From NCBI RefSeq assembly GCF_022811705.1, contig NZ_CP094528.1, positions 3,472,001 through 3,536,000 of the forward strand: a DNA stretch of 64,000 nt. The letters run 5' to 3'. Numbering within the stretch: the first letter of the stretch is position 1; each line of letters starts with the position of its first letter. Below the pieces are notes generated by a model that was not told the origin of the DNA, did not search any database, and saw only the letters and a program-made list of their open reading frames with translations. Source of the DNA: Agromyces larvae. GTDB lineage: Bacteria; Actinomycetota; Actinomycetes; Actinomycetales; Microbacteriaceae. This document shows positions 1-64,000 of this stretch, piece by piece. The position numbers and the translations under genes are program-made.

Positions 1-156
1 GCCGAGCTCGGAGGCGGTGAGGCCGCCGTCCTCGACGAGCAGGGCCATCAGCACCCGTGCGGGCATGCGCGGGAACCCGGCGGCGGTGAGCACCGCGGCC
101 GACTGGTCGACCGCGGCCTTCAGCGCGCGTTCGTCTCGGGGCTGGCTGCGGGGCAT
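1..156 (-). CDS. MarR/GbsR-type transcriptional regulator, N-terminal part (cut by window edge)
   Basis: The first 52 codons of a protein that runs off the left edge. It begins MPRSQPRDERALKAAVDQ and continues through a helix-rich stretch (RMPARVLMALLVEDGG) to LTASELG, which looks like the start of a winged-helix DNA-binding domain of the GbsR/MarR or PadR-like kind. The ATG lies 14 bp after the stop of the ABC permease gene on the same strand, so it is the third gene of the exporter operon. Regulators in this position usually repress their own operon, and a perfect 16-bp palindrome sits in front of the first gene. The family is uncertain because most of the protein is outside the window. Confidence 0.6.
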   Translation of the reverse strand, partial: MPRSQPRDERALKAAVDQSAAVLTAAGFPRMPARVLMALLVEDGGLTASELG

Positions 157-169
157 CCGGGCCAGTCTC

Positions 170-1792
170 TCACCCGCCCGTCGCGAGTTCGCGACGGCGC
201 ATCGACCACACCGCGAGCCCGCCCGCGACCAGCCCGATGCCGAGCAGCCACCATCCGCCCGACCAGTCGGTGTCGTCGCCGGCGGGCACGGGCGAGTGCG
301 CGAACGGCGAGAGGTCGACGATCCAGTCGGGCAGCCCGAGGATCGGCCCGCACAACCCGAGGATCGCGCCGAGCCCGACGAGCGCCCACCCGAGCGGGAC
401 GGTCGCCTGCGGCAGGTACGCGAAGACGAGCAGCGTGAGGCCGAGGAACACCAGGCAGGCGGGCAGTTGCGCGAGCGCGGCCTCGAGCACGTTCGGCACG
501 AGCGCCTCGGCGTCGCTCGCGTTCACCGCGCCGACCAGCCCGGCGGCGGCGGAGGCGCCCAGCACGACGACGATCACGATCACCCCGACGATCCAGTACT
601 CGAGCAGCCAGCGCACCCGCGGCACGGGGGTGGCGAGCACGGGTTCGGCGGTGCCGTGCGCCTCCTCCTGGCGGGCGCGGATGCCCACCTGCACCGCGCA
701 GCAGGCCGCGAGGATGCCGACCAGCCCGTAGAACGTCGCCACGAACGCCTGCTCGAGCGTCGCGTCGTCGCCGACCATCGCCTTCAGCGTCTCGGCGACC
801 TGCGGGGTGCTGCCGGCGATCTCGCCGATGATCGACGACAGCGAGGTGGCGAGCAGGCCCGTCGCGATGCCGCCGACGGCCCAGGCGGCCAGGATCGACG
901 TGTTCAGCCGCCACGCCAGCCCGAACGAACTCGACAGGCCGGCCCGCGCGTCGGCGCGCCCGACCCGACCGGGCAGCAGGCTCGCCCCCTGATCGCGCAC
1001 CGACTGCAACCCGAACACGCCCGCGACGACGAGCACCGCGAACCCGACCGGTACGAGCAGCGGTGCGAGATCGTTCTCGACGAACGCGCCGGTGAACTGC
1101 CCGTACCCGATCGGCGACAGCCAGGTCGGCCAGGCCGGCGTCAGGTGCAGCAGGTCGTCGGACGGCGTGCCGGCGGCGTCGCCGATGCCGCGCAGCAGGT
1201 AGGCGGCGAGCACGAACGCCACCGACAGGCTGTTCGCGCCCCGGGAGGTGCGGAACAGCTGCGCGGCGAACAACCCGAACGCGAGGAACGCGATGCCCGG
1301 CGCGGCGATCGCCGCCCCGGTCACGAGCGAGCCCGTGGCATCCAGCCCGTTGCCGATGAACGCGAGCGCGATCGCGAGGCCCAGCGCCAGGTTGGCGAGC
1401 ACCCCGTGCGCGACCGTCGCGACGGTCGGCAGCACCCGCCCGGCGGGCGTGGCCGAGACCAGCTCGGTGCGGCCCTGTTCCTCCTCCATGCGGGTGTGCC
1501 GCACGGCGAGGAACGTGCTCATCAGGCCGCCCATGAGCGCCAGCCAGGCGTAGATCAGGAAGAACGCGAACGCGCCGTCGTCGACGCCGTTCGGCGTGCC
1601 GCGGAAGATCAGGATGGTGCGGGTCGCGATCGCGACGGCCAGGATGTCACGGCGATCGTCCTCCGAACCGTACGTGTCGAACACCGCGGCGACCGACGCG
1701 TAGGCCAGCAGCGCCGTGCCGATGATCCACAGTGCGAGTTGCAGCCGGTCGCGGCGGATGCGCTGCCGCAGCAGCACGAGGAAGGTGCTCAC
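170..1792 (-). CDS. ABC-2 type exporter permease
   Basis: A 540-aa polytopic membrane protein that forms the membrane channel of an ABC exporter. It starts with GTG (MSTFLVLLRQRIRRDRLQ) and shows about twelve hydrophobic segments in two similar halves, as in the large tetronasin/antibiotic-resistance type ABC-2 permeases of actinobacteria. The start overlaps the stop of the ATPase gene by 4 bp (GTGA), so the two are translationally coupled. The last residues, RRRELATGG, are followed 14 bp later by the regulator gene. The substrate cannot be read from the sequence; export of an antibiotic or other hydrophobic compound is a guess from family and context. Confidence 0.85.
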   Translation of the reverse strand: MSTFLVLLRQRIRRDRLQLALWIIGTALLAYASVAAVFDTYGSEDDRRDILAVAIATRTILIFRGTPNGVDDGAFAFFLIYAWLALMGGLMSTFLAVRHTRMEEEQGRTELVSATPAGRVLPTVATVAHGVLANLALGLAIALAFIGNGLDATGSLVTGAAIAAPGIAFLAFGLFAAQLFRTSRGANSLSVAFVLAAYLLRGIGDAAGTPSDDLLHLTPAWPTWLSPIGYGQFTGAFVENDLAPLLVPVGFAVLVVAGVFGLQSVRDQGASLLPGRVGRADARAGLSSSFGLAWRLNTSILAAWAVGGIATGLLATSLSSIIGEIAGSTPQVAETLKAMVGDDATLEQAFVATFYGLVGILAACCAVQVGIRARQEEAHGTAEPVLATPVPRVRWLLEYWIVGVIVIVVVLGASAAAGLVGAVNASDAEALVPNVLEAALAQLPACLVFLGLTLLVFAYLPQATVPLGWALVGLGAILGLCGPILGLPDWIVDLSPFAHSPVPAGDDTDWSGGWWLLGIGLVAGGLAVWSMRRRELATGG

Positions 1793-2742
1793 GCGCGGGC
1801 CCCCGCCCGGTCGGCCGGGGCCGCCGCCTCGTCGGCGGCGATCTCGTCGCCGTAGTGCCTGAGGAACAGCTCCTCGAGCGAGGGCGGCGCGATCGTGAGC
1901 CCCGTCACGCCGAGCCGCCCGAGTTCGGGCAGCGTGCCCGACACCTCGTCGGAGTCGACGGTGAAGCTCACCCGCCCGTGATCGACGCGCACGTCGTGGG
2001 CGCTGCCGAGTCCGGCGAGCGCGTCGGGCGCGACGTCGTCGGCGGCGAACGAGATCTCGGTGCGGGTGAGGTGTCGCAGGTCGGCGAGGGTGCCCGACTC
2101 GACGATGCGGCCGGCGCGGATGATGCTGACCCGGTCGCAGAGCTCTTCCACCTCGCTCAGGATGTGGCTCGACAGCAACACGGTGGCGCCCGCCTCGGCG
2201 ACCCGGTCGACCTCGCGGGCGAACACCTGCGCCATCAGCGGGTCGAGCCCGCTCGTCGGCTCGTCGAGGATGTACAGGTCGGCGGGCGTCGCGAACGCGG
2301 CGATGAGCGCGACCTTCTGCCGGTTGCCCTTCGAGTAGGCGCGGCCCTTCTTGCGCGGGTCGAACTCGAACGCGTCGGCGAGGGCGGCCTTGCGTTTCGC
2401 GTACGCGGCGCGGTCGGTCGCGCCGCCGCGCAGCCGGGAGAGCAGGTCGATGGCTTCGCCGCCGGTGAGGTTCGGCCAGAGGGCGACGTCGCCCGGCACG
2501 TAGGCGATGCGGCGGTGCAGGGCGGCCGCGTGGGTCCAGGGCTCCAGGTCGAAGACGGATGCTTCGCCCGACGTCGCCCGGGCGAGCCCGAGCAGGATGC
2601 GGATCGTGGTCGATTTGCCGGCCCCGTTCGGGCCGAGGAATCCGTGCACCGAGCCCTGGGCGACCTCGAGGTCGAGACCGTCGAGCGCGGTGGTGCGGCC
2701 GAAGCGCTTCACGAGCGCCGACGTGCGGATCACAGTGGTCAT
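1789..2742 (-). CDS. ABC exporter ATP-binding protein
   Basis: A 317-aa ATPase subunit. Visible motifs are Walker A GPNGAGKST (residues 37-45), a signature-like segment YSKGNRQKVALI, Walker B LYILDEPTSGLD, and the switch histidine in LLSSHILSEVEEL. The C-terminal hundred residues form the accessory domain typical of drug-type ABC-2 ATPases. It energises the permease encoded immediately downstream with a 4-bp overlap. The ATG at 2742 lies 7 nt after a TATCGT box on the minus strand, which suggests a leaderless transcript and supports this start. A 16-bp palindrome upstream of that box is a probable operator. Confidence 0.92.
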   Translation of the reverse strand: MTTVIRTSALVKRFGRTTALDGLDLEVAQGSVHGFLGPNGAGKSTTIRILLGLARATSGEASVFDLEPWTHAAALHRRIAYVPGDVALWPNLTGGEAIDLLSRLRGGATDRAAYAKRKAALADAFEFDPRKKGRAYSKGNRQKVALIAAFATPADLYILDEPTSGLDPLMAQVFAREVDRVAEAGATVLLSSHILSEVEELCDRVSIIRAGRIVESGTLADLRHLTRTEISFAADDVAPDALAGLGSAHDVRVDHGRVSFTVDSDEVSGTLPELGRLGVTGLTIAPPSLEELFLRHYGDEIAADEAAAPADRAGARA

Positions 2743-2749
2743 GAACGCG

Positions 2750-2778
2750 ACGATACGCGCATTTCACAAATTTGTGAA
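2750..2778 (-). promoter_or_regulatory. Promoter with operator palindrome of the ABC exporter operon
   Basis: On the minus strand a TATCGT -10 box (2755-2750) ends 7 nt before the ATG at 2742. Just upstream lies the perfect 16-bp palindrome TTCACAAATTTGTGAA (2763-2778), an AT-rich island in otherwise GC-rich DNA. Its position between the likely -35 and -10 elements fits repression, presumably by the MarR/GbsR-type regulator encoded at the end of this operon. The link to that regulator is inferred. Confidence 0.6.
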
Positions 2779-2790
2779 TACGGTGAACCG

Positions 2791-2975
2791 GGTTCCCTGA
2801 GCGTGTCGAAGGGAGGTTCCCTGAGCCTGTCGAAGGGAGGTTCCCTGAGCGGGTCGAAGGGAGGTGGGCTCGCTTCGACAGGCTCAGCGCGCTTCGACAG
2901 GCTCAGCGCGCTTCGACAGGCTCAGCGCGCTTCGACAGGCTCAGCGAGCTCAGCGGGCTTCGACAGGCTCAGCGG
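2791..2975. repeat. TTCGACAGGCTCAG repeat array, two opposed blocks
   Basis: Three 24-bp units carrying TGAGCNNGTCGAAGGGA (2791-2862) are followed by five units carrying GCTTCGACAGGCTCAGCG (2872-2975, mostly 19-bp period). The two blocks are reverse complements of one another, so a transcript could fold into a long hairpin. The array lies between the ktrA-like stop (3003) and the ATPase start (2742), both on the minus strand, and could end transcription from the potassium operon. The same core recurs inside several coding regions of this window. Confidence 0.9.
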
Positions 2976-3002
2976 GCTTGGGTGGGCTCCGGAGCATCCG
3001 CC

Positions 3003-3671
3003 CTATTCGAGCGCAGCGAACTTCTCGATGTCGCTCTCGGTGCCGGTCACGATGATGAGGTCGTGGTTGGTGACCACGGTCTGCTCGGTGGCGTACGTGA
3101 AGGGCTTGCCGGGGCTCTTCACACCGACCACCGTGACGTGGTGCCGGGTGCGCACACCCGACTCGGTGAGGGTCTTGCCGCGGATCGGCTTCGGCGGGTA
3201 CATCTTCACGAGGGCGAAGTCGTCGTCGAACTCGATGAAGTCGAGCATCCGCCCGCTGACCAGGTGCGCGGTGCGTTCGCCGGCCTCGCGTTCGGGGTAG
3301 ATGACGTGGTTCGCGCCGATGCGCTCGAGGATCTTGCCGTGCGACGCCGAGATCGCCTTCGCCCAGATCTGCGGGATCTTCAGGTCGACGAGGTTCGCGG
3401 TGATGAGCACGGATGCCTCGACCGACGAGCCGACCGCGCACACCGCGATCGAGAAGTCCTGCGCGCCGATCTGCTTCAGCGCGTCGACCGACTTGGCGTC
3501 GGCGACGACCGCGTGCGTGACCCGGTCGGCCCACTTCTGCACGAGGTTCTCGTCGGTGTCGACGGCGAGCACCTCGCGGCCGAGGCGGTCGAGCTGACCG
3601 GCCGTGGCCGCGCCGAATCGCCCGAGTCCGATGACGAGCACCGGGGCGTCATGTCTGATGCGATCAACCAA
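3003..3671 (-). CDS. Potassium uptake regulatory subunit TrkA/KtrA family
   Basis: A 222-aa cytoplasmic gating subunit of a Trk/Ktr potassium channel. The N-terminal RCK domain has the Rossmann motif VIGLGRFGAATA (about residues 13-24) and the acidic end of strand two (AVDTDE) that contacts NAD(H) or ATP. The C-terminal half (RGKTLTESGVRTRHHVTVVG and the following strands) is the RCK_C ligand-binding domain. One RCK_N plus one RCK_C domain is the KtrA/KtrC arrangement. It overlaps the end of the membrane-subunit gene by 8 bp, so the two form an operon. The reading frame is intact and of usual length. Confidence 0.92.
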   Translation of the reverse strand: MVDRIRHDAPVLVIGLGRFGAATAGQLDRLGREVLAVDTDENLVQKWADRVTHAVVADAKSVDALKQIGAQDFSIAVCAVGSSVEASVLITANLVDLKIPQIWAKAISASHGKILERIGANHVIYPEREAGERTAHLVSGRMLDFIEFDDDFALVKMYPPKPIRGKTLTESGVRTRHHVTVVGVKSPGKPFTYATEQTVVTNHDLIIVTGTESDIEKFAALE

Positions 3672-5118
3672 CGATGGGCCTCTCTTCCGGTCGTTTGTAT
3701 AGCTGGCGACGCGTCGTCGCGGCGAGGGCGGCCGCGAGGGTGACCGTGCCGACGCGTCCGAAGAACATGGTGAACGCCATCACGTACACGCCCGCCGGCG
3801 GCAGGTCGGCGGTGAGCCCGGTCGAGAGTCCGCAGGTGGCGAACGCCGAGATGACGTCGAACAGCACGTAGTCGAACGGCTGCTTCGAGATCTGCAGGAT
3901 CGCGATGGACGCCGCCGCGACGATCGTCGAGCCCCAGAGCACGACCGCGACCGACAGTCGCAGCATGTCGCGGGGGATGCGCCGCCCGAACGCCTCCATG
4001 GAGGGCGTGCCGCGCGCCTCCGCGAAGGCGGCCAGGAACAGCACGGCGAGCGTCGTGACCTTGATGCCGCCCGCGGTCGACGCCGACCCGCCGCCGACGA
4101 ACATGAGCATGTCGGTGACGAGCTGACTCGACCCGTACAGGTCGTGCATGTTGACCGTCGCGAAGCCGCCCGAACGCGCCATCACCGACATGAACATCGA
4201 CTGGAAGATCGTGGGCCCGGCGTCGAGCCGGCCGTAGGTCGCCGGATTGCCGTGCTCGAGCAGGATGTACATGCCCGCACCCGCGATGAACAGGATGACG
4301 GTCGTGGTGAGCGTGAGCTTCACGTGCAGGCTCCAGCGGCGCGGATGCCGCCACCCGCGCGCGAGCGCGAAGATCACGGGGAAGCCGAGGCTGCCGAGGA
4401 ACACCCCGACCATCAGCCACGACTGCATCCAGTAGTCGTGCAGGAACGGCTCGAGCCCGCCCGGGTTCGGCATGAAGCCGGTGTTCGTGAACGCCATCGC
4501 CGAGTAGTAGAACGCGTACCAGATCGAGCGGAACGCGTCGTACCCCGCCGCGAACATGCTCGGGATCATCGCCACGGCGACCGTCGTCTCGATGACCAGG
4601 GCGCTGACCGCGACGGTGACGAGCAGCCCGCCCACCTCGCCGAGCCGTACGGCCTGCCGTTCGGACACCGGGCCCACGTGGATGCGCGACGGGTTGCTGT
4701 CGCTGGCCGCGAGCAGCTTCGCCCGCAGCCCGAGCCGCCGCGAGATGACCAGGCCGAGGGTGGTCGCGAGCGTCAGCACGCCGACGCCGCCGATGTTCAC
4801 GCCGATGAACACGAGCGCGTTGCCGAACGGCGACCAGTACGTCGCCATGTCGACCGTCGACAGGCCGGTGACGCAGATCACCGAGACGGCGGTGAAGAAC
4901 GCGTCGTGCAACGGCACGGTCGTGCCCACGCCGGAGCGCGCCACCGGCAGCGAGAACAGCAGCGTGAACAGCAGGATCAGGCCGGTGAACACGGTGATCG
5001 CGAACCGGGCGGGCGAGGTGCGTACGAAGGCGTCGACGGCGTCGCGCAGTCGCCCCAGCCGGCTCCGTTGGGGAGCCCGCAGTGCCGCAGATCCCCTCCG
5101 CCTCACGCGCTCCTCCAA
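3664..5118 (-). CDS. Potassium uptake membrane subunit TrkH/KtrB family
   Basis: A 484-aa membrane protein, the ion-conducting subunit partnered with the adjacent RCK protein. Four selectivity-filter loops can be seen: VTGLSTVDMAT, FTNTGFMP, ARSGGFATVN and ATCGLSTGL. Alternating hydrophobic helices fit the four M1-P-M2 repeats of the superfamily. The N-terminal 30 residues are basic and cytoplasmic. Its 3' end overlaps ktrA by 8 bp. It is transcribed away from an ArsR-type regulator that starts 63 bp upstream on the other strand, and that regulator may or may not control it. Confidence 0.92.
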   Translation of the reverse strand: MEERVRRRGSAALRAPQRSRLGRLRDAVDAFVRTSPARFAITVFTGLILLFTLLFSLPVARSGVGTTVPLHDAFFTAVSVICVTGLSTVDMATYWSPFGNALVFIGVNIGGVGVLTLATTLGLVISRRLGLRAKLLAASDSNPSRIHVGPVSERQAVRLGEVGGLLVTVAVSALVIETTVAVAMIPSMFAAGYDAFRSIWYAFYYSAMAFTNTGFMPNPGGLEPFLHDYWMQSWLMVGVFLGSLGFPVIFALARGWRHPRRWSLHVKLTLTTTVILFIAGAGMYILLEHGNPATYGRLDAGPTIFQSMFMSVMARSGGFATVNMHDLYGSSQLVTDMLMFVGGGSASTAGGIKVTTLAVLFLAAFAEARGTPSMEAFGRRIPRDMLRLSVAVVLWGSTIVAAASIAILQISKQPFDYVLFDVISAFATCGLSTGLTADLPPAGVYVMAFTMFFGRVGTVTLAAALAATTRRQLYKRPEERPIVG

Positions 5119-5168
5119 CCCGGTGTCCGCTGAACGCGTGTGTCATGGTACTCCCCGGTGCGAATGAC

Positions 5169-5174
5169 TACCCT
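5169..5174 (+). promoter_or_regulatory. -10 box TACCCT, leaderless start of the ArsR-family gene
   Basis: TACCCT ends 6 nt before the ATG at 5181, so the first base of the transcript is expected to be at or next to the start codon. No ribosome binding site is visible, which fits. Confidence 0.5.
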
Positions 5175-5180
5175 TGACCC

Positions 5181-5618
5181 ATGGCGGACATCTTCGACGT
5201 GGTGGCGGACTCGACCCGGCGCGACATCCTCGCCGTGCTGCTCGATCGCGAGACGGACGCTCCGCACTCGGGCGGCGAGATCAGCGTCTCCGAGATCGTC
5301 GCCGTGCTGGGCGTGAGCCAGCCGACCGTGTCGAAGCACCTCAAGGTGCTGCGCGAGTCGGGCCTGGTCGCCGTGCGCGAGGAGGGTCAGCACCGGTACT
5401 ACCGGCTCGACCGCGCGCCGCTGGAGGAGCTCGAGGACTGGCTGATCCCGTTCCTCGCGCAGGATGCGGCCGCGGACGCCGCGAAGCTCGCCTCCGCCGA
5501 CGAGCTCGACGGCGCGCTGAACGACGAGCAGCTCGCGTTCGCGTCGAAGCTGGGCAAGGCGTTCGCCGAGACGGCGCACTCGGTCAGCTCGGTGGTCGCG
5601 CCGCTGCGCAAGGGCTGA
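5181..5618 (+). CDS. ArsR-family winged-helix regulator
   Basis: A 145-aa DNA-binding protein. The N-terminal MADIFDVVADSTRRDILAVL and the recognition helix VSQPTVSKHLKVLRESGLV (about residues 46-64) followed by the wing VREEGQHRYYRL are typical of ArsR-type winged helices. No metal-binding cysteine cluster is present, so it is probably not a metal sensor of the classic type. The C-terminal 50 residues are acidic and helical. It stands alone on the plus strand, divergent from the potassium operon. The target is unknown. Confidence 0.85.
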   Translation: MADIFDVVADSTRRDILAVLLDRETDAPHSGGEISVSEIVAVLGVSQPTVSKHLKVLRESGLVAVREEGQHRYYRLDRAPLEELEDWLIPFLAQDAAADAAKLASADELDGALNDEQLAFASKLGKAFAETAHSVSSVVAPLRKG

Positions 5619-5656
5619 CGCGAGACCGCCGCGTCGTCGGCGCCCCCGCCGCGTCG

Positions 5657-6166
5657 TCAGGCGAGCCGTTTGATCATCTCGAGCTCGAGGCCGCCCGGTG
5701 CGAGCTCGTACTCGCGGCTGCGACCGGTGAACGAGAACCCGAGCTTCTCGTAGAACCGGATCGCCCGCGGGTTGTGCTCGTGCACCTCGAGCCGCAGGGT
5801 GTCGCCGTAGCCGCGCGCCCACGCCTCGATCGCCTCGAGCAGCGCGCGGGCCACTCCGGATGCCTCGCCGCGACGGTCGGCCGCGACGTACACGCCGACC
5901 AGCAGCGGCACGGATTCGCCCTGGGGGAGCCATCCGCCCATGTGCCCGACCCAGCGTTCGCCCTCGATCGCGACCACCGACGTCTGGCCGGGCGTCTCAC
6001 CGCGGCGGGCGCGCTGGCGCCACTCGGGCTCCTCGACCTGCAGCGCGTGATCGAGCGTCTCGGCGTAGGCGAGCGGCGTGTCGCGCAGCATCTCGAGCCG
6101 CAGCGCGCGCACCGCCTGCCAGTCCTCTTCGCGGGTGGTGCGGATGACGAGTTCGTCGCGGAGCAT
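5657..6166 (-). CDS. GNAT-family N-acetyltransferase
   Basis: A 169-aa enzyme of the acetyl-CoA-dependent GNAT fold. It begins with the usual first strand and helix (VIRTTREEDWQAVRALRLEM) and contains the acetyl-CoA binding motif A region VYVAADRRGEASGVARALLE, with the later strand and helix HEHNPRAIRFYEKLGFSFTG typical of motif B. The substrate cannot be told from the sequence. The ATG lies 6 nt after a TAGGTT box on the minus strand, which supports the chosen start. Confidence 0.88.
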   Translation of the reverse strand: MLRDELVIRTTREEDWQAVRALRLEMLRDTPLAYAETLDHALQVEEPEWRQRARRGETPGQTSVVAIEGERWVGHMGGWLPQGESVPLLVGVYVAADRRGEASGVARALLEAIEAWARGYGDTLRLEVHEHNPRAIRFYEKLGFSFTGRSREYELAPGGLELEMIKRLA

Positions 6167-6172
6167 CCTTCG

Positions 6173-6178
6173 AACCTA
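6173..6178 (-). promoter_or_regulatory. -10 box TAGGTT, leaderless start of the GNAT gene
   Basis: On the minus strand TAGGTT ends 6 nt before the ATG at 6166, the spacing expected when transcription starts at the start codon. Confidence 0.5.
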
Positions 6179-6255
6179 ACCTGCTTCGCAGCACGGTGTC
6201 GTTGCCGCGATTCGTCCCGAAACGGGTGCGCGACGGCACCGGTCGGCGGATCCGG

Positions 6256-6330
6256 TAGACTGTGCGGAGGCTTTTCCGCCAACGGCCCGCGGCACGCGCC
6301 GCCGGGCCCGAATTTTCCAGTGAGGTTCTG
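6256..6330 (+). promoter_or_regulatory. Promoter and structured leader of the bS22 gene
   Basis: A TAGACT -10 box (6256-6261) precedes an untranslated leader of about 65 nt. The leader contains a GC-rich hairpin with arms GGCCCG and CGGGCC (6284-6289 and 6303-6308). Unlike most genes in this window the gene therefore seems to have a long leader, possibly for autogenous control as in other ribosomal protein genes. That role is a guess. Confidence 0.4.
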
Positions 6331-6429
6331 ATGGGTTCCGTCATCAAGAAGCGCCGCAAGCGCATGGCGAAGAAGAAGCACCGCAAGCTTCTTCGCAAGA
6401 CGCGCCACCAGCGTCGCAACAAGAAGTAG
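6331..6429 (+). CDS. Small ribosomal subunit protein bS22
   Basis: A 32-aa, extremely basic protein starting [19 protein letters not shown] and ending RRNKK. It closely resembles the 33-residue actinobacterial 30S protein bS22 (AURKAIP1/COX24-like) known from mycobacterial ribosome structures. It is followed at once by a strong intrinsic terminator, so it is a single-gene transcript. The gene is short enough to be missed by many annotations, but the near match to the family over its full length makes it convincing. Confidence 0.93.
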
Positions 6430-6450
6430 GCTCGCGCCTGCTCCGCACTG

Positions 6451-6476
6451 AGCGCCGGATCCGTCCGGCGCTTTTT
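6451..6476 (+). terminator. Intrinsic terminator of the bS22 gene
   Basis: A perfect 9-bp stem (AGCGCCGGA / TCCGGCGCT) with a 4-nt loop is followed by a run of T residues, about 20 bp after the stop codon. It is the clearest rho-independent terminator in the window. Confidence 0.9.
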
Positions 6477-6538
6477 GCATGCCCGGATGCCTCGCGGCCC
6501 GCGCCGCCCGTTCGGGTTCGCCGGGGGCGCTCGCCGCG

Positions 6539-6544
6539 TACCCT
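6539..6544 (+). promoter_or_regulatory. -10 box TACCCT, leaderless start of the glutaredoxin-like gene
   Basis: TACCCT ends 6 nt before the GTG at 6551. This spacing selects the GTG as start over an upstream in-frame ATG at 6479 that overlaps the bS22 terminator region. Confidence 0.5.
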
Positions 6545-6550
6545 GAGACG

Positions 6551-6820
6551 GTGACCGCACGCACCATCCGCCTCACCCTCGTCGGCAAGCCCGGCTGCCA
6601 TCTCTGCGACGACGCGCGCGAGGTCGTCGCCGCCGTCCGCGGGGAGGTCGCCGCCACCCCCGCCGCGCCGACGATCGAGTACGACGAGGCGTCGATCCTC
6701 GACGATGCGGCGCTCGCGGAGCGGTTCGCGGAGGAGATCCCGGTGGTGCTCCTCGACGGCGAGGTGCACACGTACTGGCACGTCGACCCCGTGCGCCTGA
6801 AATCGGCTCTGCTGGGCTGA
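6551..6820 (+). CDS. Glutaredoxin-like thiol protein (DUF836 type)
   Basis: An 89-aa thioredoxin-fold protein. The N-terminal strand RLTLVGKPGCHLCDDAREVV carries a CxxC redox motif at Cys16 and Cys19, and the cis-proline region is EEIPVVLLDGEV. This is the layout of glutaredoxin family 2/DUF836 proteins, small cytoplasmic thiol-disulfide proteins of unknown partner. The start is the GTG at 6551, chosen because the first strand follows directly and a -10 box stands 6 nt upstream. Confidence 0.85.
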   Translation: MTARTIRLTLVGKPGCHLCDDAREVVAAVRGEVAATPAAPTIEYDEASILDDAALAERFAEEIPVVLLDGEVHTYWHVDPVRLKSALLG

Positions 6821-6853
6821 CCCGCGCCGAGCCGTGCCACGCGGCGCGCCCCG

Positions 6854-7780
6854 TCAGCGGGCGCAGCGGAACCCGATGTGCGTCGTCGCGGTGTCGTCGG
6901 ACTGCGGCGACCGGGCGGCCGGGCGGTAGCGCAGGCAGTAGTCGGGCGAGCAGAGGTGCGACCCGCCCTTGAGCACGCGGCGCCGCTCGCGATCGGCCGG
7001 GCCGGATGCCTCGCCGGCCGCGCCGCCGAGCAGGTCGCGCCGACCGCCGGCATCGACCGCCGCGTCGGCGAGCCCCGGCACGACGTGCCGCGGGGTGTAC
7101 ACGTCGGTCGTCCACTCCCACACGTTGCCCGTCATGTCGACCAGACCGTACCCGTTCGGCGGGAACGTGCCGACCGGCGACGGCCCGATCCACCCCGCCG
7201 CCCCGGTGTTCTCGGAGGGGAACCGCCCCTGCCACCGGTTCACCATCAGCCGGCCGCCCGGGAACTCCTCGTCGCCCCACGCGAACCGGGCGCCGTCGAG
7301 CCCGCCGCGCGCGGCGTACTCGAACTCCGCCTCGGTCGGCAGGCGGCGGCCCGCCCACGCGGCGTAGGTCGCGGCATCCTCGTAGGCGACCATGACGACC
7401 GGATGCCGCGGCCGCTCGTCGGCCGTCGGCCCGGGCCAGCCGGGCTCACGCCAGGTCGCGCCGGCGGCCCATCGCCACCACTGCGACCAGTCGCGCAGGT
7501 CGACCGGCCCGGCGGTCGGGGTGAAGACGAGGCCGCCGGGCACGAGGTCGGCGGGGTCGACGCCCGGGAAGTCGGCCGGGTCGAGGGCCCGCTCGGCGAC
7601 CGTCACGTACCCGGTGTCGGCCACGAATGCGGCGAACTGCTCGTTCGTCACCGGGTGCTGCTCGATCTCGAACGCCGCGACCTCGCGGACGTGCACGGGC
7701 GTCTCGTCGGCCGAGAACTCGGCCGAGCCCATGAGGAACCGCCCGGCGGGGATCGGCACCAGCGGGGTCAGGTCGACCAT
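6854..7780 (-). CDS. Formylglycine-generating enzyme (SUMF1/FGE family)
   Basis: A 308-aa enzyme of the FGE-sulfatase fold, which oxidises a cysteine in sulfatases to formylglycine. It begins with the family hallmark VPIPAGRFLMGS and contains HPVVMVAYEDAATYAAWAGR, LPTEAEFEYAARGG, and GLVDMTGNVWEW. The end of the protein, GGSHLCSPDYCLRYRPAAR then GFRC, has both cysteines (Cys277 and Cys282) that bind copper and carry out catalysis in true FGEs, which many FGE-like proteins lack. No sulfatase is encoded in this window, so the substrate must be elsewhere. The ATG is 6 nt after a TAGGCT box. Confidence 0.9.
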   Translation of the reverse strand: MVDLTPLVPIPAGRFLMGSAEFSADETPVHVREVAAFEIEQHPVTNEQFAAFVADTGYVTVAERALDPADFPGVDPADLVPGGLVFTPTAGPVDLRDWSQWWRWAAGATWREPGWPGPTADERPRHPVVMVAYEDAATYAAWAGRRLPTEAEFEYAARGGLDGARFAWGDEEFPGGRLMVNRWQGRFPSENTGAAGWIGPSPVGTFPPNGYGLVDMTGNVWEWTTDVYTPRHVVPGLADAAVDAGGRRDLLGGAAGEASGPADRERRRVLKGGSHLCSPDYCLRYRPAARSPQSDDTATTHIGFRCAR

Positions 7781-7786
7781 GCTCCG

Positions 7787-7792
7787 AGCCTA
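7787..7792 (-). promoter_or_regulatory. -10 box TAGGCT, leaderless start of the FGE gene
   Basis: On the minus strand TAGGCT ends 6 nt before the ATG at 7780. No ribosome binding site is visible. Confidence 0.5.
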
Positions 7793-7863
7793 CGTCGGCG
7801 GGTGCGGATCGGCGCCGGACGCGGCATCCGCCTCACCCCAGCCGACCCGCGCGAGCGACGCGC

Positions 7864-9216
7864 CTACGGTGCGAGGCGCGTCGGCCCGCGGAACAGGAAC
7901 GTGACCTCGCGGATCGACGCCTCGCCGAGCATCAGCATGAGCACGCGCGCCAGGCCCATGCCGAATCCGCCGTGCGGCGGGATGCCGTACCGGAAGAAGT
8001 CGAGGTAGTGCGCGAGGCCCTCGAGCTCGAGCCCCTTCGCCTTCGCCTGCTCCTCGAGCACGGAGATGCGGTGCTCGCGCTGCGCGCCGGTCGTGATCTC
8101 GGTGCCGTTGTAGATGAGGTCGTAGCTCTTGGTGAGCCCGGTCTCGGGGTCGACCATGTGGTAGAACGGCCGGATGCCGGTGGGGTAGTCGGTCACGAAC
8201 ACGAAGTCGTGGCCGTACGTCTCCTTCACGTGCGCGGCGATCTGGCGCTCGCCCTCGGGGTCGAGGTCGCCGTCGGTGCGGGGGATCTCGTACCCGCGGG
8301 CCTGCACGATCTCGCGCGCCTCGGCGAGCGGGATGCGCGGGAACGGCAGCGCCGGCACGGTCAGCTCGATGCCGAACTGCTCGCGGATCTCGTCGCCGTG
8401 CTTTTCGACCACGGCCTCGAAGCCGGCGGCGAGCAGGTGCTCCTGCATGACCATGACGTCGTCGTGCGAGTCGATCCAGCTCATCTCGGCGTCGACCGAG
8501 ATGAACTCGGTCGCGTGCCGCGACGTGAACGACGGGTCGGCGCGGAACACGGGCGAGATCTCGAAGATCTTGCCGAAGCCGGCCGCCTGCGCCATCTGCT
8601 TGAAGTGCTGCGGGCTCTGCGCGAGGTACGCGGTGCCGAGGTCGAAGTAGTCGAGCTGGAACAGCTCGGCGCGCGACTCCGACGGGCTCGACATGAGCTT
8701 CGGCGTGTGGATCTCGATGAAGCCGTTGTCGACCCACCAGGTGCGCCACGCGTGCTCGAGCGTCGTCTGGATGCGGAAGATCAGGTTGTGCTTGGGCTGG
8801 CGCAGGTCGAGGTAGCGCCAATCGAGCCGCTTGTCGAGCGACGAGTCGGCGGCGATGGGCGGCTCGGCGGGGGCCTCGGTCACGATCTCGAGCGAGCCGA
8901 TCTTCACCTCGAGCCCGCCGAGCTTCACCCGCTCGTCGTGCTTGAGGTCACCGGTCACGCGCACGAACGAGCCGTGCGAGAGACCCGAGATCGCCTCGGT
9001 GAGCGCGAGGGCCGCGGCCGAGCCGGCGCCTTCGGCCGGGGCATCCTCGGCGAGCTCGCGCGTGGCGGGGTTCACCAGCTGCACCGCGCCCGACTCATCG
9101 CGGAGGATGACGAACTGCACCTTCTTCTGATCGCGGACGGTCTCGACCCATCCGGCGACGGTCACGGGGCCGTCGGTCTGGGCGGCGAGCTGCTTGACGA
9201 GGGTGCGGTCGGTCAC
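7864..9216 (-). CDS. aspS: Aspartyl-tRNA synthetase, archaeal/eukaryotic type (Asp-tRNA(Asn)-type)
   Basis: A 450-aa class IIb synthetase that charges tRNA with aspartate. An OB-fold anticodon-binding domain (VTVAGWVETVRDQKKVQF) comes first, followed by the catalytic core with motif 2 ISPVFRADPSFTSRHATEF and motif 3 GGFGMGLARVLMLML, ending FLFRGPTRLAP. The protein lacks the large GAD insertion domain of the ordinary bacterial enzyme (about 590 aa), so it is the short archaeal form that often also charges tRNA(Asn). Whether this one is discriminating cannot be settled here. The GTG at 9216 is preferred over an ATG 63 bp upstream because a TAGGAT box lies 8 nt before it. Confidence 0.9.
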   Translation of the reverse strand: MTDRTLVKQLAAQTDGPVTVAGWVETVRDQKKVQFVILRDESGAVQLVNPATRELAEDAPAEGAGSAAALALTEAISGLSHGSFVRVTGDLKHDERVKLGGLEVKIGSLEIVTEAPAEPPIAADSSLDKRLDWRYLDLRQPKHNLIFRIQTTLEHAWRTWWVDNGFIEIHTPKLMSSPSESRAELFQLDYFDLGTAYLAQSPQHFKQMAQAAGFGKIFEISPVFRADPSFTSRHATEFISVDAEMSWIDSHDDVMVMQEHLLAAGFEAVVEKHGDEIREQFGIELTVPALPFPRIPLAEAREIVQARGYEIPRTDGDLDPEGERQIAAHVKETYGHDFVFVTDYPTGIRPFYHMVDPETGLTKSYDLIYNGTEITTGAQREHRISVLEEQAKAKGLELEGLAHYLDFFRYGIPPHGGFGMGLARVLMLMLGEASIREVTFLFRGPTRLAP

Positions 9217-9309
9217 GGACGACCATCCTACCCGCCCGGTTTCGCGCCCTGATCGGGGTGGACCCCGCTCACCGTTCACGGGCGCAACGGGTCGGGCGGC
9301 CGGGGCGGG

Positions 9310-9993
9310 TCAGGTCGTGGCCGGCGGGGCGGCGTTCCAGCGCAGGCGCGGCGCGGAGGTTCCGAACTCCTCGAGCACCGCGGCCGGGTCGGATGCCACG
9401 GGGAAGGTCGTGATGAGCCGGATGCCGCGACCGTCGTCGAGGCCGTAGGCGAGTGCCGCAGGCCGTCCCGGTGCGTCGGTTGCGGGCGACACGGCGACCA
9501 CCGTGTCCACGCCGTCGACGCGCCGGGTGCGGCGGCGCGCGTCGGCGCGCGACAGCAGCTTCGAGGCATCCGCCGTGACCCGCTCGAGCAGCGTGCCCGG
9601 CCCCGCCCACGGATGGAACCGCTCGGGCGGCCCGCCGTAGGCGTCGGCGAGCTGCGCGCCGAGCCATCGCTCGCGCTTCAGACCCCACGGCGTCGGCACC
9701 GTCGACAGCAGGTAGCCGTAGACGTGCAGCAGGCCGGCGTTGCCGATCGGCCAGGCGGCGTCCTCGCCGAGCCCCGCGATCGCGTGCAGGCCGTCGAACG
9801 TGGTGCGGCGCAGCACCTCGCCGGCGTGCTCGTCGATCACGGTCGACCGGCCCCAGGCGTCGAACCGGCCCGAGGCCCGGTCGAGCGCGATCGACGACAC
9901 GAGCCACGGCAGCAGTGCGAGCGCGCCGGGCAGATCGTCGGCGCCGGCGAGCTCGGCGGCGCGATCCAGGGCGGCGAGACGGTCGGCGGACAT
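9310..9993 (-). CDS. Conserved hypothetical protein
   Basis: A 227-aa soluble protein that I do not recognise. It has no signal peptide or membrane segment. Conserved-looking parts are DAAWPIGNAGLLHVYGYLLSTV and GLKRERWLGAQLADAYG in the middle, and a C-terminal half with RLITTFPVASDPAAVLEEF. The ATG lies 6 nt after a TATCGT box on the minus strand. It is divergent from the histidine phosphatase gene, with 71 bp between the two start codons. Confidence 0.7.
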   Translation of the reverse strand: MSADRLAALDRAAELAGADDLPGALALLPWLVSSIALDRASGRFDAWGRSTVIDEHAGEVLRRTTFDGLHAIAGLGEDAAWPIGNAGLLHVYGYLLSTVPTPWGLKRERWLGAQLADAYGGPPERFHPWAGPGTLLERVTADASKLLSRADARRRTRRVDGVDTVVAVSPATDAPGRPAALAYGLDDGRGIRLITTFPVASDPAAVLEEFGTSAPRLRWNAAPPATT

Positions 9994-9999
9994 GCGGGG

Positions 10000-10005
10000 A
10001 CGATA
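10000..10005 (-). promoter_or_regulatory. -10 box TATCGT, leaderless start of the hypothetical gene at 9993
   Basis: On the minus strand TATCGT ends 6 nt before the ATG at 9993. Confidence 0.45.
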
Positions 10006-10051
10006 CCGGATGGCCCGTCGCCCCTCGGCGAATTCGAAGGAATCGCCTCCG

Positions 10052-10057
10052 TAGACT
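10052..10057 (+). promoter_or_regulatory. -10 box TAGACT, promoter of the cytochrome c maturation operon
   Basis: TAGACT ends 7 nt before the GTG at 10065. It is the only promoter I see for the five coupled genes up to 15141. Confidence 0.5.
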
Positions 10058-10064
10058 GGAGCCC

Positions 10065-10856
10065 GTGCCGGCCGACCAGATCCATCTCGTGCGCCACGGC
10101 GAGGTGTTCAACCCGCAGGGCGTGCTCTACGGGCGACTCGAGGGGTACGGGCTGAGCGAGCTCGGCCACCGCATGGCGCAGGCCGCCGCCGACGACCTCC
10201 TCGCCCGCGAGCGGCCGGTCTCGGCGCTCGTGAGCTCGCCGCTGCAGCGCACTCGCCAATCGGCGGAGCCGATCGCCGCGGCATTCGGGCTCGAGACATC
10301 CATCGACGAGCGCCTCATCGAACCCGAGAACCGGTTCGAGGGCAAGCGCATGACCGGCCGCGACTCCGCGCTTCGCGACGTGCGCAACTGGGCGTACCTG
10401 ATCAACCCGTGGGAGCCGAGCTGGGGCGAACCGTTCCGCTCGATCGCGACGCGCATGCTGCACGCCATCGAGGACGCCTGGTCGAGCGTCGACGGCGGCG
10501 ACGTCGTGCTCGTCAGCCACCAGTTGCCGATCTGGATGGTGCACCGCCGGCTCGCCGGCAAGGGCCTCGCGCACGATCCGCGCCGGCGGCGTTGCGCGCT
10601 GTCGAGCATCACGACGCTCGAGCGGCGCCCTTCGACAGGCTCAGGGGGCCCTTCGACAGGCTCAGGGGGCCCTTCGACAGGCTCAGGGAGCCCTTCGACA
10701 GGCTCAGGGAGCCCTTCGACGGGCTCAGGGGGCCCTTCGACAGGCTCAGGGAGCCCTTCGACAGGCTCAGGGACCGGGCACCGTTTCGTCGAGGTCGGGT
10801 ACGTCGACCCCGCGGCCGGGCTGGGTGCGCACGCGACCGACGTGGGGGCCGTGTGA
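10065..10856 (+). CDS. Histidine phosphatase family protein with a repeat-encoded C-terminal insert
   Basis: A 263-aa protein of the phosphoglycerate-mutase-like superfamily. The catalytic motif LVRHGEV (His11), the [14 protein letters not shown] segment and the second histidine in [11 protein letters not shown] are present, so the active site is intact. After about residue 188 the protein contains seven copies of the heptapeptide PSTGSGG/S encoded by 21-bp DNA repeats, then resumes with [14 protein letters not shown]. The insert sits late, after the second catalytic histidine, where a flexible loop may be tolerated. The stop overlaps the tlpA-like start by one base (TGATG). The function in the operon is unknown. 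Confidence 0.9.
10628..10774 (+). repeat. In-frame array of seven 21-bp repeats inside the phosphatase gene
   Basis: Seven direct units of 21 bp, each CCCTTCGACRGGCTCAGGG plus two bases, with only a few substitutions. Because 21 is a multiple of three, the array codes for a regular Pro-Ser-Thr-Gly-Ser-Gly-Gly/Ser peptide. The near identity of the units points to recent expansion. Confidence 0.95.
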
Positions 10857-11476
10857 TGCACCGGATGCCTCGGAGCGGGTCTCGACTCGCTCGCTTCGCA
10901 CGCTACGCGGCCGGCGGAGCCGTGCTCGCGCTGCTGCTGACCGGCTGCACGTCCGACCCGCTCGCCGACCAGTACCGCGAGGGCAGCGGCAAGAACTACA
11001 TCGCGGGCGACGGCACGATCGCCGAGTTCGCGCCCGACTCCCGCGAGGAGCCGGTGTCGTTCGAGGGCGCGACCGTCGACGGCGGTTCCTTCGACTCGGC
11101 CGACGCGGCCGGCGAGGTCGTGGTCGTGAACTTCTGGTACGCGGGCTGCGCTCCCTGCCGCGTCGAGGCGCCGATCCTGCAGCGGGTGCACGAGCAGTAC
11201 GGCGACGAAGTCGCCTTCGTCGGCGTCAACGTGCGCGACCAGGCCGGCACCGCGCGCCCCTTCGAGGAGGACTTCGGCATCACGTATCCGTCGATCCTCG
11301 ACGTCGACGAGGGTCGGGTGCAGCTCGCGTTCGCGGGCAAGGTGCCCGCGGCGGCGGTGCCGACCACACTCGTGCTCGACCGCGACGGTCGGGTGGCGGC
11401 GCGCATCCTCGGTCAGGTGAAGGATGCCTCGATCCTCACGACGATCGTCGACGGCCTGCTCGACGAGGCCGCCTGA
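10856..11476 (+). CDS. TlpA-family thiol-disulfide oxidoreductase, lipoprotein
   Basis: A 206-aa extracytoplasmic thioredoxin-like protein. A basic N-terminus and hydrophobic helix end in the lipobox LLTGC (Cys31), so it is anchored to the membrane surface. The redox motif is [13 protein letters not shown] with Cys98 and Cys101, followed by [13 protein letters not shown] and the cis-proline strand [12 protein letters not shown]. In system II cytochrome c biogenesis such a protein reduces apocytochrome CXXCH cysteines using electrons from CcdA. It is coupled to its neighbours by 1-bp overlaps on both sides. It is also called ResA or CcsX. Confidence 0.93.
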
Positions 11477-12228
11477 TGGGCCCCGGCGAGCTCGTCTTCA
11501 GTGGGCAGTTGCTGGTCGCGATCCCGATCGCGCTGGCCGCGGGGCTGATCTCGTTCCTCTCGCCGTGCGTGCTGCCGCTCGTGCCCGGATACCTCGGGTA
11601 CCTCGGCGGGTTCACGGATGCCTCGGCCGACGCCGCGGTCGAACGGCGCAACCGCCGGCGGCTGCTCGCGGGCGTCGCGCTGTTCGTCGCCGGGTTCACC
11701 GTCATCTTCCTCACCTACACGGTGCTCGCGGGGGTCGCCGGGGCGTGGCTGCGCACCTGGCAGGATCCGATCACCCGGGTGCTCGGCGTCGTGCTCATCG
11801 TCATGGGGCTGGTGTTCGTCGGGCAGTTCACGTTCCTGCAGCGCCAGTTCAAACCGTCCTGGCGGCCCGCGACGGGCCTCGCCGGTGCGCCGCTGCTCGG
11901 CGTGGTGTTCGGCCTCGGCTGGACGCCGTGCATCGGACCGGCGCTCGCCGCGGTGCTGAGCCTCAGCCTGAACAGCGAGTCCGCGTGGCGCGGCGCGGTG
12001 CTCGGGCTCGCGTACTGCATCGGGCTCGGCATCCCGTTCCTGCTCGTCGCGCTCGGCTTCGGCTGGGTGACGGGCTCGATGACGTTCCTCCGGCGGCACA
12101 TCCGCACCATCAACCTCATCGGCGGCGGGCTGCTGATCGTGATCGGACTGGTCATGGTCAGCGGGCTCTGGACGGCGTGGATGAACGAACTCCAGGGAGT
12201 GATGAGTGGCATCGACCTCGTCCTCTGA
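11476..12228 (+). CDS. ccdA: Cytochrome c biogenesis protein CcdA
   Basis: A 250-aa integral membrane protein that carries reducing equivalents across the membrane to the TlpA-like thioredoxin. Six hydrophobic segments are visible. The two functional cysteines lie in [19 protein letters not shown] and in [15 protein letters not shown], the standard CcdA motifs. The ATG overlaps the tlpA stop (TGATG) and the 3' end overlaps resB by 23 bp, so expression is tightly coupled. Confidence 0.94.
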
Positions 12229-14083
12229 GCGCACCGCTCACGACCCCCTGCGCCCCGCCGACCACGTCGACTCGGCGCCCGAACCCGACGGCGGGGCATC
12301 CGGGGTCGCGCAGCCGAAGCTCGGCCCCGTCGGCTGGCTGCGCTTCGCCTGGCGACAGCTCACCAGCATGCGCACCGCGCTGCTGCTCCTGCTGCTGCTC
12401 GCGATCGCGGCGGTGCCGGGATCGCTCGTGCCGCAGCGCTCGAGCGACCCGAACGGCGTCACGCAGTACTTCCAGGACAACCCCGACCTCGCGCCGGTGC
12501 TCGACTCGTTCCAGATGTTCGACGTGTACACGTCGGCCTGGTTCTCGGCCGTCTACCTGCTGCTGTTCGTCTCGCTCATCGGCTGCATCATCCCGCGCAC
12601 GAAGCACCACCTCGAGGCGCTGCGGGCCCGCCCGCCGCGCACCCCGGTTCGGCTGTCGCGGCTGGCCGGTTACACGGTGCGGTCGCTGCCCGAGCTCGCC
12701 GACGGAAGCGAAGGCGGGGCCGGCTCGCTTCGACAGGCTCAGCGAGCGGAGGTTCAGCGGGCGGAGAAAGAGCGAGCGGAGGTTCAGCGAGCGGAGGATG
12801 AGCGGGCGGAGGTTCAGCGGGCGGAGGATGAGCGGGCGGAGGATGAGCGGGCGGAGGCGTCGATCGCGGACGCCGCTGCGCGTCTGAAGCGGGCGGGCTA
12901 CCGGGTCGAACGGTACGACCTGCGCGGCGAGGCATCCGTCTCGGCCGAGCGCGGCTACCTGCGCGAGACCGGCAACCTGGTCTTCCACACCGCGCTGCTC
13001 GGCGTGCTCGCGACCGTCGCGATCGGCGGCGGGTTCGGGTTCTCCGGCCAGCGGGTCGTGGTCGAAGGGCAGTCGTTCGTGAACACGCTCGGCGCGTACG
13101 ACTCGTTCAACCCGGGCCGCTTCTTCGACGACGCGCAGCTGTCGCCCTACCGGCTCTCGCTCGAGGGGCTCGACGCGGTGTACGAGACGCAGAACGCCGA
13201 CGCGATCGGCCAGCCGATCGACTTCACGGCGCACGTGGTCGTCGAGGACGACGGCGGCAGCGCGGTCGACGAGACGGTGAAGGTGAACGAGCCGCTGCGC
13301 ACGCACGGCACCGACGTCTACCTGCTCGGCAACGGCTACGCGCCGACCGTCACGGTGCGCAACCCCGACGGCGAGATCGTGTTCACCGACTCGGTGCCGT
13401 TCCTGCCGCAGGACGCGAACCTCACCTCGATCGGCGTCATCAAGGTGACCGACGGGCTCGACGAGCAACTCGGTATGGTCGGGTTCTTCTATCCGACGCA
13501 GGACGTGCTCTCGACCGGCGCGTACGCCTCGACCTATCCCGACCTCGTGTACCCGGTGCTGACGCTGAACGTCTACGAGGGCGACCTCGGCATCGACGAC
13601 GGCACACCGACCTCGGTGTACGCGCTCGACCCGAGCGGCATGACCCAGCTCACCGGCGGCACCACGGGGGTCGACTCGATCGAGTTGAAGCCCGGCGAGA
13701 CCGCCGAGCTGCCCGGCGGCCGCGGCACGGTGACGCTCGAGGATGCCTCGCCGGCCGGCACCGCCGACGGCGACCTGTCGCACAGCGTCAAGCGGTTCGC
13801 GTCGTTCGACATCCACCACGACCCGACGCAGGGGTGGGTGCTCGTCTTCGCCATCCTCATCATCGCCGGCCTGCTGGTCTCGCTGTTCGTGCCGCGTCGC
13901 CGGATGTGGGTGAAGGCGGTGCGCCGCCGCGACGGCCGTGTGGTGCTCGAGTACGCGGGGCTGGCCCGCGGCGACGACCCCGGGCTCGACGACGCGGTGC
14001 GCGCCTTCGCGGATGCGCACGGCGGGCCGGCGGCCGACGACGCTGATGATCCCTCGACTCCCGGAAGTAAGGTGGACGCGTGA
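12206..14083 (+). CDS. resB: Cytochrome c biogenesis protein ResB, with a repetitive charged insert
   Basis: A 625-aa membrane protein that forms the haem-handling complex with CcsB/CcsA in system II. Three N-terminal membrane segments are visible (for example [19 protein letters not shown] and [17 protein letters not shown]), then a large extracytoplasmic domain and a last helix near [17 protein letters not shown]. Residues of about 178-218 are a charged repeat ([14 protein letters not shown]) coded by 15-bp DNA repeats that start with a TTCGACAGGCTCAG unit, just before the normal sequence resumes with [12 protein letters not shown]. The start is GTG at 12206, inside ccdA. The stop overlaps ccsB by 4 bp. 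Confidence 0.92.
12728..12860 (+). repeat. In-frame 15-bp repeat array inside resB
   Basis: One CTTCGACAGGCTCAG unit is followed by eight degenerate 15-bp units of the form AGCGRGCGGAGGWTS (12741-12860). The period is a multiple of three and the array codes for alternating Glu, Arg, Ala, Asp and Gln, likely an extended helix. It seems to have grown from the end of the first unit. Confidence 0.88.
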
Positions 14084-15141
14084 CCTTCACCCTCGATCAG
14101 CTCTCGATCCTCTGCGTGTACTCGGCGATCGCCGTCTACGCGATCGCGTTCGTCGCGTACGCGATCGACCTCGCCAAGCGCGGGGTCGCAGCGGGTGCGG
14201 CGGCCGAGCCGGTCGTGGTCACCGCAGGGGGCGGAGCGCCCGAGCGCAGCGAGGACGCCGCGACCCGAGACCGGGTCGCTGCGTCTCGAGACGCGTCGGA
14301 TTCCGTCGGGCGCTCCTCGACGAGCGGGGGCCGCTGGCGCAGCGCGCTCGACGCCGGCGCCTCGGTCGAGTACGGCCGCTCGCCCGCGCTGCGCGTCGCC
14401 GTCGCGATGACCGTGCTCGCGTGGGCACTGCACCTGACCGCCGACATCCTGCGCGGAATCGCCGCCGGGCGGGTGCCGTGGGCGAACATGTACGAGTTCG
14501 CGCTGACGGGCACGCTCGTGGTGACCACCGTCTACCTCGTGGTGCTGCTGTTCGCCAAGCAGGACCTCCGCTTCCTCGGCACGTTCGTCACGGGCCTCGT
14601 GCTCGTGCTGCTCGGCGTGGCCGCCGTGAACTTCTACGTCGAGGTCGCCCCGCTGCCGCCGGCGCTGCAGTCGGTGTGGCTCGTCATCCACGTGTTCGTC
14701 GCGACCACGTCGGTCGGGTTCTTCGCGCTCGGATTCGCGCTGTCGGTGCTGCAGCTCATGCAGGCCCGGCGCGAGGCGGTGGTGGCGACCGCGGATGCCG
14801 CGAAGAAGTCGTTCCTCGCGACCCTGCCGAACTCGGTGTCCCTCGAGAACCTCGCCTACCGGGTCAACATCATCGGGTTCATCCTGTGGACGTTCACCCT
14901 GATGGCCGGCGCGATCTGGGCCGAGAAGGCGTGGGGCCGCTACTGGGGCTGGGACACGAAGGAAGTCTGGACCTTCATCATCTGGGTGATCTACGCCGGC
15001 TACATCCACGCGCGGGCGACGCGCGGCTGGCGCGGCACGCGCTCGTCGTGGCTCGCGATCATCGGGTTCAGCGCGGTGCTGTTCAACTTCACGATCGTGA
15101 ACCTCTTCTTCAAGGGGCTGCACGCGTACAGCGGCCTGTAG
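14080..15141 (+). CDS. ccsB: Cytochrome c biogenesis protein CcsB/CcsA family
   Basis: A 353-aa polytopic membrane protein, the haem-exporting partner of ResB. The conserved tryptophan-rich haem-binding segment is WGRYWGWDTKEVWTF, and histidines that can ligate haem occur in ALHLTADILRG, VIHVFVATTSVGF and YIHARATRGW. Residues of about 52-79, between the first and second membrane segments, are coded by an 84-bp palindromic repeat element (RSEDAATRDRVAASRDASDS) and are probably a neutral insertion. The GTG start overlaps the resB stop by 4 bp (GTGA). It is the last gene of the operon. Confidence 0.93.
   Translation: MTFTLDQLSILCVYSAIAVYAIAFVAYAIDLAKRGVAAGAAAEPVVVTAGGGAPERSEDAATRDRVAASRDASDSVGRSSTSGGRWRSALDAGASVEYGRSPALRVAVAMTVLAWALHLTADILRGIAAGRVPWANMYEFALTGTLVVTTVYLVVLLFAKQDLRFLGTFVTGLVLVLLGVAAVNFYVEVAPLPPALQSVWLVIHVFVATTSVGFFALGFALSVLQLMQARREAVVATADAAKKSFLATLPNSVSLENLAYRVNIIGFILWTFTLMAGAIWAEKAWGRYWGWDTKEVWTFIIWVIYAGYIHARATRGWRGTRSSWLAIIGFSAVLFNFTIVNLFFKGLHAYSGL
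14233..14316. repeat. Palindromic repeat element (family 2) in frame inside ccsB
   Basis: The arms GGAGCGCCCGA (14233-14243) and TCGGGCGCTCC (14306-14316) are perfect reverse complements, and the interior holds further short palindromes such as GTCTCGAGAC. The flanks resemble the intergenic element at 22846-22896. The stretch is read through in frame and codes for a hydrophilic loop. Confidence 0.75.
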
Positions 15142-15200
15142 GCCGGCGCTCGCTCGCGCTCGGGCGAGGGGGTGGGGACACGCCTGCGCGAACACGCGGC

Positions 15201-15773
15201 TCACCCGGGGCCGAACAGGGCGACGACCGCATCGACGCGATCGACGTCGAGTGCGGGGTCGAGACGCTGAGACGCCTCGAGCCGGCTGAGGCCGTGCAGC
15301 GTGCCCCAGAGCACCTCGGCCCGCACGGAACGTGCGCGGTCGTCGCCGCCCGAGACCGCGCCGTGCAGCAGGGCGAACGCCGCTCGCAGTTCGGCGGGCG
15401 TGTCGTCGGAGGCGAACGCGACGGTCGACGACATCGACGACATCGCCTCGGAGACGGCGGGATTCCGTCGGGCGAACTCGAGGTACGCCTCGACGAGCGA
15501 ACGCAGCCGACCATCGGCCGGCGCGCGTTCGGCGGCCGCAGCGATCGCGGCGGTCAGCCGACGCGACCCGTCGATGATCACGGCGCCGACGATCTCGTCG
15601 CGACCGCCGGGGAAGTCTGAGTAGAGCACTGGCTGGCTGTAGCCGATGGCCTCGGCGAGTCGCCGGATGGTGACCGCCGGCCACCCCTCCTCCTCGGCGA
15701 TCGATCGCGCGGCCTCGACGACGCGGCGTGAGCGTTCGGAACGCAATTCCTGCATGCGGGGTGTGGAGGCCAT
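15201..15773 (-). CDS. TetR-family transcriptional repressor
   Basis: A 190-aa regulator. The N-terminal helix-turn-helix domain reads RSRRVVEAARSIAEEEGW then VTIRRLAEAIGYSQPVLY, followed by a helical ligand-binding domain. It is divergent from the DUF1772 membrane protein gene, and two identical-type palindromes (CTAGCNWCGCTA) lie in the 59 bp between the start codons. It most likely represses both itself and the membrane protein until an unknown ligand appears. Confidence 0.9.
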   Translation of the reverse strand: MASTPRMQELRSERSRRVVEAARSIAEEEGWPAVTIRRLAEAIGYSQPVLYSDFPGGRDEIVGAVIIDGSRRLTAAIAAAAERAPADGRLRSLVEAYLEFARRNPAVSEAMSSMSSTVAFASDDTPAELRAAFALLHGAVSGGDDRARSVRAEVLWGTLHGLSRLEASQRLDPALDVDRVDAVVALFGPG

Positions 15774-15782
15774 GGCTTCATG

Positions 15783-15813
15783 CTAGCATCGCTAAAAATA
15801 CTAGCAACGCTAG
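15783..15813. promoter_or_regulatory. Twin TetR operators CTAGCATCGCTA / CTAGCAACGCTAG
   Basis: The palindromes CTAGCATCGCTAA (15783-15795) and CTAGCAACGCTAG (15801-15813) are centred 18 bp apart in the divergent promoter region. The second is perfect around a 3-bp centre. Two sites at this spacing suit two TetR dimers and would cover both promoters. Confidence 0.75.
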
Positions 15814-15832
15814 AAACTGCGAGGAGTCATAC

Positions 15833-16315
15833 ATGTTCTGGATCGACACCATCACTGTCACCATCGCGATCGTCGCGACCGCGGTGATCTTCGGCACCGA
15901 CACGCTCACCGCTCTGGTGTCGCGCGCGGCGTTCGCCGAGATCGACGACCGTGCGCTCGTGCAGTTCACCGGGCGATCGCACCGCTATGGCGACCGACGG
16001 CTGTCGGTGGTCGGCGTGCTGAGCGTGGTGTTCAGCGTCGCGACGGTCGCGCTCGCGGTGCTCGCGCAATCGGTGCCCGCCGCTGTGGTCGCCTCGATCG
16101 CGGTCGTCTCGCTGGCGGTGTGGCTGATGCTCTTCGCGCGCATCTCGGCCCCGATCAACAAGCGGCTCACCGCGGCCGCACTCGCCGACGAGGTGCCCGC
16201 CGACGCCCGTGCGCTGCAGGAGCGCTGGGAGTCGATCATCGTCCTGCGCAGCGTGTTGCAGGGGGTCGCGGTCGTGGGGCTGTGCGTGGCGCTCGCGCTG
16301 ATCGCGGCCGCCTGA
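15833..16315 (+). CDS. DUF1772-like membrane protein
   Basis: A 160-aa protein with four membrane segments (about residues 3-22, 52-74, 76-98 and 138-159) and a conserved-looking acidic and basic loop APINKRLTAAALADEVPADA with the later RWESIIVLRSVLQGVA. This is the general pattern of DUF1772/anthrone-oxygenase-like proteins. The ATG at 15833 is preceded by a good ribosome binding site (GAGGAG, 15821-15826), so unlike many neighbours it is not leaderless. Control by the divergent TetR is likely. No enzymatic role is shown. Confidence 0.75.
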   Translation: MFWIDTITVTIAIVATAVIFGTDTLTALVSRAAFAEIDDRALVQFTGRSHRYGDRRLSVVGVLSVVFSVATVALAVLAQSVPAAVVASIAVVSLAVWLMLFARISAPINKRLTAAALADEVPADARALQERWESIIVLRSVLQGVAVVGLCVALALIAAA

Positions 16316-16390
16316 GCGCTGCCCGCCCCGCGCCTGCCCACCCCCACCCGCACCCCGGCCCATGGGGCGTGAGGGGGCACGGAGCGTGAG

Positions 16391-16490
16391 AGCGTTTGCA
16401 TGAGGGCGCGACGTGCGCCGTGGCATCCGTGTCGGTGAGCGGCAGTACCTGTGTAAGCGCTTGCAATCAGGCGACCTCGGCTGCTACCGT
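16391..16490 (+). promoter_or_regulatory. Promoter with two LacI-type operators in front of the pullulanase
   Basis: A -35 TTGCAA (16461-16466) and -10 TACCGT (16485-16490) are 18 bp apart. The operator-like palindrome TGTAAGCGCTTGCAA (16452-16466) overlaps the -35 element, and a second half-conserved site AGCGTTTGCA lies at 16391-16400. Both match the AANCGNTTGCA form of LacI/MalR-type sites and recur at the malE promoter. Confidence 0.7.
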
Positions 16491-16543
16491 CGCCCCAGTC
16501 GGATGGCGCACGGGCGCGCCATCGCCAGGGGCAGGAGTCGAGG

Positions 16544-19500
16544 ATGACGCGGAGCGCGAGGGTGCGCAGATGGTTGGCGACGATCGTGGCGGGTGCCCTC
16601 GGGGCATCCCTCATCGGCGCCGCGGTGATCGCGGTGCCGGGCGCGGCCGCAGCCGACGAGGCGCGCACGTTCGCCCTGGTCGGCAGCCTCCAGTCGGAGC
16701 TCGGATGCCCCGGCGACTGGCAGCCCGAATGCGCCGCGACCGAACTGCTCCCGACCGACACCGCCGGGGTGTACGCGGCCGAGTTCACCATTCCGGCCGG
16801 CGACTGGGAGTACAAGGTCGCGGTGAACGACGCGTGGGATGAGGCGTACGGCCTGAACGGCGGCGGCGACAACATCCCGCTGACCGTGGCGGGCGACACC
16901 GAGATCCGCGTGGTCTTCGACGACACGCTGAAGAAGGTCGGTCTCGAGGCGACCGACGCGACGCTGCGCGGTGCGTACGACGAGGCATCCGATGCATCCC
17001 TGGTCGACGCCCCGGTGCGCCAGGCCGGCAGCGACGAGGTCTTCTACTTCGTGATGACCGACCGGTTCGACAACGGCGACCCGTCGAACGACGAGGGCGG
17101 CCTCACGGGCGACGCGCTCACCACCGGGTACGACCCGACGCACAAGGGCTTCTACCAGGGCGGCGACCTGGCCGGCCTGCGCTCGCAGCTCGACTACATC
17201 GAGGGCCTCGGCACCACCGCGATCTGGCTCACCCCGAGCTTCAAGAACCAGCCCGTGCAGGGCGAGGGCGCGAACGCGAGCGCCGGGTACCACGGCTACT
17301 GGGTCACCGACTTCACGCAGATCGACCCGCACCTCGGCACGAACGACGAGCTGCGCGACCTGATCGCCGACGCGCACGACCGCGGCATCAAGGTCTACTT
17401 CGACATCATCACGAACCACACCGCCGACGTCATCGACTACGCCGAGCAGCAGTACGCCTACATCGACCAGGCGACGAGCCCGTACCTCGACGCCGACGGC
17501 AACCCGATCGACCTCGCCGACTACGCCGACGCGTCGCAGCCCTTCCCGGCGCTCGACGCGGCGACCAGCTTCCCGTACACGCCGGTGCTCGATGCGGGTG
17601 AGGAGACGCTGAAGGTCCCGGCCTGGCTGAACGACCCGACGCTGTACCACAACCGCGGTGACTCGACGTGGGAGGGGGAGTCGGTCACGTACGGCGACTT
17701 CGTCGGCCTCGACGACCTGATGACCGAGCACCCCACCGTGGTGAACGGCTTCGTCGACGTGTACGAAGACTGGATCGACCTCGGCATCGACGGGTTCCGC
17801 ATCGACACCGCCAAGCACGTGAACTTCGAGTTCTGGCAGCAGTGGTCGGCCCAGGTGCTCGACTACGCGCGCACGGTCGCCGGCAAGCCCGACTTCTTCA
17901 TGTTCGGCGAGGTCTACGACGCCGACCCCGTGAAGCTCAGCCCGTACGTGCGCGACACCGACATGAACTCGGTGCTCGACTTCACCTTCCAGTCGCAGGC
18001 GGTGAGCTTCGCGGCCGGCAACTCGGCGAAGAACCTGCAGTCGCTGTTCGCGGGCGACGACTACTACACGACCCCGCACTCGTCGGCGACGGCGCTGCCG
18101 ACCTTCCTCGGCAACCACGACATGGGCCGCGTGGGGTACTTCCTGCAGAACACGGATGCCCCGCTCGCGCGCGACGAACTCGCGCACGACCTGCTGTTCC
18201 TCACCCGCGGCCAGCCGGTCGTCTACTACGGCGACGAGCAGGGCTTCGCGGGCACGGGCGGCGACCAGAGCGCCCGGCAGACGATGTTCGCCTCCCAGGT
18301 GGACGAGTACACCGGTCAGTCGCTCGTCACCGGTGAGCCGTTCGGCACCGGCGCGCACCAGTCGACGGATGCTCCGCTCTACGAGCACATCGCCGAACTC
18401 TCGGCGCTGCGCCAGGCGCACCCGGCGCTCGCGACGGGCGCGCAGGTCGAGCGGTACGTCGACAGCGGCGCGGGCGTGTATGCGTTCAGCCGCGTCGACC
18501 GCGCCGACAAGGTCGAGTACCTCGTCGCGGTGAACAACGCGACCGAGACCCGCACGGTCGAGGTGCCGACGCTCACCGACGCGGGCGTGTTCTCGCCGCT
18601 CTACGACTCCTCGCTCCCTGAGCCTGTCGAAGGGGAGGCATCCGTCACGGCCGACGCCGACGGCGTGGCATCCGTCACCGTGCCCGCCCTGGGCGCGGTG
18701 GTCTACACGGCCGACCGACCGGTCACCGCGCCCGACGCGGCGCTCGCGATCTCGGTCGCGACGCCGGCCGCCGGCGCCGGCGTGCGGGGCGTCACGCCGG
18801 TCGCGGCCGACGTCGACCCCGGCACCTGGCAGGAGACCAGCTTCGCCTGGCGCATCGCGGGCGACGAGTCGGACGCCGCGTGGCACGCCCTCGGCACCGC
18901 CGAGGACACCTCGCCCCGCGTCTTCCACGACACCGCGGGCCTCGCGACGGGCACGCTCGTCGAGTACCGCGCGATCTCGACGGATGCCGCGGGCCACCGC
19001 TCGGCCGCGTCCACCTACGCGTCGGTCGGCAACGCGGTGAACCTCGTCGAGGTCGACGAGCCCGAACAGCCGATCGAACTGGTCACCGTGCCGGGCAACC
19101 ACAACGCCGCGATGGGCTGCGCGGGCGACTGGGCACCCGGCTGCGAGGCGGCGAAGCTGACGCTGCGCGCCGACGGCGTCTACGCCGGCACGTTCGACCT
19201 GCCCGCGGGCGACTACGAGTACAAGGTCGCGATCAACGGCTCGTGGGACGTGAACTACGGCCAGGGCGGCGTACCCGGCGGAGCGAACATCGCCTACCAC
19301 CACGACGGCGGGCCGATCACGTTCTACTGGAACCCGGTGACGCACCTGGCGACCTCCACCGCCCAGGGGCCGATCCTCACCGTGCCCGGCTCGTTCCAGA
19401 GCGAGATCGGATGCCCCGGCGACTGGGCGCCCGACTGCCTCGCGTCGATGCTCTTCGACTCCGACGGCGACGGCGTGTACGAGTTCACGACCACGTCGAT

Positions 19501-22500
19501 CCCGGCGGGCGCGTACGAGGCGAAGGTCGCGCACGGCATGAGCTGGGACGAGAACTACGGCGTCGGCGGGGTGCGCGACGGCGCGAACTCCACGTTCACG
19601 ACGAAGGACGGCGAGCAGGTGACGTTCCGGTACACGCTCGCCACGCATGTGCTCGAGATCGAGGTGGCGAACCCGCCGCTGCCCGGCGCCGGCGAGGCGC
19701 GCGCGCAGTGGATCGACGCCGACACGATCGCCTGGCCGGCCGCGCTGCTCGGCGGCGCCTCGGCCGACGGGCTCTCGTGGACGCTCGAGCACTCGGCCGA
19801 CGCAGGGCTCGCGATCGGCGACGAGGGCGCGGTGACCGGGGCGACCGGCGACGGCGTGCCGCTGACGCTCGATGCGGGCGGACTCACCGAGGCGCAGCTC
19901 GCGCGGTTCCCGCAGCTGGGCGGCGGGGCGTACCTGGCGCTGAAGGCCGACGGGCTCGACCGCGCGACGGTCGCGGGCCTGCTGACCGAGCAGCTCGTCG
20001 TCGCGCAGCGCTCGGGCCCTGAGCCTGTCGAAGGGGCGACCGCTTCGACAGGCTCAGCGAGCCTCACCGCGTTCACCGGCGTGCAGGTGCCCGGCGTGCT
20101 CGACGACCTCTACGCGGAGGCCGTGGCATCCGTCGACCTCGGGGTCAGCGGGCGCGGCGACGACACGGTCGCGACCGTGTGGGCGCCGACCGCGCAATCG
20201 GTGGTGCTCGAGCGGTGGGACGCCGGCGCGACCGGCGACCCGGCGCTCGTCGAGGCATCCTTCGACCCGTCGACCGGCACCTGGGCGACCGCGCCGGGTG
20301 CGCTCGACGCAGGCGACGAGTACCGCTGGCGGCTCGAGGTCTACCAGCCTTCGACCGGGGCGGTCGAGACGAACTCGGTCACCGACCCGTACTCGACCGC
20401 GCTCACCGTGAACTCGACGCGCACCGTCGTCGTCGACCTCGACGACCCGTCGATCTCGCCCGAGCTGTGGACCGACACGCCCACGCCGGTCGTCGAGCAC
20501 GCGGTCGATCGCGCGATCTACGAACTGCACGTGCGCGACTTCTCGATCACCGACGAGACCGTGCCCGAGGCCGAACGCGGCACCTACCGCGCGTTCACGC
20601 GCGACTCGGCCGGCACCGCGCAGCTGCGCGAGCTCGCCGCCGCCGGCATCAACACGGTGCACCTGCTGCCGACGTTCGACATCGCCACGATCGAGGAGCG
20701 GCGCGACGCGCAGGCGACCGCCGACTGCGACCTCGCGTCGTTCGGGCCGGCGTCGACCGAGCAGCAGGCGTGCCTCGCGTCCATCCGCGACCTCGACGGC
20801 TTCAACTGGGGCTACGACCCGTACCACTACCAGGCGCCCGAGGGCTCGTACGCGGTCGACCCCGACGGCGGCGCGCGCGTCGGCGAGTTCCGCGAGATGG
20901 TCGGCGCGCTGCACAGCATGGGCCTGCAGGTCGTGCTCGACGAGGTGTACAACCACACCTCGGCGTCGGGACAGTCCGAGACCAGCGTGCTCGACCGGGT
21001 CGTGCCGGGGTACTACCAGCGGCTGAACGCGGCCGGCGCCGTCGAGACCTCGACGTGCTGCCAGAACGTCGCGACCGAGCACTCGGTGGCGCAGCAGCTG
21101 ATGGTCGACTCGGTGGTGCTCTGGGCGAAGGAGTACAAGGTCGACGGGTTCCGCTTCGACCTCATGGGGCACCACTCGAAGGAGAACCTGCTCGCGGTGC
21201 GGGCCGCGCTCGACGAGCTGACGCTCGAGGAGGACGGCGTCGACGGTTCGGCCGTGTACCTGTACGGCGAAGGCTGGAACTTCGGCGAGGTGGCCGACAA
21301 CGCACTGTTCGAACAGGCCACCCAGGGCCAGCTCGGCGGCACCGGCATCGGCACCTTCAACGACCGGCTGCGCGACGGCGTGCACGGCGGCAGCCCGGTC
21401 GACGGGTCGTCGACCTACGATCAGGGCTTCGGCACCGGGCTCGCGGGCGACCCGAACGGGCACCCCGCCCGCGAGGGCACGCGCACGCTCGGCCAGCAGA
21501 CCGACCTGGTGAAGCTCGGCCTGGCCGGCAACCTGCGGGCGTTCGAGTTCGAAGCGTCCGACGGCACGGTGAAGCGCGGCGACGAGGTCGACTACAACGG
21601 GCAGCCCGCCGGCTACGCCGACCAGCCCGACGAGGTCATCACCTACGTCGATGCGCACGACAACGAGACGCTGTTCGACCACGGCATCTGGAAGCTGCCG
21701 ACCGGTACGTCGATGGCCGACCGCGTGCGCATGAACACGCTGTCGCTCGCGACCGTCGCGTTCGCGCAGACCCCGTCGTTCTGGCACGCCGGCACCGAGC
21801 TGCTGCGCTCGAAGTCGCTCGATCGCAACAGCTACAACTCGGGCGACTGGTTCAACCGCATCGACTGGACGGGCCAGGAGTCGACCTTCGGGTCGGGTCT
21901 GCCGCCCGAGGCCGACAACGGGGCGAAGTGGGCCGACATGGCGGCGCTGCTCGCCGACCCCGCGCTGAAGCCGACCGCGGCGGACATCGCGGCAGCCGAG
22001 GCATCCGCCCTCGACCTGCTGCGGGTGCGATCCAGCGTCGACCTGCTGCAGCTCGGCTCGGCCGAGCTCATCGAGCAGAAGGTGACGTTCCCGAACAGCG
22101 GGCCGGATGCCACGGCCGGCCTCATCGCGATGCTCATCGACGACCGCCTCGGTGCGGACGCCGACGCCGACCTCGACGGCGCCCTCGTCGTGTTCAACTC
22201 GTCGCCCGAGCCGATCACCGAGGCGATCGACGGGCTCGCCGGCCGCGAGTTCGCGCTCAACGCGGTGCAGGCCGGGGGCGCCGACGCGGTGACCGCGTCG
22301 ACGTCGTGGGACGCGGCGACCGGCACGGTGACCATCCCGGCGCGGACCGCGGCGGTGCTGGTCGAGGCACAGGCGGAGGAGCCGGGCGAGCCTGGCGAAC
22401 CGGGCGAGCCTGGGGAGCCCGGGCAGCCGGGTGAGCCGGGGCAGCCCGGGGAGCCGGAGGCGACCCCGACGCTGCACCTCTCGGCCGGCACGGCGCGCCC

Positions 22501-22837
22501 GGGCGACGTGATCGGCATCACCGGAACCGGCTTCGCGCCGGGCGAGGCGGTCCAGGTGTGGCTGCACTCGACGCCGCGACTGCTCGTCGGCGCGACCGCC
22601 GATGCGCAGGGCGCGATCTCGGTGCAGGCGACGATTCCGCTCGACACCGCGACCGGTGACCACGTGATCCGGGTGCTCGGTGTCGACTCGGGGCTCGAGG
22701 CATCCGCCGCCCTGGTCGTGCTCGGGCCGCTCGGCCTCACCGGGACCCAGACGTGGCTCGCCCTGCTGCTCGCCCTGGCACTGCTCGCCGCCGGCGCGAT
22801 CGTGCTCGGGCCGCGGCTGGCGCGGCGGGTTCGCTGA
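16544..22837 (+). CDS. pulA: Secreted alpha-amylase/pullulanase fusion (amylopullulanase)
   Basis: A 2097-aa extracellular starch-degrading enzyme with two GH13 catalytic modules. Order: signal peptide (to about residue 36); an X25-type module (ELGCPGDW); an alpha-amylase module with Asp421 ([10 protein letters not shown]), Glu456 (FGEVYD) and Asp526 (LGNHDMGR); two more X25 modules ([24 protein letters not shown]); a starch-binding/CBM48-like part; a pullulanase module with [10 protein letters not shown], Asp1539 ([11 protein letters not shown]), Glu1576 ([10 protein letters not shown]) and Asp1706 (DAHDNET); a Gly-Glu-Pro linker; an Ig-like domain; and a C-terminal membrane helix with basic tail. 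It should cut both alpha-1,4 and alpha-1,6 bonds at the cell surface. Two TTCGACAGGCTCAG-type insertions lie near residues 690 and 1160. Confidence 0.93.
18613..18634. repeat. Single repeat unit inside the pullulanase gene
   Basis: CTCCCTGAGCCTGTCGAAGG is one reverse-oriented unit of the TTCGACAGGCTCAG family, read in frame as SLPEPVEG at the end of the amylase module. Confidence 0.85.
20016..20063. repeat. Inverted pair of repeat units inside the pullulanase gene
   Basis: CTGAGCCTGTCGAAG (20019-20033) and CTTCGACAGGCTCAG (20043-20057) are perfect 15-bp arms around a 9-nt loop. They are read in frame as [15 protein letters not shown] in a linker before the pullulanase half. Confidence 0.92.
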
Positions 22838-22845
22838 TCACCCCT

Positions 22846-22896
22846 GGTCGAGGAGCGCTCGGACGCGTCGCCGCTTCGCGTCGGCGCTCCTCGACC
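22846..22896. terminator. Palindromic element (family 2), probable bidirectional terminator
   Basis: Perfect 13-bp arms GGTCGAGGAGCGC and GCGCTCCTCGACC enclose 25 bp that contain further inverted repeats (GACGCG/CGCGTC). It lies between the convergent pullulanase and menC genes and has no T-run. Similar sequences occur at 61919-62009 and inside ccsB, so it is a dispersed repeat that could also stop transcription. Confidence 0.65.
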
Positions 22897-22909
22897 GGTG
22901 GAGGGCGAG

Positions 22910-23926
22910 TCAGGCGCGCTCGCCGAGCACCGCGTGGCAGCGCTCGAGCCGTGCGAGCCACCACGCGGTGCGGTCGGCGTCGGCCGCCCACCGGTCGAGC
23001 AGGGCGGATGACACGTCGACCCGCCGCACGGGCACGGCTCCGTCGACCGGCGAGAGCGGAGCATCCGTGACATCCGCGGCGAGCAGCGACGCGGTGCCGA
23101 GCCCGCAGTCGAACTCGAGGTCGCCGATCGCGGCCGCGAGATGCGCGCCCATCGCGAGGCCGACGCTCGTGTCGAGCGCGCTCGACACGTTCACCGGCAG
23201 CCCCGCCTCGGCGATGATCGCGAGCGCCCGGCGGATGCCGCCGAGCGGCTGCGCTTTGATCACCAGCAGGTCGGCCGCCCCGGCCGACGCGACCGCGAGG
23301 GGATCCGCGGCACGCCGCACGCTCTCGTCGGCGGCGATCGGGATGCCCATGTAGCGGGTGCGTTCGCGGATCTCGGCGAGTTCGGGCACCGTCGCGCACG
23401 GCTGCTCGACGTACTCGAGGTCGAAGGCCGCCAGCGCGTGGATCGCGTGCTCCGCCTCGTCGACGTTCCATCCGCCGTTCGCGTCGAGCCGCACCCGGCC
23501 CTCGGGCCCGAGCGTCTCGCGCACCGCGCGCACGCGGGCGACGTCCTGCGCGAGCGTCTGATCGGAACCGGCCACCTTCACCTTCGCGGTGCGGCACCCC
23601 GGGAACCGGGCCAGCACGGCGGCGACGCTGTCGGGGTCGACGGCGGGCACGGTCGCGTTCACGCGGATCGTGGTGCGCCGCGCGGGCGGCGATGCGTTCC
23701 AGCCGAAATCGACGGATGCCTCGAGCCACGTCGCGGCCTCGTCGTCGCCGTACTCGGCGAACGGGCTGAACTCGGTCCACCCCTCGGGCCCCTCGAACAC
23801 CACCGCCTCGCGGACGTCGATGCCGCGGAACCGGGTCACGAGCGGCAGTGCGACGACGCGGGCGGTGGCGAGTATCTCGGCGAGCGGGGGGAGGGCGGCG
23901 GGCGGCGGTGCGATGGCGGGGCTCAC
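22910..23926 (-). CDS. menC: o-Succinylbenzoate synthase
   Basis: A 338-aa enolase-superfamily enzyme that dehydrates SHCHC to o-succinylbenzoate in menaquinone synthesis. Visible catalytic features are the lysine motif TAKVKVAG, metal-ligand motifs RLDANGGW, EYVEQPC and IAADESV, and the second lysine in LLVIKAQPLGG. The length and the short N-terminal capping domain fit the actinobacterial MenC type. It starts with GTG and is on the opposite strand from menB, with a lipoprotein gene between them, so it has its own promoter. The reading frame is intact. Confidence 0.92.
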   Translation of the reverse strand: MSPAIAPPPAALPPLAEILATARVVALPLVTRFRGIDVREAVVFEGPEGWTEFSPFAEYGDDEAATWLEASVDFGWNASPPARRTTIRVNATVPAVDPDSVAAVLARFPGCRTAKVKVAGSDQTLAQDVARVRAVRETLGPEGRVRLDANGGWNVDEAEHAIHALAAFDLEYVEQPCATVPELAEIRERTRYMGIPIAADESVRRAADPLAVASAGAADLLVIKAQPLGGIRRALAIIAEAGLPVNVSSALDTSVGLAMGAHLAAAIGDLEFDCGLGTASLLAADVTDAPLSPVDGAVPVRRVDVSSALLDRWAADADRTAWWLARLERCHAVLGERA

Positions 23927-23979
23927 CCCGTCATCGTGGCACGCGCCGCCCGCGCCGTCACGGCCCGGTCACGGCTCGG

Positions 23980-24633
23980 TCACGGCCCATAGCTGTCGAC
24001 GGGCGCGAAGATGCGGGTCACGCCCTGGGCCGGCGCGTCGATGTAGACGGCGACGGTGAGGGTGCGCGGCGGATCCTGCGCCTCGCCGACGACCACGTCG
24101 GGCCCGTGCGCGACGAGGAAGTCGTCGAACTCGGCGATGGTCGCCGGATACGTGGTGCGAACCGCGTTCGTCGACGACCCGATCGCGATGCCTTCGGCGG
24201 TGCGCACCTCGACGTCGCCGGTCGCCGGGCCCGACGCGAGCACGTCGAACGCGAGATCGGAGGTCTCGTGCGCCGTGCCGAGCCGGAACCCGCCCCAGCC
24301 GTACGTCGTGTACGGCGGGCGCTCGGCGTGGCCCGGGTCATCGCCGACGACGGGTTCCTCGCCGAGCACGGCGGCGAGTCGTTCCACCACCGCGTCGAGC
24401 GGATCGTCGTACGCCGCTTCGAGCAGCGCGGTGTCGTCGTCGGCGATGACCGTGAAGCCGTCGGCGGCGACGATGATCGTCGCCGCGTCGGACTCGGGTG
24501 GCCGCACACTCGACTGCGTGTCCGGCGCTTGCGACGGCAGGGACACGGCGAAGGGTGCCGCGCAGCCCGCCAGGGCACTGGTGATGCCGGCGGCGACCAG
24601 AAGGGTGGTCGCCCGGCGGATGTGTCGGATCAT
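23980..24633 (-). CDS. Putative lipoprotein of unknown function
   Basis: A 217-aa exported protein. The N-terminus MIRHIRRATTLLVAAG leads to the lipobox ALAGC, so it should be lipid-anchored. The mature part is acidic, with strands such as IIVAADGFTVIADDD and a region TTYGWGGFRLGTA, and repeats no motif I recognise. The ATG at 24633 is chosen because the signal peptide begins there; an upstream in-frame GTG at 24744 would put 37 non-conserved residues in front. A TTACGT box lies 7 nt before this ATG. Confidence 0.75.
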   Translation of the reverse strand: MIRHIRRATTLLVAAGITSALAGCAAPFAVSLPSQAPDTQSSVRPPESDAATIIVAADGFTVIADDDTALLEAAYDDPLDAVVERLAAVLGEEPVVGDDPGHAERPPYTTYGWGGFRLGTAHETSDLAFDVLASGPATGDVEVRTAEGIAIGSSTNAVRTTYPATIAEFDDFLVAHGPDVVVGEAQDPPRTLTVAVYIDAPAQGVTRIFAPVDSYGP

Positions 24634-24735
24634 GCGTGGGACGTAACCAGCCCGCCGGAGGAGCCTGCTCAGGGTCAGCCCTGATCCCGGATCCCCCGAC
24701 CGGTGGAAACTCACCGTCCCCCTGCGGAGGCGGAC

Positions 24736-24754
24736 GGGGACCACGAGGGTCCCC
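24736..24754. other. Short perfect hairpin upstream of menB
   Basis: GGGGACC and GGTCCCC are perfect 7-bp arms around a 5-nt loop, in the divergent region between the lipoprotein gene and menB. If menB is leaderless the hairpin lies upstream of its promoter and is not in the transcript. The role is unknown. Confidence 0.35.
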
Positions 24755-24778
24755 GGGCGGGGGCGTGAGCGCGGAAAC

Positions 24779-24784
24779 TAGGCT
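24779..24784 (+). promoter_or_regulatory. -10 box TAGGCT, leaderless start of menB
   Basis: TAGGCT ends 7 nt before the ATG at 24792, with only GGAGGG between, which could also be a weak ribosome binding site. Confidence 0.5.
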
Positions 24785-24791
24785 GGAGGGC

Positions 24792-25919
24792 ATGGCAGAC
24801 CAGGTCTCCGAGCTGTTCGATCCGGCCGAGTGGGTGGATGCCCCGGCCGGCGCCGGGTTCACCGACATCACGTACCACCACTCGACCGACGGGCGCATCG
24901 CGCGGGTCGCGTTCGACCGGCCCGAGGTGCGCAACGCGTTCCGCCCGCACACGGTCGACGAGCTGTACCGCGCGCTCGAGGACGCGCGCACGAACCCCCG
25001 CATCGGCGTGGTGCTGCTCACCGGCAACGGGCCCAGCGCGAAGGACGGCGGCTGGGCGTTCTGCTCGGGCGGCGACCAGCGCATCCGCGGGCGCGACGGG
25101 TACAAGTACGAAGCCTCGGTCCCCGAGCCCGTCGAAGGGAGCGCAGCCGTCGCTTCGACGGGCTCAGCGAGCTCAGGGGCCGTCGCTTCGACGGGCTCAG
25201 CGAGCTCAGGGGCCGTCGCTTCGACGGGCTCGGCGAGCTCAGGGGCCGTCGCTTCGACGGGCTCAGCGAGCTCAGGGGCCGTCGCTTCGACGGGCTCAGC
25301 GAGCTCAGGGGCCGTCGCTTCGACGGGCTCGGCGAGCTCAGGGGCCGTCGCGGACTCGGCGGGGCTCGGCCGCCTGCACATCCTCGAGGTGCAGCGGCTC
25401 ATCCGCTTCATGCCCAAGGTCGTGATCGCGGTCGTGCCCGGCTGGGCGGCCGGCGGCGGCCATTCGCTGCACGTGGTCTGCGACCTCACGATCGCCAGCC
25501 GCGAGCACGGCCGCTTCAAGCAGACCGATGCCGATGTCGGCTCGTTCGACGCGGGCTACGGCAGCGCCTACTTCGCCCGGCAGATCGGCCAGAAGTTCGC
25601 GCGCGAGGTGTTCTTCCTCGCCGAGGAGTACTCGGCCGACCGCGCGTACGAGATGGGGGCCGTGAACCGGGTGGTGCCGCACGCCGACCTCGAGCGCGAG
25701 GCGATCGCGATGGCCCGAACGATCCTCACCAAGTCGCCGACGGCGATCCGCATGCTGAAGTTCGCGTTCAACGCGGTCGACGACGGCATGGTCGGCCAGC
25801 AGGTGTTCGCGGGCGAGGCGACCCGTCTCGCGTACGGCACCGACGAGGCGGTCGAGGGCCGTGACGCGTTCCTCGAGAAGCGCGACCCCGACTGGGGCCC
25901 CTACCCGTGGCACTTCTAG
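24792..25919 (+). CDS. menB: 1,4-Dihydroxy-2-naphthoyl-CoA synthase with a repeat insertion in the A-loop
   Basis: A 375-aa crotonase-fold enzyme that closes the second ring of menaquinone. Typical motifs are FDRPEVRNAFRPHTVDEL, GWAFCSGGDQRIRGRDGYKY, VPGWAAGGGHSLHVVCDLT, DADVGSFDAGYGSAYFAR and the C-terminal DPDWGPYPWHF. Family members are about 300 aa; here about 77 extra residues (about 109-185), mostly six copies of VASTGSASSGA, lie between GYKYEAS and LGRLHILEVQRLIRFMPK. In known structures this is the disordered A-loop that closes over the active site. The motif residues on both sides are intact, so the enzyme may still work. Without the insertion the protein would be about 298 aa. Confidence 0.93.
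   Translation: MADQVSELFDPAEWVDAPAGAGFTDITYHHSTDGRIARVAFDRPEVRNAFRPHTVDELYRALEDARTNPRIGVVLLTGNGPSAKDGGWAFCSGGDQRIRGRDGYKYEASVPEPVEGSAAVASTGSASSGAVASTGSASSGAVASTGSASSGAVASTGSASSGAVASTGSASSGAVASTGSASSGAVADSAGLGRLHILEVQRLIRFMPKVVIAVVPGWAAGGGHSLHVVCDLTIASREHGRFKQTDADVGSFDAGYGSAYFARQIGQKFAREVFFLAEEYSADRAYEMGAVNRVVPHADLEREAIAMARTILTKSPTAIRMLKFAFNAVDDGMVGQQVFAGEATRLAYGTDEAVEGRDAFLEKRDPDWGPYPWHF
25118..25343 (+). repeat. In-frame array of six 33-bp repeats inside menB, preceded by an inverted unit
   Basis: A reverse-oriented unit (CCCGAGCCCGTCGAAGGGA, about 25121-25140) is followed by six direct 33-bp units (25146-25343), each with GCTTCGACGGGCTC then GGCGAGCTCAGGG or AGCGAGCTCAGGG. Units 3 and 6 share the same A-to-G change, so the array is a duplicated 99-bp block of three units. 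All units keep the reading frame. Confidence 0.95.
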
Positions 25920-25971
25920 GGTGTGTCGCCCGATGCTGACCCGGTGATCCCGCACGGCCGGGCGGTCGGCC

Positions 25972-26895
25972 TCACAGGTACGAGACTCCCGTGAGTACTG
26001 CGGCGATGCTCCAGAGCCGTTGGGCAGCCGCAGGGTCGGCTGCCTCACGTGACGGATGCACCTCCGTGACCTCGCCGCGTCGTTCGCCGGCACCACGTGG
26101 TCCGAAGAACTGTCCGCCCCGAACGCCGGGTGCCGTCGCTGCGTGCAGCTGCGGGAGCGCGCCCTGCTCGGTGGGCTGGGTCGCGACCAGCGAGAAGAGC
26201 CGCCCCATGGCCTGGCCGATGATGCCCCGCTCCTTCCATGCGTGGTCGATGAAGTTCGAACGGGACAGGCCGGGATGCGCGAGCACGCTGGTGATCGGCG
26301 AGTCCGCGGAGCGAAGCCTCCGGTCGAGTTCGAGTCCGAACATGGTGGTCGCGAGCTTGGACGCGCCGTAGGCCCGGACGGGGTTGAACCGGCGCTCGAG
26401 CTGCAGGTCGTCGAAGTCGAGGTGCGCTGACCTGTGCGTGATGGAGCTGAGCGACACGACGCGGGGGCTCCGGCCCTTCGAGAGGACGGGCAGCAGGAGC
26501 CCGGTCATCGCGAAGTGGCCCAGCATGTTGGTGCCGAGATGGAACTCGTGTCCGTCGACGGTGGTGCGGCGGGTTCCGAGGCTCTGGGCGCCGGCGTTGT
26601 TGATCAGCAGGTCGACGCGCTCGTGCTCACCGGCGATCCGGGCGGCGAAGTCCCGCACGGAGGCGACGGAGGCCAGGTCGACGCGTCGCACCGTGATCGC
26701 GGATCCGGGAGCGGTGGAGCGGATCGAGCGCGCGGCTTGCTCACCTGCGGCCGGATTCCGCACGGCGAGGACGACCTGCGCCCCGTGCCGGGCGAGCTCG
26801 GTCGCGGTCACCAGCCCCAGGCCGGAGTTCGCGCCGGTCACGATCGCGGTGCGGCCGGTCTGGTCGGGGATGGCGGGGGCATTCGAGGCGGTCAT
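25972..26895 (-). CDS. Short-chain dehydrogenase/reductase (SDR)
   Basis: A 307-aa NAD(P)-dependent oxidoreductase of the classical SDR type. The cofactor motif is TAIVTGANSGLGLVTA (TGxxxGxG), followed by LLINNAGA, the catalytic serine in VVSLSSITH and the YGASK motif. The C-terminal part resembles the retinol-dehydrogenase or WW-domain-oxidoreductase-like branch. It is divergent from an HTH regulator starting at 26998, a frequent pairing that suggests regulation by that protein. The substrate is unknown. Confidence 0.9.
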   Translation of the reverse strand: MTASNAPAIPDQTGRTAIVTGANSGLGLVTATELARHGAQVVLAVRNPAAGEQAARSIRSTAPGSAITVRRVDLASVASVRDFAARIAGEHERVDLLINNAGAQSLGTRRTTVDGHEFHLGTNMLGHFAMTGLLLPVLSKGRSPRVVSLSSITHRSAHLDFDDLQLERRFNPVRAYGASKLATTMFGLELDRRLRSADSPITSVLAHPGLSRSNFIDHAWKERGIIGQAMGRLFSLVATQPTEQGALPQLHAATAPGVRGGQFFGPRGAGERRGEVTEVHPSREAADPAAAQRLWSIAAVLTGVSYL

Positions 26896-26997
26896 GGCGA
26901 CTCACGCTAAGCCGTCCTCCACCGATCGGGGGCGTCCGGCCGATCCTCGGTTGCGCAAGACCACCCTGAACGGCGCGCGCGGGAGCAGAATCGACGC

Positions 26998-27918
26998 ATG
27001 GGATCCGATGTCTCCTCTGCTCGCCTGCTGGGAGCGTTCCTGCGCTCCCGGCGGGAACAGCTCAAACCGGAGGACCTCGGACTCGAGCCCGGACCACGAC
27101 GCAAGGTCGACGGCCTGCGGCGGGAGGAGGTCGCCGCCCTCGCCGGCCTCAGCGCCGACTACTACCAGCGCCTGGAGCAAGGCAGGAACGTGCGACCCTC
27201 CGATGCGATCCTCGACTCGCTCGCCGACGCCCTGGACCTGAACGATGTCGAGCGCCGCCATCTCGTGCAGCTCGCGAGAGAGGCGCGGTCTCCGGCGACA
27301 CGCGTGCGTCGGGGGCCGGAGCGGGTGCCGAAGAACGCCAAGGCGCTGCTGGAAGCGATCACGCTGCCGGCCCTGGTGGTCAGCCGGCACCTCGACGTGC
27401 TCGCCTGGAACCCGCTCGCGGCCGAACTCCTCGGCGACCCCCTCGAACTCCCGCCGAACGAGCGCAACGTGCTGTTCGCCGTGTTCCATGACGAGGCGCG
27501 CGTGCGGTTCCCCGACTGCGAGGCGATCGCGCTCGACTACATCGGCATGCTCCGCGCCGCGGTCGCGCACGATCCCGGCCATCCGCGTGGGATCGCGGTC
27601 GTGGGGGCGCTGAGCGTGTCCAGCGCCGAGTTCCGCCGCCTCTGGGCGCGCAATGAGGTCCGCGAGACCGTCCACGGCGCGAAGACGGTCCACCACCCCC
27701 GGATCGGCGCCATCGGGGTCGAATGGGACGCGTACCCGCTGCTCGGGGCGACCGGTCCGACGATGATCGTGTTCACGCCGCAACCGGGCCACGAGGATCG
27801 CATCCGACTCCTCGGCAGCCTCCAGGCGAGCGACGCGACCCGCGACGTCGCAACGAGATCGATGATCCTCATGAACCCGAGTGCTGACCTGCTGAGCCGG
27901 TTACGGGGTGAGCGATGA
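26998..27918 (+). CDS. XRE-type regulator with MmyB-like ligand-binding domain
   Basis: A 306-aa regulator. The N-terminal XRE helix-turn-helix covers RLLGAFLRSRREQLKPEDLG through LRREEVAALAGLSADYYQRL and ILDSLADALDLNDVER. The rest (about residues 110-290) is the MmyB-like, PAS-related ligand-binding domain, with LVVSRHLDVLAWNPLAAELL and VFTPQPGHEDRIRLL. Such proteins often sit beside an SDR gene, as here. Its stop overlaps the menE start (ATGA), so menE may be partly co-transcribed with it, although the regulator has no evident link to menaquinone. A CAGAAT box lies 6 nt before the ATG. Confidence 0.9.
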   Translation: MGSDVSSARLLGAFLRSRREQLKPEDLGLEPGPRRKVDGLRREEVAALAGLSADYYQRLEQGRNVRPSDAILDSLADALDLNDVERRHLVQLAREARSPATRVRRGPERVPKNAKALLEAITLPALVVSRHLDVLAWNPLAAELLGDPLELPPNERNVLFAVFHDEARVRFPDCEAIALDYIGMLRAAVAHDPGHPRGIAVVGALSVSSAEFRRLWARNEVRETVHGAKTVHHPRIGAIGVEWDAYPLLGATGPTMIVFTPQPGHEDRIRLLGSLQASDATRDVATRSMILMNPSADLLSRLRGER

Positions 27919-29054
27919 AACCCCTCCTGCCGGTTTCGGCATCGGATGTCCCCGCGCTGACGCGCGCGCTCGCCGCGGCACTCGACGGCGGTGCGGCCGT
28001 CTTCCCCGTCGCTGCCGGCGACCTGGTCGCCCCGGCCGCCGAGGTCGACGACGACCTCGCGCTGGTCGTCGAGACGAGCGGGTCGACGGATGCCCCGAAG
28101 CGCGTGCTGCTCACCGCCGACGCGCTGACGGCGAGCGCTGACGCCACGCACGACGTCCTCGGCGGCATCGGGCGCTGGCTGCTCGCCCTGCCCGGCCACT
28201 ACATCGCGGGCGCCCAGGTGATCGTGCGCAGCCTGCTCGCGGGATCCGAGCCGGTGTCGCTCGGCGCCGGGGGGTTCGATCCACGCGCATTCGCCGAGGC
28301 ATCCGTCTCGTTCGACCCGACGATCCCGCGCTACACCTCGCTGGTGCCCGTGCAACTCGCCCGCGTGGTGGACGCCGCTGAACGCGACCGGTTCATCGCG
28401 GCCGCACTCGGATCGTTCGACGCGGTGCTCCTCGGCGGACAGGCCGCCCCCGCGGAGCTCATCGCCCGCGCCGAGACACTCGGGGCGCGGGTCGTGCGCA
28501 CCTACGGCTCGAGCGAGACGGCGGGCGGGTGCGTGTACGACGGGGTGCCGCTGCCGGGCGCGCGCATCCGCATCGTCGACGAGGAGGTGCAGCTCACGGG
28601 GCCGATGCTCGCGGCGGGCTACCTCCGCGATCCCGAGCGCACGGCGCGCGCGTTCGAGACGGATGCCACGGGCACCCGCTGGTACCGCACCGGCGATCTC
28701 GGCGCGTTCGACGCCGACGGGCGGCTGCGCATCCGCGGCCGCGCCGACGACGTCATCATCTCGGGCGGCGTGAAAGTCGCGCTCGGCGAGGTCGAACGCG
28801 CGGTGCGCGCGCTGCCCGGCCTCGGCGACGCGGTGGTGGTGCCGGTCGCCGACCCCGAGTGGGGCGAGCGGGCCGCCGTCGTGAGCGGCGGAGCATCCGT
28901 CTCGCTCGATGCGCTCGCCGAGGCGACGGATGCCGCGGGGCTGCACCCGGCGGCCCGGCCGGTGCGCTTCGAGGTGCTCGACCCGCTGCCGATGCTCGCC
29001 TCGGGCAAACCCGACCGGCGCGCGATCAGAGCATCCATAGCCCCGCTTCGTTAA
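27915..29054 (+). CDS. menE: o-Succinylbenzoate-CoA ligase
   Basis: A 379-aa adenylate-forming enzyme that makes OSB-CoA, the substrate of MenB. It contains the AMP/phosphate motif VVETSGSTDAPKRVLL, the adenine motif VVRTYGSSETAGGCVYDG, the YRTGDLG hinge region and the C-terminal catalytic lysine region MLASGKPDRRAI. It is shorter than the Escherichia coli enzyme at the N-terminus, as is usual in actinobacteria. It starts with an ATG overlapping the HTH gene by 4 bp. Menaquinone genes on both sides support the assignment over another acyl-CoA ligase. Confidence 0.9.
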   Translation: MKPLLPVSASDVPALTRALAAALDGGAAVFPVAAGDLVAPAAEVDDDLALVVETSGSTDAPKRVLLTADALTASADATHDVLGGIGRWLLALPGHYIAGAQVIVRSLLAGSEPVSLGAGGFDPRAFAEASVSFDPTIPRYTSLVPVQLARVVDAAERDRFIAAALGSFDAVLLGGQAAPAELIARAETLGARVVRTYGSSETAGGCVYDGVPLPGARIRIVDEEVQLTGPMLAAGYLRDPERTARAFETDATGTRWYRTGDLGAFDADGRLRIRGRADDVIISGGVKVALGEVERAVRALPGLGDAVVVPVADPEWGERAAVVSGGASVSLDALAEATDAAGLHPAARPVRFEVLDPLPMLASGKPDRRAIRASIAPLR

Positions 29055-29057
29055 CAT
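29052..29057 (+). promoter_or_regulatory. -10 box TAACAT, leaderless start of menA
   Basis: TAACAT ends 6 nt before the GTG at 29064 and is at the end of menE. The spacing favours this GTG over the one at 29058. Confidence 0.45.
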
Positions 29058-29063
29058 GTGCGG

Positions 29064-30071
29064 GTGGCACGCCCGAACTCCAAGACGAACACCCCCGCTG
29101 CGTCCGGCGCGCGCGCGAAGTCGCGCACGTACGGCCGATCCGGAAACCCCGCCCGCGCTGCCGTGACGGGTCCGGTCGCCGCCGCGCCCGGCCGCGTCAC
29201 CTGGCGCGACTGGGTCGCCGGCGCCCGGCTGCGCACCCTGCCGCTCGCGATCTCGCCGGTCGCGCTCGGCACGGGCGCCGGTGCCGTCGCGGTCGTCGAC
29301 GGCGCGTGGCATCCGACCCGCTTCGCCCTCGCCCTCGTGGTCGCGCTCGCGCTGCAGATCGGCGTGAACTACGCGAACGACTACTCCGACGGCATCCGCG
29401 GCACCGACGCGCACCGGGTCGGGCCCGCCCGCCTGACCGGGTCGGGGCGCGTGAACCCCAAGCACGTGCTCGCCGTCGCGCTCGCGTTCTTCGCCGTCGC
29501 GGCGGTCGCCGGCCTCGCGCTCACGATCATCACGCAGCAGTGGTGGCTGCTCGCGGTCGGCGCGGTCGCGATCGTCGCCGCGTGGTTCTACACGGGCGGC
29601 AAACGGCCGTACGGCTACTTCGGCCTCGGCGAACTGTTCGTGTTCGTGTTCTTCGGGCTGGTGGCCACCGCGGGGTCCGCCTTCGTGCAGGCGCTGTGGG
29701 TGAACCTCGAGGCGTGGCTAGGCGGCGTGGGCCTCGGGCTCATCGCGTGCGCGGTGCTGATGGCCAACAACCTGCGGGATGTCACGCAGGATCGCGCGGC
29801 GGGCAAGCGCACGCTCGCGGTGCTGGTGGGGCCGGTCGCCGGGCGGGTGCTGTTCTGCCTGTTCCTGCTGCTGCCGTTCGTGATCGTGGTGTTCTGGTCG
29901 CTGCTCTACCCGACCGCGGTGCTCGTGCTGTTCGCGCTGCTCGCGGCGATCCCGGCGTGCCTCATCGTGGCGATGGGGCGCACGCCGCGCGACCTGATCA
30001 TCGCGCTGCAACTGGCGAGCGTCACGTCGCTCGTCTACGGCATCGGGCTCGGGCTGGTGTTCGCGCTGTAA
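29064..30071 (+). CDS. menA: 1,4-Dihydroxy-2-naphthoate polyprenyltransferase
   Basis: A 335-aa membrane enzyme that attaches the polyprenyl chain to DHNA. The magnesium/prenyl-diphosphate motif is VNYANDYSDGIRGTDAHR and the second aspartate-rich motif is NNLRDVTQDRAAGKRT. About eight hydrophobic helices follow, and the C-terminus ends at YGIGLGLVFAL. The N-terminal 45 residues are basic and not conserved. It lies 10 bp after menE. The GTG at 29064 is preferred because of a TAACAT box 6 nt upstream; a GTG two codons earlier is the alternative. Confidence 0.92.
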   Translation: MARPNSKTNTPAASGARAKSRTYGRSGNPARAAVTGPVAAAPGRVTWRDWVAGARLRTLPLAISPVALGTGAGAVAVVDGAWHPTRFALALVVALALQIGVNYANDYSDGIRGTDAHRVGPARLTGSGRVNPKHVLAVALAFFAVAAVAGLALTIITQQWWLLAVGAVAIVAAWFYTGGKRPYGYFGLGELFVFVFFGLVATAGSAFVQALWVNLEAWLGGVGLGLIACAVLMANNLRDVTQDRAAGKRTLAVLVGPVAGRVLFCLFLLLPFVIVVFWSLLYPTAVLVLFALLAAIPACLIVAMGRTPRDLIIALQLASVTSLVYGIGLGLVFAL

Positions 30072-30099
30072 CCGCGCGGAGACACCGGCGAGGGGTCGG

Positions 30100-30438
30100 C
30101 TACTCGGCCTCGGGCTCGCGCGACGCGGGCCGCGCAGCGGGGTCGGATGCGGCGCGGTCGGATGACTCGCCCGGCGCCGTGTCGTCGATCGCGGCGTCCT
30201 CGACCTCGTCGTCGACCGACTTCACCGGCTGCTCGCGGTGGCGCGCCGCGTACAGGTCGCTCGACATCGCATCGCGCGCCCGGCGCAGGAACACCAGGGA
30301 CGCCGCGAGCCCGAACAGTGCCGCGACGGCCACCGCGATCCACCAGTCGACCCCGGCGGCCAGCAGCACGGCCAGCGGCACGGCGAACAGGGCCACGCGC
30401 AGCACGGTGTACCAGATCCAGACGGGCACGGATTTCAC
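30100..30438 (-). CDS. DUF4229 membrane protein
   Basis: A 112-aa small membrane protein. It has two helices (about residues 8-28 and 31-50: VLRVALFAVPLAVLLAAG and IAVAVAALFGLAASLVFL), then a basic segment RRARDAMSSDLYAARH and an acidic, low-complexity tail. This is the DUF4229 pattern common in Actinobacteria beside menaquinone genes. The function is unknown. The GTG start is 6 nt after a TAGACT box on the minus strand. Confidence 0.82.
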   Translation of the reverse strand: MKSVPVWIWYTVLRVALFAVPLAVLLAAGVDWWIAVAVAALFGLAASLVFLRRARDAMSSDLYAARHREQPVKSVDDEVEDAAIDDTAPGESSDRAASDPAARPASREPEAE

Positions 30439-30444
30439 CCCGTC

Positions 30445-30450
30445 AGTCTA
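30445..30450 (-). promoter_or_regulatory. -10 box TAGACT, leaderless start of the DUF4229 gene
   Basis: On the minus strand TAGACT ends 6 nt before the GTG at 30438. Confidence 0.5.
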
Positions 30451-30536
30451 GGCAGGCCGTGCCTGAGCATCCGCCGCGCGTGGAGCACAGCGGCTCGGGC
30501 CCGTCAACTCCCAGCCGGTCGTGACCGCCGCGTGCC

Positions 30537-30542
30537 TATACT
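30537..30542 (+). promoter_or_regulatory. -10 box TATACT, leaderless start of the PLDc_N gene and menD
   Basis: TATACT, close to the sigma-A consensus, ends 6 nt before the ATG at 30549. It should drive both the small membrane protein and menD, which overlaps it. Confidence 0.55.
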
Positions 30543-30548
30543 CAGGGC

Positions 30549-30986
30549 ATGCTCCGCGTCTGGTTCGGACTTGCCGTCGCCGCGGCCGTGTTCATGGTGT
30601 ACTCGGTCGTCGATTGCGCGCTGTTCGATCGCACCCGGATCCGCGGGGTCGCTCGGGGCTGGTGGATCCTCATCATCGTGTTCGTCCCCGTGATCGGCGG
30701 CATCCTGTGGTTCTGGATCGGCCGCGGCCCCGCCGCCCGCGTCGGCGGCCACCGCGGCGGCCCGATCGCCCCCGATGACGACCCCGACTTCCTGCGCCGA
30801 CTCGAGCGCGACGCCGCGCAGGACGAGCGCATCCGCCGGCTCGAGCAGGAGCTCGCCGAACTCGACGACGATGCATCCGGCCCGCGCGACGATCCCGGCG
30901 GCCGGCACGATCCGCGGCCGCACCGCGATCCCGGCACCGACGGCGCCGCCGGGGAGACGGGTCCGAACGGTCGGCCGAATGCCTGA
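30549..30986 (+). CDS. PLDc N-terminal domain membrane protein
   Basis: A 145-aa protein with two membrane helices ([18 protein letters not shown] and [20 protein letters not shown]) separated by a short basic loop, the pattern of the phospholipase D nuclease N-terminal family (PLDc_N). The C-terminal half is a charged coiled-coil-like stretch ([20 protein letters not shown]) and a Gly/Asp/Pro-rich tail. There is no phospholipase catalytic domain. Its 3' end overlaps menD by 8 bp, and such genes often precede menD in Actinobacteria. The function is unknown. Confidence 0.82.
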
Positions 30987-32904
30987 GGCGGGCGCCCCCG
31001 AGGGGCGGCCCGCACCCTTCAGCCCGGCGAGCCGGTACGCGTCCGCGCTGCTCGCCGAGTTCGTGCGCGGCGGCGTGACCGACATCGTCGTGGCCCCCGG
31101 GTCGCGGTCGCAGGCGCTCGCGCTCGCCGCCGCCGACCTCGAGGCCGAGGGGCGGGTGCGCCTCCACGTGCGCATCGACGAGCGCGGTGCCGGGTTCCTC
31201 GCCCTCGGGCTGGCGCTCGAGTCGGGGCGGCCCGCGGTCGTGGTGACCACGAGCGGCACCGCGGTGGCGAACCTGCACCCGGCCGTCCTGGAGGCGCATC
31301 ACACGGGCGTGCCGCTCATCGCGCTCACCGCCGATCGCCCCGACGAGCTGCGTCGCATCCGTTCGAACCAGACCACCGTGCAGCCGGGGATCTTCGGCGA
31401 GGCGGTGCGGCTCGACCGCGACGTCGCCGCACCGGTCGGCGCGCCCGAGGAACCCGAGCGGGCCGCCGCGCTCGCGCGTCGGGTGCTCGCGGCCGCATAC
31501 GGCACCGACGATCTCGGCGTGGCGATCTCGCACCCGGGGCCCGGCCCGGTGCACCTCAACCTGCAGTTGCGCGAACCGCTGTCTGGTGCGGTCGGCGACG
31601 AGGCGGATGCCGCCGAGCCCGCCGACCGAGACCGGGATGCCGCGGCGTCCGACCGGCCGGCGGCGACGCTCGCCGCGCAGCCGGTCGACGTACCCGACGG
31701 GCCGCGTGCCGGCGGAGCATCCGATCGCCCCGATCCCGTGGGCAACCCGATCGAACCCGGCCCGCTGACCGTCGTGGTCGCCGGAGCCGGCGCCGGCGAG
31801 CGGGCCGAGACGTTCGCCCGCGAGGGCGGGTGGCCGTTGCTGGCCGAGGTGTCCAGCGGCGCCCGATTCGGGCCGAACCTCGTCGTGGCCGCGCGCGAGC
31901 TGCTGCGCGAGCCCGGCTTCGGCGACCGCGTCGAACGGGTCGTCGTGTTCGGCCACCCCACCCTGACGCGCGAGGTGCCCGAACTCATCCGCCGCGACGG
32001 AGTCGAGACCATCGTGGTCGCCCCGAGCGGCATCGAGTGGTTCAATCCGGGCCACCGGGTGCGCCGGTTCGAGCGGGCCGTGCACGCGGCATCCCACGAA
32101 CCGACCGCCGAAGACCGCAGCTGGCTGCGCCGCTGGGTGCACGCGAGCCGGGCGCTGATCGACGCCCTCGACGAACCCGACCCCGCCGACTCGCTCGAGA
32201 GCGGCGTCGACGAGACGGGGCACGTCACCGACTTCGCCGCGCAGCGCGCGTACCTGAAGGCGCAGCTCGACCGCATGCACGCGCCGGTGACGCGCCGCAT
32301 GCTGGTCGAGGCCGTCTGGTCGGCGACCTGGCCGCACGATCGGCTGCTGTTCGGAGCATCCCGGTTGATCCGCGACGCCGACCGCACCGTGCCCGGGCGG
32401 CGCATCAGGGTGCACGCGAACCGCGGTCTCAGCGGCATCGACGGCACCGTCGCGACCGCGATCGGCATCGCGATCGCGAGCCAGCAGGCGGTGCCGCGAC
32501 CGGGCGCCGGTCGCGATGCGCTCGGGCGCACCGACGGCGCGGGCGAACCGGATGCTCCGCCGCCCGCCGCGGCGGGGATCACGCGTGCCGTGATCGGCGA
32601 CCTGACCCTGCTGCACGACGTCGGCTCGCTGCTGCTCGCGCCCGGGGAGGTGCGACCGCGCCTGCAGCTCATCGTGGGCAACGACGGCGGCGGCACGATC
32701 TTCGACGCGCTCGAAGTCGCCGGGAGCGCCGCACCCGACCGGTTCGACCGCGTGCAGTACACGCCGCAGACGGTCGACCTCGCCGCGCTCGCCGCCGCCT
32801 ACGGGTGGGAGCACCGCCGCGCGGCGACCCGCAGCGAGCTCGCCGAGGCGCTGGGCACGGCGGTGACCGGCCCGAGCCTGCTCGAAGTGCCGCTCGCGCG
32901 CTGA
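30979..32904 (+). CDS. menD: 2-Succinyl-5-enolpyruvyl-6-hydroxy-3-cyclohexene-1-carboxylate synthase
   Basis: A 641-aa thiamine-diphosphate enzyme that commits isochorismate to menaquinone. The N-terminal Pyr domain has [16 protein letters not shown] with the catalytic glutamate region [11 protein letters not shown], and the PP domain has the ThDP/Mg motif [13 protein letters not shown] to [12 protein letters not shown]. The protein is longer than most MenD proteins because of low-complexity Ala/Asp/Pro/Arg stretches near residues 205-255 and 508-535, both in likely loops. The ATG overlaps the preceding gene by 8 bp, so translation is coupled. Confidence 0.93.
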
Positions 32905-33020
32905 CGTCGGCGCGCTGCGCCGCCCGCGCCCGCTTCCCGCCCCGCGCAATCGCGCATCGCGCATTCCCCAATCGGGCCGCAGGCGACAGGATGGGAGCAC
33001 GCGACGAGGGAGGGCGTTCC

Positions 33021-33875
33021 ATGGGCAGGGAGTCGTACTGGAAGCAGGACCCGGGCGAACTGCTGCGGGCACGACCCGGGATACGCCTCACCGAGGTCGA
33101 TCCCGACTCGCACCCCGGCATCCACGGCTCGAAGTCCGACGGGCAGGAGGAGCTGGTCGAGGGCGCCGAGATCCTCGCCGACCTGCAGGAGCTGCTGTTC
33201 GCGAACAGCCGGCTCGGCGACCGCCGGCGCATCCTGCTCGTGCTGCAGGCGATGGACAGCGCCGGCAAAGGCGGCATCGTCAAGCACGTCATGAGCGCCG
33301 TCGACCCGGCGGGCGTGCAGCTCACCTCGTTCAAGAAACCCACCGAGGAGGAGCTCGGCCATGACTTCCTGTGGCGCATCAGCAAGGCCGCGCCCGGTCC
33401 GGGCATGATCGGCGTGTTCGACCGCTCGCACTACGAGGACGTGCTGATCGGGCGCGTGCGCGAGCTCGCCCCGCCCGAGGAGATCCAGCGCCGCTACGAG
33501 GCGATCAACGAGTTCGAGCGCGGCCTGGTCGCCGGCGGCGCGACCATCATCAAGGTGATGCTGCACATCTCGCGCGACGAGCAGCGCGAACGGCTCGGCG
33601 ATCGGCTCGACCGGGCCGACAAGCACTGGAAGTTCAACCCCGGCGACATCGACGAGCGCGAGCTGTGGGACGACTACCAGCGTGCCTACGAGGCCGTGTT
33701 CGAGCGCACCTCGACGCCCGAGGCGCCGTGGTACATCGTGCCCGCGAACCGCAAGTGGTACGCCCGGCTCGCCGTGCAGCACCTGCTCATCGACGCGCTC
33801 GAGCGCATGGAGCTCGAGTGGCCGAAGGCCGACTACGACGTCGAGGAGCAGAAGCGGCGGCTCGCGGCGAGCTGA
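33021..33875 (+). CDS. Polyphosphate kinase 2 family (PPK2) protein
   Basis: A 284-aa kinase that transfers phosphate between polyphosphate and nucleotides. The P-loop is LQAMDSAGKGGIVKHV, followed by the lid-side motif FKKPTEEELGHDFLWR and the Walker B region IGVFDRSHYEDVLIGRV, with RLDRADKHWKFNPGDIDERE and WYIVPANRKWYARL further on. The single-domain layout fits PPK2 class I/III enzymes. The ATG at 33021 is chosen; an in-frame ATG at 32991 is possible. It converges on the isochorismate synthase gene with only 3 bp between the stop codons. Confidence 0.92.
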   Translation: MGRESYWKQDPGELLRARPGIRLTEVDPDSHPGIHGSKSDGQEELVEGAEILADLQELLFANSRLGDRRRILLVLQAMDSAGKGGIVKHVMSAVDPAGVQLTSFKKPTEEELGHDFLWRISKAAPGPGMIGVFDRSHYEDVLIGRVRELAPPEEIQRRYEAINEFERGLVAGGATIIKVMLHISRDEQRERLGDRLDRADKHWKFNPGDIDERELWDDYQRAYEAVFERTSTPEAPWYIVPANRKWYARLAVQHLLIDALERMELEWPKADYDVEEQKRRLAAS

Positions 33876-33878
33876 GGT

Positions 33879-35150
33879 TCAGCCGCCGAACGCCTCGACG
33901 ATGGGGCGGAACTTCATCACCGTCTCGGCGAGCTCGTCGGCGGGGACCGAGTCGTGCACGATGCCGCAGCCCGCGTACGCGGTGACGGTGCCGTCGGCGT
34001 CGACCTGCGCGCACCGCAGCGCGATCGCCCACTCGCCGTCGCCGTCGCCGTCGACCCAGCCGACCGGCCCGGCGTAGCGGCCGCGGTCGAACCCCTCGAG
34101 CTCGTCGATGACGTGCAGCGCCGTCGTGCGCGGGGTGCCGGCCACGGCCGCGGTCGGATGCACCGCCCGCACGAGGTCGAGCGAGCTGGACCCGTCGCCG
34201 AGCGTGCCCTTCAGGTCGGTCGCGAGATGCCACAGGTTCGGCAGTTGCAGGGTGAACGGCTCGGGGCTCGCGTCGAGCCGGGCGGTGTGCGGTTCGAGCC
34301 GCTGCACGGCGCTCGCGACGGCGAGGGCGTGCTCGTCGAGGTCCTTCGCCGAGGCGAGCAGGGTCGCGGCGCGTTCGCGATCGGATGCCTCGCCGGCGCC
34401 CCGCGCGATCGTGCCCGCCAGCACGCGCGACGAGACCTGCCCGTGGTCGACGCGGACGAGCGTTTCGGGGCTCGCGCCGATGAGCCCGTCGACGGCGAAG
34501 ACCCAGGTATCGGGGTAGTCCTCGGCGAGCCGGTTGATCGTGGCGCGCAGGCCGTCGTCCTCGTGCAGTTCGCCGACGAGCTGGCGGGCGAGCACGACCT
34601 TCTGCAGGTCGCCGGCGTCGATGCGGCGCACCGCGTCGGCGACCGCGCGCTCGTATCCGGCCGGGGTCACCGAACCCGGTGCGAACGCGACCCGCGGCAC
34701 ACGCCGGCGGGGCGCGGGCTCGGGCAGCACGGGCGTCGCGGATGCCTCGTCGCCCGAGGCATCCGCCGCATCGATGTCGCCCGTGGCGAGCGCGATGCGG
34801 GTGACCCAGGCGCGGCCGTCGCGGCGGCCGAGCACGAGCTCGGGCACGATGAGCGCGCTCGGCGCGGCCGACGCGTCGGCGAACGCGAACGCGCCGAACG
34901 CGACCAGGCCCGTGCCGGGCAGCCCGACCCGGTCGTCGACATCGGCGTCGGCGGCCAGCGCACGCCACGCCGCAGCCGCGTCGTCGATGCGGTCGGCGCC
35001 CGACGACTCGATGCGCAGCACCTCGCCGAGCCCGACGATGCCCTCGCCGCGTCGCAACCAGACGAGAGGGTTGCGCGGGTCGGTGCGGGGGATGAGCGGT
35101 TCGGTCTCGTCGACCGCGATGGTGCGCACCGTCAGGCGGGGGTGGTTCAC
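33879..35150 (-). CDS. menF: Isochorismate synthase
   Basis: A 423-aa chorismate-utilising enzyme that supplies isochorismate to MenD. The C-terminal catalytic domain has AVRRIDAGDLQKVVLAR, IGASPETLVRVDHGQVSSRV, LAGTIARG, SAKDLDEHALAVASAV, VHPTAAVAGTPR and YAGCGIVHDSVPADE, the usual run of MST-family motifs. It is close in type to MenF/EntC; with no siderophore genes nearby and menD adjacent, the menaquinone role is favoured. The GTG start lies 6 nt after a TAGGCT box on the minus strand. Confidence 0.9.
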   Translation of the reverse strand: MNHPRLTVRTIAVDETEPLIPRTDPRNPLVWLRRGEGIVGLGEVLRIESSGADRIDDAAAAWRALAADADVDDRVGLPGTGLVAFGAFAFADASAAPSALIVPELVLGRRDGRAWVTRIALATGDIDAADASGDEASATPVLPEPAPRRRVPRVAFAPGSVTPAGYERAVADAVRRIDAGDLQKVVLARQLVGELHEDDGLRATINRLAEDYPDTWVFAVDGLIGASPETLVRVDHGQVSSRVLAGTIARGAGEASDRERAATLLASAKDLDEHALAVASAVQRLEPHTARLDASPEPFTLQLPNLWHLATDLKGTLGDGSSSLDLVRAVHPTAAVAGTPRTTALHVIDELEGFDRGRYAGPVGWVDGDGDGEWAIALRCAQVDADGTVTAYAGCGIVHDSVPADELAETVMKFRPIVEAFGG

Positions 35151-35156
35151 CGTCCC

Positions 35157-35162
35157 AGCCTA
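35157..35162 (-). promoter_or_regulatory. -10 box TAGGCT, leaderless start of menF
   Basis: On the minus strand TAGGCT ends 6 nt before the GTG at 35150. Confidence 0.5.
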
Positions 35163-35310
35163 TGACGACCGCCGAGCGCCGGGGCCGGCGGGGGTTCGCT
35201 GCCCGTTCTGCCCCCTGCTCGGGGGATGGCGGGCGGTCGGGCGACCGCGTAGCTTTGCCGAGTCGGCATTACCCGTTACCCGAATCTGCCGCATCCCAAC
35301 GGAGGACGCC

Positions 35311-35970
35311 GTGTTCCCGAGACTGTTCGCTGCCCTCGCCGTCGTGTGCGCGACGCTGCTCGCCGCACCGGCGGCGGCGAATGCCGAGGACTACGTCCCC
35401 GGTGCACCCGAAGATCCGACGCTCGCCGGATCCACCGTCTCGCCCGCGTGCGAGGCCGACGTGCCGTGGATCCAGTTCCGGGTGGTGCTGACCGACCCCG
35501 AGTCGCTGAGCACGTCGCGCGACGCGACGCTGGTGCTCAGCGACGGGTCGAACACGCACACCGTCCCGCTCGGCACCATCGGCCCGTCCGGTGTGCTGGA
35601 GGGCCGGGTGCTCTGGCCGGGCGCCTCGGTCGGTCCCGACGGCCGAGGCGACGGCTGGCCCGGGTGGGCCTTCGTCGGCGGCGAGTGGGTCGAGACCGAC
35701 GGCAACTTCGCCTGGACGCGCGGCTCCATCGACGCCCGCATCGAGGTCAACCCGTCGATCCCCGTCGCGCTCAGCTACCCGCCCGCGACGCCGCAGTGCC
35801 TCACCGATCCGCCTCGCGAATCCACGCCGGCCGGCACCACCGCCACCGGCATCGCGTCGACCGGGTTCGACGGGCCGATGTGGGCCGGCGTCGGCATCGG
35901 CGCGGCCGGGCTGATCGCGCTCGGCGTGATCGGGGTCGTGCTCGCGCGGCGTCGACGCGTCCGCGAGTGA
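35311..35970 (+). CDS. Secreted cell-surface protein with LPXTG-like anchor
   Basis: A 219-aa exported protein. A signal peptide (VFPRLFAALAVVCATLLAAPAA, cleavage near AAANAED) precedes a domain of about 140 residues that looks Ig-like (WIQFRVVLTDPESLSTSRDA). The C-terminus has GIASTGFDGPMWAG, a hydrophobic helix and a basic tail (RRRRVRE), the layout of a sortase sorting signal of the LAXTG kind, here IASTG. The GTG start has a GGAGG ribosome binding site 6-10 bp upstream. The DUF4012 gene follows after 10 bp, so the two are probably co-transcribed. Its role is unknown. Confidence 0.82.
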   Translation: MFPRLFAALAVVCATLLAAPAAANAEDYVPGAPEDPTLAGSTVSPACEADVPWIQFRVVLTDPESLSTSRDATLVLSDGSNTHTVPLGTIGPSGVLEGRVLWPGASVGPDGRGDGWPGWAFVGGEWVETDGNFAWTRGSIDARIEVNPSIPVALSYPPATPQCLTDPPRESTPAGTTATGIASTGFDGPMWAGVGIGAAGLIALGVIGVVLARRRRVRE

Positions 35971-35980
35971 CCCGGGTCGC

Positions 35981-37789
35981 ATGACCGAGGCGAACGACCC
36001 GCACTCGCGCCGTTCGCGTCTGCGTCCGCTGCTGTGGTGGGCGTGCGGCGTGCTCGGCGTGCTCGTCGTCGCCGCGGTCGCCGCGGCCGCGTGGATCGGC
36101 GTGCGCGGGATGGCCGCGAAAGCGGAGCTCGAGGCCGCGGCGCCCGTGGTGGAGCGCATCGTCGATGTCGCCAAGGCCGACCCCGGAGAGCTCGCGGATT
36201 CGGTCGACGAACTCGCCGGGCACACGGGGCGCGCGGTCGAGCTCACGGGCGACCCCGTCTGGCGCCTCGCCGAGTCCGCGCCCTGGGTCGGCGACGACCT
36301 CGCCGCCGTGCGGACGCTCGCGGAAGTGGCCGACCGGCTCGCCGAGCACGTCGCACGCCCGCTCGGCAGCGTCGCCGGCGAGCTGTCGGGCGATGGACTG
36401 CGGATCCGCGACGGCCGGTTCGACCCCGAGCCGCTCGCGGCGCTCGGCACCGTCGCGTCCGGGGTCGCCGGCGAGATCGCCGACGCCGCCGACGCGGTGC
36501 AGGCGATCGAACCCAGCGGGCTCATCGGCCCGGTCGCCACGGCGCGGCAGCGGCTCTCCGACATGCTCGAACAGGTGCGCCCGTACGCGGACGCCGTCTC
36601 GACCGCGGCGCCCCTCATCGGACCCATGCTCGGCCTCGACGGCCCCCGCGACTACCTCGTGCTGATCCTGAACAATGCGGAACTCCGGGCGACCGGCGGG
36701 ATTCCCGGGGCGCTCGCGGTCGTCCACGTGGAGGGCGGCACGATGGACCTCGCGCCGATCCGCTCCAACGGAGACGTCCCTGCACTGGACGCGCCCATCC
36801 TGCCGCTCGGCGAAGGCACCGAGCAGCTGTTCGGTTCGCTGCCGGGCCGGTTCGTGCAGGACGTCACCATGACGCCCGACTTCGACGAGACGGCCCGGCT
36901 GGCGCGCGCGTTCTGGGCCGCGGCGACCGGAGTCGAGGTCGATGGCGTGATCGCCGTCGACCCGGGGGTGCTCTCCGCGTTCCTCCGCGCCGTCGGGCCG
37001 GTCGAGGCCGACGGTCTCACGCTCACCTCCGACGACGTCGTGCGCCAGCTGCTCGTCGACTCGTATCTGCGCATCGACGATCAGGGCGAGCTCGACGCGT
37101 TCTTCGCCGATGTCGGGCACGCGGTGTTCGCGGCGGTCACCTCGGGCGGGCACGACCCCCGCTCGCTGGTGGACGCGGCCGTCTCATCGGCACAGGACGG
37201 GCGCGTCTCGATCTGGAGCGCCCACGCCGACGAGCAGGCCGTGCTCGCCGGCACCGCCCTGGGCGGCCCGCTCGCCGCGCTCGACGCGGCCGGGCCCGAC
37301 TCGTACGGGGTGTACCTGAACGACGCGACCGGCGGCAAGTTCGACCCGTTCCTCGACCTCGCGGTCGACGCCGGCACGGTCGAATGCCGGGCCGACGGCC
37401 GGCAGGAGGTCGTCGTGCGCGTGACCGCGACGAGCACCGCCCCGAACGACGCATGGCAGAGCCTGCCCCGCTACGTCACCGCCGGGCGGCCCCAGGGCTA
37501 CGGCGTCGACGTCGGCGTGCTGGCGGTCGACGTGGCCGTCTACGGCGCACCCGGCTCGTACCAGGGCTCGGTGCTGGTCGACGGCGAGCGGGTGCCCGCC
37601 GTCACGACGACCGACAGCGGGCGGCCCGTCGCCTACACCCGCGTCCAGATGCTGCCCGGGCGCACCTCCGTGCTCGAGGTGCGGTACGTGGCATCCGAGC
37701 CGGGCGCGGTGCAGCCCGTCGTGCGGCACACGCCGACCGTCAACCCGGTCGCGGTCGGCACCTGGGCGCCGGCCTGCGAGGGCCCGTGA
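35981..37789 (+). CDS. DUF4012 membrane-anchored protein
   Basis: A 602-aa protein with one N-terminal membrane helix (LLWWACGVLGVLVVAAVAAAAW), a helical region to about residue 210, and the DUF4012 domain recognised by DYLVLILNNAELRATGGIPG and SNGDVPALDAPILP, followed by a C-terminal extracytoplasmic part with only two cysteines visible (VECRADG and the terminal PACEGP). DUF4012 proteins are surface proteins of Actinobacteria and some Firmicutes, often near polysaccharide genes, and their function is not known. Here it follows a sortase-type surface protein by 10 bp. Confidence 0.85.
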   Translation: MTEANDPHSRRSRLRPLLWWACGVLGVLVVAAVAAAAWIGVRGMAAKAELEAAAPVVERIVDVAKADPGELADSVDELAGHTGRAVELTGDPVWRLAESAPWVGDDLAAVRTLAEVADRLAEHVARPLGSVAGELSGDGLRIRDGRFDPEPLAALGTVASGVAGEIADAADAVQAIEPSGLIGPVATARQRLSDMLEQVRPYADAVSTAAPLIGPMLGLDGPRDYLVLILNNAELRATGGIPGALAVVHVEGGTMDLAPIRSNGDVPALDAPILPLGEGTEQLFGSLPGRFVQDVTMTPDFDETARLARAFWAAATGVEVDGVIAVDPGVLSAFLRAVGPVEADGLTLTSDDVVRQLLVDSYLRIDDQGELDAFFADVGHAVFAAVTSGGHDPRSLVDAAVSSAQDGRVSIWSAHADEQAVLAGTALGGPLAALDAAGPDSYGVYLNDATGGKFDPFLDLAVDAGTVECRADGRQEVVVRVTATSTAPNDAWQSLPRYVTAGRPQGYGVDVGVLAVDVAVYGAPGSYQGSVLVDGERVPAVTTTDSGRPVAYTRVQMLPGRTSVLEVRYVASEPGAVQPVVRHTPTVNPVAVGTWAPACEGP

Positions 37790-37812
37790 GCCTCCCCGCG
37801 GGGCCCGCCGCC

Positions 37813-37818
37813 TAAGCT
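37813..37818 (+). promoter_or_regulatory. -10 box TAAGCT, leaderless start of menG
   Basis: TAAGCT ends 6 nt before the ATG at 37825. Confidence 0.5.
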
Positions 37819-37824
37819 GGACGC

Positions 37825-38541
37825 ATGCGTGCAGACCTCGGCAAGGACCCGTCGCAGGTGTCGGCCATGTTCGACGGGGTCGCGGCCCGCTACGACCTGA
37901 CGAACAACGTGCTCTCGGTCGGCAACGCCCCGCTCTGGCGGGTCGCCACGACCCGTGCGGTCGACCCGAAGCCCGGCGAGAAGATCCTCGACGTCGCGGC
38001 CGGCACCGGCACGTCGAGTGCGAGTCTCGCGCGCAGCGGGGCATCCGTCGTCGCCGCCGACTTCTCGCCCGGCATGATCGAGGTCGGGCGGCGCCGGCAG
38101 GCGCACGTGCCGAACCTGGTGTTCGTCGAGGCCGACGCGACCGACCTGCCGTTCGGCGACGACGAGTTCGACGCGGTGACCATCTCGTTCGGGCTGCGCA
38201 ACGTCAACGATCCGCAGCACGCGCTGCGCGAGTTCCTGCGCGTGACCAAGCCCGGCGGCCGGCTCGTGGTGTGCGAGTTCTCGCACCCGCAGGCCTCGCT
38301 CGTGCGCACCGGGTACGACGTCTACCAGCGCTGGATCATGCCCTCGCTGGTGCGCCTCACGAGTTCGAACGACACCGCGTACGAGTACCTGAACGAGTCG
38401 ATCGGGGCGTGGCCCGACCAGCCGGCCCTCGCGGCGCGGCTCCGCGCGGCGGGCTGGGACGAGGTGGCCTACCGCAACCTGACCGGCGGCATCGTCGCGC
38501 TCCACCGCGGGCGCAAGCCCGGCCCGCCGCCGGTCGAGTAG
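37825..38541 (+). CDS. menG: Demethylmenaquinone methyltransferase
   Basis: A 238-aa SAM-dependent methyltransferase that performs the last step of menaquinone synthesis. It has the UbiE/MenG signatures [17 protein letters not shown], the SAM-binding glycine loop [16 protein letters not shown], and [18 protein letters not shown], with the C-terminal motif [17 protein letters not shown]. Length and motifs match the family. It is followed by the polyprenyl diphosphate synthase gene in the same direction, 132 bp away, with a separate promoter. Confidence 0.95.
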
Positions 38542-38661
38542 CGCGACGCGCCGGCCCCCGAAGGGACCGCACCGGCGTGCGAGACGCTCGCCGGCGCGCG
38601 CCCCCCGACCAGCGGGGCGACCTCGCACACCCGCGGAGCATCCGTGCAGGAATCCTGCCGA

Positions 38662-38667
38662 TAGGCT
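38662..38667 (+). promoter_or_regulatory. -10 box TAGGCT, leaderless start of the polyprenyl synthase gene
   Basis: TAGGCT ends 6 nt before the GTG at 38674. Confidence 0.5.
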
Positions 38668-38673
38668 GGCAGG

Positions 38674-39795
38674 GTGAAACCGAGCGTCCCCGCGGTGCGC
38701 CGCGGCTCCTCGCTCGCGGCCAACCTGGGCCTCAGCGAGCGGGTCTTCGCCTCGGCGGCAGACCGCGCGATGGCCAGGGCCATCGACGACGGACTCGACC
38801 GTGTCGAGGCCGGTCTCGTCGACGAGGTCGCGTTCGCCGATCCGATCGCCGGGGCATCCGCCCGTTACCTGCTCGAAGCGGGTGGCAAGCGGGTGCGCCC
38901 GATGCTGACGCTGCTCACCGCGCAGCTCGGCGACGGCGTCACCGACGAGGTCGTGACCGCCGCCCAGGCGATCGAGATCACGCACCTCGGCAGCCTCTAC
39001 CACGACGACGTCATGGACGATTCCGATCGTCGTCGCGGGGTGCCGAGCGCGCAGACGGTGTGGGGCAACTCGGTCGCGATCCTCACCGGCGACCTGCTGT
39101 TCGCGCGCGCGAGCCAGCTCATGGCCCGACTCGGCGAGGGGGCCATCCGGTTGCAGGCCGGCACCTTCGAACGACTCGTGCTCGGCCAGCTGCACGAGAC
39201 GATCGGGCCGCAGCCGGGCGACGACCCCATCGCGCACTACCTCGGCGTGCTCGCCGACAAGACCGGGTCGCTGATCGCCGCCGCCGCCCAGGCCGGCATC
39301 ATCTTCTCGGGCGCCGATCGCGCGTACGAGCAGCCGATCGTCGACTTCGGGGAGCGCATCGGCATCGCGTTCCAGCTCATCGACGACGTCATCGACCTGT
39401 CGCCGCAGCCCGAGCAGACCGGCAAGGTGCCCGGCACCGACCTGCGCGCGGGGGTCGTCACCCTGCCGCTGCTGCGGTTGCGCGAGCTCGCGAAGACGGA
39501 TGCCTCGGCCGCCGACCTGCTGGCGCGCATCGAACGCGACGTGCTGCCGGCCGATCCGCTCACCGCCGTCGACCCGTTGGACACGAACACCCTCGCGTCG
39601 CGCGTGGTGCCGTCGAAGGAGACGATCGACGCGGTCGTCGCCGAACTGCGCGACCACGAAGCGACCCGTGCCACGCTCGCCGAGGCGCACCGCTGGGCCC
39701 GGGACGCGGTCGATGCGCTCGCGCCGCTGCCCGACGGCTCCGTGAAGAAGGCGCTCACGCGCTTCGCCGACACCATCGTGGAGAGATCGAACTAG
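38674..39795 (+). CDS. Polyprenyl diphosphate synthase
   Basis: A 373-aa all-trans prenyltransferase that makes the menaquinone side chain. The first aspartate-rich motif is GSLYHDDVMDDSDRRRG and the second is FQLIDDVIDLS, with GGKRVRPMLTLL for substrate binding. Small residues ahead of the first motif (EITHLGSLYHDD) suit a long product, and the position beside menG suggests an octa- or nonaprenyl chain, although length cannot be read off with certainty. The stop overlaps the following reductase start by one base. Confidence 0.92.
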   Translation: MKPSVPAVRRGSSLAANLGLSERVFASAADRAMARAIDDGLDRVEAGLVDEVAFADPIAGASARYLLEAGGKRVRPMLTLLTAQLGDGVTDEVVTAAQAIEITHLGSLYHDDVMDDSDRRRGVPSAQTVWGNSVAILTGDLLFARASQLMARLGEGAIRLQAGTFERLVLGQLHETIGPQPGDDPIAHYLGVLADKTGSLIAAAAQAGIIFSGADRAYEQPIVDFGERIGIAFQLIDDVIDLSPQPEQTGKVPGTDLRAGVVTLPLLRLRELAKTDASAADLLARIERDVLPADPLTAVDPLDTNTLASRVVPSKETIDAVVAELRDHEATRATLAEAHRWARDAVDALAPLPDGSVKKALTRFADTIVERSN

Positions 39796-41174
39796 TGACG
39801 AGGAACAAGCTCCGACTGGCCATCGTGGGCGCGGGCCCCGCCGGCATCTACGCCGCCGACCTCCTGCTGAAGGCGGAGCGCAACTTCGACGTGTCGATCG
39901 ACCTGTTCGACCACCTGCCGGCGCCGTACGGTCTGGTCCGGTACGGCGTCGCGCCCGACCATCCGCGCATCAAGGGCATCATCTCGGCGTTGCGCGAGGT
40001 GCTCGACCGGGGCGACATCCGCATCTTCGGCAACGTGCGGTTCGGCACCGACCTCACGCTCGACGATCTGAAGCGCCACTACAACGCCGTCATCTTCGCG
40101 ACCGGCGCCGTACGCGACGCCGACCTGCACATCCCCGGCGTCGAGCTCGAGGGCTCGTACGGCGCGGCCGAGTTCGTGAGCTGGTTCGACGGGCACCCCG
40201 ACGTGCCGCGCACCTGGCCGCTCGACGCGAAAGAGGTGGCGGTCATCGGCAACGGCAACGTCGCGCTCGACGTGTCGCGCATTCTCGCCAAGCACGCCGA
40301 AGACCTGATGGTCACCGAGATCCCCGACAACGTCGCCGAGATCCTGAAGGCGTCGCCCGTGACCGACGTGCACGTGTTCGGCCGTCGCGGACCCACGTCG
40401 GTGAAGTTCACACCGCTCGAACTGCGCGAGCTCGGCGAACTGCGCGACGTCGACATGATCGTCTCCGACGAGGACTTCGACTACGACGACGCCGCACGCG
40501 CGGCCGTGTCGGGCAACAAGCAGGTCTTCGTCATCGACAAGGTGCTGCAGCAGTGGCGGCAGCGATCGGTGGGCGAGGCGTCGCGCCGGCTGCACCTGCA
40601 CTTCTTCGCCAAGCCGCTCGAGATCGTCGACGACGGCACCGGTCGGGTCGGCGCCATCCGGTACGAGCGCACCGCGCCCGACGGCGAAGGCGGCGTCGTC
40701 GGCACGGGCGAGATCCGCGAGCTGCCCGTGCAGGCGGTGTACCGTGCGGTCGGGTACTTCGGGTCGCCGCTGCCGGGGGTGCCGTTCGACGAGAAGTTCG
40801 GCGTCATCCCGAACCACGAGGGCCAGGTGATGGTGCACGACCCCGAGACGGGCGACGCCCGCCAGGTCTACGGCGTGTACTGCACGGGGTGGATCAAGCG
40901 CGGCCCGGTGGGGCTCATCGGGCACACGAAGTCCGACGCGATGGAGACCGTGCGCCACCTCATCAACGACCTCGGCAACTGGTGGAACCCCGAGTCGCCC
41001 GACGAGGAGTCGATCGTCGAACTGCTCGACGAGCGGGGCATCCGCTGGACCGACCTCGACGGCTGGCACCGCCTCGACGAGCACGAGCTCGCCCTCGGCG
41101 CGGCCGACGGGCGCCTTCGCGTCAAGGTCGTCCCGCGTGACGAGATGGTCGACATCTCGCGCGACGAAGCCTAG
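39795..41174 (+). CDS. Ferredoxin-NADP reductase, FprA/adrenodoxin-reductase type
   Basis: A 459-aa flavoprotein that moves electrons between NADPH and ferredoxin. The FAD site is RLAIVGAGPAGIYAADLL, the NADPH site is VAVIGNGNVALDVSRIL, and the later GRRGPTSVKFTPLELREL and GWIKRGPVGLIGHTKSDA are hallmarks of the adrenodoxin-reductase branch that includes mycobacterial FprA. The GTG start overlaps the stop of the prenyl synthase gene by one base, so the genes are coupled although the link to quinone synthesis is unclear. The frame is intact and full length. Confidence 0.93.
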   Translation: MTRNKLRLAIVGAGPAGIYAADLLLKAERNFDVSIDLFDHLPAPYGLVRYGVAPDHPRIKGIISALREVLDRGDIRIFGNVRFGTDLTLDDLKRHYNAVIFATGAVRDADLHIPGVELEGSYGAAEFVSWFDGHPDVPRTWPLDAKEVAVIGNGNVALDVSRILAKHAEDLMVTEIPDNVAEILKASPVTDVHVFGRRGPTSVKFTPLELRELGELRDVDMIVSDEDFDYDDAARAAVSGNKQVFVIDKVLQQWRQRSVGEASRRLHLHFFAKPLEIVDDGTGRVGAIRYERTAPDGEGGVVGTGEIRELPVQAVYRAVGYFGSPLPGVPFDEKFGVIPNHEGQVMVHDPETGDARQVYGVYCTGWIKRGPVGLIGHTKSDAMETVRHLINDLGNWWNPESPDEESIVELLDERGIRWTDLDGWHRLDEHELALGAADGRLRVKVVPRDEMVDISRDEA

Positions 41175-41213
41175 GGTTCCCGGCACCGACCGCTCGCGCG
41201 CGTCGGAGCATCC

Positions 41214-41261
41214 GCGGGTCTGTGCATCGGCGGGTCTGTGCATCGGCGGGTCTGTGCATCG
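41214..41261 (+). repeat. Three tandem 16-bp repeats upstream of the prepilin peptidase gene
   Basis: GCGGGTCTGTGCATCG is repeated three times without a mismatch. The array stands 40 bp before the ATG at 41301 and upstream of its -10 box, where it could act as a control region or be neutral. Confidence 0.85.
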
Positions 41262-41288
41262 GCGACCGGCCGCGAGCGGCGCAGGCGC

Positions 41289-41294
41289 TACAGT
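41289..41294 (+). promoter_or_regulatory. -10 box TACAGT, leaderless start of the prepilin peptidase gene
   Basis: TACAGT ends 6 nt before the ATG at 41301. Confidence 0.5.
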
Positions 41295-41300
41295 CTCGTC

Positions 41301-41960
41301 ATGCCGCTCACCACATCCGCCTCGGTGCTCATCGCGGGCGTGCTCGGCGGCGTCGTCGGCTGGTGGCCGCTCTCCGCGTGGATCGAACGGCAACTGCGCG
41401 ACGACCGGATGCAGCGACGCACGATCCGGGTCGTCGCCTCGCTCACCACCGCCATCGTCTGGGGCGTCGTGGCGTGGCGATTCGCCGACGCGGCCGGGCT
41501 GGCGGTGCTGCCGGCGATCCTCGCGTTCACGGCCGCGTCGACCGTGCTGTCGATCGTCGACCTCGTCGAGCACCGGCTGCCGAATCCCGTGGTCGGCGCG
41601 ACGCTCGCGATCGTCGGCGGGCTGCTCGTGCTCGCGGCGGCCGTGTCGGGGCGCTGGCTGTCGCTCGCCTGGGCGGCCGCGGGGCTCGGGGCGATGTTCG
41701 GCGTGTACCTGCTGCTCGGTCTGCTCGTGCCGAACGCGATGGGCATGGGCGATATGAAGCTCGCCGCCCCGATCGGCATGCTGCTCGGATGGTTCGGGCT
41801 CACGACGTGGGTCGTCGGGCTGGTCGCGGCGTTCCTCGTCGGCGGCGTGATCGCGATCGCCGCGCTCGCGCTGCGGCGCGTGTCGTGGCGCGGGTCCATC
41901 CCGTTCGGGCCGGCGATGCTCGCCGGTGCGCTCGTGAGCCTGCTCGTCACGGCGGGCTGA
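41301..41960 (+). CDS. Prepilin peptidase (A24 family), without methylase domain
   Basis: A 219-aa membrane aspartic peptidase. Six or seven hydrophobic segments are visible, and the two catalytic aspartates lie in STVLSIVDLVEHRLPN and MGMGDMKLAAPIGMLLG, the two A24 motifs. The N-terminal zinc/methyltransferase domain of PilD is missing, as in short TadV/archaeal-type enzymes. No pilin or secretion ATPase genes are in the window, so its substrate is encoded elsewhere. Other direct pilus evidence is lacking. Confidence 0.9.
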   Translation: MPLTTSASVLIAGVLGGVVGWWPLSAWIERQLRDDRMQRRTIRVVASLTTAIVWGVVAWRFADAAGLAVLPAILAFTAASTVLSIVDLVEHRLPNPVVGATLAIVGGLLVLAAAVSGRWLSLAWAAAGLGAMFGVYLLLGLLVPNAMGMGDMKLAAPIGMLLGWFGLTTWVVGLVAAFLVGGVIAIAALALRRVSWRGSIPFGPAMLAGALVSLLVTAG

Positions 41961-42008
41961 CGGAGCATCCGGCCGCCTCGCCCTAGGGTGGGGAGCGGGG
42001 GAGGGGAT

Positions 42009-43100
42009 GTGACCGCACCGACTGAGTCGACCGGACCGGCGTCGCGGTCGGCGCTGCCGCCGTCGGCGCTGCCGCCGTCGGCGATGGCGGGGTCGGCGCT
42101 GCCGAAGTGGGAACCCGATGTCCTCGGGTCGGGGTTCGAGCGGCTCGAGCTGCCGCTCGGCGACGACGACGAAGGCGCGGTCGTCGCCACCCTCGTGCGA
42201 CACCGACGCGGGTGGGCCGATCGGATCGGCGGACTCCTCGGCCGCGGTGCCGCAGCCGGAGCCGACGTGCTCTACGTGCACGGATGGAGCGACTACTTCT
42301 TCAACCCCGAGCTCGCGCAGTACTGGTCGTCCGCGGGGGCACGGTTCTTCGCGCTCGACCTGCGCAAGTACGGCCGCAGTCTGCGCGAGTGGCAGACACC
42401 CGGATACGTCACCGATCTCGCGACGTACGACGCCGACATCGAGGCGGCGCTGGCAGCCATGGGGCAGGGCGGAGCATCCGGTCGACCGCTGGTGCTGATG
42501 GGGCACTCGACCGGCGGCCTCGTGCTGTCGCTCTGGGCCGCGCGCCACCCCGGGCGGGCGTCGGCGCTCGTGCTGAACAGCCCGTGGCTGGAATTCCAGC
42601 TCAGCCGGATCGGACGCGAGGCGATCGCACCCGCCATCGTGTTCGGGGCGCGCATCAACCCGATGGGGCCGATGCCGAACGTCGACCTCGGCTTCTACAC
42701 GCGTTCCGTCGACCGCGCGCAGGGCGGCGAGTGGGAGTACGACCACGCCTGGCGGCCCGACCGCGGATTCAAAGTGCACCCCGCCTGGCTGACCGCGATC
42801 CTCGCCGGACACGCGACGATCGCCGCCGGCATCGACGTCGGAGCCCCCGTGCTCACGCTGCTGTCGGCACGATCGATGATCCAGCCCCGATGGGACGAGG
42901 GCATGCGCACGAGCGACATCGTGCTCGTCGTCGACGAGATCGCCGCGCGCGCGACCCGCCTTGGGCCGTCGGTGGGCATTGCCCGCATCGACGGCGCCCT
43001 GCACGACGTGCTGCTCTCGCGCGAGCCGGCCCGCGCCGCGGCGTACGCCGCCATCACGCACTGGCTGCGCGGCTACGCCCCCCGGGTGCGCGGCCGCTGA
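42009..43100 (+). CDS. Alpha/beta hydrolase (serine hydrolase/lysophospholipase-like)
   Basis: A 363-aa alpha/beta hydrolase. It has an oxyanion-side strand VLYVHGWSDYFFNPELAQYW, the nucleophile elbow LVLMGHSTGGLVLSLWAA (GHSTG), a possible acid in the strand region MRTSDIVLVVDEI and the catalytic histidine in DGALHDVLLSREP. This matches the serine aminopeptidase S33/monoacylglycerol lipase-like group. The GTG at 42009 has a GGGGAGGGGA ribosome binding site; the short peptide repeat ALPPSALPPSAM follows the start. The substrate is unknown. Confidence 0.88.
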   Translation: MTAPTESTGPASRSALPPSALPPSAMAGSALPKWEPDVLGSGFERLELPLGDDDEGAVVATLVRHRRGWADRIGGLLGRGAAAGADVLYVHGWSDYFFNPELAQYWSSAGARFFALDLRKYGRSLREWQTPGYVTDLATYDADIEAALAAMGQGGASGRPLVLMGHSTGGLVLSLWAARHPGRASALVLNSPWLEFQLSRIGREAIAPAIVFGARINPMGPMPNVDLGFYTRSVDRAQGGEWEYDHAWRPDRGFKVHPAWLTAILAGHATIAAGIDVGAPVLTLLSARSMIQPRWDEGMRTSDIVLVVDEIAARATRLGPSVGIARIDGALHDVLLSREPARAAAYAAITHWLRGYAPRVRGR

Positions 43101-43161
43101 CGCGGCGCGCGGGCGCCGCCTGCGCGCCGCGGCCTGCGCGCCGCCCGCCCCGCCCCCAACG

Positions 43162-43221
43162 CAGGCACTGTGTTCAGACGACGGCAGTGTCGGCGGTGCC
43201 GTCGTCTGCACACGGTGCCTG
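43162..43221. repeat. Palindromic repeat element (family 3)
   Basis: Arms of 25 bp (43162-43186 and 43197-43221) beginning CAGGCACTGTGTTCAGACGA are reverse complements with two mismatches around a 10-nt loop. It follows the hydrolase gene and resembles elements at 44345-44411, 44508-44574 and 58660-58729. Confidence 0.85.
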
Positions 43222-43342
43222 GGTTGGGCGCAGCTGGGGGAGGGCAACGGTCTGCTCCTCCACACCGGTTCGACGCGAAGGGTTGTGCACAGCCTGGTGC
43301 GCATCGGCTCGACGGCGGCGCGCCGGCCGTCACGCTGTGCCG

Positions 43343-44338
43343 ATGGACGCACTTCCAGTGACACCGCAGGGGCTCATCCGGTACGGAGATGTCGCCGAAC
43401 TCGGCCTCCGCACTGAGCTGTACTCGGCCGTCGACCGCGGCGACGTGCAGCGGGTTCGTCGTGGAATCTACGCACCGACCCCGCCGGGAACGGGCTCCAG
43501 ATGGGAGCGCGAAGCGCTGGAGTACCGCACCCGCGTGCTCGCGGCCGCCGAGACGATGCAGGGGGCGACCTTCACGAGCTTCTCGGCGGTCGCGCTCGCG
43601 GGGCTGCCCGTCTTCGGTCGCTGGCCCGAGGAGGTGTACGTCCTCTCCCGAGACGGCAGTTCGAGCCGTCGCCGAGGGGTGGTCACGGTCGCCCGCAGGG
43701 GCGATGTCGAGCTCGACCTGTGCGACGGCGTGCGGACCACGTCCATCGAGTTCACGCTTATCCAGCTCTGTCGGCAGGCCACGCTCGCTGCGGCGCTCGT
43801 CGCGGTCGACGCGGCGCTCAGAGTGCCGCGATTCGGTACGGCCGCGCCGATGACCACGCTCCAACGACTGGTCGAGCTGCACCAGTCGATGCTGCCGTAT
43901 CACGGAAGCCGCTCGGTCGAGGCGGTGCTCAGCCGGGCGACCGAGCTCGCGGACACACCGCTCGAGACCATCAGCCGCCTTGCGTTCGAGCAGCTGGGGT
44001 TCGAAGCTCCCGAACTGCAGCGCGAGTTCTGGTTGTCGGAACTCGGCCAGCGGGCGTATGTCGACTTCTTCTGGCGATCGGTCGATGCCGCCGCTGAAGC
44101 CGACGGGCGGGGAAAGTACCGCGGCAGCGGACGCGATGCCGCCGAGGCCGTCATCCGTGAGAAGGATCGCGAGAACGCGATCCGCCGTCGGGTTCGAGCG
44201 TTCGACCGCTGGGACTGGGCAGAGACGCTGGCGATCCAGCCGCTCGCCGTCCGCCTGCACGCGATGGGCGTCCAGCGCACGCGTCGGCCGAGGCGGCTCA
44301 TCCCTCCGCGGCACGAGTCGGCCGTGCGTCGGGGTTGA
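43343..44338 (+). CDS. AbiEi-like protein with N-terminal winged helix
   Basis: A 331-aa protein. The N-terminal 60 residues (GLIRYGDVAELGLRTELYSAV then VQRVRRGIYAP) look like the AbiEi antitoxin winged-helix domain, and the middle (FTSFSAVALAGLPVFG, EVYVLSRDGSSSRRRGV) fits the same family. The C-terminal half (EFWLSELGQRAYVDFFWR, AEADGRGKYRG) resembles the DUF559/endonuclease-like fold seen in similar actinobacterial proteins. No AbiEii toxin gene is next to it, so it is an orphan. Its last 60 bp are duplicated downstream together with a palindromic element. Confidence 0.78.
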   Translation: MDALPVTPQGLIRYGDVAELGLRTELYSAVDRGDVQRVRRGIYAPTPPGTGSRWEREALEYRTRVLAAAETMQGATFTSFSAVALAGLPVFGRWPEEVYVLSRDGSSSRRRGVVTVARRGDVELDLCDGVRTTSIEFTLIQLCRQATLAAALVAVDAALRVPRFGTAAPMTTLQRLVELHQSMLPYHGSRSVEAVLSRATELADTPLETISRLAFEQLGFEAPELQREFWLSELGQRAYVDFFWRSVDAAAEADGRGKYRGSGRDAAEAVIREKDRENAIRRRVRAFDRWDWAETLAIQPLAVRLHAMGVQRTRRPRRLIPPRHESAVRRG

Positions 44339-44583
44339 GCAGGCACGGAGACGGCACCGTGTTCAGTACGTGGCACTGTCGGAGGTGCCTTGGTCTGAAG
44401 AACGTGCCTGTAGTGCGGCGGCGCGGCGGGCAGCGCGGCGCACGCGTCGGCCGAAGCGGCTCATCCCTTCGCGGCACGAGTCGGCCGTGCGTCGGGGTTG
44501 AGCAGGCACGAAGACGGCACCGTGTTCAGTACGCGGCAGTGTCGACAGTGCCTTGGTCTGAAGAACGTGCCTGTAGTGCGGAG
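44277..44583 (+). repeat. 163-bp tandem duplication including the 3' end of the AbiEi-like gene
   Basis: The 44277-44420 segment, holding the last codons (RRPRRLIPPRHESAVRRG) and stop of the gene plus a family 3 palindrome, is repeated at 44440-44583 with an offset of 163 bp and few mismatches. The second copy has a second partial 3' end (gene fragment) without any start. Both copies hold a palindrome with GGCACCGTGTTCAGTACG and CTGAAGAACGTGCC. Confidence 0.88.
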
Positions 44584-44609
44584 GCGCGGCGCGGCGGCGG
44601 CGCCGGCGC

Positions 44610-45098
44610 TCAGCGGAAGTTGACGAACTGCAGGTCGACGTCGAGGTCGGCGGCCTTCAGCAGGCGGATCGTCTCCTGCAGGTCGTCGCGGCTCTTCGAC
44701 GACACCCGCAGCTCGTCGCCCTGGATCTGCGACTTCACGCTCTTCGGCGCCTCGTCGCGGATGAGCTTGCCGATCTTCTTCGCGTGCTCCTGGTCGATGC
44801 CGTTCTTCAGGCCCACCTCGATGCGGAACTCCTTGCCCGATGGGTACGGCTCGCCCGCGTCGAGCGACTTCAGCGAGATGCCGCGCTTGATGAACTTCGA
44901 CTGCACCACGTCGAGCACGGCCTTCACGCGCTCTTCGCTCGAGGCCTTCAGCAGGATCTTCTCGCCGCTCCACTCGACTGAGGCGCCGACGCCCTTGAAG
45001 TCGTAGCGCTGCTCGATCTCTTTGCGGGCCTGGTTGACCGCGTTGTCGGCCTCCATCTTGTCGACCTTGCTCACGATGTCGAACGTCGAATCTGCCAT
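44610..45098 (-). CDS. yajQ: YajQ-family nucleotide-binding protein
   Basis: A 162-aa protein of the YajQ family. It opens with [20 protein letters not shown] and contains [31 protein letters not shown] and [19 protein letters not shown], all characteristic. Family members form two-domain ferredoxin-like folds and bind nucleotides; some bind cyclic di-GMP. The ATG is 7 nt after a TAGACT box on the minus strand. The length is usual and the frame intact. Confidence 0.95.
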
Positions 45099-45105
45099 GC
45101 GGGCA

Positions 45106-45111
45106 AGTCTA
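45106..45111 (-). promoter_or_regulatory. -10 box TAGACT, leaderless start of yajQ
   Basis: On the minus strand TAGACT ends 7 nt before the ATG at 45098. Confidence 0.5.
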
Positions 45112-45156
45112 GCGACGGGCCGTCGCCAGGTCAGGGGCGGATGCCTCGGGCGCGCG

Positions 45157-46173
45157 CTACTCGGCCGGCCGCGCGGTCGACGACCGCACCCGCAGTTCGA
45201 ACGGCAGCGGGGTCGCCGACGGTTCGGCGTCGGCGTGCCCGGGCTCGAGTTCGTCCATCAGCAGTTCGACGGCCTGCTCACCCTGCACCCGGGGGAACTG
45301 CGCCACGGTCGTGAGGCCGAAGAAGTCGGACAGGTCGTGGTCGTCGACGCCGATGATCGACACGTCGCGCGGCACGACCATGCCGAGATCGCGCGCGGCG
45401 AGGATGGAGCCGATCGCCATCTCGTCGCTCGCCGCGAAGATCGCCGTGGGTCGGTCATGCGGAGCCCCGAGCAGCTGCTTGGCGGCGTGGTATCCGCCCC
45501 GGATCGTGAAGTCGGCCGGGGCGAACCGCGCTGGGTCGGGTTCGATGCCCGCATCGCGCAGCGCCGCCTCGTAGCCGAGGCGCCGATTCGTCGGCAGGTG
45601 GAAGTCGAGGTCGAACTCGAGGTCGCCGCCGATGTGCGCGATGCGCCGGTGCCCGAGGCCGAGCAGGTGCTCGGTGGCGAGCCGGGCCACCGCGACGTCG
45701 TCGATGATGAGCGTGCGCACCCCGGGGATCGGGCCGCCGACGCCGACGAGCGGCTTGCCGAGCTCGTGCAGCCGGTTCACCTCGGCCTCGGTCAGTTCGA
45801 GCGAGATCGCGATGACCGCGTCGACCCGACGACGCAGCAGGAACTGCTCGAACACGGTCGCGCGCTCGTCGCCGTCGCCCGCGAGATTGTAGAGCGTCAG
45901 GTCGTATCCGGTGCGCAGCAGCGCCTGCTGCACGCCCTCGAGCACCGACGAGAAGAACCAGCGGTTGAGGAACGGCACCACGACGCCGACGTTGCGCGTG
46001 CGACCCGATGCGAGGCTCGACGCGCTCGACGAGACGACGTAGCCGAGCCGTGCGGCGGCCTCTTCGACCTTCGCCTTCGATGCGGGCGACACGTGCCCGC
46101 GGCCGCTGAGGGCGCGCGACACGGTCGCGGTGGACACGCCCGCGAGTCGGGCGACGTCATCGATGCCGGCCAT
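45157..46173 (-). CDS. LacI-family transcriptional regulator
   Basis: A 338-aa repressor. The helix-turn-helix and hinge read [20 protein letters not shown] to [18 protein letters not shown], followed by a periplasmic-binding-protein-like sugar domain ([66 protein letters not shown]). It is not beside any sugar gene, which makes it a candidate for the distant maltodextrin operators in this window, but this is inferred. The region upstream, shared with a small membrane protein, holds the palindrome AACACGTGTT. Confidence 0.9.
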
Positions 46174-46291
46174 GGCTCCTCGTTCTCAGCCTCGCCGAGG
46201 CGTTTCGCGCGGGTCGCGAGTAGTGGCATCCTATCGGCCGCTCGGCGAACGCCTGCGTGTCGCGTTGCCCCCGAGCCGGGGGTGCGGTAGA

Positions 46292-46301
46292 AACACGTGT
46301 T
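46292..46301. promoter_or_regulatory. Palindrome AACACGTGTT in a divergent promoter region
   Basis: A perfect 10-bp palindrome between the LacI gene (minus, 46173) and the small membrane protein gene (plus, 46362). It could be an operator; its sequence is unlike the AANCGNTTGCA boxes elsewhere. Confidence 0.35.
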
Positions 46302-46361
46302 CGGGGTGTGTTCGCGGGGGGCGGATCGCCCTCCGCCGCCGTGCCGAAGGGATCGCACCCC

Positions 46362-46526
46362 GTGAAGTGGATCAAGCGCATCATCGTGCCGCTCATCGTC
46401 GTCTTCGCCCTGTTCTACCTGGTCACCCGACCCGAGGACGCCGCGAACGCCGTGCAGAACGCCGTCGGAGCGGTGTGGTCGGCCGCGGCGTCGTTCGGCA
46501 AGTTCTTCTCGTCGCTCGCGGCGTGA
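46362..46526 (+). CDS. Small membrane protein of unknown function
   Basis: A 54-aa protein starting VKWIKRIIVPLIVVFALFYL. A basic start, one membrane helix and an amphipathic tail (AANAVQNAVGAVWSAAASFG) are visible. The GTG at 46362 is chosen because the hydrophobic helix begins six residues later; a longer frame from 46257 has no homology-like sequence. It precedes the PH-domain gene by 42 bp and may be co-transcribed with it. Similar short proteins beside PH-domain genes occur in Microbacteriaceae, from memory only. Confidence 0.68.
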   Translation: MKWIKRIIVPLIVVFALFYLVTRPEDAANAVQNAVGAVWSAAASFGKFFSSLAA

Positions 46527-46568
46527 GCCCGAGGCATCCGTGACTCCGCGGCATCCGGGCCCGACCGA

Positions 46569-47141
46569 ATGAGCCTGTTCACCCTCGACCCGCACGTCGA
46601 GCGCTACCTGATCGCCGACGACGGCGAGGTGATCATCGACGAGGTGCACAAGCACTGGGCGGCGATCGTCGGGCCGGTGCTGCAGGTCGTGCTCGCGTTC
46701 GTCATCGCGATGCTCATGTTCTGGTTTCCCGCGCAGGCCGCCTGGCTGCCGCTGGCGGTCGCGCTGCTCATCGCGGGTCGCGCATTCTGGCGCATCCTGA
46801 CGGTGCGGATGGATCGGTTCGTGATCACGAACATGCGGGTGTTCCGCGTGCACGGGGTGTTCGCGCAGAACATCGCGACGATGCCGCTCACCCGAATCCT
46901 CGACATCACGGTGCACAAGCCGTTCGTCGGTCGCATTCTCGGGTACGGGCACTTCGTGTTCGAGTCGGCGGCGCAGGCGCAGGGGCTGCGCGAGATCAGG
47001 TTCGTCGGTGCGCCGAACGAGCGCGGGGCGACGATCCAGAAGGTGATCCAGCGTTCGGGTCTGCGGGGGCCGGTTCGCCAGTCGGCGCGTAGCGACGCGG
47101 GCGACGCCGAGACGCAGCCGTTCCCGCCGAACTGGGGCTGA
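46569..47141 (+). CDS. PH domain-containing membrane protein (YdbS-like)
   Basis: A 190-aa protein with two membrane helices (IVGPVLQVVLAFVIAMLMFW and LPLAVALLIAGRAFWRIL) followed by a bacterial PH domain of the DUF304/YdbS kind (MDRFVITNMRVFRVHGVFAQ, MPLTRILDITVHKPFVGRIL, YGHFVFES). Such domains are thought to bind membrane lipids or proteins. The tail is polar and low in complexity. It ends at a hairpin terminator shared with the convergent sugar-binding protein gene. No specific role is known. Confidence 0.88.
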   Translation: MSLFTLDPHVERYLIADDGEVIIDEVHKHWAAIVGPVLQVVLAFVIAMLMFWFPAQAAWLPLAVALLIAGRAFWRILTVRMDRFVITNMRVFRVHGVFAQNIATMPLTRILDITVHKPFVGRILGYGHFVFESAAQAQGLREIRFVGAPNERGATIQKVIQRSGLRGPVRQSARSDAGDAETQPFPPNWG

Positions 47142-47243
47142 GCGGCCGAAGCCCCCGCCGCGACTCGCCGCGCACGAACGCGGCACACCCTCGCGCACGA
47201 AGCCCGCGCACGAACCCCGCGCACGAACCCCGCGCACGAATGA

Positions 47244-47277
47244 GGGGCGGTGCCGGCCTCAACCCCGGCACCGCCCC
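47244..47277. terminator. Strong hairpin between convergent genes
   Basis: Perfect 13-bp arms GGGGCGGTGCCGG (47244-47256) and CCGGCACCGCCCC (47265-47277) with an 8-nt loop stand between the PH-domain gene and the minus-strand solute-binding protein gene. There is no T-run, but the stem is very stable. Direct repeats of CCCGCGCACGAA lie just before it (47190-47240). Confidence 0.7.
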
Positions 47278-47295
47278 CGTTGCACCCCGCGCGGT

Positions 47296-48654
47296 TCAGC
47301 CCGCGAGGATCTGCTGCGCCTGCTGCTCCGCGTCCGCGAGGAGCTTGGCGATGTCGGCGTTCTGATCGGTGAGCACGGCCTGGACGACGGGGTCGAGGAG
47401 CGCGTAGATCTCCTGCGTCTTGTGGCTGGGCTCGGGCAGTAGCGGCTGCTCGAAGATGTGGTCGGTGAACGGGGTCATCTGGTCGAGCGGCACGTTGACG
47501 TAGTCGGCGATCCACTGCTGCGACTCGGCGTAGGTGGCTTCGTCGAAGATCGGCATCTCGGGGGCTCCGACGGGGGCGCCCGACTCGGCGGTGGTCTTCG
47601 CGGCGGTGACCGCGGCGTCTTCGTCGGCGAGCTTCTGCATGTAGTAGAAGTCGATCCACTTCACGCCGGCGGCCTGCTCGGCCTCGGTCGCGTTGGCCGA
47701 GACGACGGCGAGGGTGCCGCCGCCGAGCACGCCGGCGTCGCCGTCGTCGGCGAGCGGCAGCACGGTGAGCCCGTAGTCGTCGGGGTTCATCTGGTTCTGC
47801 GTGAAGAGGTTGCCGTAGTTGCCGCCGCCCGACACGTACATGCCGATCTGGCCCGAGGCGAACGCCTGGTTGATGCTGCCCCAGTCGTAGAGGAAGTTGG
47901 CGCCCATGGAGTCGTCCTGCCACCGCATGGTCTTGACCATGTCGAGCACCTGCTTCATCTCGGGGGTGTCGATGGTCGAGGTGACCTCGTCGCCGTCGAC
48001 CTGCTCGAGCCGACCGCCGAGGGCGTAGTCGAGTGTGGTGAGGATCCACCCGCCGGTGTTGGACGAGGTCATCTGCGCGTACCCGGCGACGCCCGTGGCA
48101 TCCGCGATCTGTTTGGCGTCGGCGCGCACCTCGTCCCAGGTGGTGGGCGGCTGGTCGGGGTCGAGGCCCGCCTGCTCGAAGAGCGTGCGGTTGTAGTGCA
48201 GCCCCTGGCCGTAGGCGGCGATCGGCACGGCCCACTGGCTGCCGTCGGCGGCCTGGCCGGCGACGGCGACGTTCGGGTTGAAGTCGCCGGCGTAGGGGAG
48301 GTCGGCGACGAGCTTCGAGATGTCGGCGATCTGCTGGTTGGCGATGAGCCCTCGACCGTCGGTGAACGGGATGGTGAACACGTCGGGCAGGGTGCCGCCG
48401 GCGAGGGCCGCGGCGAAGGTGGTGCCGTCCCAGGTGTACTCGACGGATTCGATGGTGATGTCGGGGTGTTCGGACTCGAACTGCGCGGCGCGCTCTTCGA
48501 ACGCGGCGATCGCGCCGTCGTCGAGGCCGGCGTCGATGGCGACCTGCAGGGTCACCCCGTCGTCGGCGGGTTCGTCGGAGGTGGCGCAGCCGGCGAGCGG
48601 CACGGCCAGGGCGAGCGCGGTGATCGCGCCCGCGAACTTCAGTGATGACGTCAT
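47296..48654 (-). CDS. Sugar ABC transporter solute-binding lipoprotein (orphan)
   Basis: A 452-aa family 1 solute-binding protein. It has a signal peptide with lipobox PLAGC (Cys23), then typical cluster elements (AAFEERAAQFESEHPDITIE, WAVPIAAYGQGLHYNRTLFE, ASGQIGMYVSGGGNYG, AGVKWIDFYYMQKLADEDAA). It would capture an oligosaccharide outside the membrane. It lies 72 bp downstream of a GH13 glucosidase gene, but no permease genes are adjacent, so it must share permeases encoded elsewhere, perhaps the MalFG pair in this window. Confidence 0.9.
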   Translation of the reverse strand: MTSSLKFAGAITALALAVPLAGCATSDEPADDGVTLQVAIDAGLDDGAIAAFEERAAQFESEHPDITIESVEYTWDGTTFAAALAGGTLPDVFTIPFTDGRGLIANQQIADISKLVADLPYAGDFNPNVAVAGQAADGSQWAVPIAAYGQGLHYNRTLFEQAGLDPDQPPTTWDEVRADAKQIADATGVAGYAQMTSSNTGGWILTTLDYALGGRLEQVDGDEVTSTIDTPEMKQVLDMVKTMRWQDDSMGANFLYDWGSINQAFASGQIGMYVSGGGNYGNLFTQNQMNPDDYGLTVLPLADDGDAGVLGGGTLAVVSANATEAEQAAGVKWIDFYYMQKLADEDAAVTAAKTTAESGAPVGAPEMPIFDEATYAESQQWIADYVNVPLDQMTPFTDHIFEQPLLPEPSHKTQEIYALLDPVVQAVLTDQNADIAKLLADAEQQAQQILAG

Positions 48655-48726
48655 CGTCTTCCTCTTGTCTTCGGGTGCTGTGAGAGTGTCGCAGCCGGCG
48701 GCTGCGTGGATGGTGTGTGCGGCTCG

Positions 48727-50430
48727 TCAGGTGCGGAGCCAGACCGAGGTGTCGGCGGGCAGCTCCTTCCTCTCGAGGTGGTTCCGGGCGTCGGGGGTGC
48801 TCGCGAGCAGCAGGTCGCGGTGCGGCGGCAGCGCGGTGGGCCGGCTGCCGAGGTTGGTGAGGTGCAGGATGTCTCCGCGCCGCAGCGCGATGACGTCGGG
48901 GTCGGGATGCTCCGCCCAGGCGAAGTCCGCCAGACCCGCGCCCGCCTCGCGCCCTTCGCGGACGAGGTCGCGGCGCAGCCGGAGCATCCGTCGATAGAGC
49001 GACAGGGTGGATGCCTCGTCGCGCGCCTGCGCCTCGACCGAGAGCCCGGCCCACTCCGCGGGTTGCGGCAGCCAGGCGGCGCCCGTCGGCGAGAAGCCGA
49101 GCGAGGCGCCGGCCGGCGTCCACGGCAGCGGCACGCGGCATCCGTCTCGCCCGGGGTCGACGCCGCCGCTGCGCGCGAACATCGGGTCTTCGCGCAGCTC
49201 GTCGGGCAGGTCCTCGACCTCGGGCAGGCCGAGCTCGTCGCCCTGATAGATGTAGAGCGAACCGGGCAGGAACGCGGCCAGCATGGCGGCCGCGCGAGCG
49301 CGCGCGAGGCCGCGGGCGTGGTCGGTCGGCGTGCCGAAGCGCTTCTGCTCGAACGAGAACGACGAGTCGGCGCGGCCGTAGCGGGTGGCCGGGCGGGTGA
49401 GGTCGTGGTTCGACAGCGCCCAGGTCGGCGTCGCGCTCAGCCCTTCGTGCCAGTCGAGCGTCTCGGCGATGGTCGCGCGCAGCGCGGCGGCATCCCACGG
49501 CTTGGTCATGAACTCGAAGTTGAACGCGCCGTGCAGCTCGTCGTCGCGCAGGTAGCGCGCGAAGCGCGCGGGGTCGGCGAGCCACACCTCGCCGACGAGC
49601 AGGCGCGGGTCGTCGTACTCGTCGGCGACGGCGCGCCAGGCGCGGTAGATCTCGTGCACGCCGTCGCGGTCGAGGTGCGGGTGGTCGGGGTCGCCGGCGG
49701 CCGCGGGAGCGACCGGCAGCGAGGCATCCTTCACCAGCATCGCGGCGGAGTCCACCCGGATGCCCGCCGCTCCGCGGTCGAACCAGAACCGCAGCACTTC
49801 CTCGTGCTCGGCGCGCACGGCGGGGTGGTTCCAGTTCAGGTCGGGCTGGGCGGGGCTGAACACGTGCAGGTACCACTCGCCGGGCCGGCCGTCGGGGTCG
49901 GTGGTGCGCGTCCAGGTCGGGCCGCCGAAGCTCGAGACCCACTCGGTGGGCGGAAGTTCGCCGCAGGCGCCGCGGCCGGGGCGGAACCAGAACCGGGCGC
50001 GCTCGTCGCTGCCCGGCTCGGCCGCGAGCGCGGCCTGGAACCAGGGATGCCGGTCGCTCACGTGGTTCGGCACGATGTCGACGATGGTGCGGATGCCACG
50101 GGCGGATGCCTCGGCGATGAGCCGCTCGGCGGTGGCGAGGTCGCCGAAGGCGGGGTCGATCGCGCGGTAGTCGGCGACGTCGTAGCCGCCGTCGGCCATG
50201 GGGGAGGCGTACCAGGGGGTGAACCAGATCGCGTCGACGCCGAGGGACTCGAGGTGGTCGAGGTGGGCGAGCACGCCCTCGAGGTCGCCCGTGCCGTCGC
50301 CGTTCGCGTCGGCGAAGCTGCGCACGTACACCTGGTAGACGACCGCGTCGGCCCACCACGGGGCATCCGCCCTGGTCGCGGTGGTGAGCGCGTCGGCGAC
50401 GCGCGTCTCGGGGCTCGACAGCGAGCTCAC
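48727..50430 (-). CDS. GH13 alpha-glucosidase/oligo-1,6-glucosidase-like enzyme
   Basis: A 567-aa cytoplasmic glycoside hydrolase. The first motif is AVVYQVYVRSFADANGDG, and the catalytic triad is Asp227 (AGIRVDSAAML), Glu281 (LLVGEVWLADP) and Asp343 (ALSNHDLTR). It has no signal peptide, so it acts on imported oligosaccharides. Motif 2 region DIVPNHVSDRHPWF is typical of GH13 subfamilies acting on alpha-1,4 or alpha-1,6 glucosides. The GTG start has a GGAAAGGA ribosome binding site. It is divergent from a LacI gene with an operator between. Confidence 0.92.
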   Translation of the reverse strand: MSSLSSPETRVADALTTATRADAPWWADAVVYQVYVRSFADANGDGTGDLEGVLAHLDHLESLGVDAIWFTPWYASPMADGGYDVADYRAIDPAFGDLATAERLIAEASARGIRTIVDIVPNHVSDRHPWFQAALAAEPGSDERARFWFRPGRGACGELPPTEWVSSFGGPTWTRTTDPDGRPGEWYLHVFSPAQPDLNWNHPAVRAEHEEVLRFWFDRGAAGIRVDSAAMLVKDASLPVAPAAAGDPDHPHLDRDGVHEIYRAWRAVADEYDDPRLLVGEVWLADPARFARYLRDDELHGAFNFEFMTKPWDAAALRATIAETLDWHEGLSATPTWALSNHDLTRPATRYGRADSSFSFEQKRFGTPTDHARGLARARAAAMLAAFLPGSLYIYQGDELGLPEVEDLPDELREDPMFARSGGVDPGRDGCRVPLPWTPAGASLGFSPTGAAWLPQPAEWAGLSVEAQARDEASTLSLYRRMLRLRRDLVREGREAGAGLADFAWAEHPDPDVIALRRGDILHLTNLGSRPTALPPHRDLLLASTPDARNHLERKELPADTSVWLRT

Positions 50431-50452
50431 GTGGTCCTTTCCGGTGCGCTAG

Positions 50453-50466
50453 GTTTAGCGCTACAC
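50453..50466. promoter_or_regulatory. LacI-type operator GTTTAGCGCTACAC
   Basis: The core TAGCGCTA (50456-50463) is a perfect palindrome with the central CG expected for LacI-family sites. It lies in the divergent region between the GH13 gene and the LacI gene, so autoregulation with repression of the glucosidase and lipoprotein genes is likely. Confidence 0.72.
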
Positions 50467-50548
50467 CAATCTGATGGGCGAGCGTACGCGGCGCATTGTC
50501 GCGATGTCAAGCGCGACCCCTACACTGATCCGACGAGAGGGGAACGGG

Positions 50549-51568
50549 ATGGCCGTCACGCTGAAGGACATCGCCGAAGAGGCGGGCGTCAGCGTCATGA
50601 CCGTGTCGAACGTCGTCAACGGCAAGACCGCCCGCGTCTCGCAGGCCACCATCGATCGAGTGCAGGGCATCGTCGCCGCCCGCGGCTACGTCGCGAACGC
50701 GTCGGCCCGCAGCCTCGCCGCCAGCCGCTCGCGCACCGTCGGCGTGCTCGTGCCCGTCGCCGAGGGCGACATGCTCACCATGAGCCCGCACCACGTCGCC
50801 GTCATCGGCGGCATCGAACGGCAGCTGCGCCAAGCCGGCTACCACGTGCTGCTGCGCGGCATCACCGAACCCGCCGAGGTCGGCCAGGCCGTGCAGGAGT
50901 GGGGCCTCGACGGCGCGGTGCTGCTCGGGTTCCTCGACGCCGAGATCGACGCGCTGCCCGCGCACGGCGTGCCGCTGCTCGCCGTCGACAGCTACTCGCT
51001 CAACCCCCGCGCCACCGGCGTGCGCAGCGACGACGTCGGCGGCGGGCGGCTCGCCGCGCAGCACCTGCTCGAACACGGCCACCGTCGGCTGCTGTTCGCC
51101 GGGCCCGCCTTCGGCGCGAGCGGCGTCGTGCGCCGCCGCCACGACGGGTTCACCGCCGCCGTCGCCGAGGTCCCGGATGCCACGGCCGAGACCGTCGCCG
51201 TCAACACGACGTACGAGGACGGCCTGGAACTCGGGCGTTCCCTGCGCTCACGGTTCCCCGACGTGACCGGGGCGTTCGCCACCGCCGACGTGCTCGCCGT
51301 CGGCATCATGGCCGGACTGCGCGACGGCGGGGCATCCGTGCCCGAGGATGTCTCGGTCGTCGGCTTCGACAACCTCGACCTCGGGCTCTACGTGCGACCC
51401 CGGCTCACCACCGTCGCGCAGGACCTGGGCGAGAAGGTCGCGGTCGCGGCGCGCATGCTGCTCGGCGAGATCGACGGCACCGAGGCCGCCGGCGAGGTCG
51501 AACTGCCCGTGCGTCTCGAGGTGCGGGAGTCGGTCGCCGCAGCACCGACGCCGCCGCCCCGAGGCTGA
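50549..51568 (+). CDS. LacI-family regulator of the adjacent glucosidase locus
   Basis: A 339-aa repressor. The DNA-binding part reads VTLKDIAEEAGVSVMTVSNV with hinge YVANASARSLAASRSRTVGV, and the sugar-binding domain follows (HHVAVIGGIERQLRQAGYHV, ARSDDVGGG-type region VRSDDVGGGRLAAQHLLE, VPEDVSVVGFDNLDLGLYV). The ATG at 50549 has a GAGAGGGGAA ribosome binding site, and TTGTCG/TACACT promoter boxes lie at 50496 and 50521. It probably controls the divergent GH13 and solute-binding genes through the TAGCGCTA site. Confidence 0.9.
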   Translation: MAVTLKDIAEEAGVSVMTVSNVVNGKTARVSQATIDRVQGIVAARGYVANASARSLAASRSRTVGVLVPVAEGDMLTMSPHHVAVIGGIERQLRQAGYHVLLRGITEPAEVGQAVQEWGLDGAVLLGFLDAEIDALPAHGVPLLAVDSYSLNPRATGVRSDDVGGGRLAAQHLLEHGHRRLLFAGPAFGASGVVRRRHDGFTAAVAEVPDATAETVAVNTTYEDGLELGRSLRSRFPDVTGAFATADVLAVGIMAGLRDGGASVPEDVSVVGFDNLDLGLYVRPRLTTVAQDLGEKVAVAARMLLGEIDGTEAAGEVELPVRLEVRESVAAAPTPPPRG

Positions 51569-51674
51569 GCATCGGCCGGGGGCCGGCTGGGATCGGGCTG
51601 ATTTCGCCCTGCACGAGTCGGCGGGTATTCTTGTCTGGCCCCCGGTTGTGTGCAGAACGCGGTCGGGTGCGAAT

Positions 51675-51759
51675 GGCGAGTTACCCAAGCGGCCAAAGGG
51701 ATCTGACTGTAAATCAGCTGTCATCGACTTCGGGGGTTCGAATCCCTCACTCGCCACCA
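51675..51759 (+). tRNA. tRNA-Tyr (anticodon GTA)
   Basis: An 85-nt class II tRNA with acceptor arms GGCGAGT and ACTCGCC, encoded CCA end, a D-loop TTACCCAAGCGGCCAAAGGG, anticodon loop CTGTAAA and T-arm GGGGGTTCGAATCCCTC. The long variable arm is that of bacterial tRNA-Tyr. The 3' end overlaps the last codons of a minus-strand gene by 13 bp. Confidence 0.95.
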
Positions 51760-52427
51760 CGGGCCCGGTCTTCGACCGGGCCTTCGTCGTTCCGGCGTTC
51801 GTCGTTCCGACGTTCGCTGTTCCGGTGTTCGTCGTTCTGGCGTTCGTCGTTCCGACGTTCGCCGCTCCGCGCCGGAGCCGCTTCGGGGCGGCGCAGGCGG
51901 AACACGACCGCGCCGACCGACGCGGCCGCGGCCGCCCACAGCGCGAGCATCAGGGCGTCGACACCCGTCGGCCCGAGCGGGCCCGGTGCCGGGTCCTGAC
52001 CGGTGAAGGTCAGCCGGCCCACGACGCTGCCCGTCGAGGCGGGGTTCGCGCGCGTCATGGTCGCCGTGACCCGAATCTCGACCGTGCCCGCGGCGAATGG
52101 CACGGGCGACGCCAGCGGATCGAGGTCGGTGCACGCGCCCGACGGGTCGCACGCCGCCGCGTCGAGGTCGACGACGACCATCACGCCCTCGCGATCGAGC
52201 CACTCGAAGCCGACGAGGTCGCCCGCCCGTGGCAGGGTGAACGACGCCGACTCGGTCTGCGATTCGCCGGGAACGAGATCGGCGAAATGCAGTTCGAACA
52301 CGAGTGGCGCGGCGGCGGCGGCCGACGCCGGCATCGCCGTGCCCGTGGCGAGCGCGACGCCGATGAGCGTCGCGGCCACGCCGGCGCGCGTCCGGCCGGA
52401 TCGACCTCGGGCACGGGGCATCCTCAT
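51747..52427 (-). CDS. Secreted or membrane protein of the SipW-type operon, C-terminal repeats
   Basis: A 226-aa exported protein that I do not recognise. It has a basic N-terminus and signal peptide (AGVAATLIGVALATGTAM, then ASAAAAA), a beta-rich domain of about 110 residues (FELHFADLVPGESQTESASF), a C-terminal membrane helix (LMLALWAAAAASVGAVVF), and a charged tail built of the repeat RRNDE or RNSE. The start overlaps the signal peptidase stop (ATGA). The last codons run into the tRNA-Tyr gene on the other strand. It is probably a surface protein of this operon, possibly a cap or assembly factor. Confidence 0.75.
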   Translation of the reverse strand: MRMPRARGRSGRTRAGVAATLIGVALATGTAMPASAAAAAPLVFELHFADLVPGESQTESASFTLPRAGDLVGFEWLDREGVMVVVDLDAAACDPSGACTDLDPLASPVPFAAGTVEIRVTATMTRANPASTGSVVGRLTFTGQDPAPGPLGPTGVDALMLALWAAAAASVGAVVFRLRRPEAAPARSGERRNDERQNDEHRNSERRNDERRNDEGPVEDRARGGE

Positions 52428-53050
52428 CGGCGGATCTCCTCCTTCGGCATGATCGCGGGCTCGGGCGGAGTGCCGGGCGGGGCGGGCTCGGTGGCGGGCT
52501 CGGTGGCTTCGGCGGTGTCGGCGTCAGTGCCGAACGCGTGGCGGCCACGAGCGCGCCCGCCGGGCAGCGCGGCGAGCAGCATGAGCGCGCCGACCGTCAC
52601 CAGCAGCGGCACCGCCACCCCCGGTCGCGCGATGCGGTCGAAGACCGTGCCCACGCCCGGCAGGACGAGGGCCGGATGCCACACGCTCGCGTCGGCCGCG
52701 ACGCGATACGGAACCGGATCGGCGACCCCGTTCGCATCGCCCTGCATCGTGATCTCGTAGCCGTCGTCGACGGGGGCGACCTCGAGCACGCGGTGCGTCA
52801 CGAGCGTGCCCGTCTGCGGATTCGGCAGGGTCGCGATGCTGCCCGGCTCGACGTCGTCGGCCGCCTCGGGCACGGCGATCAGCAGATCGCCGACGCGGAT
52901 GCCCGGCTCCATCGAACCCGACACCACGATGAGCGGTTGCACGAGACCCGCGCTCGTGGCGATCCACAGGGCGCCCGCGAGCACGCCGACGGCGGCGAGC
53001 ACCCAACTCAGGATGCCGCCGATGCGGCGCAGGACGGTCACGCGCGTCAC
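52424..53050 (-). CDS. SipW-type signal peptidase I
   Basis: A 208-aa membrane protease. The catalytic serine is in IVVSGSMEPGIRVGD (Ser46), and instead of the lysine of the usual bacterial enzyme a histidine stands in TLVTHRVLEV (His86), the Ser/His type shared by Bacillus SipW and eukaryotic and archaeal signal peptidases. It has an N-terminal helix and a second helix near the C-terminus. SipW enzymes process a special set of secreted proteins such as TasA. Three such proteins are encoded just upstream in the same operon, and a fourth protein follows. The acidic tail is of low complexity. Confidence 0.93.
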   Translation of the reverse strand: MTRVTVLRRIGGILSWVLAAVGVLAGALWIATSAGLVQPLIVVSGSMEPGIRVGDLLIAVPEAADDVEPGSIATLPNPQTGTLVTHRVLEVAPVDDGYEITMQGDANGVADPVPYRVAADASVWHPALVLPGVGTVFDRIARPGVAVPLLVTVGALMLLAALPGGRARGRHAFGTDADTAEATEPATEPAPPGTPPEPAIMPKEEIRR

Positions 53051-53075
53051 CGCTTCGGGTCGGTGCGGGGCGTGC

Positions 53076-53639
53076 TCACGGGGTGGTGGTGGACTCGCCG
53101 GTCACGGTGAACGAGATGTGCGCCTCGTCTTCGAAGGCGTCGTCGTCCCATTCGGCGGGCGTCGTGACCGTCAGCGTGCCGCCGACGTAGCCGCCTGCGG
53201 CGATGGTGGTTGCGTCGAGCGTCACTTCCAGGTCGTCCGCAGACAGGTAGTTCCCCTCGACGAGCGTGCCCTCGACCGTGATCGTCTCGGGGCCGGTCAG
53301 CGTTCCGGCGAGCGACCCGTCGTTGTAGAGGCAGAACGGCACCTCATACACCTCGCCCGGCGCGAGCGCGCCGAGCTCGCCCTCGGTGGTGATGTCGATC
53401 GCGACGTCGGGGGTCGACAGACCCTCGTCGCCGTAGGTGAGGCTGTCGTCGCAGGGGCCACCGCTGGGGTTCGCCGCGCCCTGCAGGTCGAAGCTCGACG
53501 CGGTCGCGTCGGCGCTGAAGAGGACGTCGTCGGTCCAGGCGGCCGTGGTGAGGGCGGCGCCGATGCCGGCGACGGCGATGCCGGCGAGCGCGATCTTCAG
53601 GACGCGGGTGCGCCGCGACGTCTGGTTCTGCGTGTTCAT
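53076..53639 (-). CDS. SipW-dependent secreted protein (TasA/camelysin-like)
   Basis: A 187-aa exported protein. The N-terminus RVLKIALAGIAVAGIGAAL followed by TTAAWTDDVLFSADATASSF is the pattern of the SipW-dependent signal peptide, in which the signal ends before AAWTD and the mature chain begins with a beta-strand. The rest is beta-rich (DVAIDITTEGELGALAPGEV, VPFCLYNDGSLAGTLTGPET) and has two cysteines, probably a disulfide. It is 25 bp upstream of the signal peptidase gene. It is likely a fibre or surface-layer subunit like TasA or CalY, by homology of layout only. Confidence 0.85.
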   Translation of the reverse strand: MNTQNQTSRRTRVLKIALAGIAVAGIGAALTTAAWTDDVLFSADATASSFDLQGAANPSGGPCDDSLTYGDEGLSTPDVAIDITTEGELGALAPGEVYEVPFCLYNDGSLAGTLTGPETITVEGTLVEGNYLSADDLEVTLDATTIAAGGYVGGTLTVTTPAEWDDDAFEDEAHISFTVTGESTTTP

Positions 53640-53706
53640 TTCTCGTTCCCCCTTGTTATGGCCGGATGGCTCCGGTTCGTGGTGGTCGGGTGCGTATCGG
53701 CTCGAG

Positions 53707-54612
53707 TCAGTTCGGATTCCCGACGACGGTGAGCGCGACGTCAGCTTGGTCGCTGATGAAGGTGTCGAACTCGTTGTACGGCGTTACGGTGACGTTGTAG
53801 TTGGCGCCGGTCTGTCCCGAGGCTGTGCCGTACCAGTTCACGATGGGCAGCCATGCGTCGTACTGCTCTTGGGTGATATTCGTGAGATCGAGCTCTCGGT
53901 CGAGCAGGTCTCTCCAGTTGAACGTCGCGGTGTACCCGATGAAGTACCAGGTGCGCCCCGTGATCCTCAGCGACACCTCTGGGCGATTGTCGGCCGTCAC
54001 CTTGAGCGTGGTCTCGGTGATCTCGTACGTGTCGGTGCCGGGTGGCTGCCAGGCGGGCGTACCCGTGTTCGCGCACAGGCGCACCGTGTACTGCGAGGTC
54101 TTCGACGCCCAGTGGGCTGATGCGTTGCCCGCCCGCAGGTACACGAGCCCGTTCTCCGCGAAGTTCTGGTCCTTTTCAAGAAGGAAGGGCGGGCTGAACC
54201 AGATCGTGAGCATGCCGTCGGTGAACGGCGCAGTCCAGTCCCAGGGAGGCTCGCTCAGATGCAGCACGAGTTCCCATGGCGAAGGCTCGTCCGTCGTGGT
54301 CGTCACCCCGAGAGCAACGCAGAAGTTCTTCGGTCCAGGTCCTTGCGCACCCTCGGTAGTCGTCCACACCCACTCGGTCGGGTCTTCGCTCGCGAGCTCG
54401 GTGTCCGCGCCCGCCGTGATCGGCAGGTCGTCGTCGATCGGCGGCGGCGGGTTCTCGGCGGAGAAGACGGGGACATGCGTGCGCCCGCGGTCCTCCCAGG
54501 CCGCGATCGTCGGCAGCGCGAGTGTGGCCGCGGCGACGACGGCGAACGCACCGAGCGTGCCGATCGTCGCACGAACCGTGCGGCGCACCGAGTCGTTCCG
54601 CTGTCGGCTCAC
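53707..54612 (-). CDS. Large SipW-dependent-type secreted protein
   Basis: A 301-aa exported protein. The N-terminus RATIGTLGAFAVVAAATLAL followed by PTIAAWEDRGRTHVPVF matches the SipW-type signal region ending AAWED. The remainder is beta-rich and rich in Trp, Pro and Thr (WDWTAPFTDGMLTIWFSPPF, ITGRTWYFIGYTATFNWRDL), with no motif I recognise and two cysteines. It may be a minor surface component or anchor. The GTG start overlaps the stop of the preceding gene by 4 bp (GTGA). Base and codon usage looks somewhat less GC-rich than its neighbours. Confidence 0.8.
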   Translation of the reverse strand: MSRQRNDSVRRTVRATIGTLGAFAVVAAATLALPTIAAWEDRGRTHVPVFSAENPPPPIDDDLPITAGADTELASEDPTEWVWTTTEGAQGPGPKNFCVALGVTTTTDEPSPWELVLHLSEPPWDWTAPFTDGMLTIWFSPPFLLEKDQNFAENGLVYLRAGNASAHWASKTSQYTVRLCANTGTPAWQPPGTDTYEITETTLKVTADNRPEVSLRITGRTWYFIGYTATFNWRDLLDRELDLTNITQEQYDAWLPIVNWYGTASGQTGANYNVTVTPYNEFDTFISDQADVALTVVGNPN

Positions 54613-55232
54613 GGCGCGCTCGCCCGACAGAAGATGCGGATGTGGATCTCCTCGCTGGCGTCCCAAGACCAGTTGCCCGTGGCATCCATCTCGGTCGTCG
54701 TGAACTGGATGTGCCCGACCACCTGGTCGTCGTCGTCATTGCACGAGTTCCGGGGGATCACCGTGCCGATGCTGATCGTGTCGACGTTGACGCTGTCCTG
54801 CTCTACGAGCACGTCCGCGGTGACGAGCTCGGCGTCGACGATGGTCGCATCGACATCGCCGGCGTTGCAGAGGTAGATCGGGACGGCGTAGTTCGAGTCG
54901 GGCTGCACGCCCTCGACGGGCGCCGTCACCAGCTCCTCGCCGAAGGTGTCGGTGTCGGGGTTGCCGGGCAGTCCGATGTCGACCCAATCGCCGAGCACCA
55001 AGTCCCCCGTCCCGTCGTCGCTCGGCACGAGGGTCCGGGCCCGGATGTCGAACCCGGCGTCGGAGGCGACCGCGGTCGCGCCGAACGAGACCTGGTCGTT
55101 CCATGCCGCGGTGGTGGCGACGGCGCCGCCCACGGCGACCACGGTCGCGGCGACGGCGAGCCCTGCGACGAGCGCGCGACGCCGGGGGGAGGGTGTGCCC
55201 CCCGCGTCCGGCGCCGTCGCTCTCACGCGCAT
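54609..55232 (-). CDS. SipW-dependent-type secreted protein, first gene of the operon
   Basis: A 207-aa exported protein. After a basic N-terminus and helix (LVAGLAVAATVVAVGGAVA) the sequence TTAAWNDQVSFGATAVASDA repeats the AAW[NDE]D signature of the other two substrates. The mature part is beta-rich with cysteines in YLCNAGDVDATIVD, NSCNDDDDQVVGH and FCRASAP. It starts at ATG 55232 with a GGGGGG ribosome binding site. It is coupled by 4 bp to the next gene. Together the three substrates and the peptidase form one operon. Confidence 0.85.
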   Translation of the reverse strand: MRVRATAPDAGGTPSPRRRALVAGLAVAATVVAVGGAVATTAAWNDQVSFGATAVASDAGFDIRARTLVPSDDGTGDLVLGDWVDIGLPGNPDTDTFGEELVTAPVEGVQPDSNYAVPIYLCNAGDVDATIVDAELVTADVLVEQDSVNVDTISIGTVIPRNSCNDDDDQVVGHIQFTTTEMDATGNWSWDASEEIHIRIFCRASAP

Positions 55233-55328
55233 CCCCCCAGATAGCTCGTACGAGAAGTGTCGCAGGCGGTGAAGCCCGCTGCCAAGGGGGTTCGTACGGC
55301 TTCGATCGAGTTCCACCGGGGCCACGGC

Positions 55329-55334
55329 TACCGT
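55329..55334 (+). promoter_or_regulatory. -10 box TACCGT, leaderless start of the inositol-phosphatase-like gene
   Basis: TACCGT ends 6 nt before the GTG at 55341. A GGAGAG just before the GTG could still serve as a ribosome binding site. Confidence 0.4.
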
Positions 55335-55340
55335 GGAGAG

Positions 55341-56165
55341 GTGACCAGCTCCGCAGCATCCGACCGCCCGTCTCCCGCCGACCTGCTCGACCTGACGCGC
55401 GATATCGCCGTACGGGCCGCCGGCTTCGCGCTCGAGTCCCGTCGAGGCGGGGTGAGCGTCGAGGCGACGAAGTCGACCCCGACCGACATCGTGACCGCCG
55501 TCGATCGGGCGACCGAGGCGATGATCCGCACGCTCATCCTCGAGGCGCGGCCCGACGACGGCGTGCTCGGCGAAGAGGACGCGACCCGTGAGGGCACGAC
55601 CGGTCTGAACTGGGTCGTCGATCCGATCGACGGCACGGTGAACTTCCTCTACGGAATCCCGGCGTGGGCGATCAGCATCGCGGTCGTCGAGGGCGCGCCC
55701 GATCCCGGTGTGTGGACGGCGCTGGCCGGCATCGTGGTCAACCCCGTCACCGGGGAGGCGTTCGAAGCGAGCCTCGGCGGCGGTGCGCGCCTCGCGGGCG
55801 AACCGCTCGCGGTGAACACGGGGGTGCCGCTCGACCAGGCGCTCGTCGGCACGGGATTCGGCTACGCGGCGGAGCGCCGTCGCGAGCAGGCGCGGGTCGT
55901 GTCGGGTCTGCTGCCGCAGGTTCGGGACATCCGCCGGATCGGCTCGGCCGCACTCGACCTCTGCGCGCTCGCCGCCGGCCGGCTCGACGCGTTCTACGAG
56001 CGCGGACTCAACCCGTGGGATCATGCGGCGGGTGCGCTCATCGCGCGCGAGGCGGGCGCGACCGTCGGCGGGCTCGACGGCGCACGCGAGAGCGCGGAAC
56101 TGCTCGTCGCGGCCGCCCCGGGCCTCTTCGACGAGCTCACTGCTGCGTTGGTCGAGATCGGCTGA
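55341..56165 (+). CDS. Inositol monophosphatase family protein
   Basis: A 274-aa magnesium-dependent phosphatase. The metal-binding motifs are GVLGEEDATREG, WVVDPIDGTVNFLYG and the C-terminal GLNPWDHAAGALIAREAGA, all intact. Family members hydrolyse inositol phosphates, fructose-1,6-bisphosphate, histidinol phosphate or PAP, and the exact substrate cannot be told. The GTG at 55341 is chosen; an upstream in-frame ATG at 55257 lies in the divergent region with the SipW operon. Confidence 0.92.
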   Translation: MTSSAASDRPSPADLLDLTRDIAVRAAGFALESRRGGVSVEATKSTPTDIVTAVDRATEAMIRTLILEARPDDGVLGEEDATREGTTGLNWVVDPIDGTVNFLYGIPAWAISIAVVEGAPDPGVWTALAGIVVNPVTGEAFEASLGGGARLAGEPLAVNTGVPLDQALVGTGFGYAAERRREQARVVSGLLPQVRDIRRIGSAALDLCALAAGRLDAFYERGLNPWDHAAGALIAREAGATVGGLDGARESAELLVAAAPGLFDELTAALVEIG

Positions 56166-56190
56166 GTCGGGCGCGAAGCGCACCGACCGG

Positions 56191-56250
56191 CGGATGCTTC
56201 GGGCGGATGCTCCGGCGGATGCTTCAGGCGGATGCTTCGGGCGGATGCCG
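56191..56250 (+). repeat. Short GCGGATGCTYCGG direct repeats
   Basis: Four close copies of a GCGGATGCTTCGG-like 13-mer lie in the gap between the phosphatase and M23 genes. They contain the GGATGC hexamer that is frequent throughout the window. Confidence 0.7.
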
Positions 56251-56376
56251 AAGCGAGTTCTCCGCATGGCGTGGGGGAGGCCTTCGGGGTACGCTTTACC
56301 GATCCGTTATCTCGGCGCAGTGTCGGGATGCTCACCTCCCAGCTCCGACCGCCCCCTACGCCGAAGGTTCCACCTC

Positions 56377-58650
56377 GTGCCCGAGTCCCCCCTCGTGCCT
56401 GAGCACCGCATGCACGGCTTCACGCCCCCCGGTGCGGATGCGAACGCCGCACCCTCAGGGCCGGGTCGACCGTTGACGCGTCGAGAACTGCGTGAGCGCG
56501 AGGCGGCCCGGGCCGGCGCCGCGGCGATGGTCGCCGCCGGGGTGCTGCCGCCGTCACCTGGAGAAACCGGGGTGGGAGGCCCGACCTGGTCGCCCGAGCC
56601 GGTCGCGCCGTCGGCGCCCGTCGTACGGCCGGTGTCACGACGCGAAGCACGGCTCGCGGCCGAGCGCGCCAACGGCCAGGCATCGGGTGCCGCGGCTGCG
56701 CTGCCGGTGTCGCAGCCGTCGTCGAACGCGCCGCAGGCGTCTGCGCCTCACGCCTCGGCACCGCAGATGTCGGCACCGCAGATGTCGGCGCCGCACGGCT
56801 CGTTCGCCGCCCCGCCCGCGATGCCGTCGCACGGGTCGGCCGGCGTGCAGCCGCAGGCCGCACCCCAGCCGGCTCCGCAGCAACCGGTCGTCCAGCCGTC
56901 GGCGCCGCAGGCGCAACCGCCGCAGTACGCGTCGGCGGGGTCGCTCTCCGGCCCTGCCGCATCGCGCCCGCCGGTCTCGCCGCCGCCCGCCGTCTCGCGC
57001 CGAGCGGCGAACCCGTCGGCCGAACCCACGGCGCCCCAGCAGGCGGCGTCGTCCGGGGAACGGCCCTCCGCGCCGTTGCACGCACCCGTGCCGCGCGTAG
57101 CGCCTCAGCCGCCGGCTCGTTCCGGTCCTCCGGCCGGTGGCCCGTCTGCTGCGCCTGCGGCAGCTTCCGCCGCCCCGTCTGCTGCGCCTGCCGCCGCGCC
57201 TGCCGGCTCCTCGGCCGCCGGTTCCGCGCCCGCGGGTCGTCCTGCGGTCGGCCCCGCCGGTCCTTCGTCGCCGGGCGCTGCTTCCGGTCCCGCCGGTTCT
57301 TCGGCCCCGGCGGCCGCTTCCGCTCCCGCCGGACCTCAGGCGCCGGCTGCTGCCGGTCCCGCCGGTCGTTCGGCCCCGACCGCTGCTTCCGGTTCCGCCG
57401 GTCCTTCGGCCCCGGGCGCTGCGTCTGCCGATTCCCGGGCCTCGGCCGCCAGTTCCGCGCCCGCGGGTCGTCGGGCGGCCGCTTCCACTCCCGCGACTGC
57501 ATCCGCTCCCGCTTCTGCGGCCGCTCCCGCGACTGCAGCCGCCCCCGCTCCCGCCGGTGCCGCCCTCCCCGCCGCACCCGAGGTGCGCCCCGCCCTCACG
57601 TTCGACGCGTTGTTCGGGCTCGACGGCGGCCCCGGAGCATCCGCACCGTCGATCGAGCGTCGCGTGCGGCGACGCGACAGTGAAGCATCCGATGCCGTGC
57701 GCGAGGTCGACCTGGCGATCTCGGCGGCGGCGATCACCGAATCCCCCGCGGTGTCGGGACTCGACGCCCTGTTCGGCGAGGTCGCGCGCCCCGAGCACGG
57801 GCGGGCCGAATCGGGTCGTCCCGATGCTGCGACGCGGCCCAGGCGGGTCGAGGCATCCGAACCGTCCGAGCCGAACCGTTCCGAGCGAGCCCGTGCGGCC
57901 CGTGCGGCCGCACCCGCCCCGCGCCCCGCTGCTCCGGTCGGTCGCCGGCGGGCTCGCGCGGTGCGCGCGATCGCCTCGATGGGCCTGGCCGCGGGCCTCG
58001 CACTCGCCACCTCGGTGCCGGCGCTCTCGCTGCTCACCCCCGAAGACGTGCAGGCGCTCGCGCTGAGCGCCACGAGCACCAAGCAGGGTCGGCAGAGCCT
58101 CGCCCTCGACGGCGACGAACTCGCCACACCGACGATCGATCGCGACGGATACCAGCACCAGTCGATCGAGGAGTATGCGGCTGCGGCCGGCATCCGCCCC
58201 GAGGCGACGTTCACGAACAACCCGCTCGGCACCATCCAGTGGCCGTTCAAGGTCGGCGTGCACATCGGCGACCGGTTCGGCTACCGCGACTGCGCCGGCT
58301 GCTCGGAAGACCACCACGGGCAGGACTTCAACCCCGGTTACGGGGCCGAGATCCAGGCGATCGCCGACGGCGTGGTGTCGGAGTCGACCGACTCGGGCGG
58401 CTCGCTCGGCGTGGTCACGATGATCGACCACGTGATCGACGGCCAGGTCATCACCAGCGTCTACGCGCACATGCAGTACGGCTCGCGGCGCTTCGAGATC
58501 GGCGACCCGGTGAAGGTCGGCGACGTCGTCGGCAACACCGGATCGACCGGCATGTCGACCGGCCCCCACCTGCACTTCGAGATCCGCATCGGCGGCATCA
58601 ACGGCGAGTGGGTCGACCCGCTCGAGTGGCTCTACGAGAACACGAACTAA
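56377..58650 (+). CDS. M23 family metallopeptidase with long low-complexity linker
   Basis: A 757-aa cell-wall peptidase or peptidase-like protein. A cytoplasmic N-terminal region with TRRELREREAARAGAAAMVA is followed by about 330 residues of Ala/Pro/Ser-rich sequence (with repeats such as SAPQM), a membrane helix (IASMGLAAGLALATSVPAL), and a C-terminal M23/LytM domain. That domain has EDHHGQDFNPGYGAEIQAI and GPHLHFEIRIGG, so the zinc ligands (His and Asp, then HxH) are present and it may be active. The GTG at 56377 is used; ATG at 56410 is an alternative. Orientation suggests the enzyme domain is outside the membrane. Confidence 0.88.
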   Translation: MPESPLVPEHRMHGFTPPGADANAAPSGPGRPLTRRELREREAARAGAAAMVAAGVLPPSPGETGVGGPTWSPEPVAPSAPVVRPVSRREARLAAERANGQASGAAAALPVSQPSSNAPQASAPHASAPQMSAPQMSAPHGSFAAPPAMPSHGSAGVQPQAAPQPAPQQPVVQPSAPQAQPPQYASAGSLSGPAASRPPVSPPPAVSRRAANPSAEPTAPQQAASSGERPSAPLHAPVPRVAPQPPARSGPPAGGPSAAPAAASAAPSAAPAAAPAGSSAAGSAPAGRPAVGPAGPSSPGAASGPAGSSAPAAASAPAGPQAPAAAGPAGRSAPTAASGSAGPSAPGAASADSRASAASSAPAGRRAAASTPATASAPASAAAPATAAAPAPAGAALPAAPEVRPALTFDALFGLDGGPGASAPSIERRVRRRDSEASDAVREVDLAISAAAITESPAVSGLDALFGEVARPEHGRAESGRPDAATRPRRVEASEPSEPNRSERARAARAAAPAPRPAAPVGRRRARAVRAIASMGLAAGLALATSVPALSLLTPEDVQALALSATSTKQGRQSLALDGDELATPTIDRDGYQHQSIEEYAAAAGIRPEATFTNNPLGTIQWPFKVGVHIGDRFGYRDCAGCSEDHHGQDFNPGYGAEIQAIADGVVSESTDSGGSLGVVTMIDHVIDGQVITSVYAHMQYGSRRFEIGDPVKVGDVVGNTGSTGMSTGPHLHFEIRIGGINGEWVDPLEWLYENTN

Positions 58651-58659
58651 GCGCCGAAC

Positions 58660-58729
58660 CGTTCGAGGCACCGTCTTCAGTCGGCGGCGACGGATTCGTT
58701 GCCTCGGACTGAAGACGGTGCCTGGAACG
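58660..58729. repeat. Palindromic repeat element (family 3), likely bidirectional terminator
   Basis: Arms 58660-58682 and 58707-58729 (23 bp, one mismatch, containing GGCACCGTCTTCAGTC) surround a 24-bp loop that is itself partly palindromic. It lies between the convergent M23 and GH13 genes. Confidence 0.9.
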
Positions 58730-58786
58730 CCGGGCGCGCGGGCGCGCGGGCGCGGGCCGGCCGGCCGCGGCGGCGCGCCGCCGGCG

Positions 58787-60496
58787 CTACGCGCGGAGCC
58801 AGGCGGTGGTGTCGGCCGGCAGGGTGCCGTCGGCGAGGGGCTCGGAGGCGAGCAGGACCTCGCCCGCCGGCAGCGCGACCGGGCTCGTGCCGGTGTTCGC
58901 CACCACGAGCACGCCGGCGTTGCGGAACGCCACCACGTCGGACGGCAGGCCGAGGTCGGTCGCCCAGGCGAGCGCACCCGCACCGAGGTCGAGCGAGCGG
59001 CGCAGCGCCAGGGCGTCGCGGTAGAGCGAGAGCGTCGAGCGCGGGTCGCCGGTCTGCCGGTCGCGCGCGAGCTCGGCCCACTGCGCGGGCTGCGGCAGCC
59101 ACGCGGCATCCGACGGTCCGAAGCCGTAGGACGGCGCGGCGGCCTCCCAGGGCAGCGGCACGCGGCATCCGTCGCGACCGTAGCGCTCGCCGTTCGTACG
59201 GAACCAGGTCGGGTCCTGCCGGGCCTCGTCGGGCAGGTCGATGACCTCGGGCAGGCCGAGCTCCTCGCCCTGGTAGAGGTAGACCGAGCCGGGCAGCGCG
59301 AGCATGAGCGCGGTCGCGGCGCGGGCGCGGCGCAGACCGGGAGCGTACTCGGGGATGCCCTGCGAGCGCGGCCCGAGGCCGTGGCCCTGCGGGTTGTCGG
59401 CGGTCACCGAGAGCCGGGTCGCATGCCGCACGACGTCGTGGTTCGAGAGCACCCAGGTCGACGGTGCGCCGACCGAGCCGAACGCGGCGAGCGACTCGTC
59501 GATGACCTTGCGCAGCGCGGCGGCCTTCCACGGCGTCTCGAGGTAGGCGAAGTTGAACGACTGGTGCATCTCGTCGGGCCGCACCCACTTGGCGACCTTC
59601 GACAGCGGGTCGACCCAGGCCTCAGCGGCGAGGATGCGCTCGCCGGGGTACTCGTCGAGCAGCTTCCGCCAGTCGCGGTAGACCTCGTGCACGCCCTCCT
59701 GCGCCCAGTACGGGGCGCCGTCGCCTTCTTCTTCGCTGATCTCGGGTTCGAGGGCGACTCCGGATGCCTCGTCGCCGAGCGTGTCCGAGACGCCGCCGGC
59801 GCCGCCCATGGATCCGGCGCCCTCGGCCGGGGTCCAGTCGGGCAGGCCGTCGGCCTTGATGAGTCCGTGGGCGACGTCGACGCGGAAGCCGTCGACGCCG
59901 CGGTCGAGCCAGAAGCGCAGGATGCGGCGGAACTCCTCGCGCACCTCCTCGTTCTGCCAGTCGAAGTCGGGCTGCGACGAGTCGAACAGGTGCAGGTACC
60001 ACTGGCCGGGCGTGCCGTCGGGCTCGGTGACGCGGGTCCAGGCGCGGCCGCCGAAGACCGACTCCCAGTTGTTGGGCGGCAGTTCGCCGTCGGCGCCGCG
60101 GCCGTCGCGGAAGAGGTAGCGGGCGCGCTCGGCGCTGCCGGGCGCGGCGGCGAGCGCGGCCTGGAACCACTCGTGGCGGTCGGACGAGTGGTTCGGGACG
60201 AGGTCGACGATGACCCGGATGCCTCGGGCGTGCGCCTCGGCGAGCATGGCGTCGAAGTCGGCGAGGGTGCCGAACAGCGGGTCGATGTCGCAGTAGTCGG
60301 CGACGTCGTAGCCGGCGTCCTTCTGGGGCGAGGTGTAGAACGGCGAGAGCCAGATCGCGTCGATGCCGAGCTCCTGCAGCGACCCGAGGCGCGAGGTGAT
60401 GCCGGCCAGATCCCCCATGCCGTCGCCGTTCGCGTCGGCGAAGGAGCGGGGATAGATCTGGTAGATCGCGGCGGTACGCCACCAGTCGGAAGTCAT
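58787..60496 (-). CDS. GH13 alpha-glucosidase of the maltodextrin locus
   Basis: A 569-aa cytoplasmic glycoside hydrolase, starting MTSDWWRTAAIYQIYPRSFA. The catalytic triad is Asp207 (GFRVDVAHGL), Glu292 (ILAAEAWVDP) and Asp354 (VLSNHDVVR). It has no signal peptide. A segment of about 40 residues (EGAGSMGGAGGVSDTLGDEA and following) between the first two catalytic residues is an extra loop. It is divergent from malE, and operators of the AANCGNTTGCA type lie between. The ATG at 60496 is 7 nt after a TACAGT box on the minus strand. It should split imported maltodextrins to glucose. Confidence 0.92.
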   Translation of the reverse strand: MTSDWWRTAAIYQIYPRSFADANGDGMGDLAGITSRLGSLQELGIDAIWLSPFYTSPQKDAGYDVADYCDIDPLFGTLADFDAMLAEAHARGIRVIVDLVPNHSSDRHEWFQAALAAAPGSAERARYLFRDGRGADGELPPNNWESVFGGRAWTRVTEPDGTPGQWYLHLFDSSQPDFDWQNEEVREEFRRILRFWLDRGVDGFRVDVAHGLIKADGLPDWTPAEGAGSMGGAGGVSDTLGDEASGVALEPEISEEEGDGAPYWAQEGVHEVYRDWRKLLDEYPGERILAAEAWVDPLSKVAKWVRPDEMHQSFNFAYLETPWKAAALRKVIDESLAAFGSVGAPSTWVLSNHDVVRHATRLSVTADNPQGHGLGPRSQGIPEYAPGLRRARAATALMLALPGSVYLYQGEELGLPEVIDLPDEARQDPTWFRTNGERYGRDGCRVPLPWEAAAPSYGFGPSDAAWLPQPAQWAELARDRQTGDPRSTLSLYRDALALRRSLDLGAGALAWATDLGLPSDVVAFRNAGVLVVANTGTSPVALPAGEVLLASEPLADGTLPADTTAWLRA

Positions 60497-60503
60497 GCCG
60501 AAA

Positions 60504-60651
60504 ACTGTACGGCACCATCCGGCTGACTGGAAACGCTTGCAGGTCTGTCGCGTCGCGCACACGTTACAAACCGGTATCGATGGGGACTTCCGGGTTTGGA
60601 TCCGAGCGCTCGGCAGGCTATACCTGTAATCGCTTGCACCAAGCTTGCACC
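60504..60651. promoter_or_regulatory. Divergent promoter region of GH13 and malE with three LacI-type sites
   Basis: TACAGT (minus, 60509-60504) serves the glucosidase. TTTGGA (60595-60600) and TATACC (60619-60624), 18 bp apart, serve malE. Sites AAACGCTTGCAG (60531-60542), TAATCGCTTGCACC (60627-60640) and a weaker AAGCTTGCACC (60641-60651) match the pullulanase operators. The malE sites follow the -10 box, where a repressor would block the polymerase. Confidence 0.75.
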
Positions 60652-60671
60652 CACGAACGAAGGGCACACCA

Positions 60672-61907
60672 ATGAGGGTGAACACGAAGAGCCTGCTCGC
60701 TGCCGGGGCTGTCGCGGTCGTCGCGACGCTCGGTCTCGCGGGCTGCGCCGGCGGCGACGACGGTTCGTCGAACGCGAACGAGTCCGCTTCGAGCACGCTG
60801 ACCGTCTGGGTCGACGCCGAGCGCGTGGACGCACTGCAGGGCGCAGCCGACGCCTACACTGAGAAGACCGGCGTGAAGGTCGACCTGGTCGGCAAGGACA
60901 ACGCCGACATCAAGGACGACTTCATCCAGCAGGCGCCCACCGGCAAGGGCCCCGACGTGGTCATGGGCGCGCACGACTGGCTGGGCGAGCTCTCGACCAA
61001 CGGCGTCGTCGCCCCGCTCGAGCTCGGCGACTCGGCCGCCGACTACCTCCAGGTCGCGATCGACGCGTCGACCTACGAGGGCACCGTCTACATGCTGCCG
61101 TACGCGGTCGAGAACATCGCCGTGCTGCGCAACGCCGACCTCGTTCCCGAGCCCGCCGCGAACTTCGACGACATGATCGCCAAGGGCCAGGCCGCCGGCC
61201 TCACCCAGCCGTTCGTCGTCGAGCAGGGCGCCGAGGGCAACCCGTACCACCTCTACCCGTTCCAGACCGCGTTCGGTGCGCCCGTGTTCGGCTCCGACGA
61301 GAACGGCTACAACCCCGACGACCTGCAGATCGGCAACGCCGGCGGCGAGCAGTTCGCGACGTGGCTGGGCAGCCAGGGCAAGAACGGCACCGGTGTGTTC
61401 AACACCGACATCGACGGCGACATCGCCAAGGACTCGTTCCTCACCGGCAAGTCGGCGTTCTGGCTCACCGGCCCGTGGAACGTCGGCGCGGCCGTCGACG
61501 CCGGCATCAACGTCGCGATCGACCCCGTCCCCAGCCCGACCGACCAGGTCGCCTCGCCGTTCGCCGGCGTGAAGGGCTTCTTCGTCTCGGCCGAGTCGAA
61601 GAACAAGGTCGCCGCGAACGACTTCCTGGTGAACTACCTCGGCACCGAGGACGTGCAGCTCGAGCTGTTCGAGGCCGGCAACGTCCTCCCGGCGCTGAGC
61701 GCCGCCGCCGAGACCGCGTCGAGCGACCCGATCGTCGCGGGCTTCGCCGCCGTCGGCGCGGACGCCGTGCCGATGCCGGCCATCCCCGCCATGGGTGCGG
61801 TCTGGCAGTACTGGGGCATCGCGCAGGCCGAGATCATCAACGGCGCCGACCCCGTGTCGACCTGGCAGAAGCTGACCGCCGACGTGCAGGCGGCCATCGC
61901 AGGGTAG
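60672..61907 (+). CDS. malE: Maltodextrin-type ABC transporter solute-binding lipoprotein
   Basis: A 411-aa lipoprotein that binds maltose or maltodextrins outside the membrane. The signal peptide ends at the lipobox GLAGC (Cys25). The mature protein has LTVWVDAERVDALQGAADAY, MGAHDWLGELSTNGVVAPLE, YMLPYAVENIAVLRNADLVP and FLTGKSAFWLTGPWNVGAAV, the usual MalE elements. It is followed by malF and malG in the same direction. The adjacent glucosidase and shared operators support maltodextrin as substrate, although binding specificity is inferred. Confidence 0.92.
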   Translation: MRVNTKSLLAAGAVAVVATLGLAGCAGGDDGSSNANESASSTLTVWVDAERVDALQGAADAYTEKTGVKVDLVGKDNADIKDDFIQQAPTGKGPDVVMGAHDWLGELSTNGVVAPLELGDSAADYLQVAIDASTYEGTVYMLPYAVENIAVLRNADLVPEPAANFDDMIAKGQAAGLTQPFVVEQGAEGNPYHLYPFQTAFGAPVFGSDENGYNPDDLQIGNAGGEQFATWLGSQGKNGTGVFNTDIDGDIAKDSFLTGKSAFWLTGPWNVGAAVDAGINVAIDPVPSPTDQVASPFAGVKGFFVSAESKNKVAANDFLVNYLGTEDVQLELFEAGNVLPALSAAAETASSDPIVAGFAAVGADAVPMPAIPAMGAVWQYWGIAQAEIINGADPVSTWQKLTADVQAAIAG

Positions 61908-61918
61908 TCCGAATCGCC

Positions 61919-62009
61919 GGTCGAGGAGCGACCGACGAAGGAGGCCGCGTATCGAGGCCCGTCCCGGGTCTCGATACGCGTCCTCGCTTCGCTCGGGCGC
62001 TGCTCGACC
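61919..62009. repeat. Palindromic repeat element (family 2) between malE and malF
   Basis: The inner arms CGCGTATCGAGGCCCG (61946-61961) and CGGGTCTCGATACGCG (61965-61980) match with one mismatch, and the outer ends (GGTCGAG and CTCGACC) are also complementary. Such a hairpin between malE and malF may lower downstream expression or protect the malE message, so that more binding protein than permease is made. Confidence 0.82.
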
Positions 62010-62034
62010 TGCGGATGGCTGTGAGGAACACAGG

Positions 62035-63660
62035 ATGTCGATGATCACCGAGAACGATCCAGCGGTCGAGGCTGCCGCCCCGCCCCCCACGAAACGGCAG
62101 CGACGCGCTGCCGCCATCGCCGACGCGGCATCCGGGGGCTGGAAGGTGCTCGTCCTCAAGCTGCTGCTGCTCGCGATCGTCGACGCCATCGCCCTGTTCG
62201 CGCTCCTGGTGCTCGCCGGCGCCGGGCAGTGGGTCGTCGCCGCCATCGTGGTCGCGGTCACCGCGATCGTCAACTGGATCTACTTCTCGAGGCGCAAGCT
62301 TCCCGCGAAGTACCTCACGCCCGGGGTCATCTTCCTCGTGGTGTTCCAGGTGTTCGTGCTCGTCTACACGGGCTACGTCGCCTTCACCAACTACGGCACC
62401 GGCCACAACGGCAGCCGCGAGCAGGCCGTGTCGTCGCTCATGGCGTCGTCGCTCGAGCGGGTCGAGGACTCGCCGACCTACCCCGTCACGGTCGTCGACC
62501 GGCTGGGCACCCTCGGGCTGCTGGTCACCGACCCCGAGTCGGGTGACGCGTTCGTCGGCACCAACGACGAACCGCTGACCGAGGTCGACGCCGAGTTCGA
62601 CGGCGACCGGGCGGTCACCGCCGACGGATGGACCTCGCTGCAGTTCGCCGACGTGCTGGCCCGCACCGACGAGGTCAGCGCGCTCGCCGTGCGCTACTCG
62701 GACGACCCGAACGACGGCGCCATCCGCACGCCCGACGGCACGAGCGGGTACCGGTACATCTCGACCCTCGAGTACGACGAGGCGGCCGGCACCATGACCG
62801 ACCTCACCACCGGCACCGTCTACGCCGACACGGGCGTGGGCGCCTTCACCGCCGAGGACGGTTCGCAGCTGCTGCCCGGCTGGCAGATCACGATCGGCTT
62901 CGACAACTTCGTGCGCGCCGTCACCGACACCCGCCTCGCCGGCCCGCTCGTCTACGTCACGATCTGGACGTTCGTGTTCGCGCTCGTGAGCGTGGCATCC
63001 ACCTTCTTCCTCGGTCTGTTCCTCGCCATCGTCTTCAACGACATGCGGATGCGCGGGCGCAAGTTCTACCGAGTGCTGATGATCATCCCGTATGCGATCC
63101 CGTCGTTCCTGTCGGCGCTGATCTGGGCGGGCATGATGAACCAGAGCTTCGGCTTCATCAACCAGGTGCTGTTCGGCGGGGCGTCCATCCCGTGGCTCAC
63201 CGATCCGACGCTCGCGAAGTTCTCGATCCTGCTCGTGAACCTGTGGCTCGGGTTCCCGTACATGTTCCTGGTGTGCACGGGTGCGCTGCAGTCGATCCCC
63301 GACGAGCTGCAGGAGGCGGCGACCGTCGACGGCGCGAAGCCGTGGGCGATCTTCCGGCTCATCAAGCTGCCGCTGCTGCTGGTATCGGTCGCGCCGCTGC
63401 TCATCGCATCGTTCGCGTTCAACTTCAACAACTTCAACGTGATCTACATGCTGACCGACGGCGGGCCGCGCGACTCGAACGCGCCGATCCCGGTCGGCTT
63501 CACCGACATCCTCATCACGATGGTCTACAAGGTCGCGTTCACCGGGCAGATGCGCGATTACGGGCTCGCCAGCGCCTACTCGATCATCATCTTCATCATC
63601 GTCGCGGTGATCTCGATCATCGCCTTCCGCCGCACCAAGAGCCTCGAGGAGCTGAACTGA
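62035..63660 (+). CDS. malF: Maltodextrin ABC transporter permease MalF
   Basis: A 541-aa membrane protein. Two or three N-terminal helices precede an extracytoplasmic domain of about 180 residues (YGTGHNGSREQAVSS to DNFVRAVTDTRLAG), as in MalF but not in shorter sugar permeases. The core then has ALIWAGMMNQSFGFINQVLF and the EAA loop ELQEAATVDGAKPWAIFRLI that contacts the ATPase. It pairs with the malG gene that overlaps its stop by one base. No ATPase gene is visible, and the shared MsiK-type ATPase of actinobacteria may serve. Confidence 0.92.
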   Translation: MSMITENDPAVEAAAPPPTKRQRRAAAIADAASGGWKVLVLKLLLLAIVDAIALFALLVLAGAGQWVVAAIVVAVTAIVNWIYFSRRKLPAKYLTPGVIFLVVFQVFVLVYTGYVAFTNYGTGHNGSREQAVSSLMASSLERVEDSPTYPVTVVDRLGTLGLLVTDPESGDAFVGTNDEPLTEVDAEFDGDRAVTADGWTSLQFADVLARTDEVSALAVRYSDDPNDGAIRTPDGTSGYRYISTLEYDEAAGTMTDLTTGTVYADTGVGAFTAEDGSQLLPGWQITIGFDNFVRAVTDTRLAGPLVYVTIWTFVFALVSVASTFFLGLFLAIVFNDMRMRGRKFYRVLMIIPYAIPSFLSALIWAGMMNQSFGFINQVLFGGASIPWLTDPTLAKFSILLVNLWLGFPYMFLVCTGALQSIPDELQEAATVDGAKPWAIFRLIKLPLLLVSVAPLLIASFAFNFNNFNVIYMLTDGGPRDSNAPIPVGFTDILITMVYKVAFTGQMRDYGLASAYSIIIFIIVAVISIIAFRRTKSLEELN

Positions 63661-64000
63661 TGGCCGACGCATCCGTCTCGATCGCCCGGCGGCCGTTCCG
63701 GTTCGACCGCTGGTTCCGCGCGACCGGCTGGCGGCACATCGTCGGCGTCGTCATGGTCGTGTTCTCGCTGTTCCCGGTGATGTTCGTGCTGTCGTCGTCG
63801 CTCAACCCGAAGGGCACGCTGACCGGGTCGAACGCGCTGTTCTCGACGATCGGGCTGGACAGCTACGTGCGGATCCTCACCGACCCGCAGGTGCCGTTCG
63901 CGCAGTGGTTCGGCAACACGCTGATGATCGCCGGCATCACGGCCGTGCTGACCACGTTCCTCGGCGCGCTCGCCGCGTACTCGTTCTCGCGCATGCGGTT
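63660..64000 (+). CDS. malG: Maltodextrin ABC transporter permease MalG (cut by window edge)
   Basis: The first 113 codons of a permease that continues beyond the window. It begins MADASVSIARRPFRFDRWFR and shows a first membrane helix (IVGVVMVVFSLFPVMFVLSS), the typical SLNPKGTL segment and the start of the permease core (WFGNTLMIAGITAVLTTFLG). The ATG overlaps the malF stop (TGATG), so the two subunits are translationally coupled. Confidence 0.9.
   Translation, partial: MADASVSIARRPFRFDRWFRATGWRHIVGVVMVVFSLFPVMFVLSSSLNPKGTLTGSNALFSTIGLDSYVRILTDPQVPFAQWFGNTLMIAGITAVLTTFLGALAAYSFSRMR

Follow-up and report, generated by a model that had tools for sequence, protein, structure and literature searches.

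A loop-defined, REP-like hairpin family in Agromyces larvae with frame-preserving tandem arrays inside genes

The repeats in this stretch of Agromyces larvae DNA (the window, 64 kb in all) are best explained, at a probability of roughly 0.77, by a REP-like selfish hairpin family with a constant loop, a covarying stem and an outer tag, which has burst in this Agromyces lineage, been amplified locally in tandem and been filtered for reading frame within genes. This reading rests on direct observation of hairpin covariation, a patchy copy number, the lack of these arrays in the nearest congener (G023) at the sites read, array periods that are local, and a frame filter. Single units and REPIN-like inverted pairs with outward tags would settle chiefly right behind stop codons and in length-tolerant protein segments, probably moving as folded single-stranded DNA. 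At each landing site, the unit and some of its local flank would be amplified in tandem by hairpin-provoked slippage or template switching, giving each locus its own period, and in genes purifying selection would retain the events that keep the frame, contain no stop and read as hydrophilic linkers.

The repeats of the window and their counterparts in a congener

The shared core that the first-pass annotation described between and within genes of the window is real. Counted over the whole 4.0-Mb A. larvae genome, as that annotation had proposed, the exact core TTCGACRGGCTCAG has 282 copies and TTCGACRRGCTCAG has 369, while the reversed-pattern controls give 0 for both. The window itself holds 28 matches with at most two mismatches, against a mean of 1.57 and a maximum of 6 in 100 shuffles; two isolated matches included in the 28, at 34480 and 56127, have two mismatches each and look like chance. 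An Rfam search of the first 30 kb gave one sub-threshold microRNA match.

The first cluster is intergenic (2791..2978), with three minus-strand units followed by five plus-strand units. The 24- and 19-bp units reported there hold, at 2791-2865 and 2871-2950 respectively, with a final step of 28 among the plus-strand units and the last unit ending at 2972; the cluster is missing from the matching place in G023. In the plus-strand histidine phosphatase gene (10065..10856), the reported 21-bp units form an array of seven (10627..10773, plus strand) that reads PSTGSG, lies behind the His_Phos_1 domain match and adds 147 bp relative to G023. In resB (12206..14083, plus strand), one unit (12729-12742) does lead an array as described, but the 15/30-bp array (12735-12857) is built from the 3' flank of the unit and does not repeat the core; unit and array together (12729..12857, plus strand) add 78 bp. 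The plus-strand pullulanase gene (16586..22837) carries both the single and the paired units attributed to it: a minus-strand unit at 18618..18631 that reads EPVE and adds 9 bp, and an inverted pair at 20019..20057, with units at 20019 and 20044 and a 15-bp inner stem, that adds 21 bp. A further 189 bp relative to G023 is added in menB (24792..25919, plus strand), which encodes a 375-residue 1,4-dihydroxy-2-naphthoyl-CoA synthase. Here the cluster (25123..25351) consists of one unit on the minus strand at 25123, where the earlier description had only 33-bp units, and then 6.2 copies of a 33-bp unit (25146-25351) that read AVASTGSASSG. Set against MenB chain 1q51_A, residues 109-183 of this MenB come between its residues 119 and 123. 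The proposed gene identities stand, with domain matches for His_Phos_1, ResB and the pullulanase (Alpha-amylase, Pullulanase_N2 and Pullul_strch_C) and with MenB upheld. None of the arrays sits in a broken gene, since histidine phosphatase, resB, pullulanase and menB all read through, and the G023 stretches read are without these arrays.

A covarying hairpin with a patchy distribution

The core TTCGACRGGCTCAG forms the loop side of a hairpin whose stem covaries, which makes the unit a REP-like palindrome. The family is marked by the constant loop side TTCGACNNGCTCAG, a variable, covarying stem and an unpaired outer tag. With one unit taken per A. larvae cluster and eight inexact singles counted in, the variable stem position pairs in 69 of 77 clusters, against 37.2 expected, and none of 5000 shuffles reached as high. 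Among 116 loci from several phyla, stem positions 2, 3 and 4 pair in 109, 104 and 73 cases, against 48.8, 42.3 and 45.0. A short palindrome with a covarying stem is what defines a REP in one account (PMC3733652). In DNA folds the open loop is 11 nt; single units have folding energies no better than those of shuffles, and strong folding is seen for inverted pairs only.

The claim that REP-like motifs with a similar core are widespread is borne out: the core is found in Actinomycetota, Pseudomonadota, Bacteroidota and Chloroflexota, on stems that vary and with outer tags specific to each lineage. Copy number varies from 0 to 369 among 60 Agromyces genomes, compared at one genome per species, and 20 of the 60 have none. 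G023, which is collinear with A. larvae, has two copies. At one site (L031 5366), three units in A. larvae correspond to a single unit in G023, the one seed seen; a unit-like G023 match at L204 2838 was rejected as a seed because it belongs to conserved gcvP sequence at a distance from the cluster. Clusters lie inside genes in 35 of 69 cases in A. larvae, but in 300-kb samples of two further high-copy congeners (G032 and G033) they do so in 1 of 9 and 1 of 6, which leaves A. larvae as the one genome in which heavy in-gene amplification has been seen to date.

Several of these features could also be expected of a functional host signal, such as a bidirectional terminator, gyrase site or uptake sequence, kept by selection on DNA or RNA. 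The 34 clusters outside genes hug flanking 3' ends (median 13 bp, n = 41; the median to 5' ends is 43 bp, n = 27), 12 of them lie between convergent genes and 5 between divergent ones, and the inverted pairs fold strongly. However, half of all clusters are inside genes, and no general host function is indicated, because 20 of the 60 genus genomes are copy-free and G023 has only its two copies. We therefore regard a host signal as improbable, though units may have a secondary use as terminators. DNA uptake sequences are short dispersed motifs, often found as inverted pairs at gene ends, and a uniformly high copy number across relatives is typical of them; the range of 0 to 369 copies within one genus sets the Agromyces family apart from them, and this identity was rejected on copy number. 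Minisatellite slippage of the ordinary kind, in a genome prone to it and with the shared core incidental, would account for arrays whose periods are local (41 array arms show 20 different periods). It does not account for a core scattered over unrelated sites, singly and in pairs, nor for covarying stems, and motif-free tandem repeats away from clusters are not commoner than in G023 (48 in 189 kb, or 2.54 per 10 kb, versus 59 in 185 kb, or 3.19 per 10 kb). With the background load not raised, general slippage was rejected, and we give this explanation very little credence.

Reading frame and tolerated inserts

The first-pass annotation proposed that the repeats expand within genes by multiples of three. 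This is true of the coding arrays, but arrays outside genes take any period. In a sampled part of the A. larvae genome, with arrays classed by its own gene calls, all 13 regular arrays in genes have periods divisible by three and so keep the frame, against 7 of 22 outside genes. Because the latter is near the expected one third, multiples of three are not the family's mode of expansion. Net length changes in the same sample, taken between gap-free alignment borders and in agreement with inspected alignments, are multiples of three at all 29 sites tested within G023 genes and at 6 of 16 sites elsewhere (Fisher p 2.5e-6); as these sites were classed by the genes of G023, frame breaks could have shown. 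Together, the two comparisons indicate that expansion ignores frame and that selection filters its products: three-divisibility in genes would be the survival of frame-keeping events. The host genes stay open, as with the in-frame elements of Rickettsia, with 28 of the 29 sites inside a called A. larvae gene and the 29th before a called start.

Exact units in genes are read in the STGS frame in 21 clusters, EPVE in 17, RQAQ in 7 and LSLS in 2, and in no cluster in the FDRL frame or the frame containing TGA. The net change at exact single units is 3 to 27 bp in seven of eight cases, the exception being resB with its flank array, and host sequence is often replaced rather than cleanly inserted into; a defined insertion unit is thus not apparent. 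No target duplication was seen at the unit sites aligned with G023. The largest tandem addition in an A. larvae gene is 67 residues (+201 bp). The claim of recurrent in-frame inserts from this family in core enzymes is supported by those tolerated in MenB, PurL, GcvP, MetH, PepN, HrpA and DnaE2, and the arrays mark insert-tolerant segments of these proteins. In-gene arrays can accordingly be read as a selection experiment on protein linkers, all 29 tested events having kept the frame.

Kinship and the search for a mover

The family is REP-like, as first suspected, but classical REP membership fails. GTAG REPs and REPINs (PMC3733652) resemble it: they too are short hairpins whose stems covary, carry an unpaired outer tag and form dimers with the tags outside (HH), they make tandem clusters that take in flanking DNA, and they sit behind genes, with some units intragenic. 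In A. larvae too, the common dimer is the inverted pair with outward tags (43 clusters have -+ as first inverted neighbours and 10 have +-). These likenesses, together with the patchy copies and a Pedobacter Y1 gene that has a related core, with three bases in its middle, close by (L184 537), would suit classical REPs or REPINs that a resident Y1 (RAYT) transposase moves. Yet Y1 (PF01797) is found in none of the 60 Agromyces genomes, high-copy ones included, while the search matched 5 of 14 control genomes, and it is lacking in 20 of 39 other motif-bearing genomes (A. mediolanus among the 39), including all 10 actinobacterial ones. A genomic RAYT (Y1_Tnp) flanked by the repeat, as in a REPtron or REPIN system, was not found. 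Of the 56 Y1 matches, 30 were read with flanks of up to 1.5 kb, and the canonical motif is near none of them. The GTAG tag is present in just 2 of 69 A. larvae clusters. We rejected RAYT as the mover, given that it was not found in the Agromyces genomes and gained no support in the other motif-bearing genomes, and consider such a system quite unlikely.

Compared with the GTAG REPs of that account, the selfish hairpin family we favour thus has no detected Y1 in the genus, a constant loop side and half of its A. larvae clusters inside genes. Points that weigh against the favoured reading are that the search turned up no mobilising enzyme, that the insertion unit is ill-defined, that single units fold no better than shuffles, that in-gene clusters are few in the G032 and G033 samples, and that the related Pedobacter core lies by a Y1 gene. 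CGTC REPs (PMC3733652) are likewise palindromic, form HH dimers, span several phyla without a dedicated transposase and have intragenic units, but their loops measure 4-5 nt, their stems open with A-T and they seldom cluster, where the Agromyces family has an 11-nt open loop, a different core and common clusters. The CGTC tag does not mark the family: GACG does lie near 18 of 69 A. larvae clusters, where it may belong to the neighbouring unit as its own TTCGACGG. Elsewhere, CGTC tags occur in 2 of 69 actinobacterial, 2 of 31 Bacteroidota and 13 of 193 proteobacterial units, and GTAG tags in 0, 1 and 5 of the same units. Rickettsia palindromic elements, which end in a CGTC tag, also lie in frame in likely functional proteins, and the Agromyces family differs in amplifying in tandem and adding up to 67 residues. 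In-frame REP-like inserts are already known (Rickettsia elements, GTAG and CGTC REPs; PMC3733652), and the family would be a less unusual source of protein variation than had been proposed. The new element here is a family recognised by its loop, without Y1 and heavily amplified inside genes. Neither the literal 14-mers nor a comparable repeat family was found in the body text of the literature searched.

It is not yet settled how REP families spread when they have no dedicated transposase, a question raised for CGTC REPs (PMC3733652). Collinear Agromyces genomes with 369 and 2 copies form a natural pair, and with the two high-copy congeners they make the search for the mover a defined comparison of gene content. 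More tentatively, and at less than even odds, the family could be a third cross-phylum REP-like superfamily, known by its loop and not by a GTAG or CGTC tag and spread by a non-Y1 mover, possibly the host's own enzymes of replication or repair working on folded single strands; in some lineages it would supply core enzymes, the error-prone polymerase DnaE2 among them, with hydrophilic in-frame linkers. Loss of the hairpin nuclease SbcCD was rejected as a cause of the high copy numbers. The SbcD model TIGR00619 does not separate high- from low-copy genomes, being above cut-off in 2 of 60 Agromyces (G006 and G040) and weak in 51 more, and it may miss true SbcD, since 13 of 14 control genomes match and only 8 do so above cut-off. 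The GTAG-tagged proteobacterial units include those of Sphingopyxis (L057 and L063), and the tag is also found in three viral contigs; the inverted pair is present in 25 viral contigs.

A hairpin family of uneven copy number

The first-pass annotation described one short core recurring between and within genes, and that core is indeed dense in the window, where TTCGACRGGCTCAG has 28 matches with at most 2 mismatches compared with 1.57 in shuffles, and where TRF places the arrays at the same positions. The Agromyces larvae genome (G000; 4,005,264 bases, one contig) holds 282 exact copies of TTCGACRGGCTCAG and 369 of TTCGACRRGCTCAG, with none for either reversed control. The count across relatives that the annotation had proposed shows that copy number is uneven: 40 of the 60 Agromyces genomes, G000 included, have a match, with 369 copies in G000, 261 in G032, 184 in G033, 55 in G042, 42 in G047, 32 in G014, 21 in G010 and 16 or fewer in the others; counts of one or two are no higher than the reversed control itself yields (0 to 2 per strand). 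One contig of G032 is identical over its first 8,000 bases to NZ_BMRJ01000002.1 of A. mediolanus JCM 3346. Among 296 Actinomycetota, only G000 and G345 (39) exceed 20 copies. The nearest congener, G023 (86% identity for the protein of 14080-15141, which is ccsB-like by place only), holds 2 copies and is collinear with G000: 26 of 28 anchors were placed, all in opposite orientation and in circular order, and no place in G023 was found for the other two.

The unit is a hairpin with a constant loop side, a variable stem and an outer unpaired tag. Our G000 sample, comprising 37 stretches around copies up to 2.99 Mb and, beyond that, only the window (445,136 bases; 229 of 369 exact copies), contains 77 clusters with 338 units. 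In the stem register, base 2 before the core pairs with base 1 after it, and this pair is C-G in 42 and G-C in 27 clusters (69 of 77 paired, 37.2 expected). Scanning genome_contigs with an inverted-pair pattern of fixed cores and free stems returned at least 116 loci, by record titles 80 from Pseudomonadota, 18 Actinomycetota, 15 Bacteroidota, 2 Chloroflexota and 1 unassigned, a tally that counts some genomes more than once and relies on MAG titles that could be in error. Stem positions 2, 3 and 4 are paired in 109, 104 and 73 of the 116 loci listed, one unit each (48.8, 42.3 and 45.0 expected). The outer tag varies with lineage: among the matches listed, CCGTTC occurs in 102 of 193 proteobacterial units and TGTCA in 21 of 31 Bacteroidota units, and several actinobacterial units carry CGGTCC. 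Folded as DNA, two inverted pairs lie below shuffles (z -6.35 and -5.69), and two single units fold no better than shuffles. The inverted pair is also seen on 25 viral contigs (L246-L270), eight of which (L248, L249, L260, L261, L265, L268, L269 and L270) share a pair length of 51 bp, with the outer tag CCGTAG in three of these (L249, L261 and L269).

Placement and reading frame

With genes called by a codon-usage script rather than standard annotation, and with 8 inexact single matches left out, 35 of 69 clusters lie inside genes (30 genes) and 34 lie outside or across an end. Since coding DNA makes up 88.4%, clusters are strongly enriched outside genes (p 1.5e-14), where their median distance to 3' ends is 13 bp. 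The in-gene share is nevertheless larger in G000 than in 300-kb samples of G032 (1 of 9) and G033 (1 of 6; Fisher p 0.0095). At one intergenic spot (L030 5559), G000 has an inverted pair where its G023 counterpart (L211) carries a different palindrome, GGTCTCGATACGCG...CTACTCGACC, which suggests that landing sites may be shared by two repeat families; the core of the G023 palindrome, GGTCTCGATACG, is rare, with two occurrences each in 445 kb of G000 and in 205 kb of G023.

Counterpart stretches of G023, for which small clusters were preferred as anchors, cover 58 of the 77 clusters; 49 could be aligned and 9 could not. The net length change is a multiple of three at all 29 sites inside a G023-called gene (28 inside a called G000 gene, 1 before the called start) and at only 6 of 16 sites at gene edges or between genes (Fisher p 2.5e-6). 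Gene status was taken from the G023 calls, which left room for frame breaks in G000 to appear. Four inexact singles, set aside from this test, are all multiples of three. The claim that coding arrays have periods divisible by three also holds: where two or more spacings are equal, the period is a multiple of three in all 13 arrays within genes and in 7 of the 22 elsewhere (p 6e-5). This comparison rests on G000's own gene calls, under which an array that breaks the frame might have counted as lying outside a gene; no period not divisible by three occurs among the 13 in sampled G000 genes. Expansion is therefore frame-blind, and genes retain what fits. The uneven use of unit frames carries the same message: counted by cluster and frame (47 in 35 clusters), the encoded residues are STGS in 21, EPVE in 17, RQAQ in 7 and LSLS in 2, with none in the FDRL frame, though it is open, and none in the frame containing TGA. 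Selection is the probable explanation of the frame rule.

Host genes

Domain scans of 14 of the 30 cluster-bearing genes identified a histidine phosphatase, ResB, a pullulanase, MenB, GcvP, PurL, PepN, an acyl-CoA dehydrogenase, an MMPL protein, a P-type ATPase and a GNAT protein, together with the error-prone DNA polymerase DnaE2, MetH and HrpA, which have two clusters each. Of their 18 exact clusters, four fall within a listed Pfam match: those of ResB and PurL, one of the pullulanase sites, and a DnaE2 site in PHP. The remaining 14 are outside the best Pfam stretches listed, a class in which linkers and within-domain breaks are not separated. The MenB insert, unlike a linker, is a break inside the domain, between residues 119 and 123 of chain 1q51_A, in a loop that is presumably disordered in MenB structures. 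The GcvP insert is probably also such a break. DnaE2 (L008 11133-14816) carries its two in-frame clusters at separate sites, one of +54 bp and the other of +183 bp relative to G023, and thereby resembles the REP-tagged DnaE2 genes that PMC3733652 describes in other bacteria.

Kinship with known repeats and array formation

The observation and its REP-like character, both proposed in the first-pass annotation, are real and well supported, and the Agromyces repeats belong with REP/RPE. We give a probability of roughly three in four to the whole explanation: a burst of a REP-like selfish hairpin, local tandem amplification, and a frame filter in genes. The Y1 (RAYT) transposase usual for REPs was found in none of the 60 Agromyces genomes (control positive in 5 of 14). 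It is present in 19 of 39 motif-bearing genomes taken from the at least 116 scan loci, and absent from all 10 actinobacterial ones among them. No canonical motif lies near Y1 in the 30 of 56 matches read, with flanks up to 1.5 kb. One Pedobacter Y1 locus (L184 537) does have a related core, its middle being 3 bases long, and this counts against the hairpin-family explanation. In this absence of Y1 from their surroundings, the hairpins resemble CGTC REPs, palindromes that, according to PMC3733652, have no dedicated transposase; REP recognition is the subject of PMC8266576. PMC3733652 also describes REPs within genes, DnaE2 genes among them, and clusters that encode 43 to 82 residues, and events of this kind are thus already known. 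The sequence family itself was not found in the published literature searched, and may be listed in PMC3733652, whose consensus sequences are in figures. The Agromyces case is informative.

Local tandem amplification is seen in the arrays themselves. Among 41 array arms there are 20 periods, and the non-core part of the unit has a median likeness of 86% within an array compared with 60% between arrays of equal period. In resB and at L001 15340 the repeated part is flank, not core, and L031 5366 has three units in G000 where G023 has one. A slippage-prone host was considered as the trigger and rejected, since tandem repeats away from clusters are no commoner in G000 (48 in 189,181 bases) than in G023 (59 in 184,851); the hairpin itself is thus the likely trigger. 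Only two of the 60 Agromyces genomes have an SbcD model match above the cut-off, which 6 of 14 control genomes also fail to reach. GGATGC/GCATCC is over-represented relative to a Markov estimate in the samples of both G000 (983 versus 721.8) and G023 (448 versus 326.8), and a 163-bp unit occurs twice, with 92% matches, at 44275-44603 of the window.
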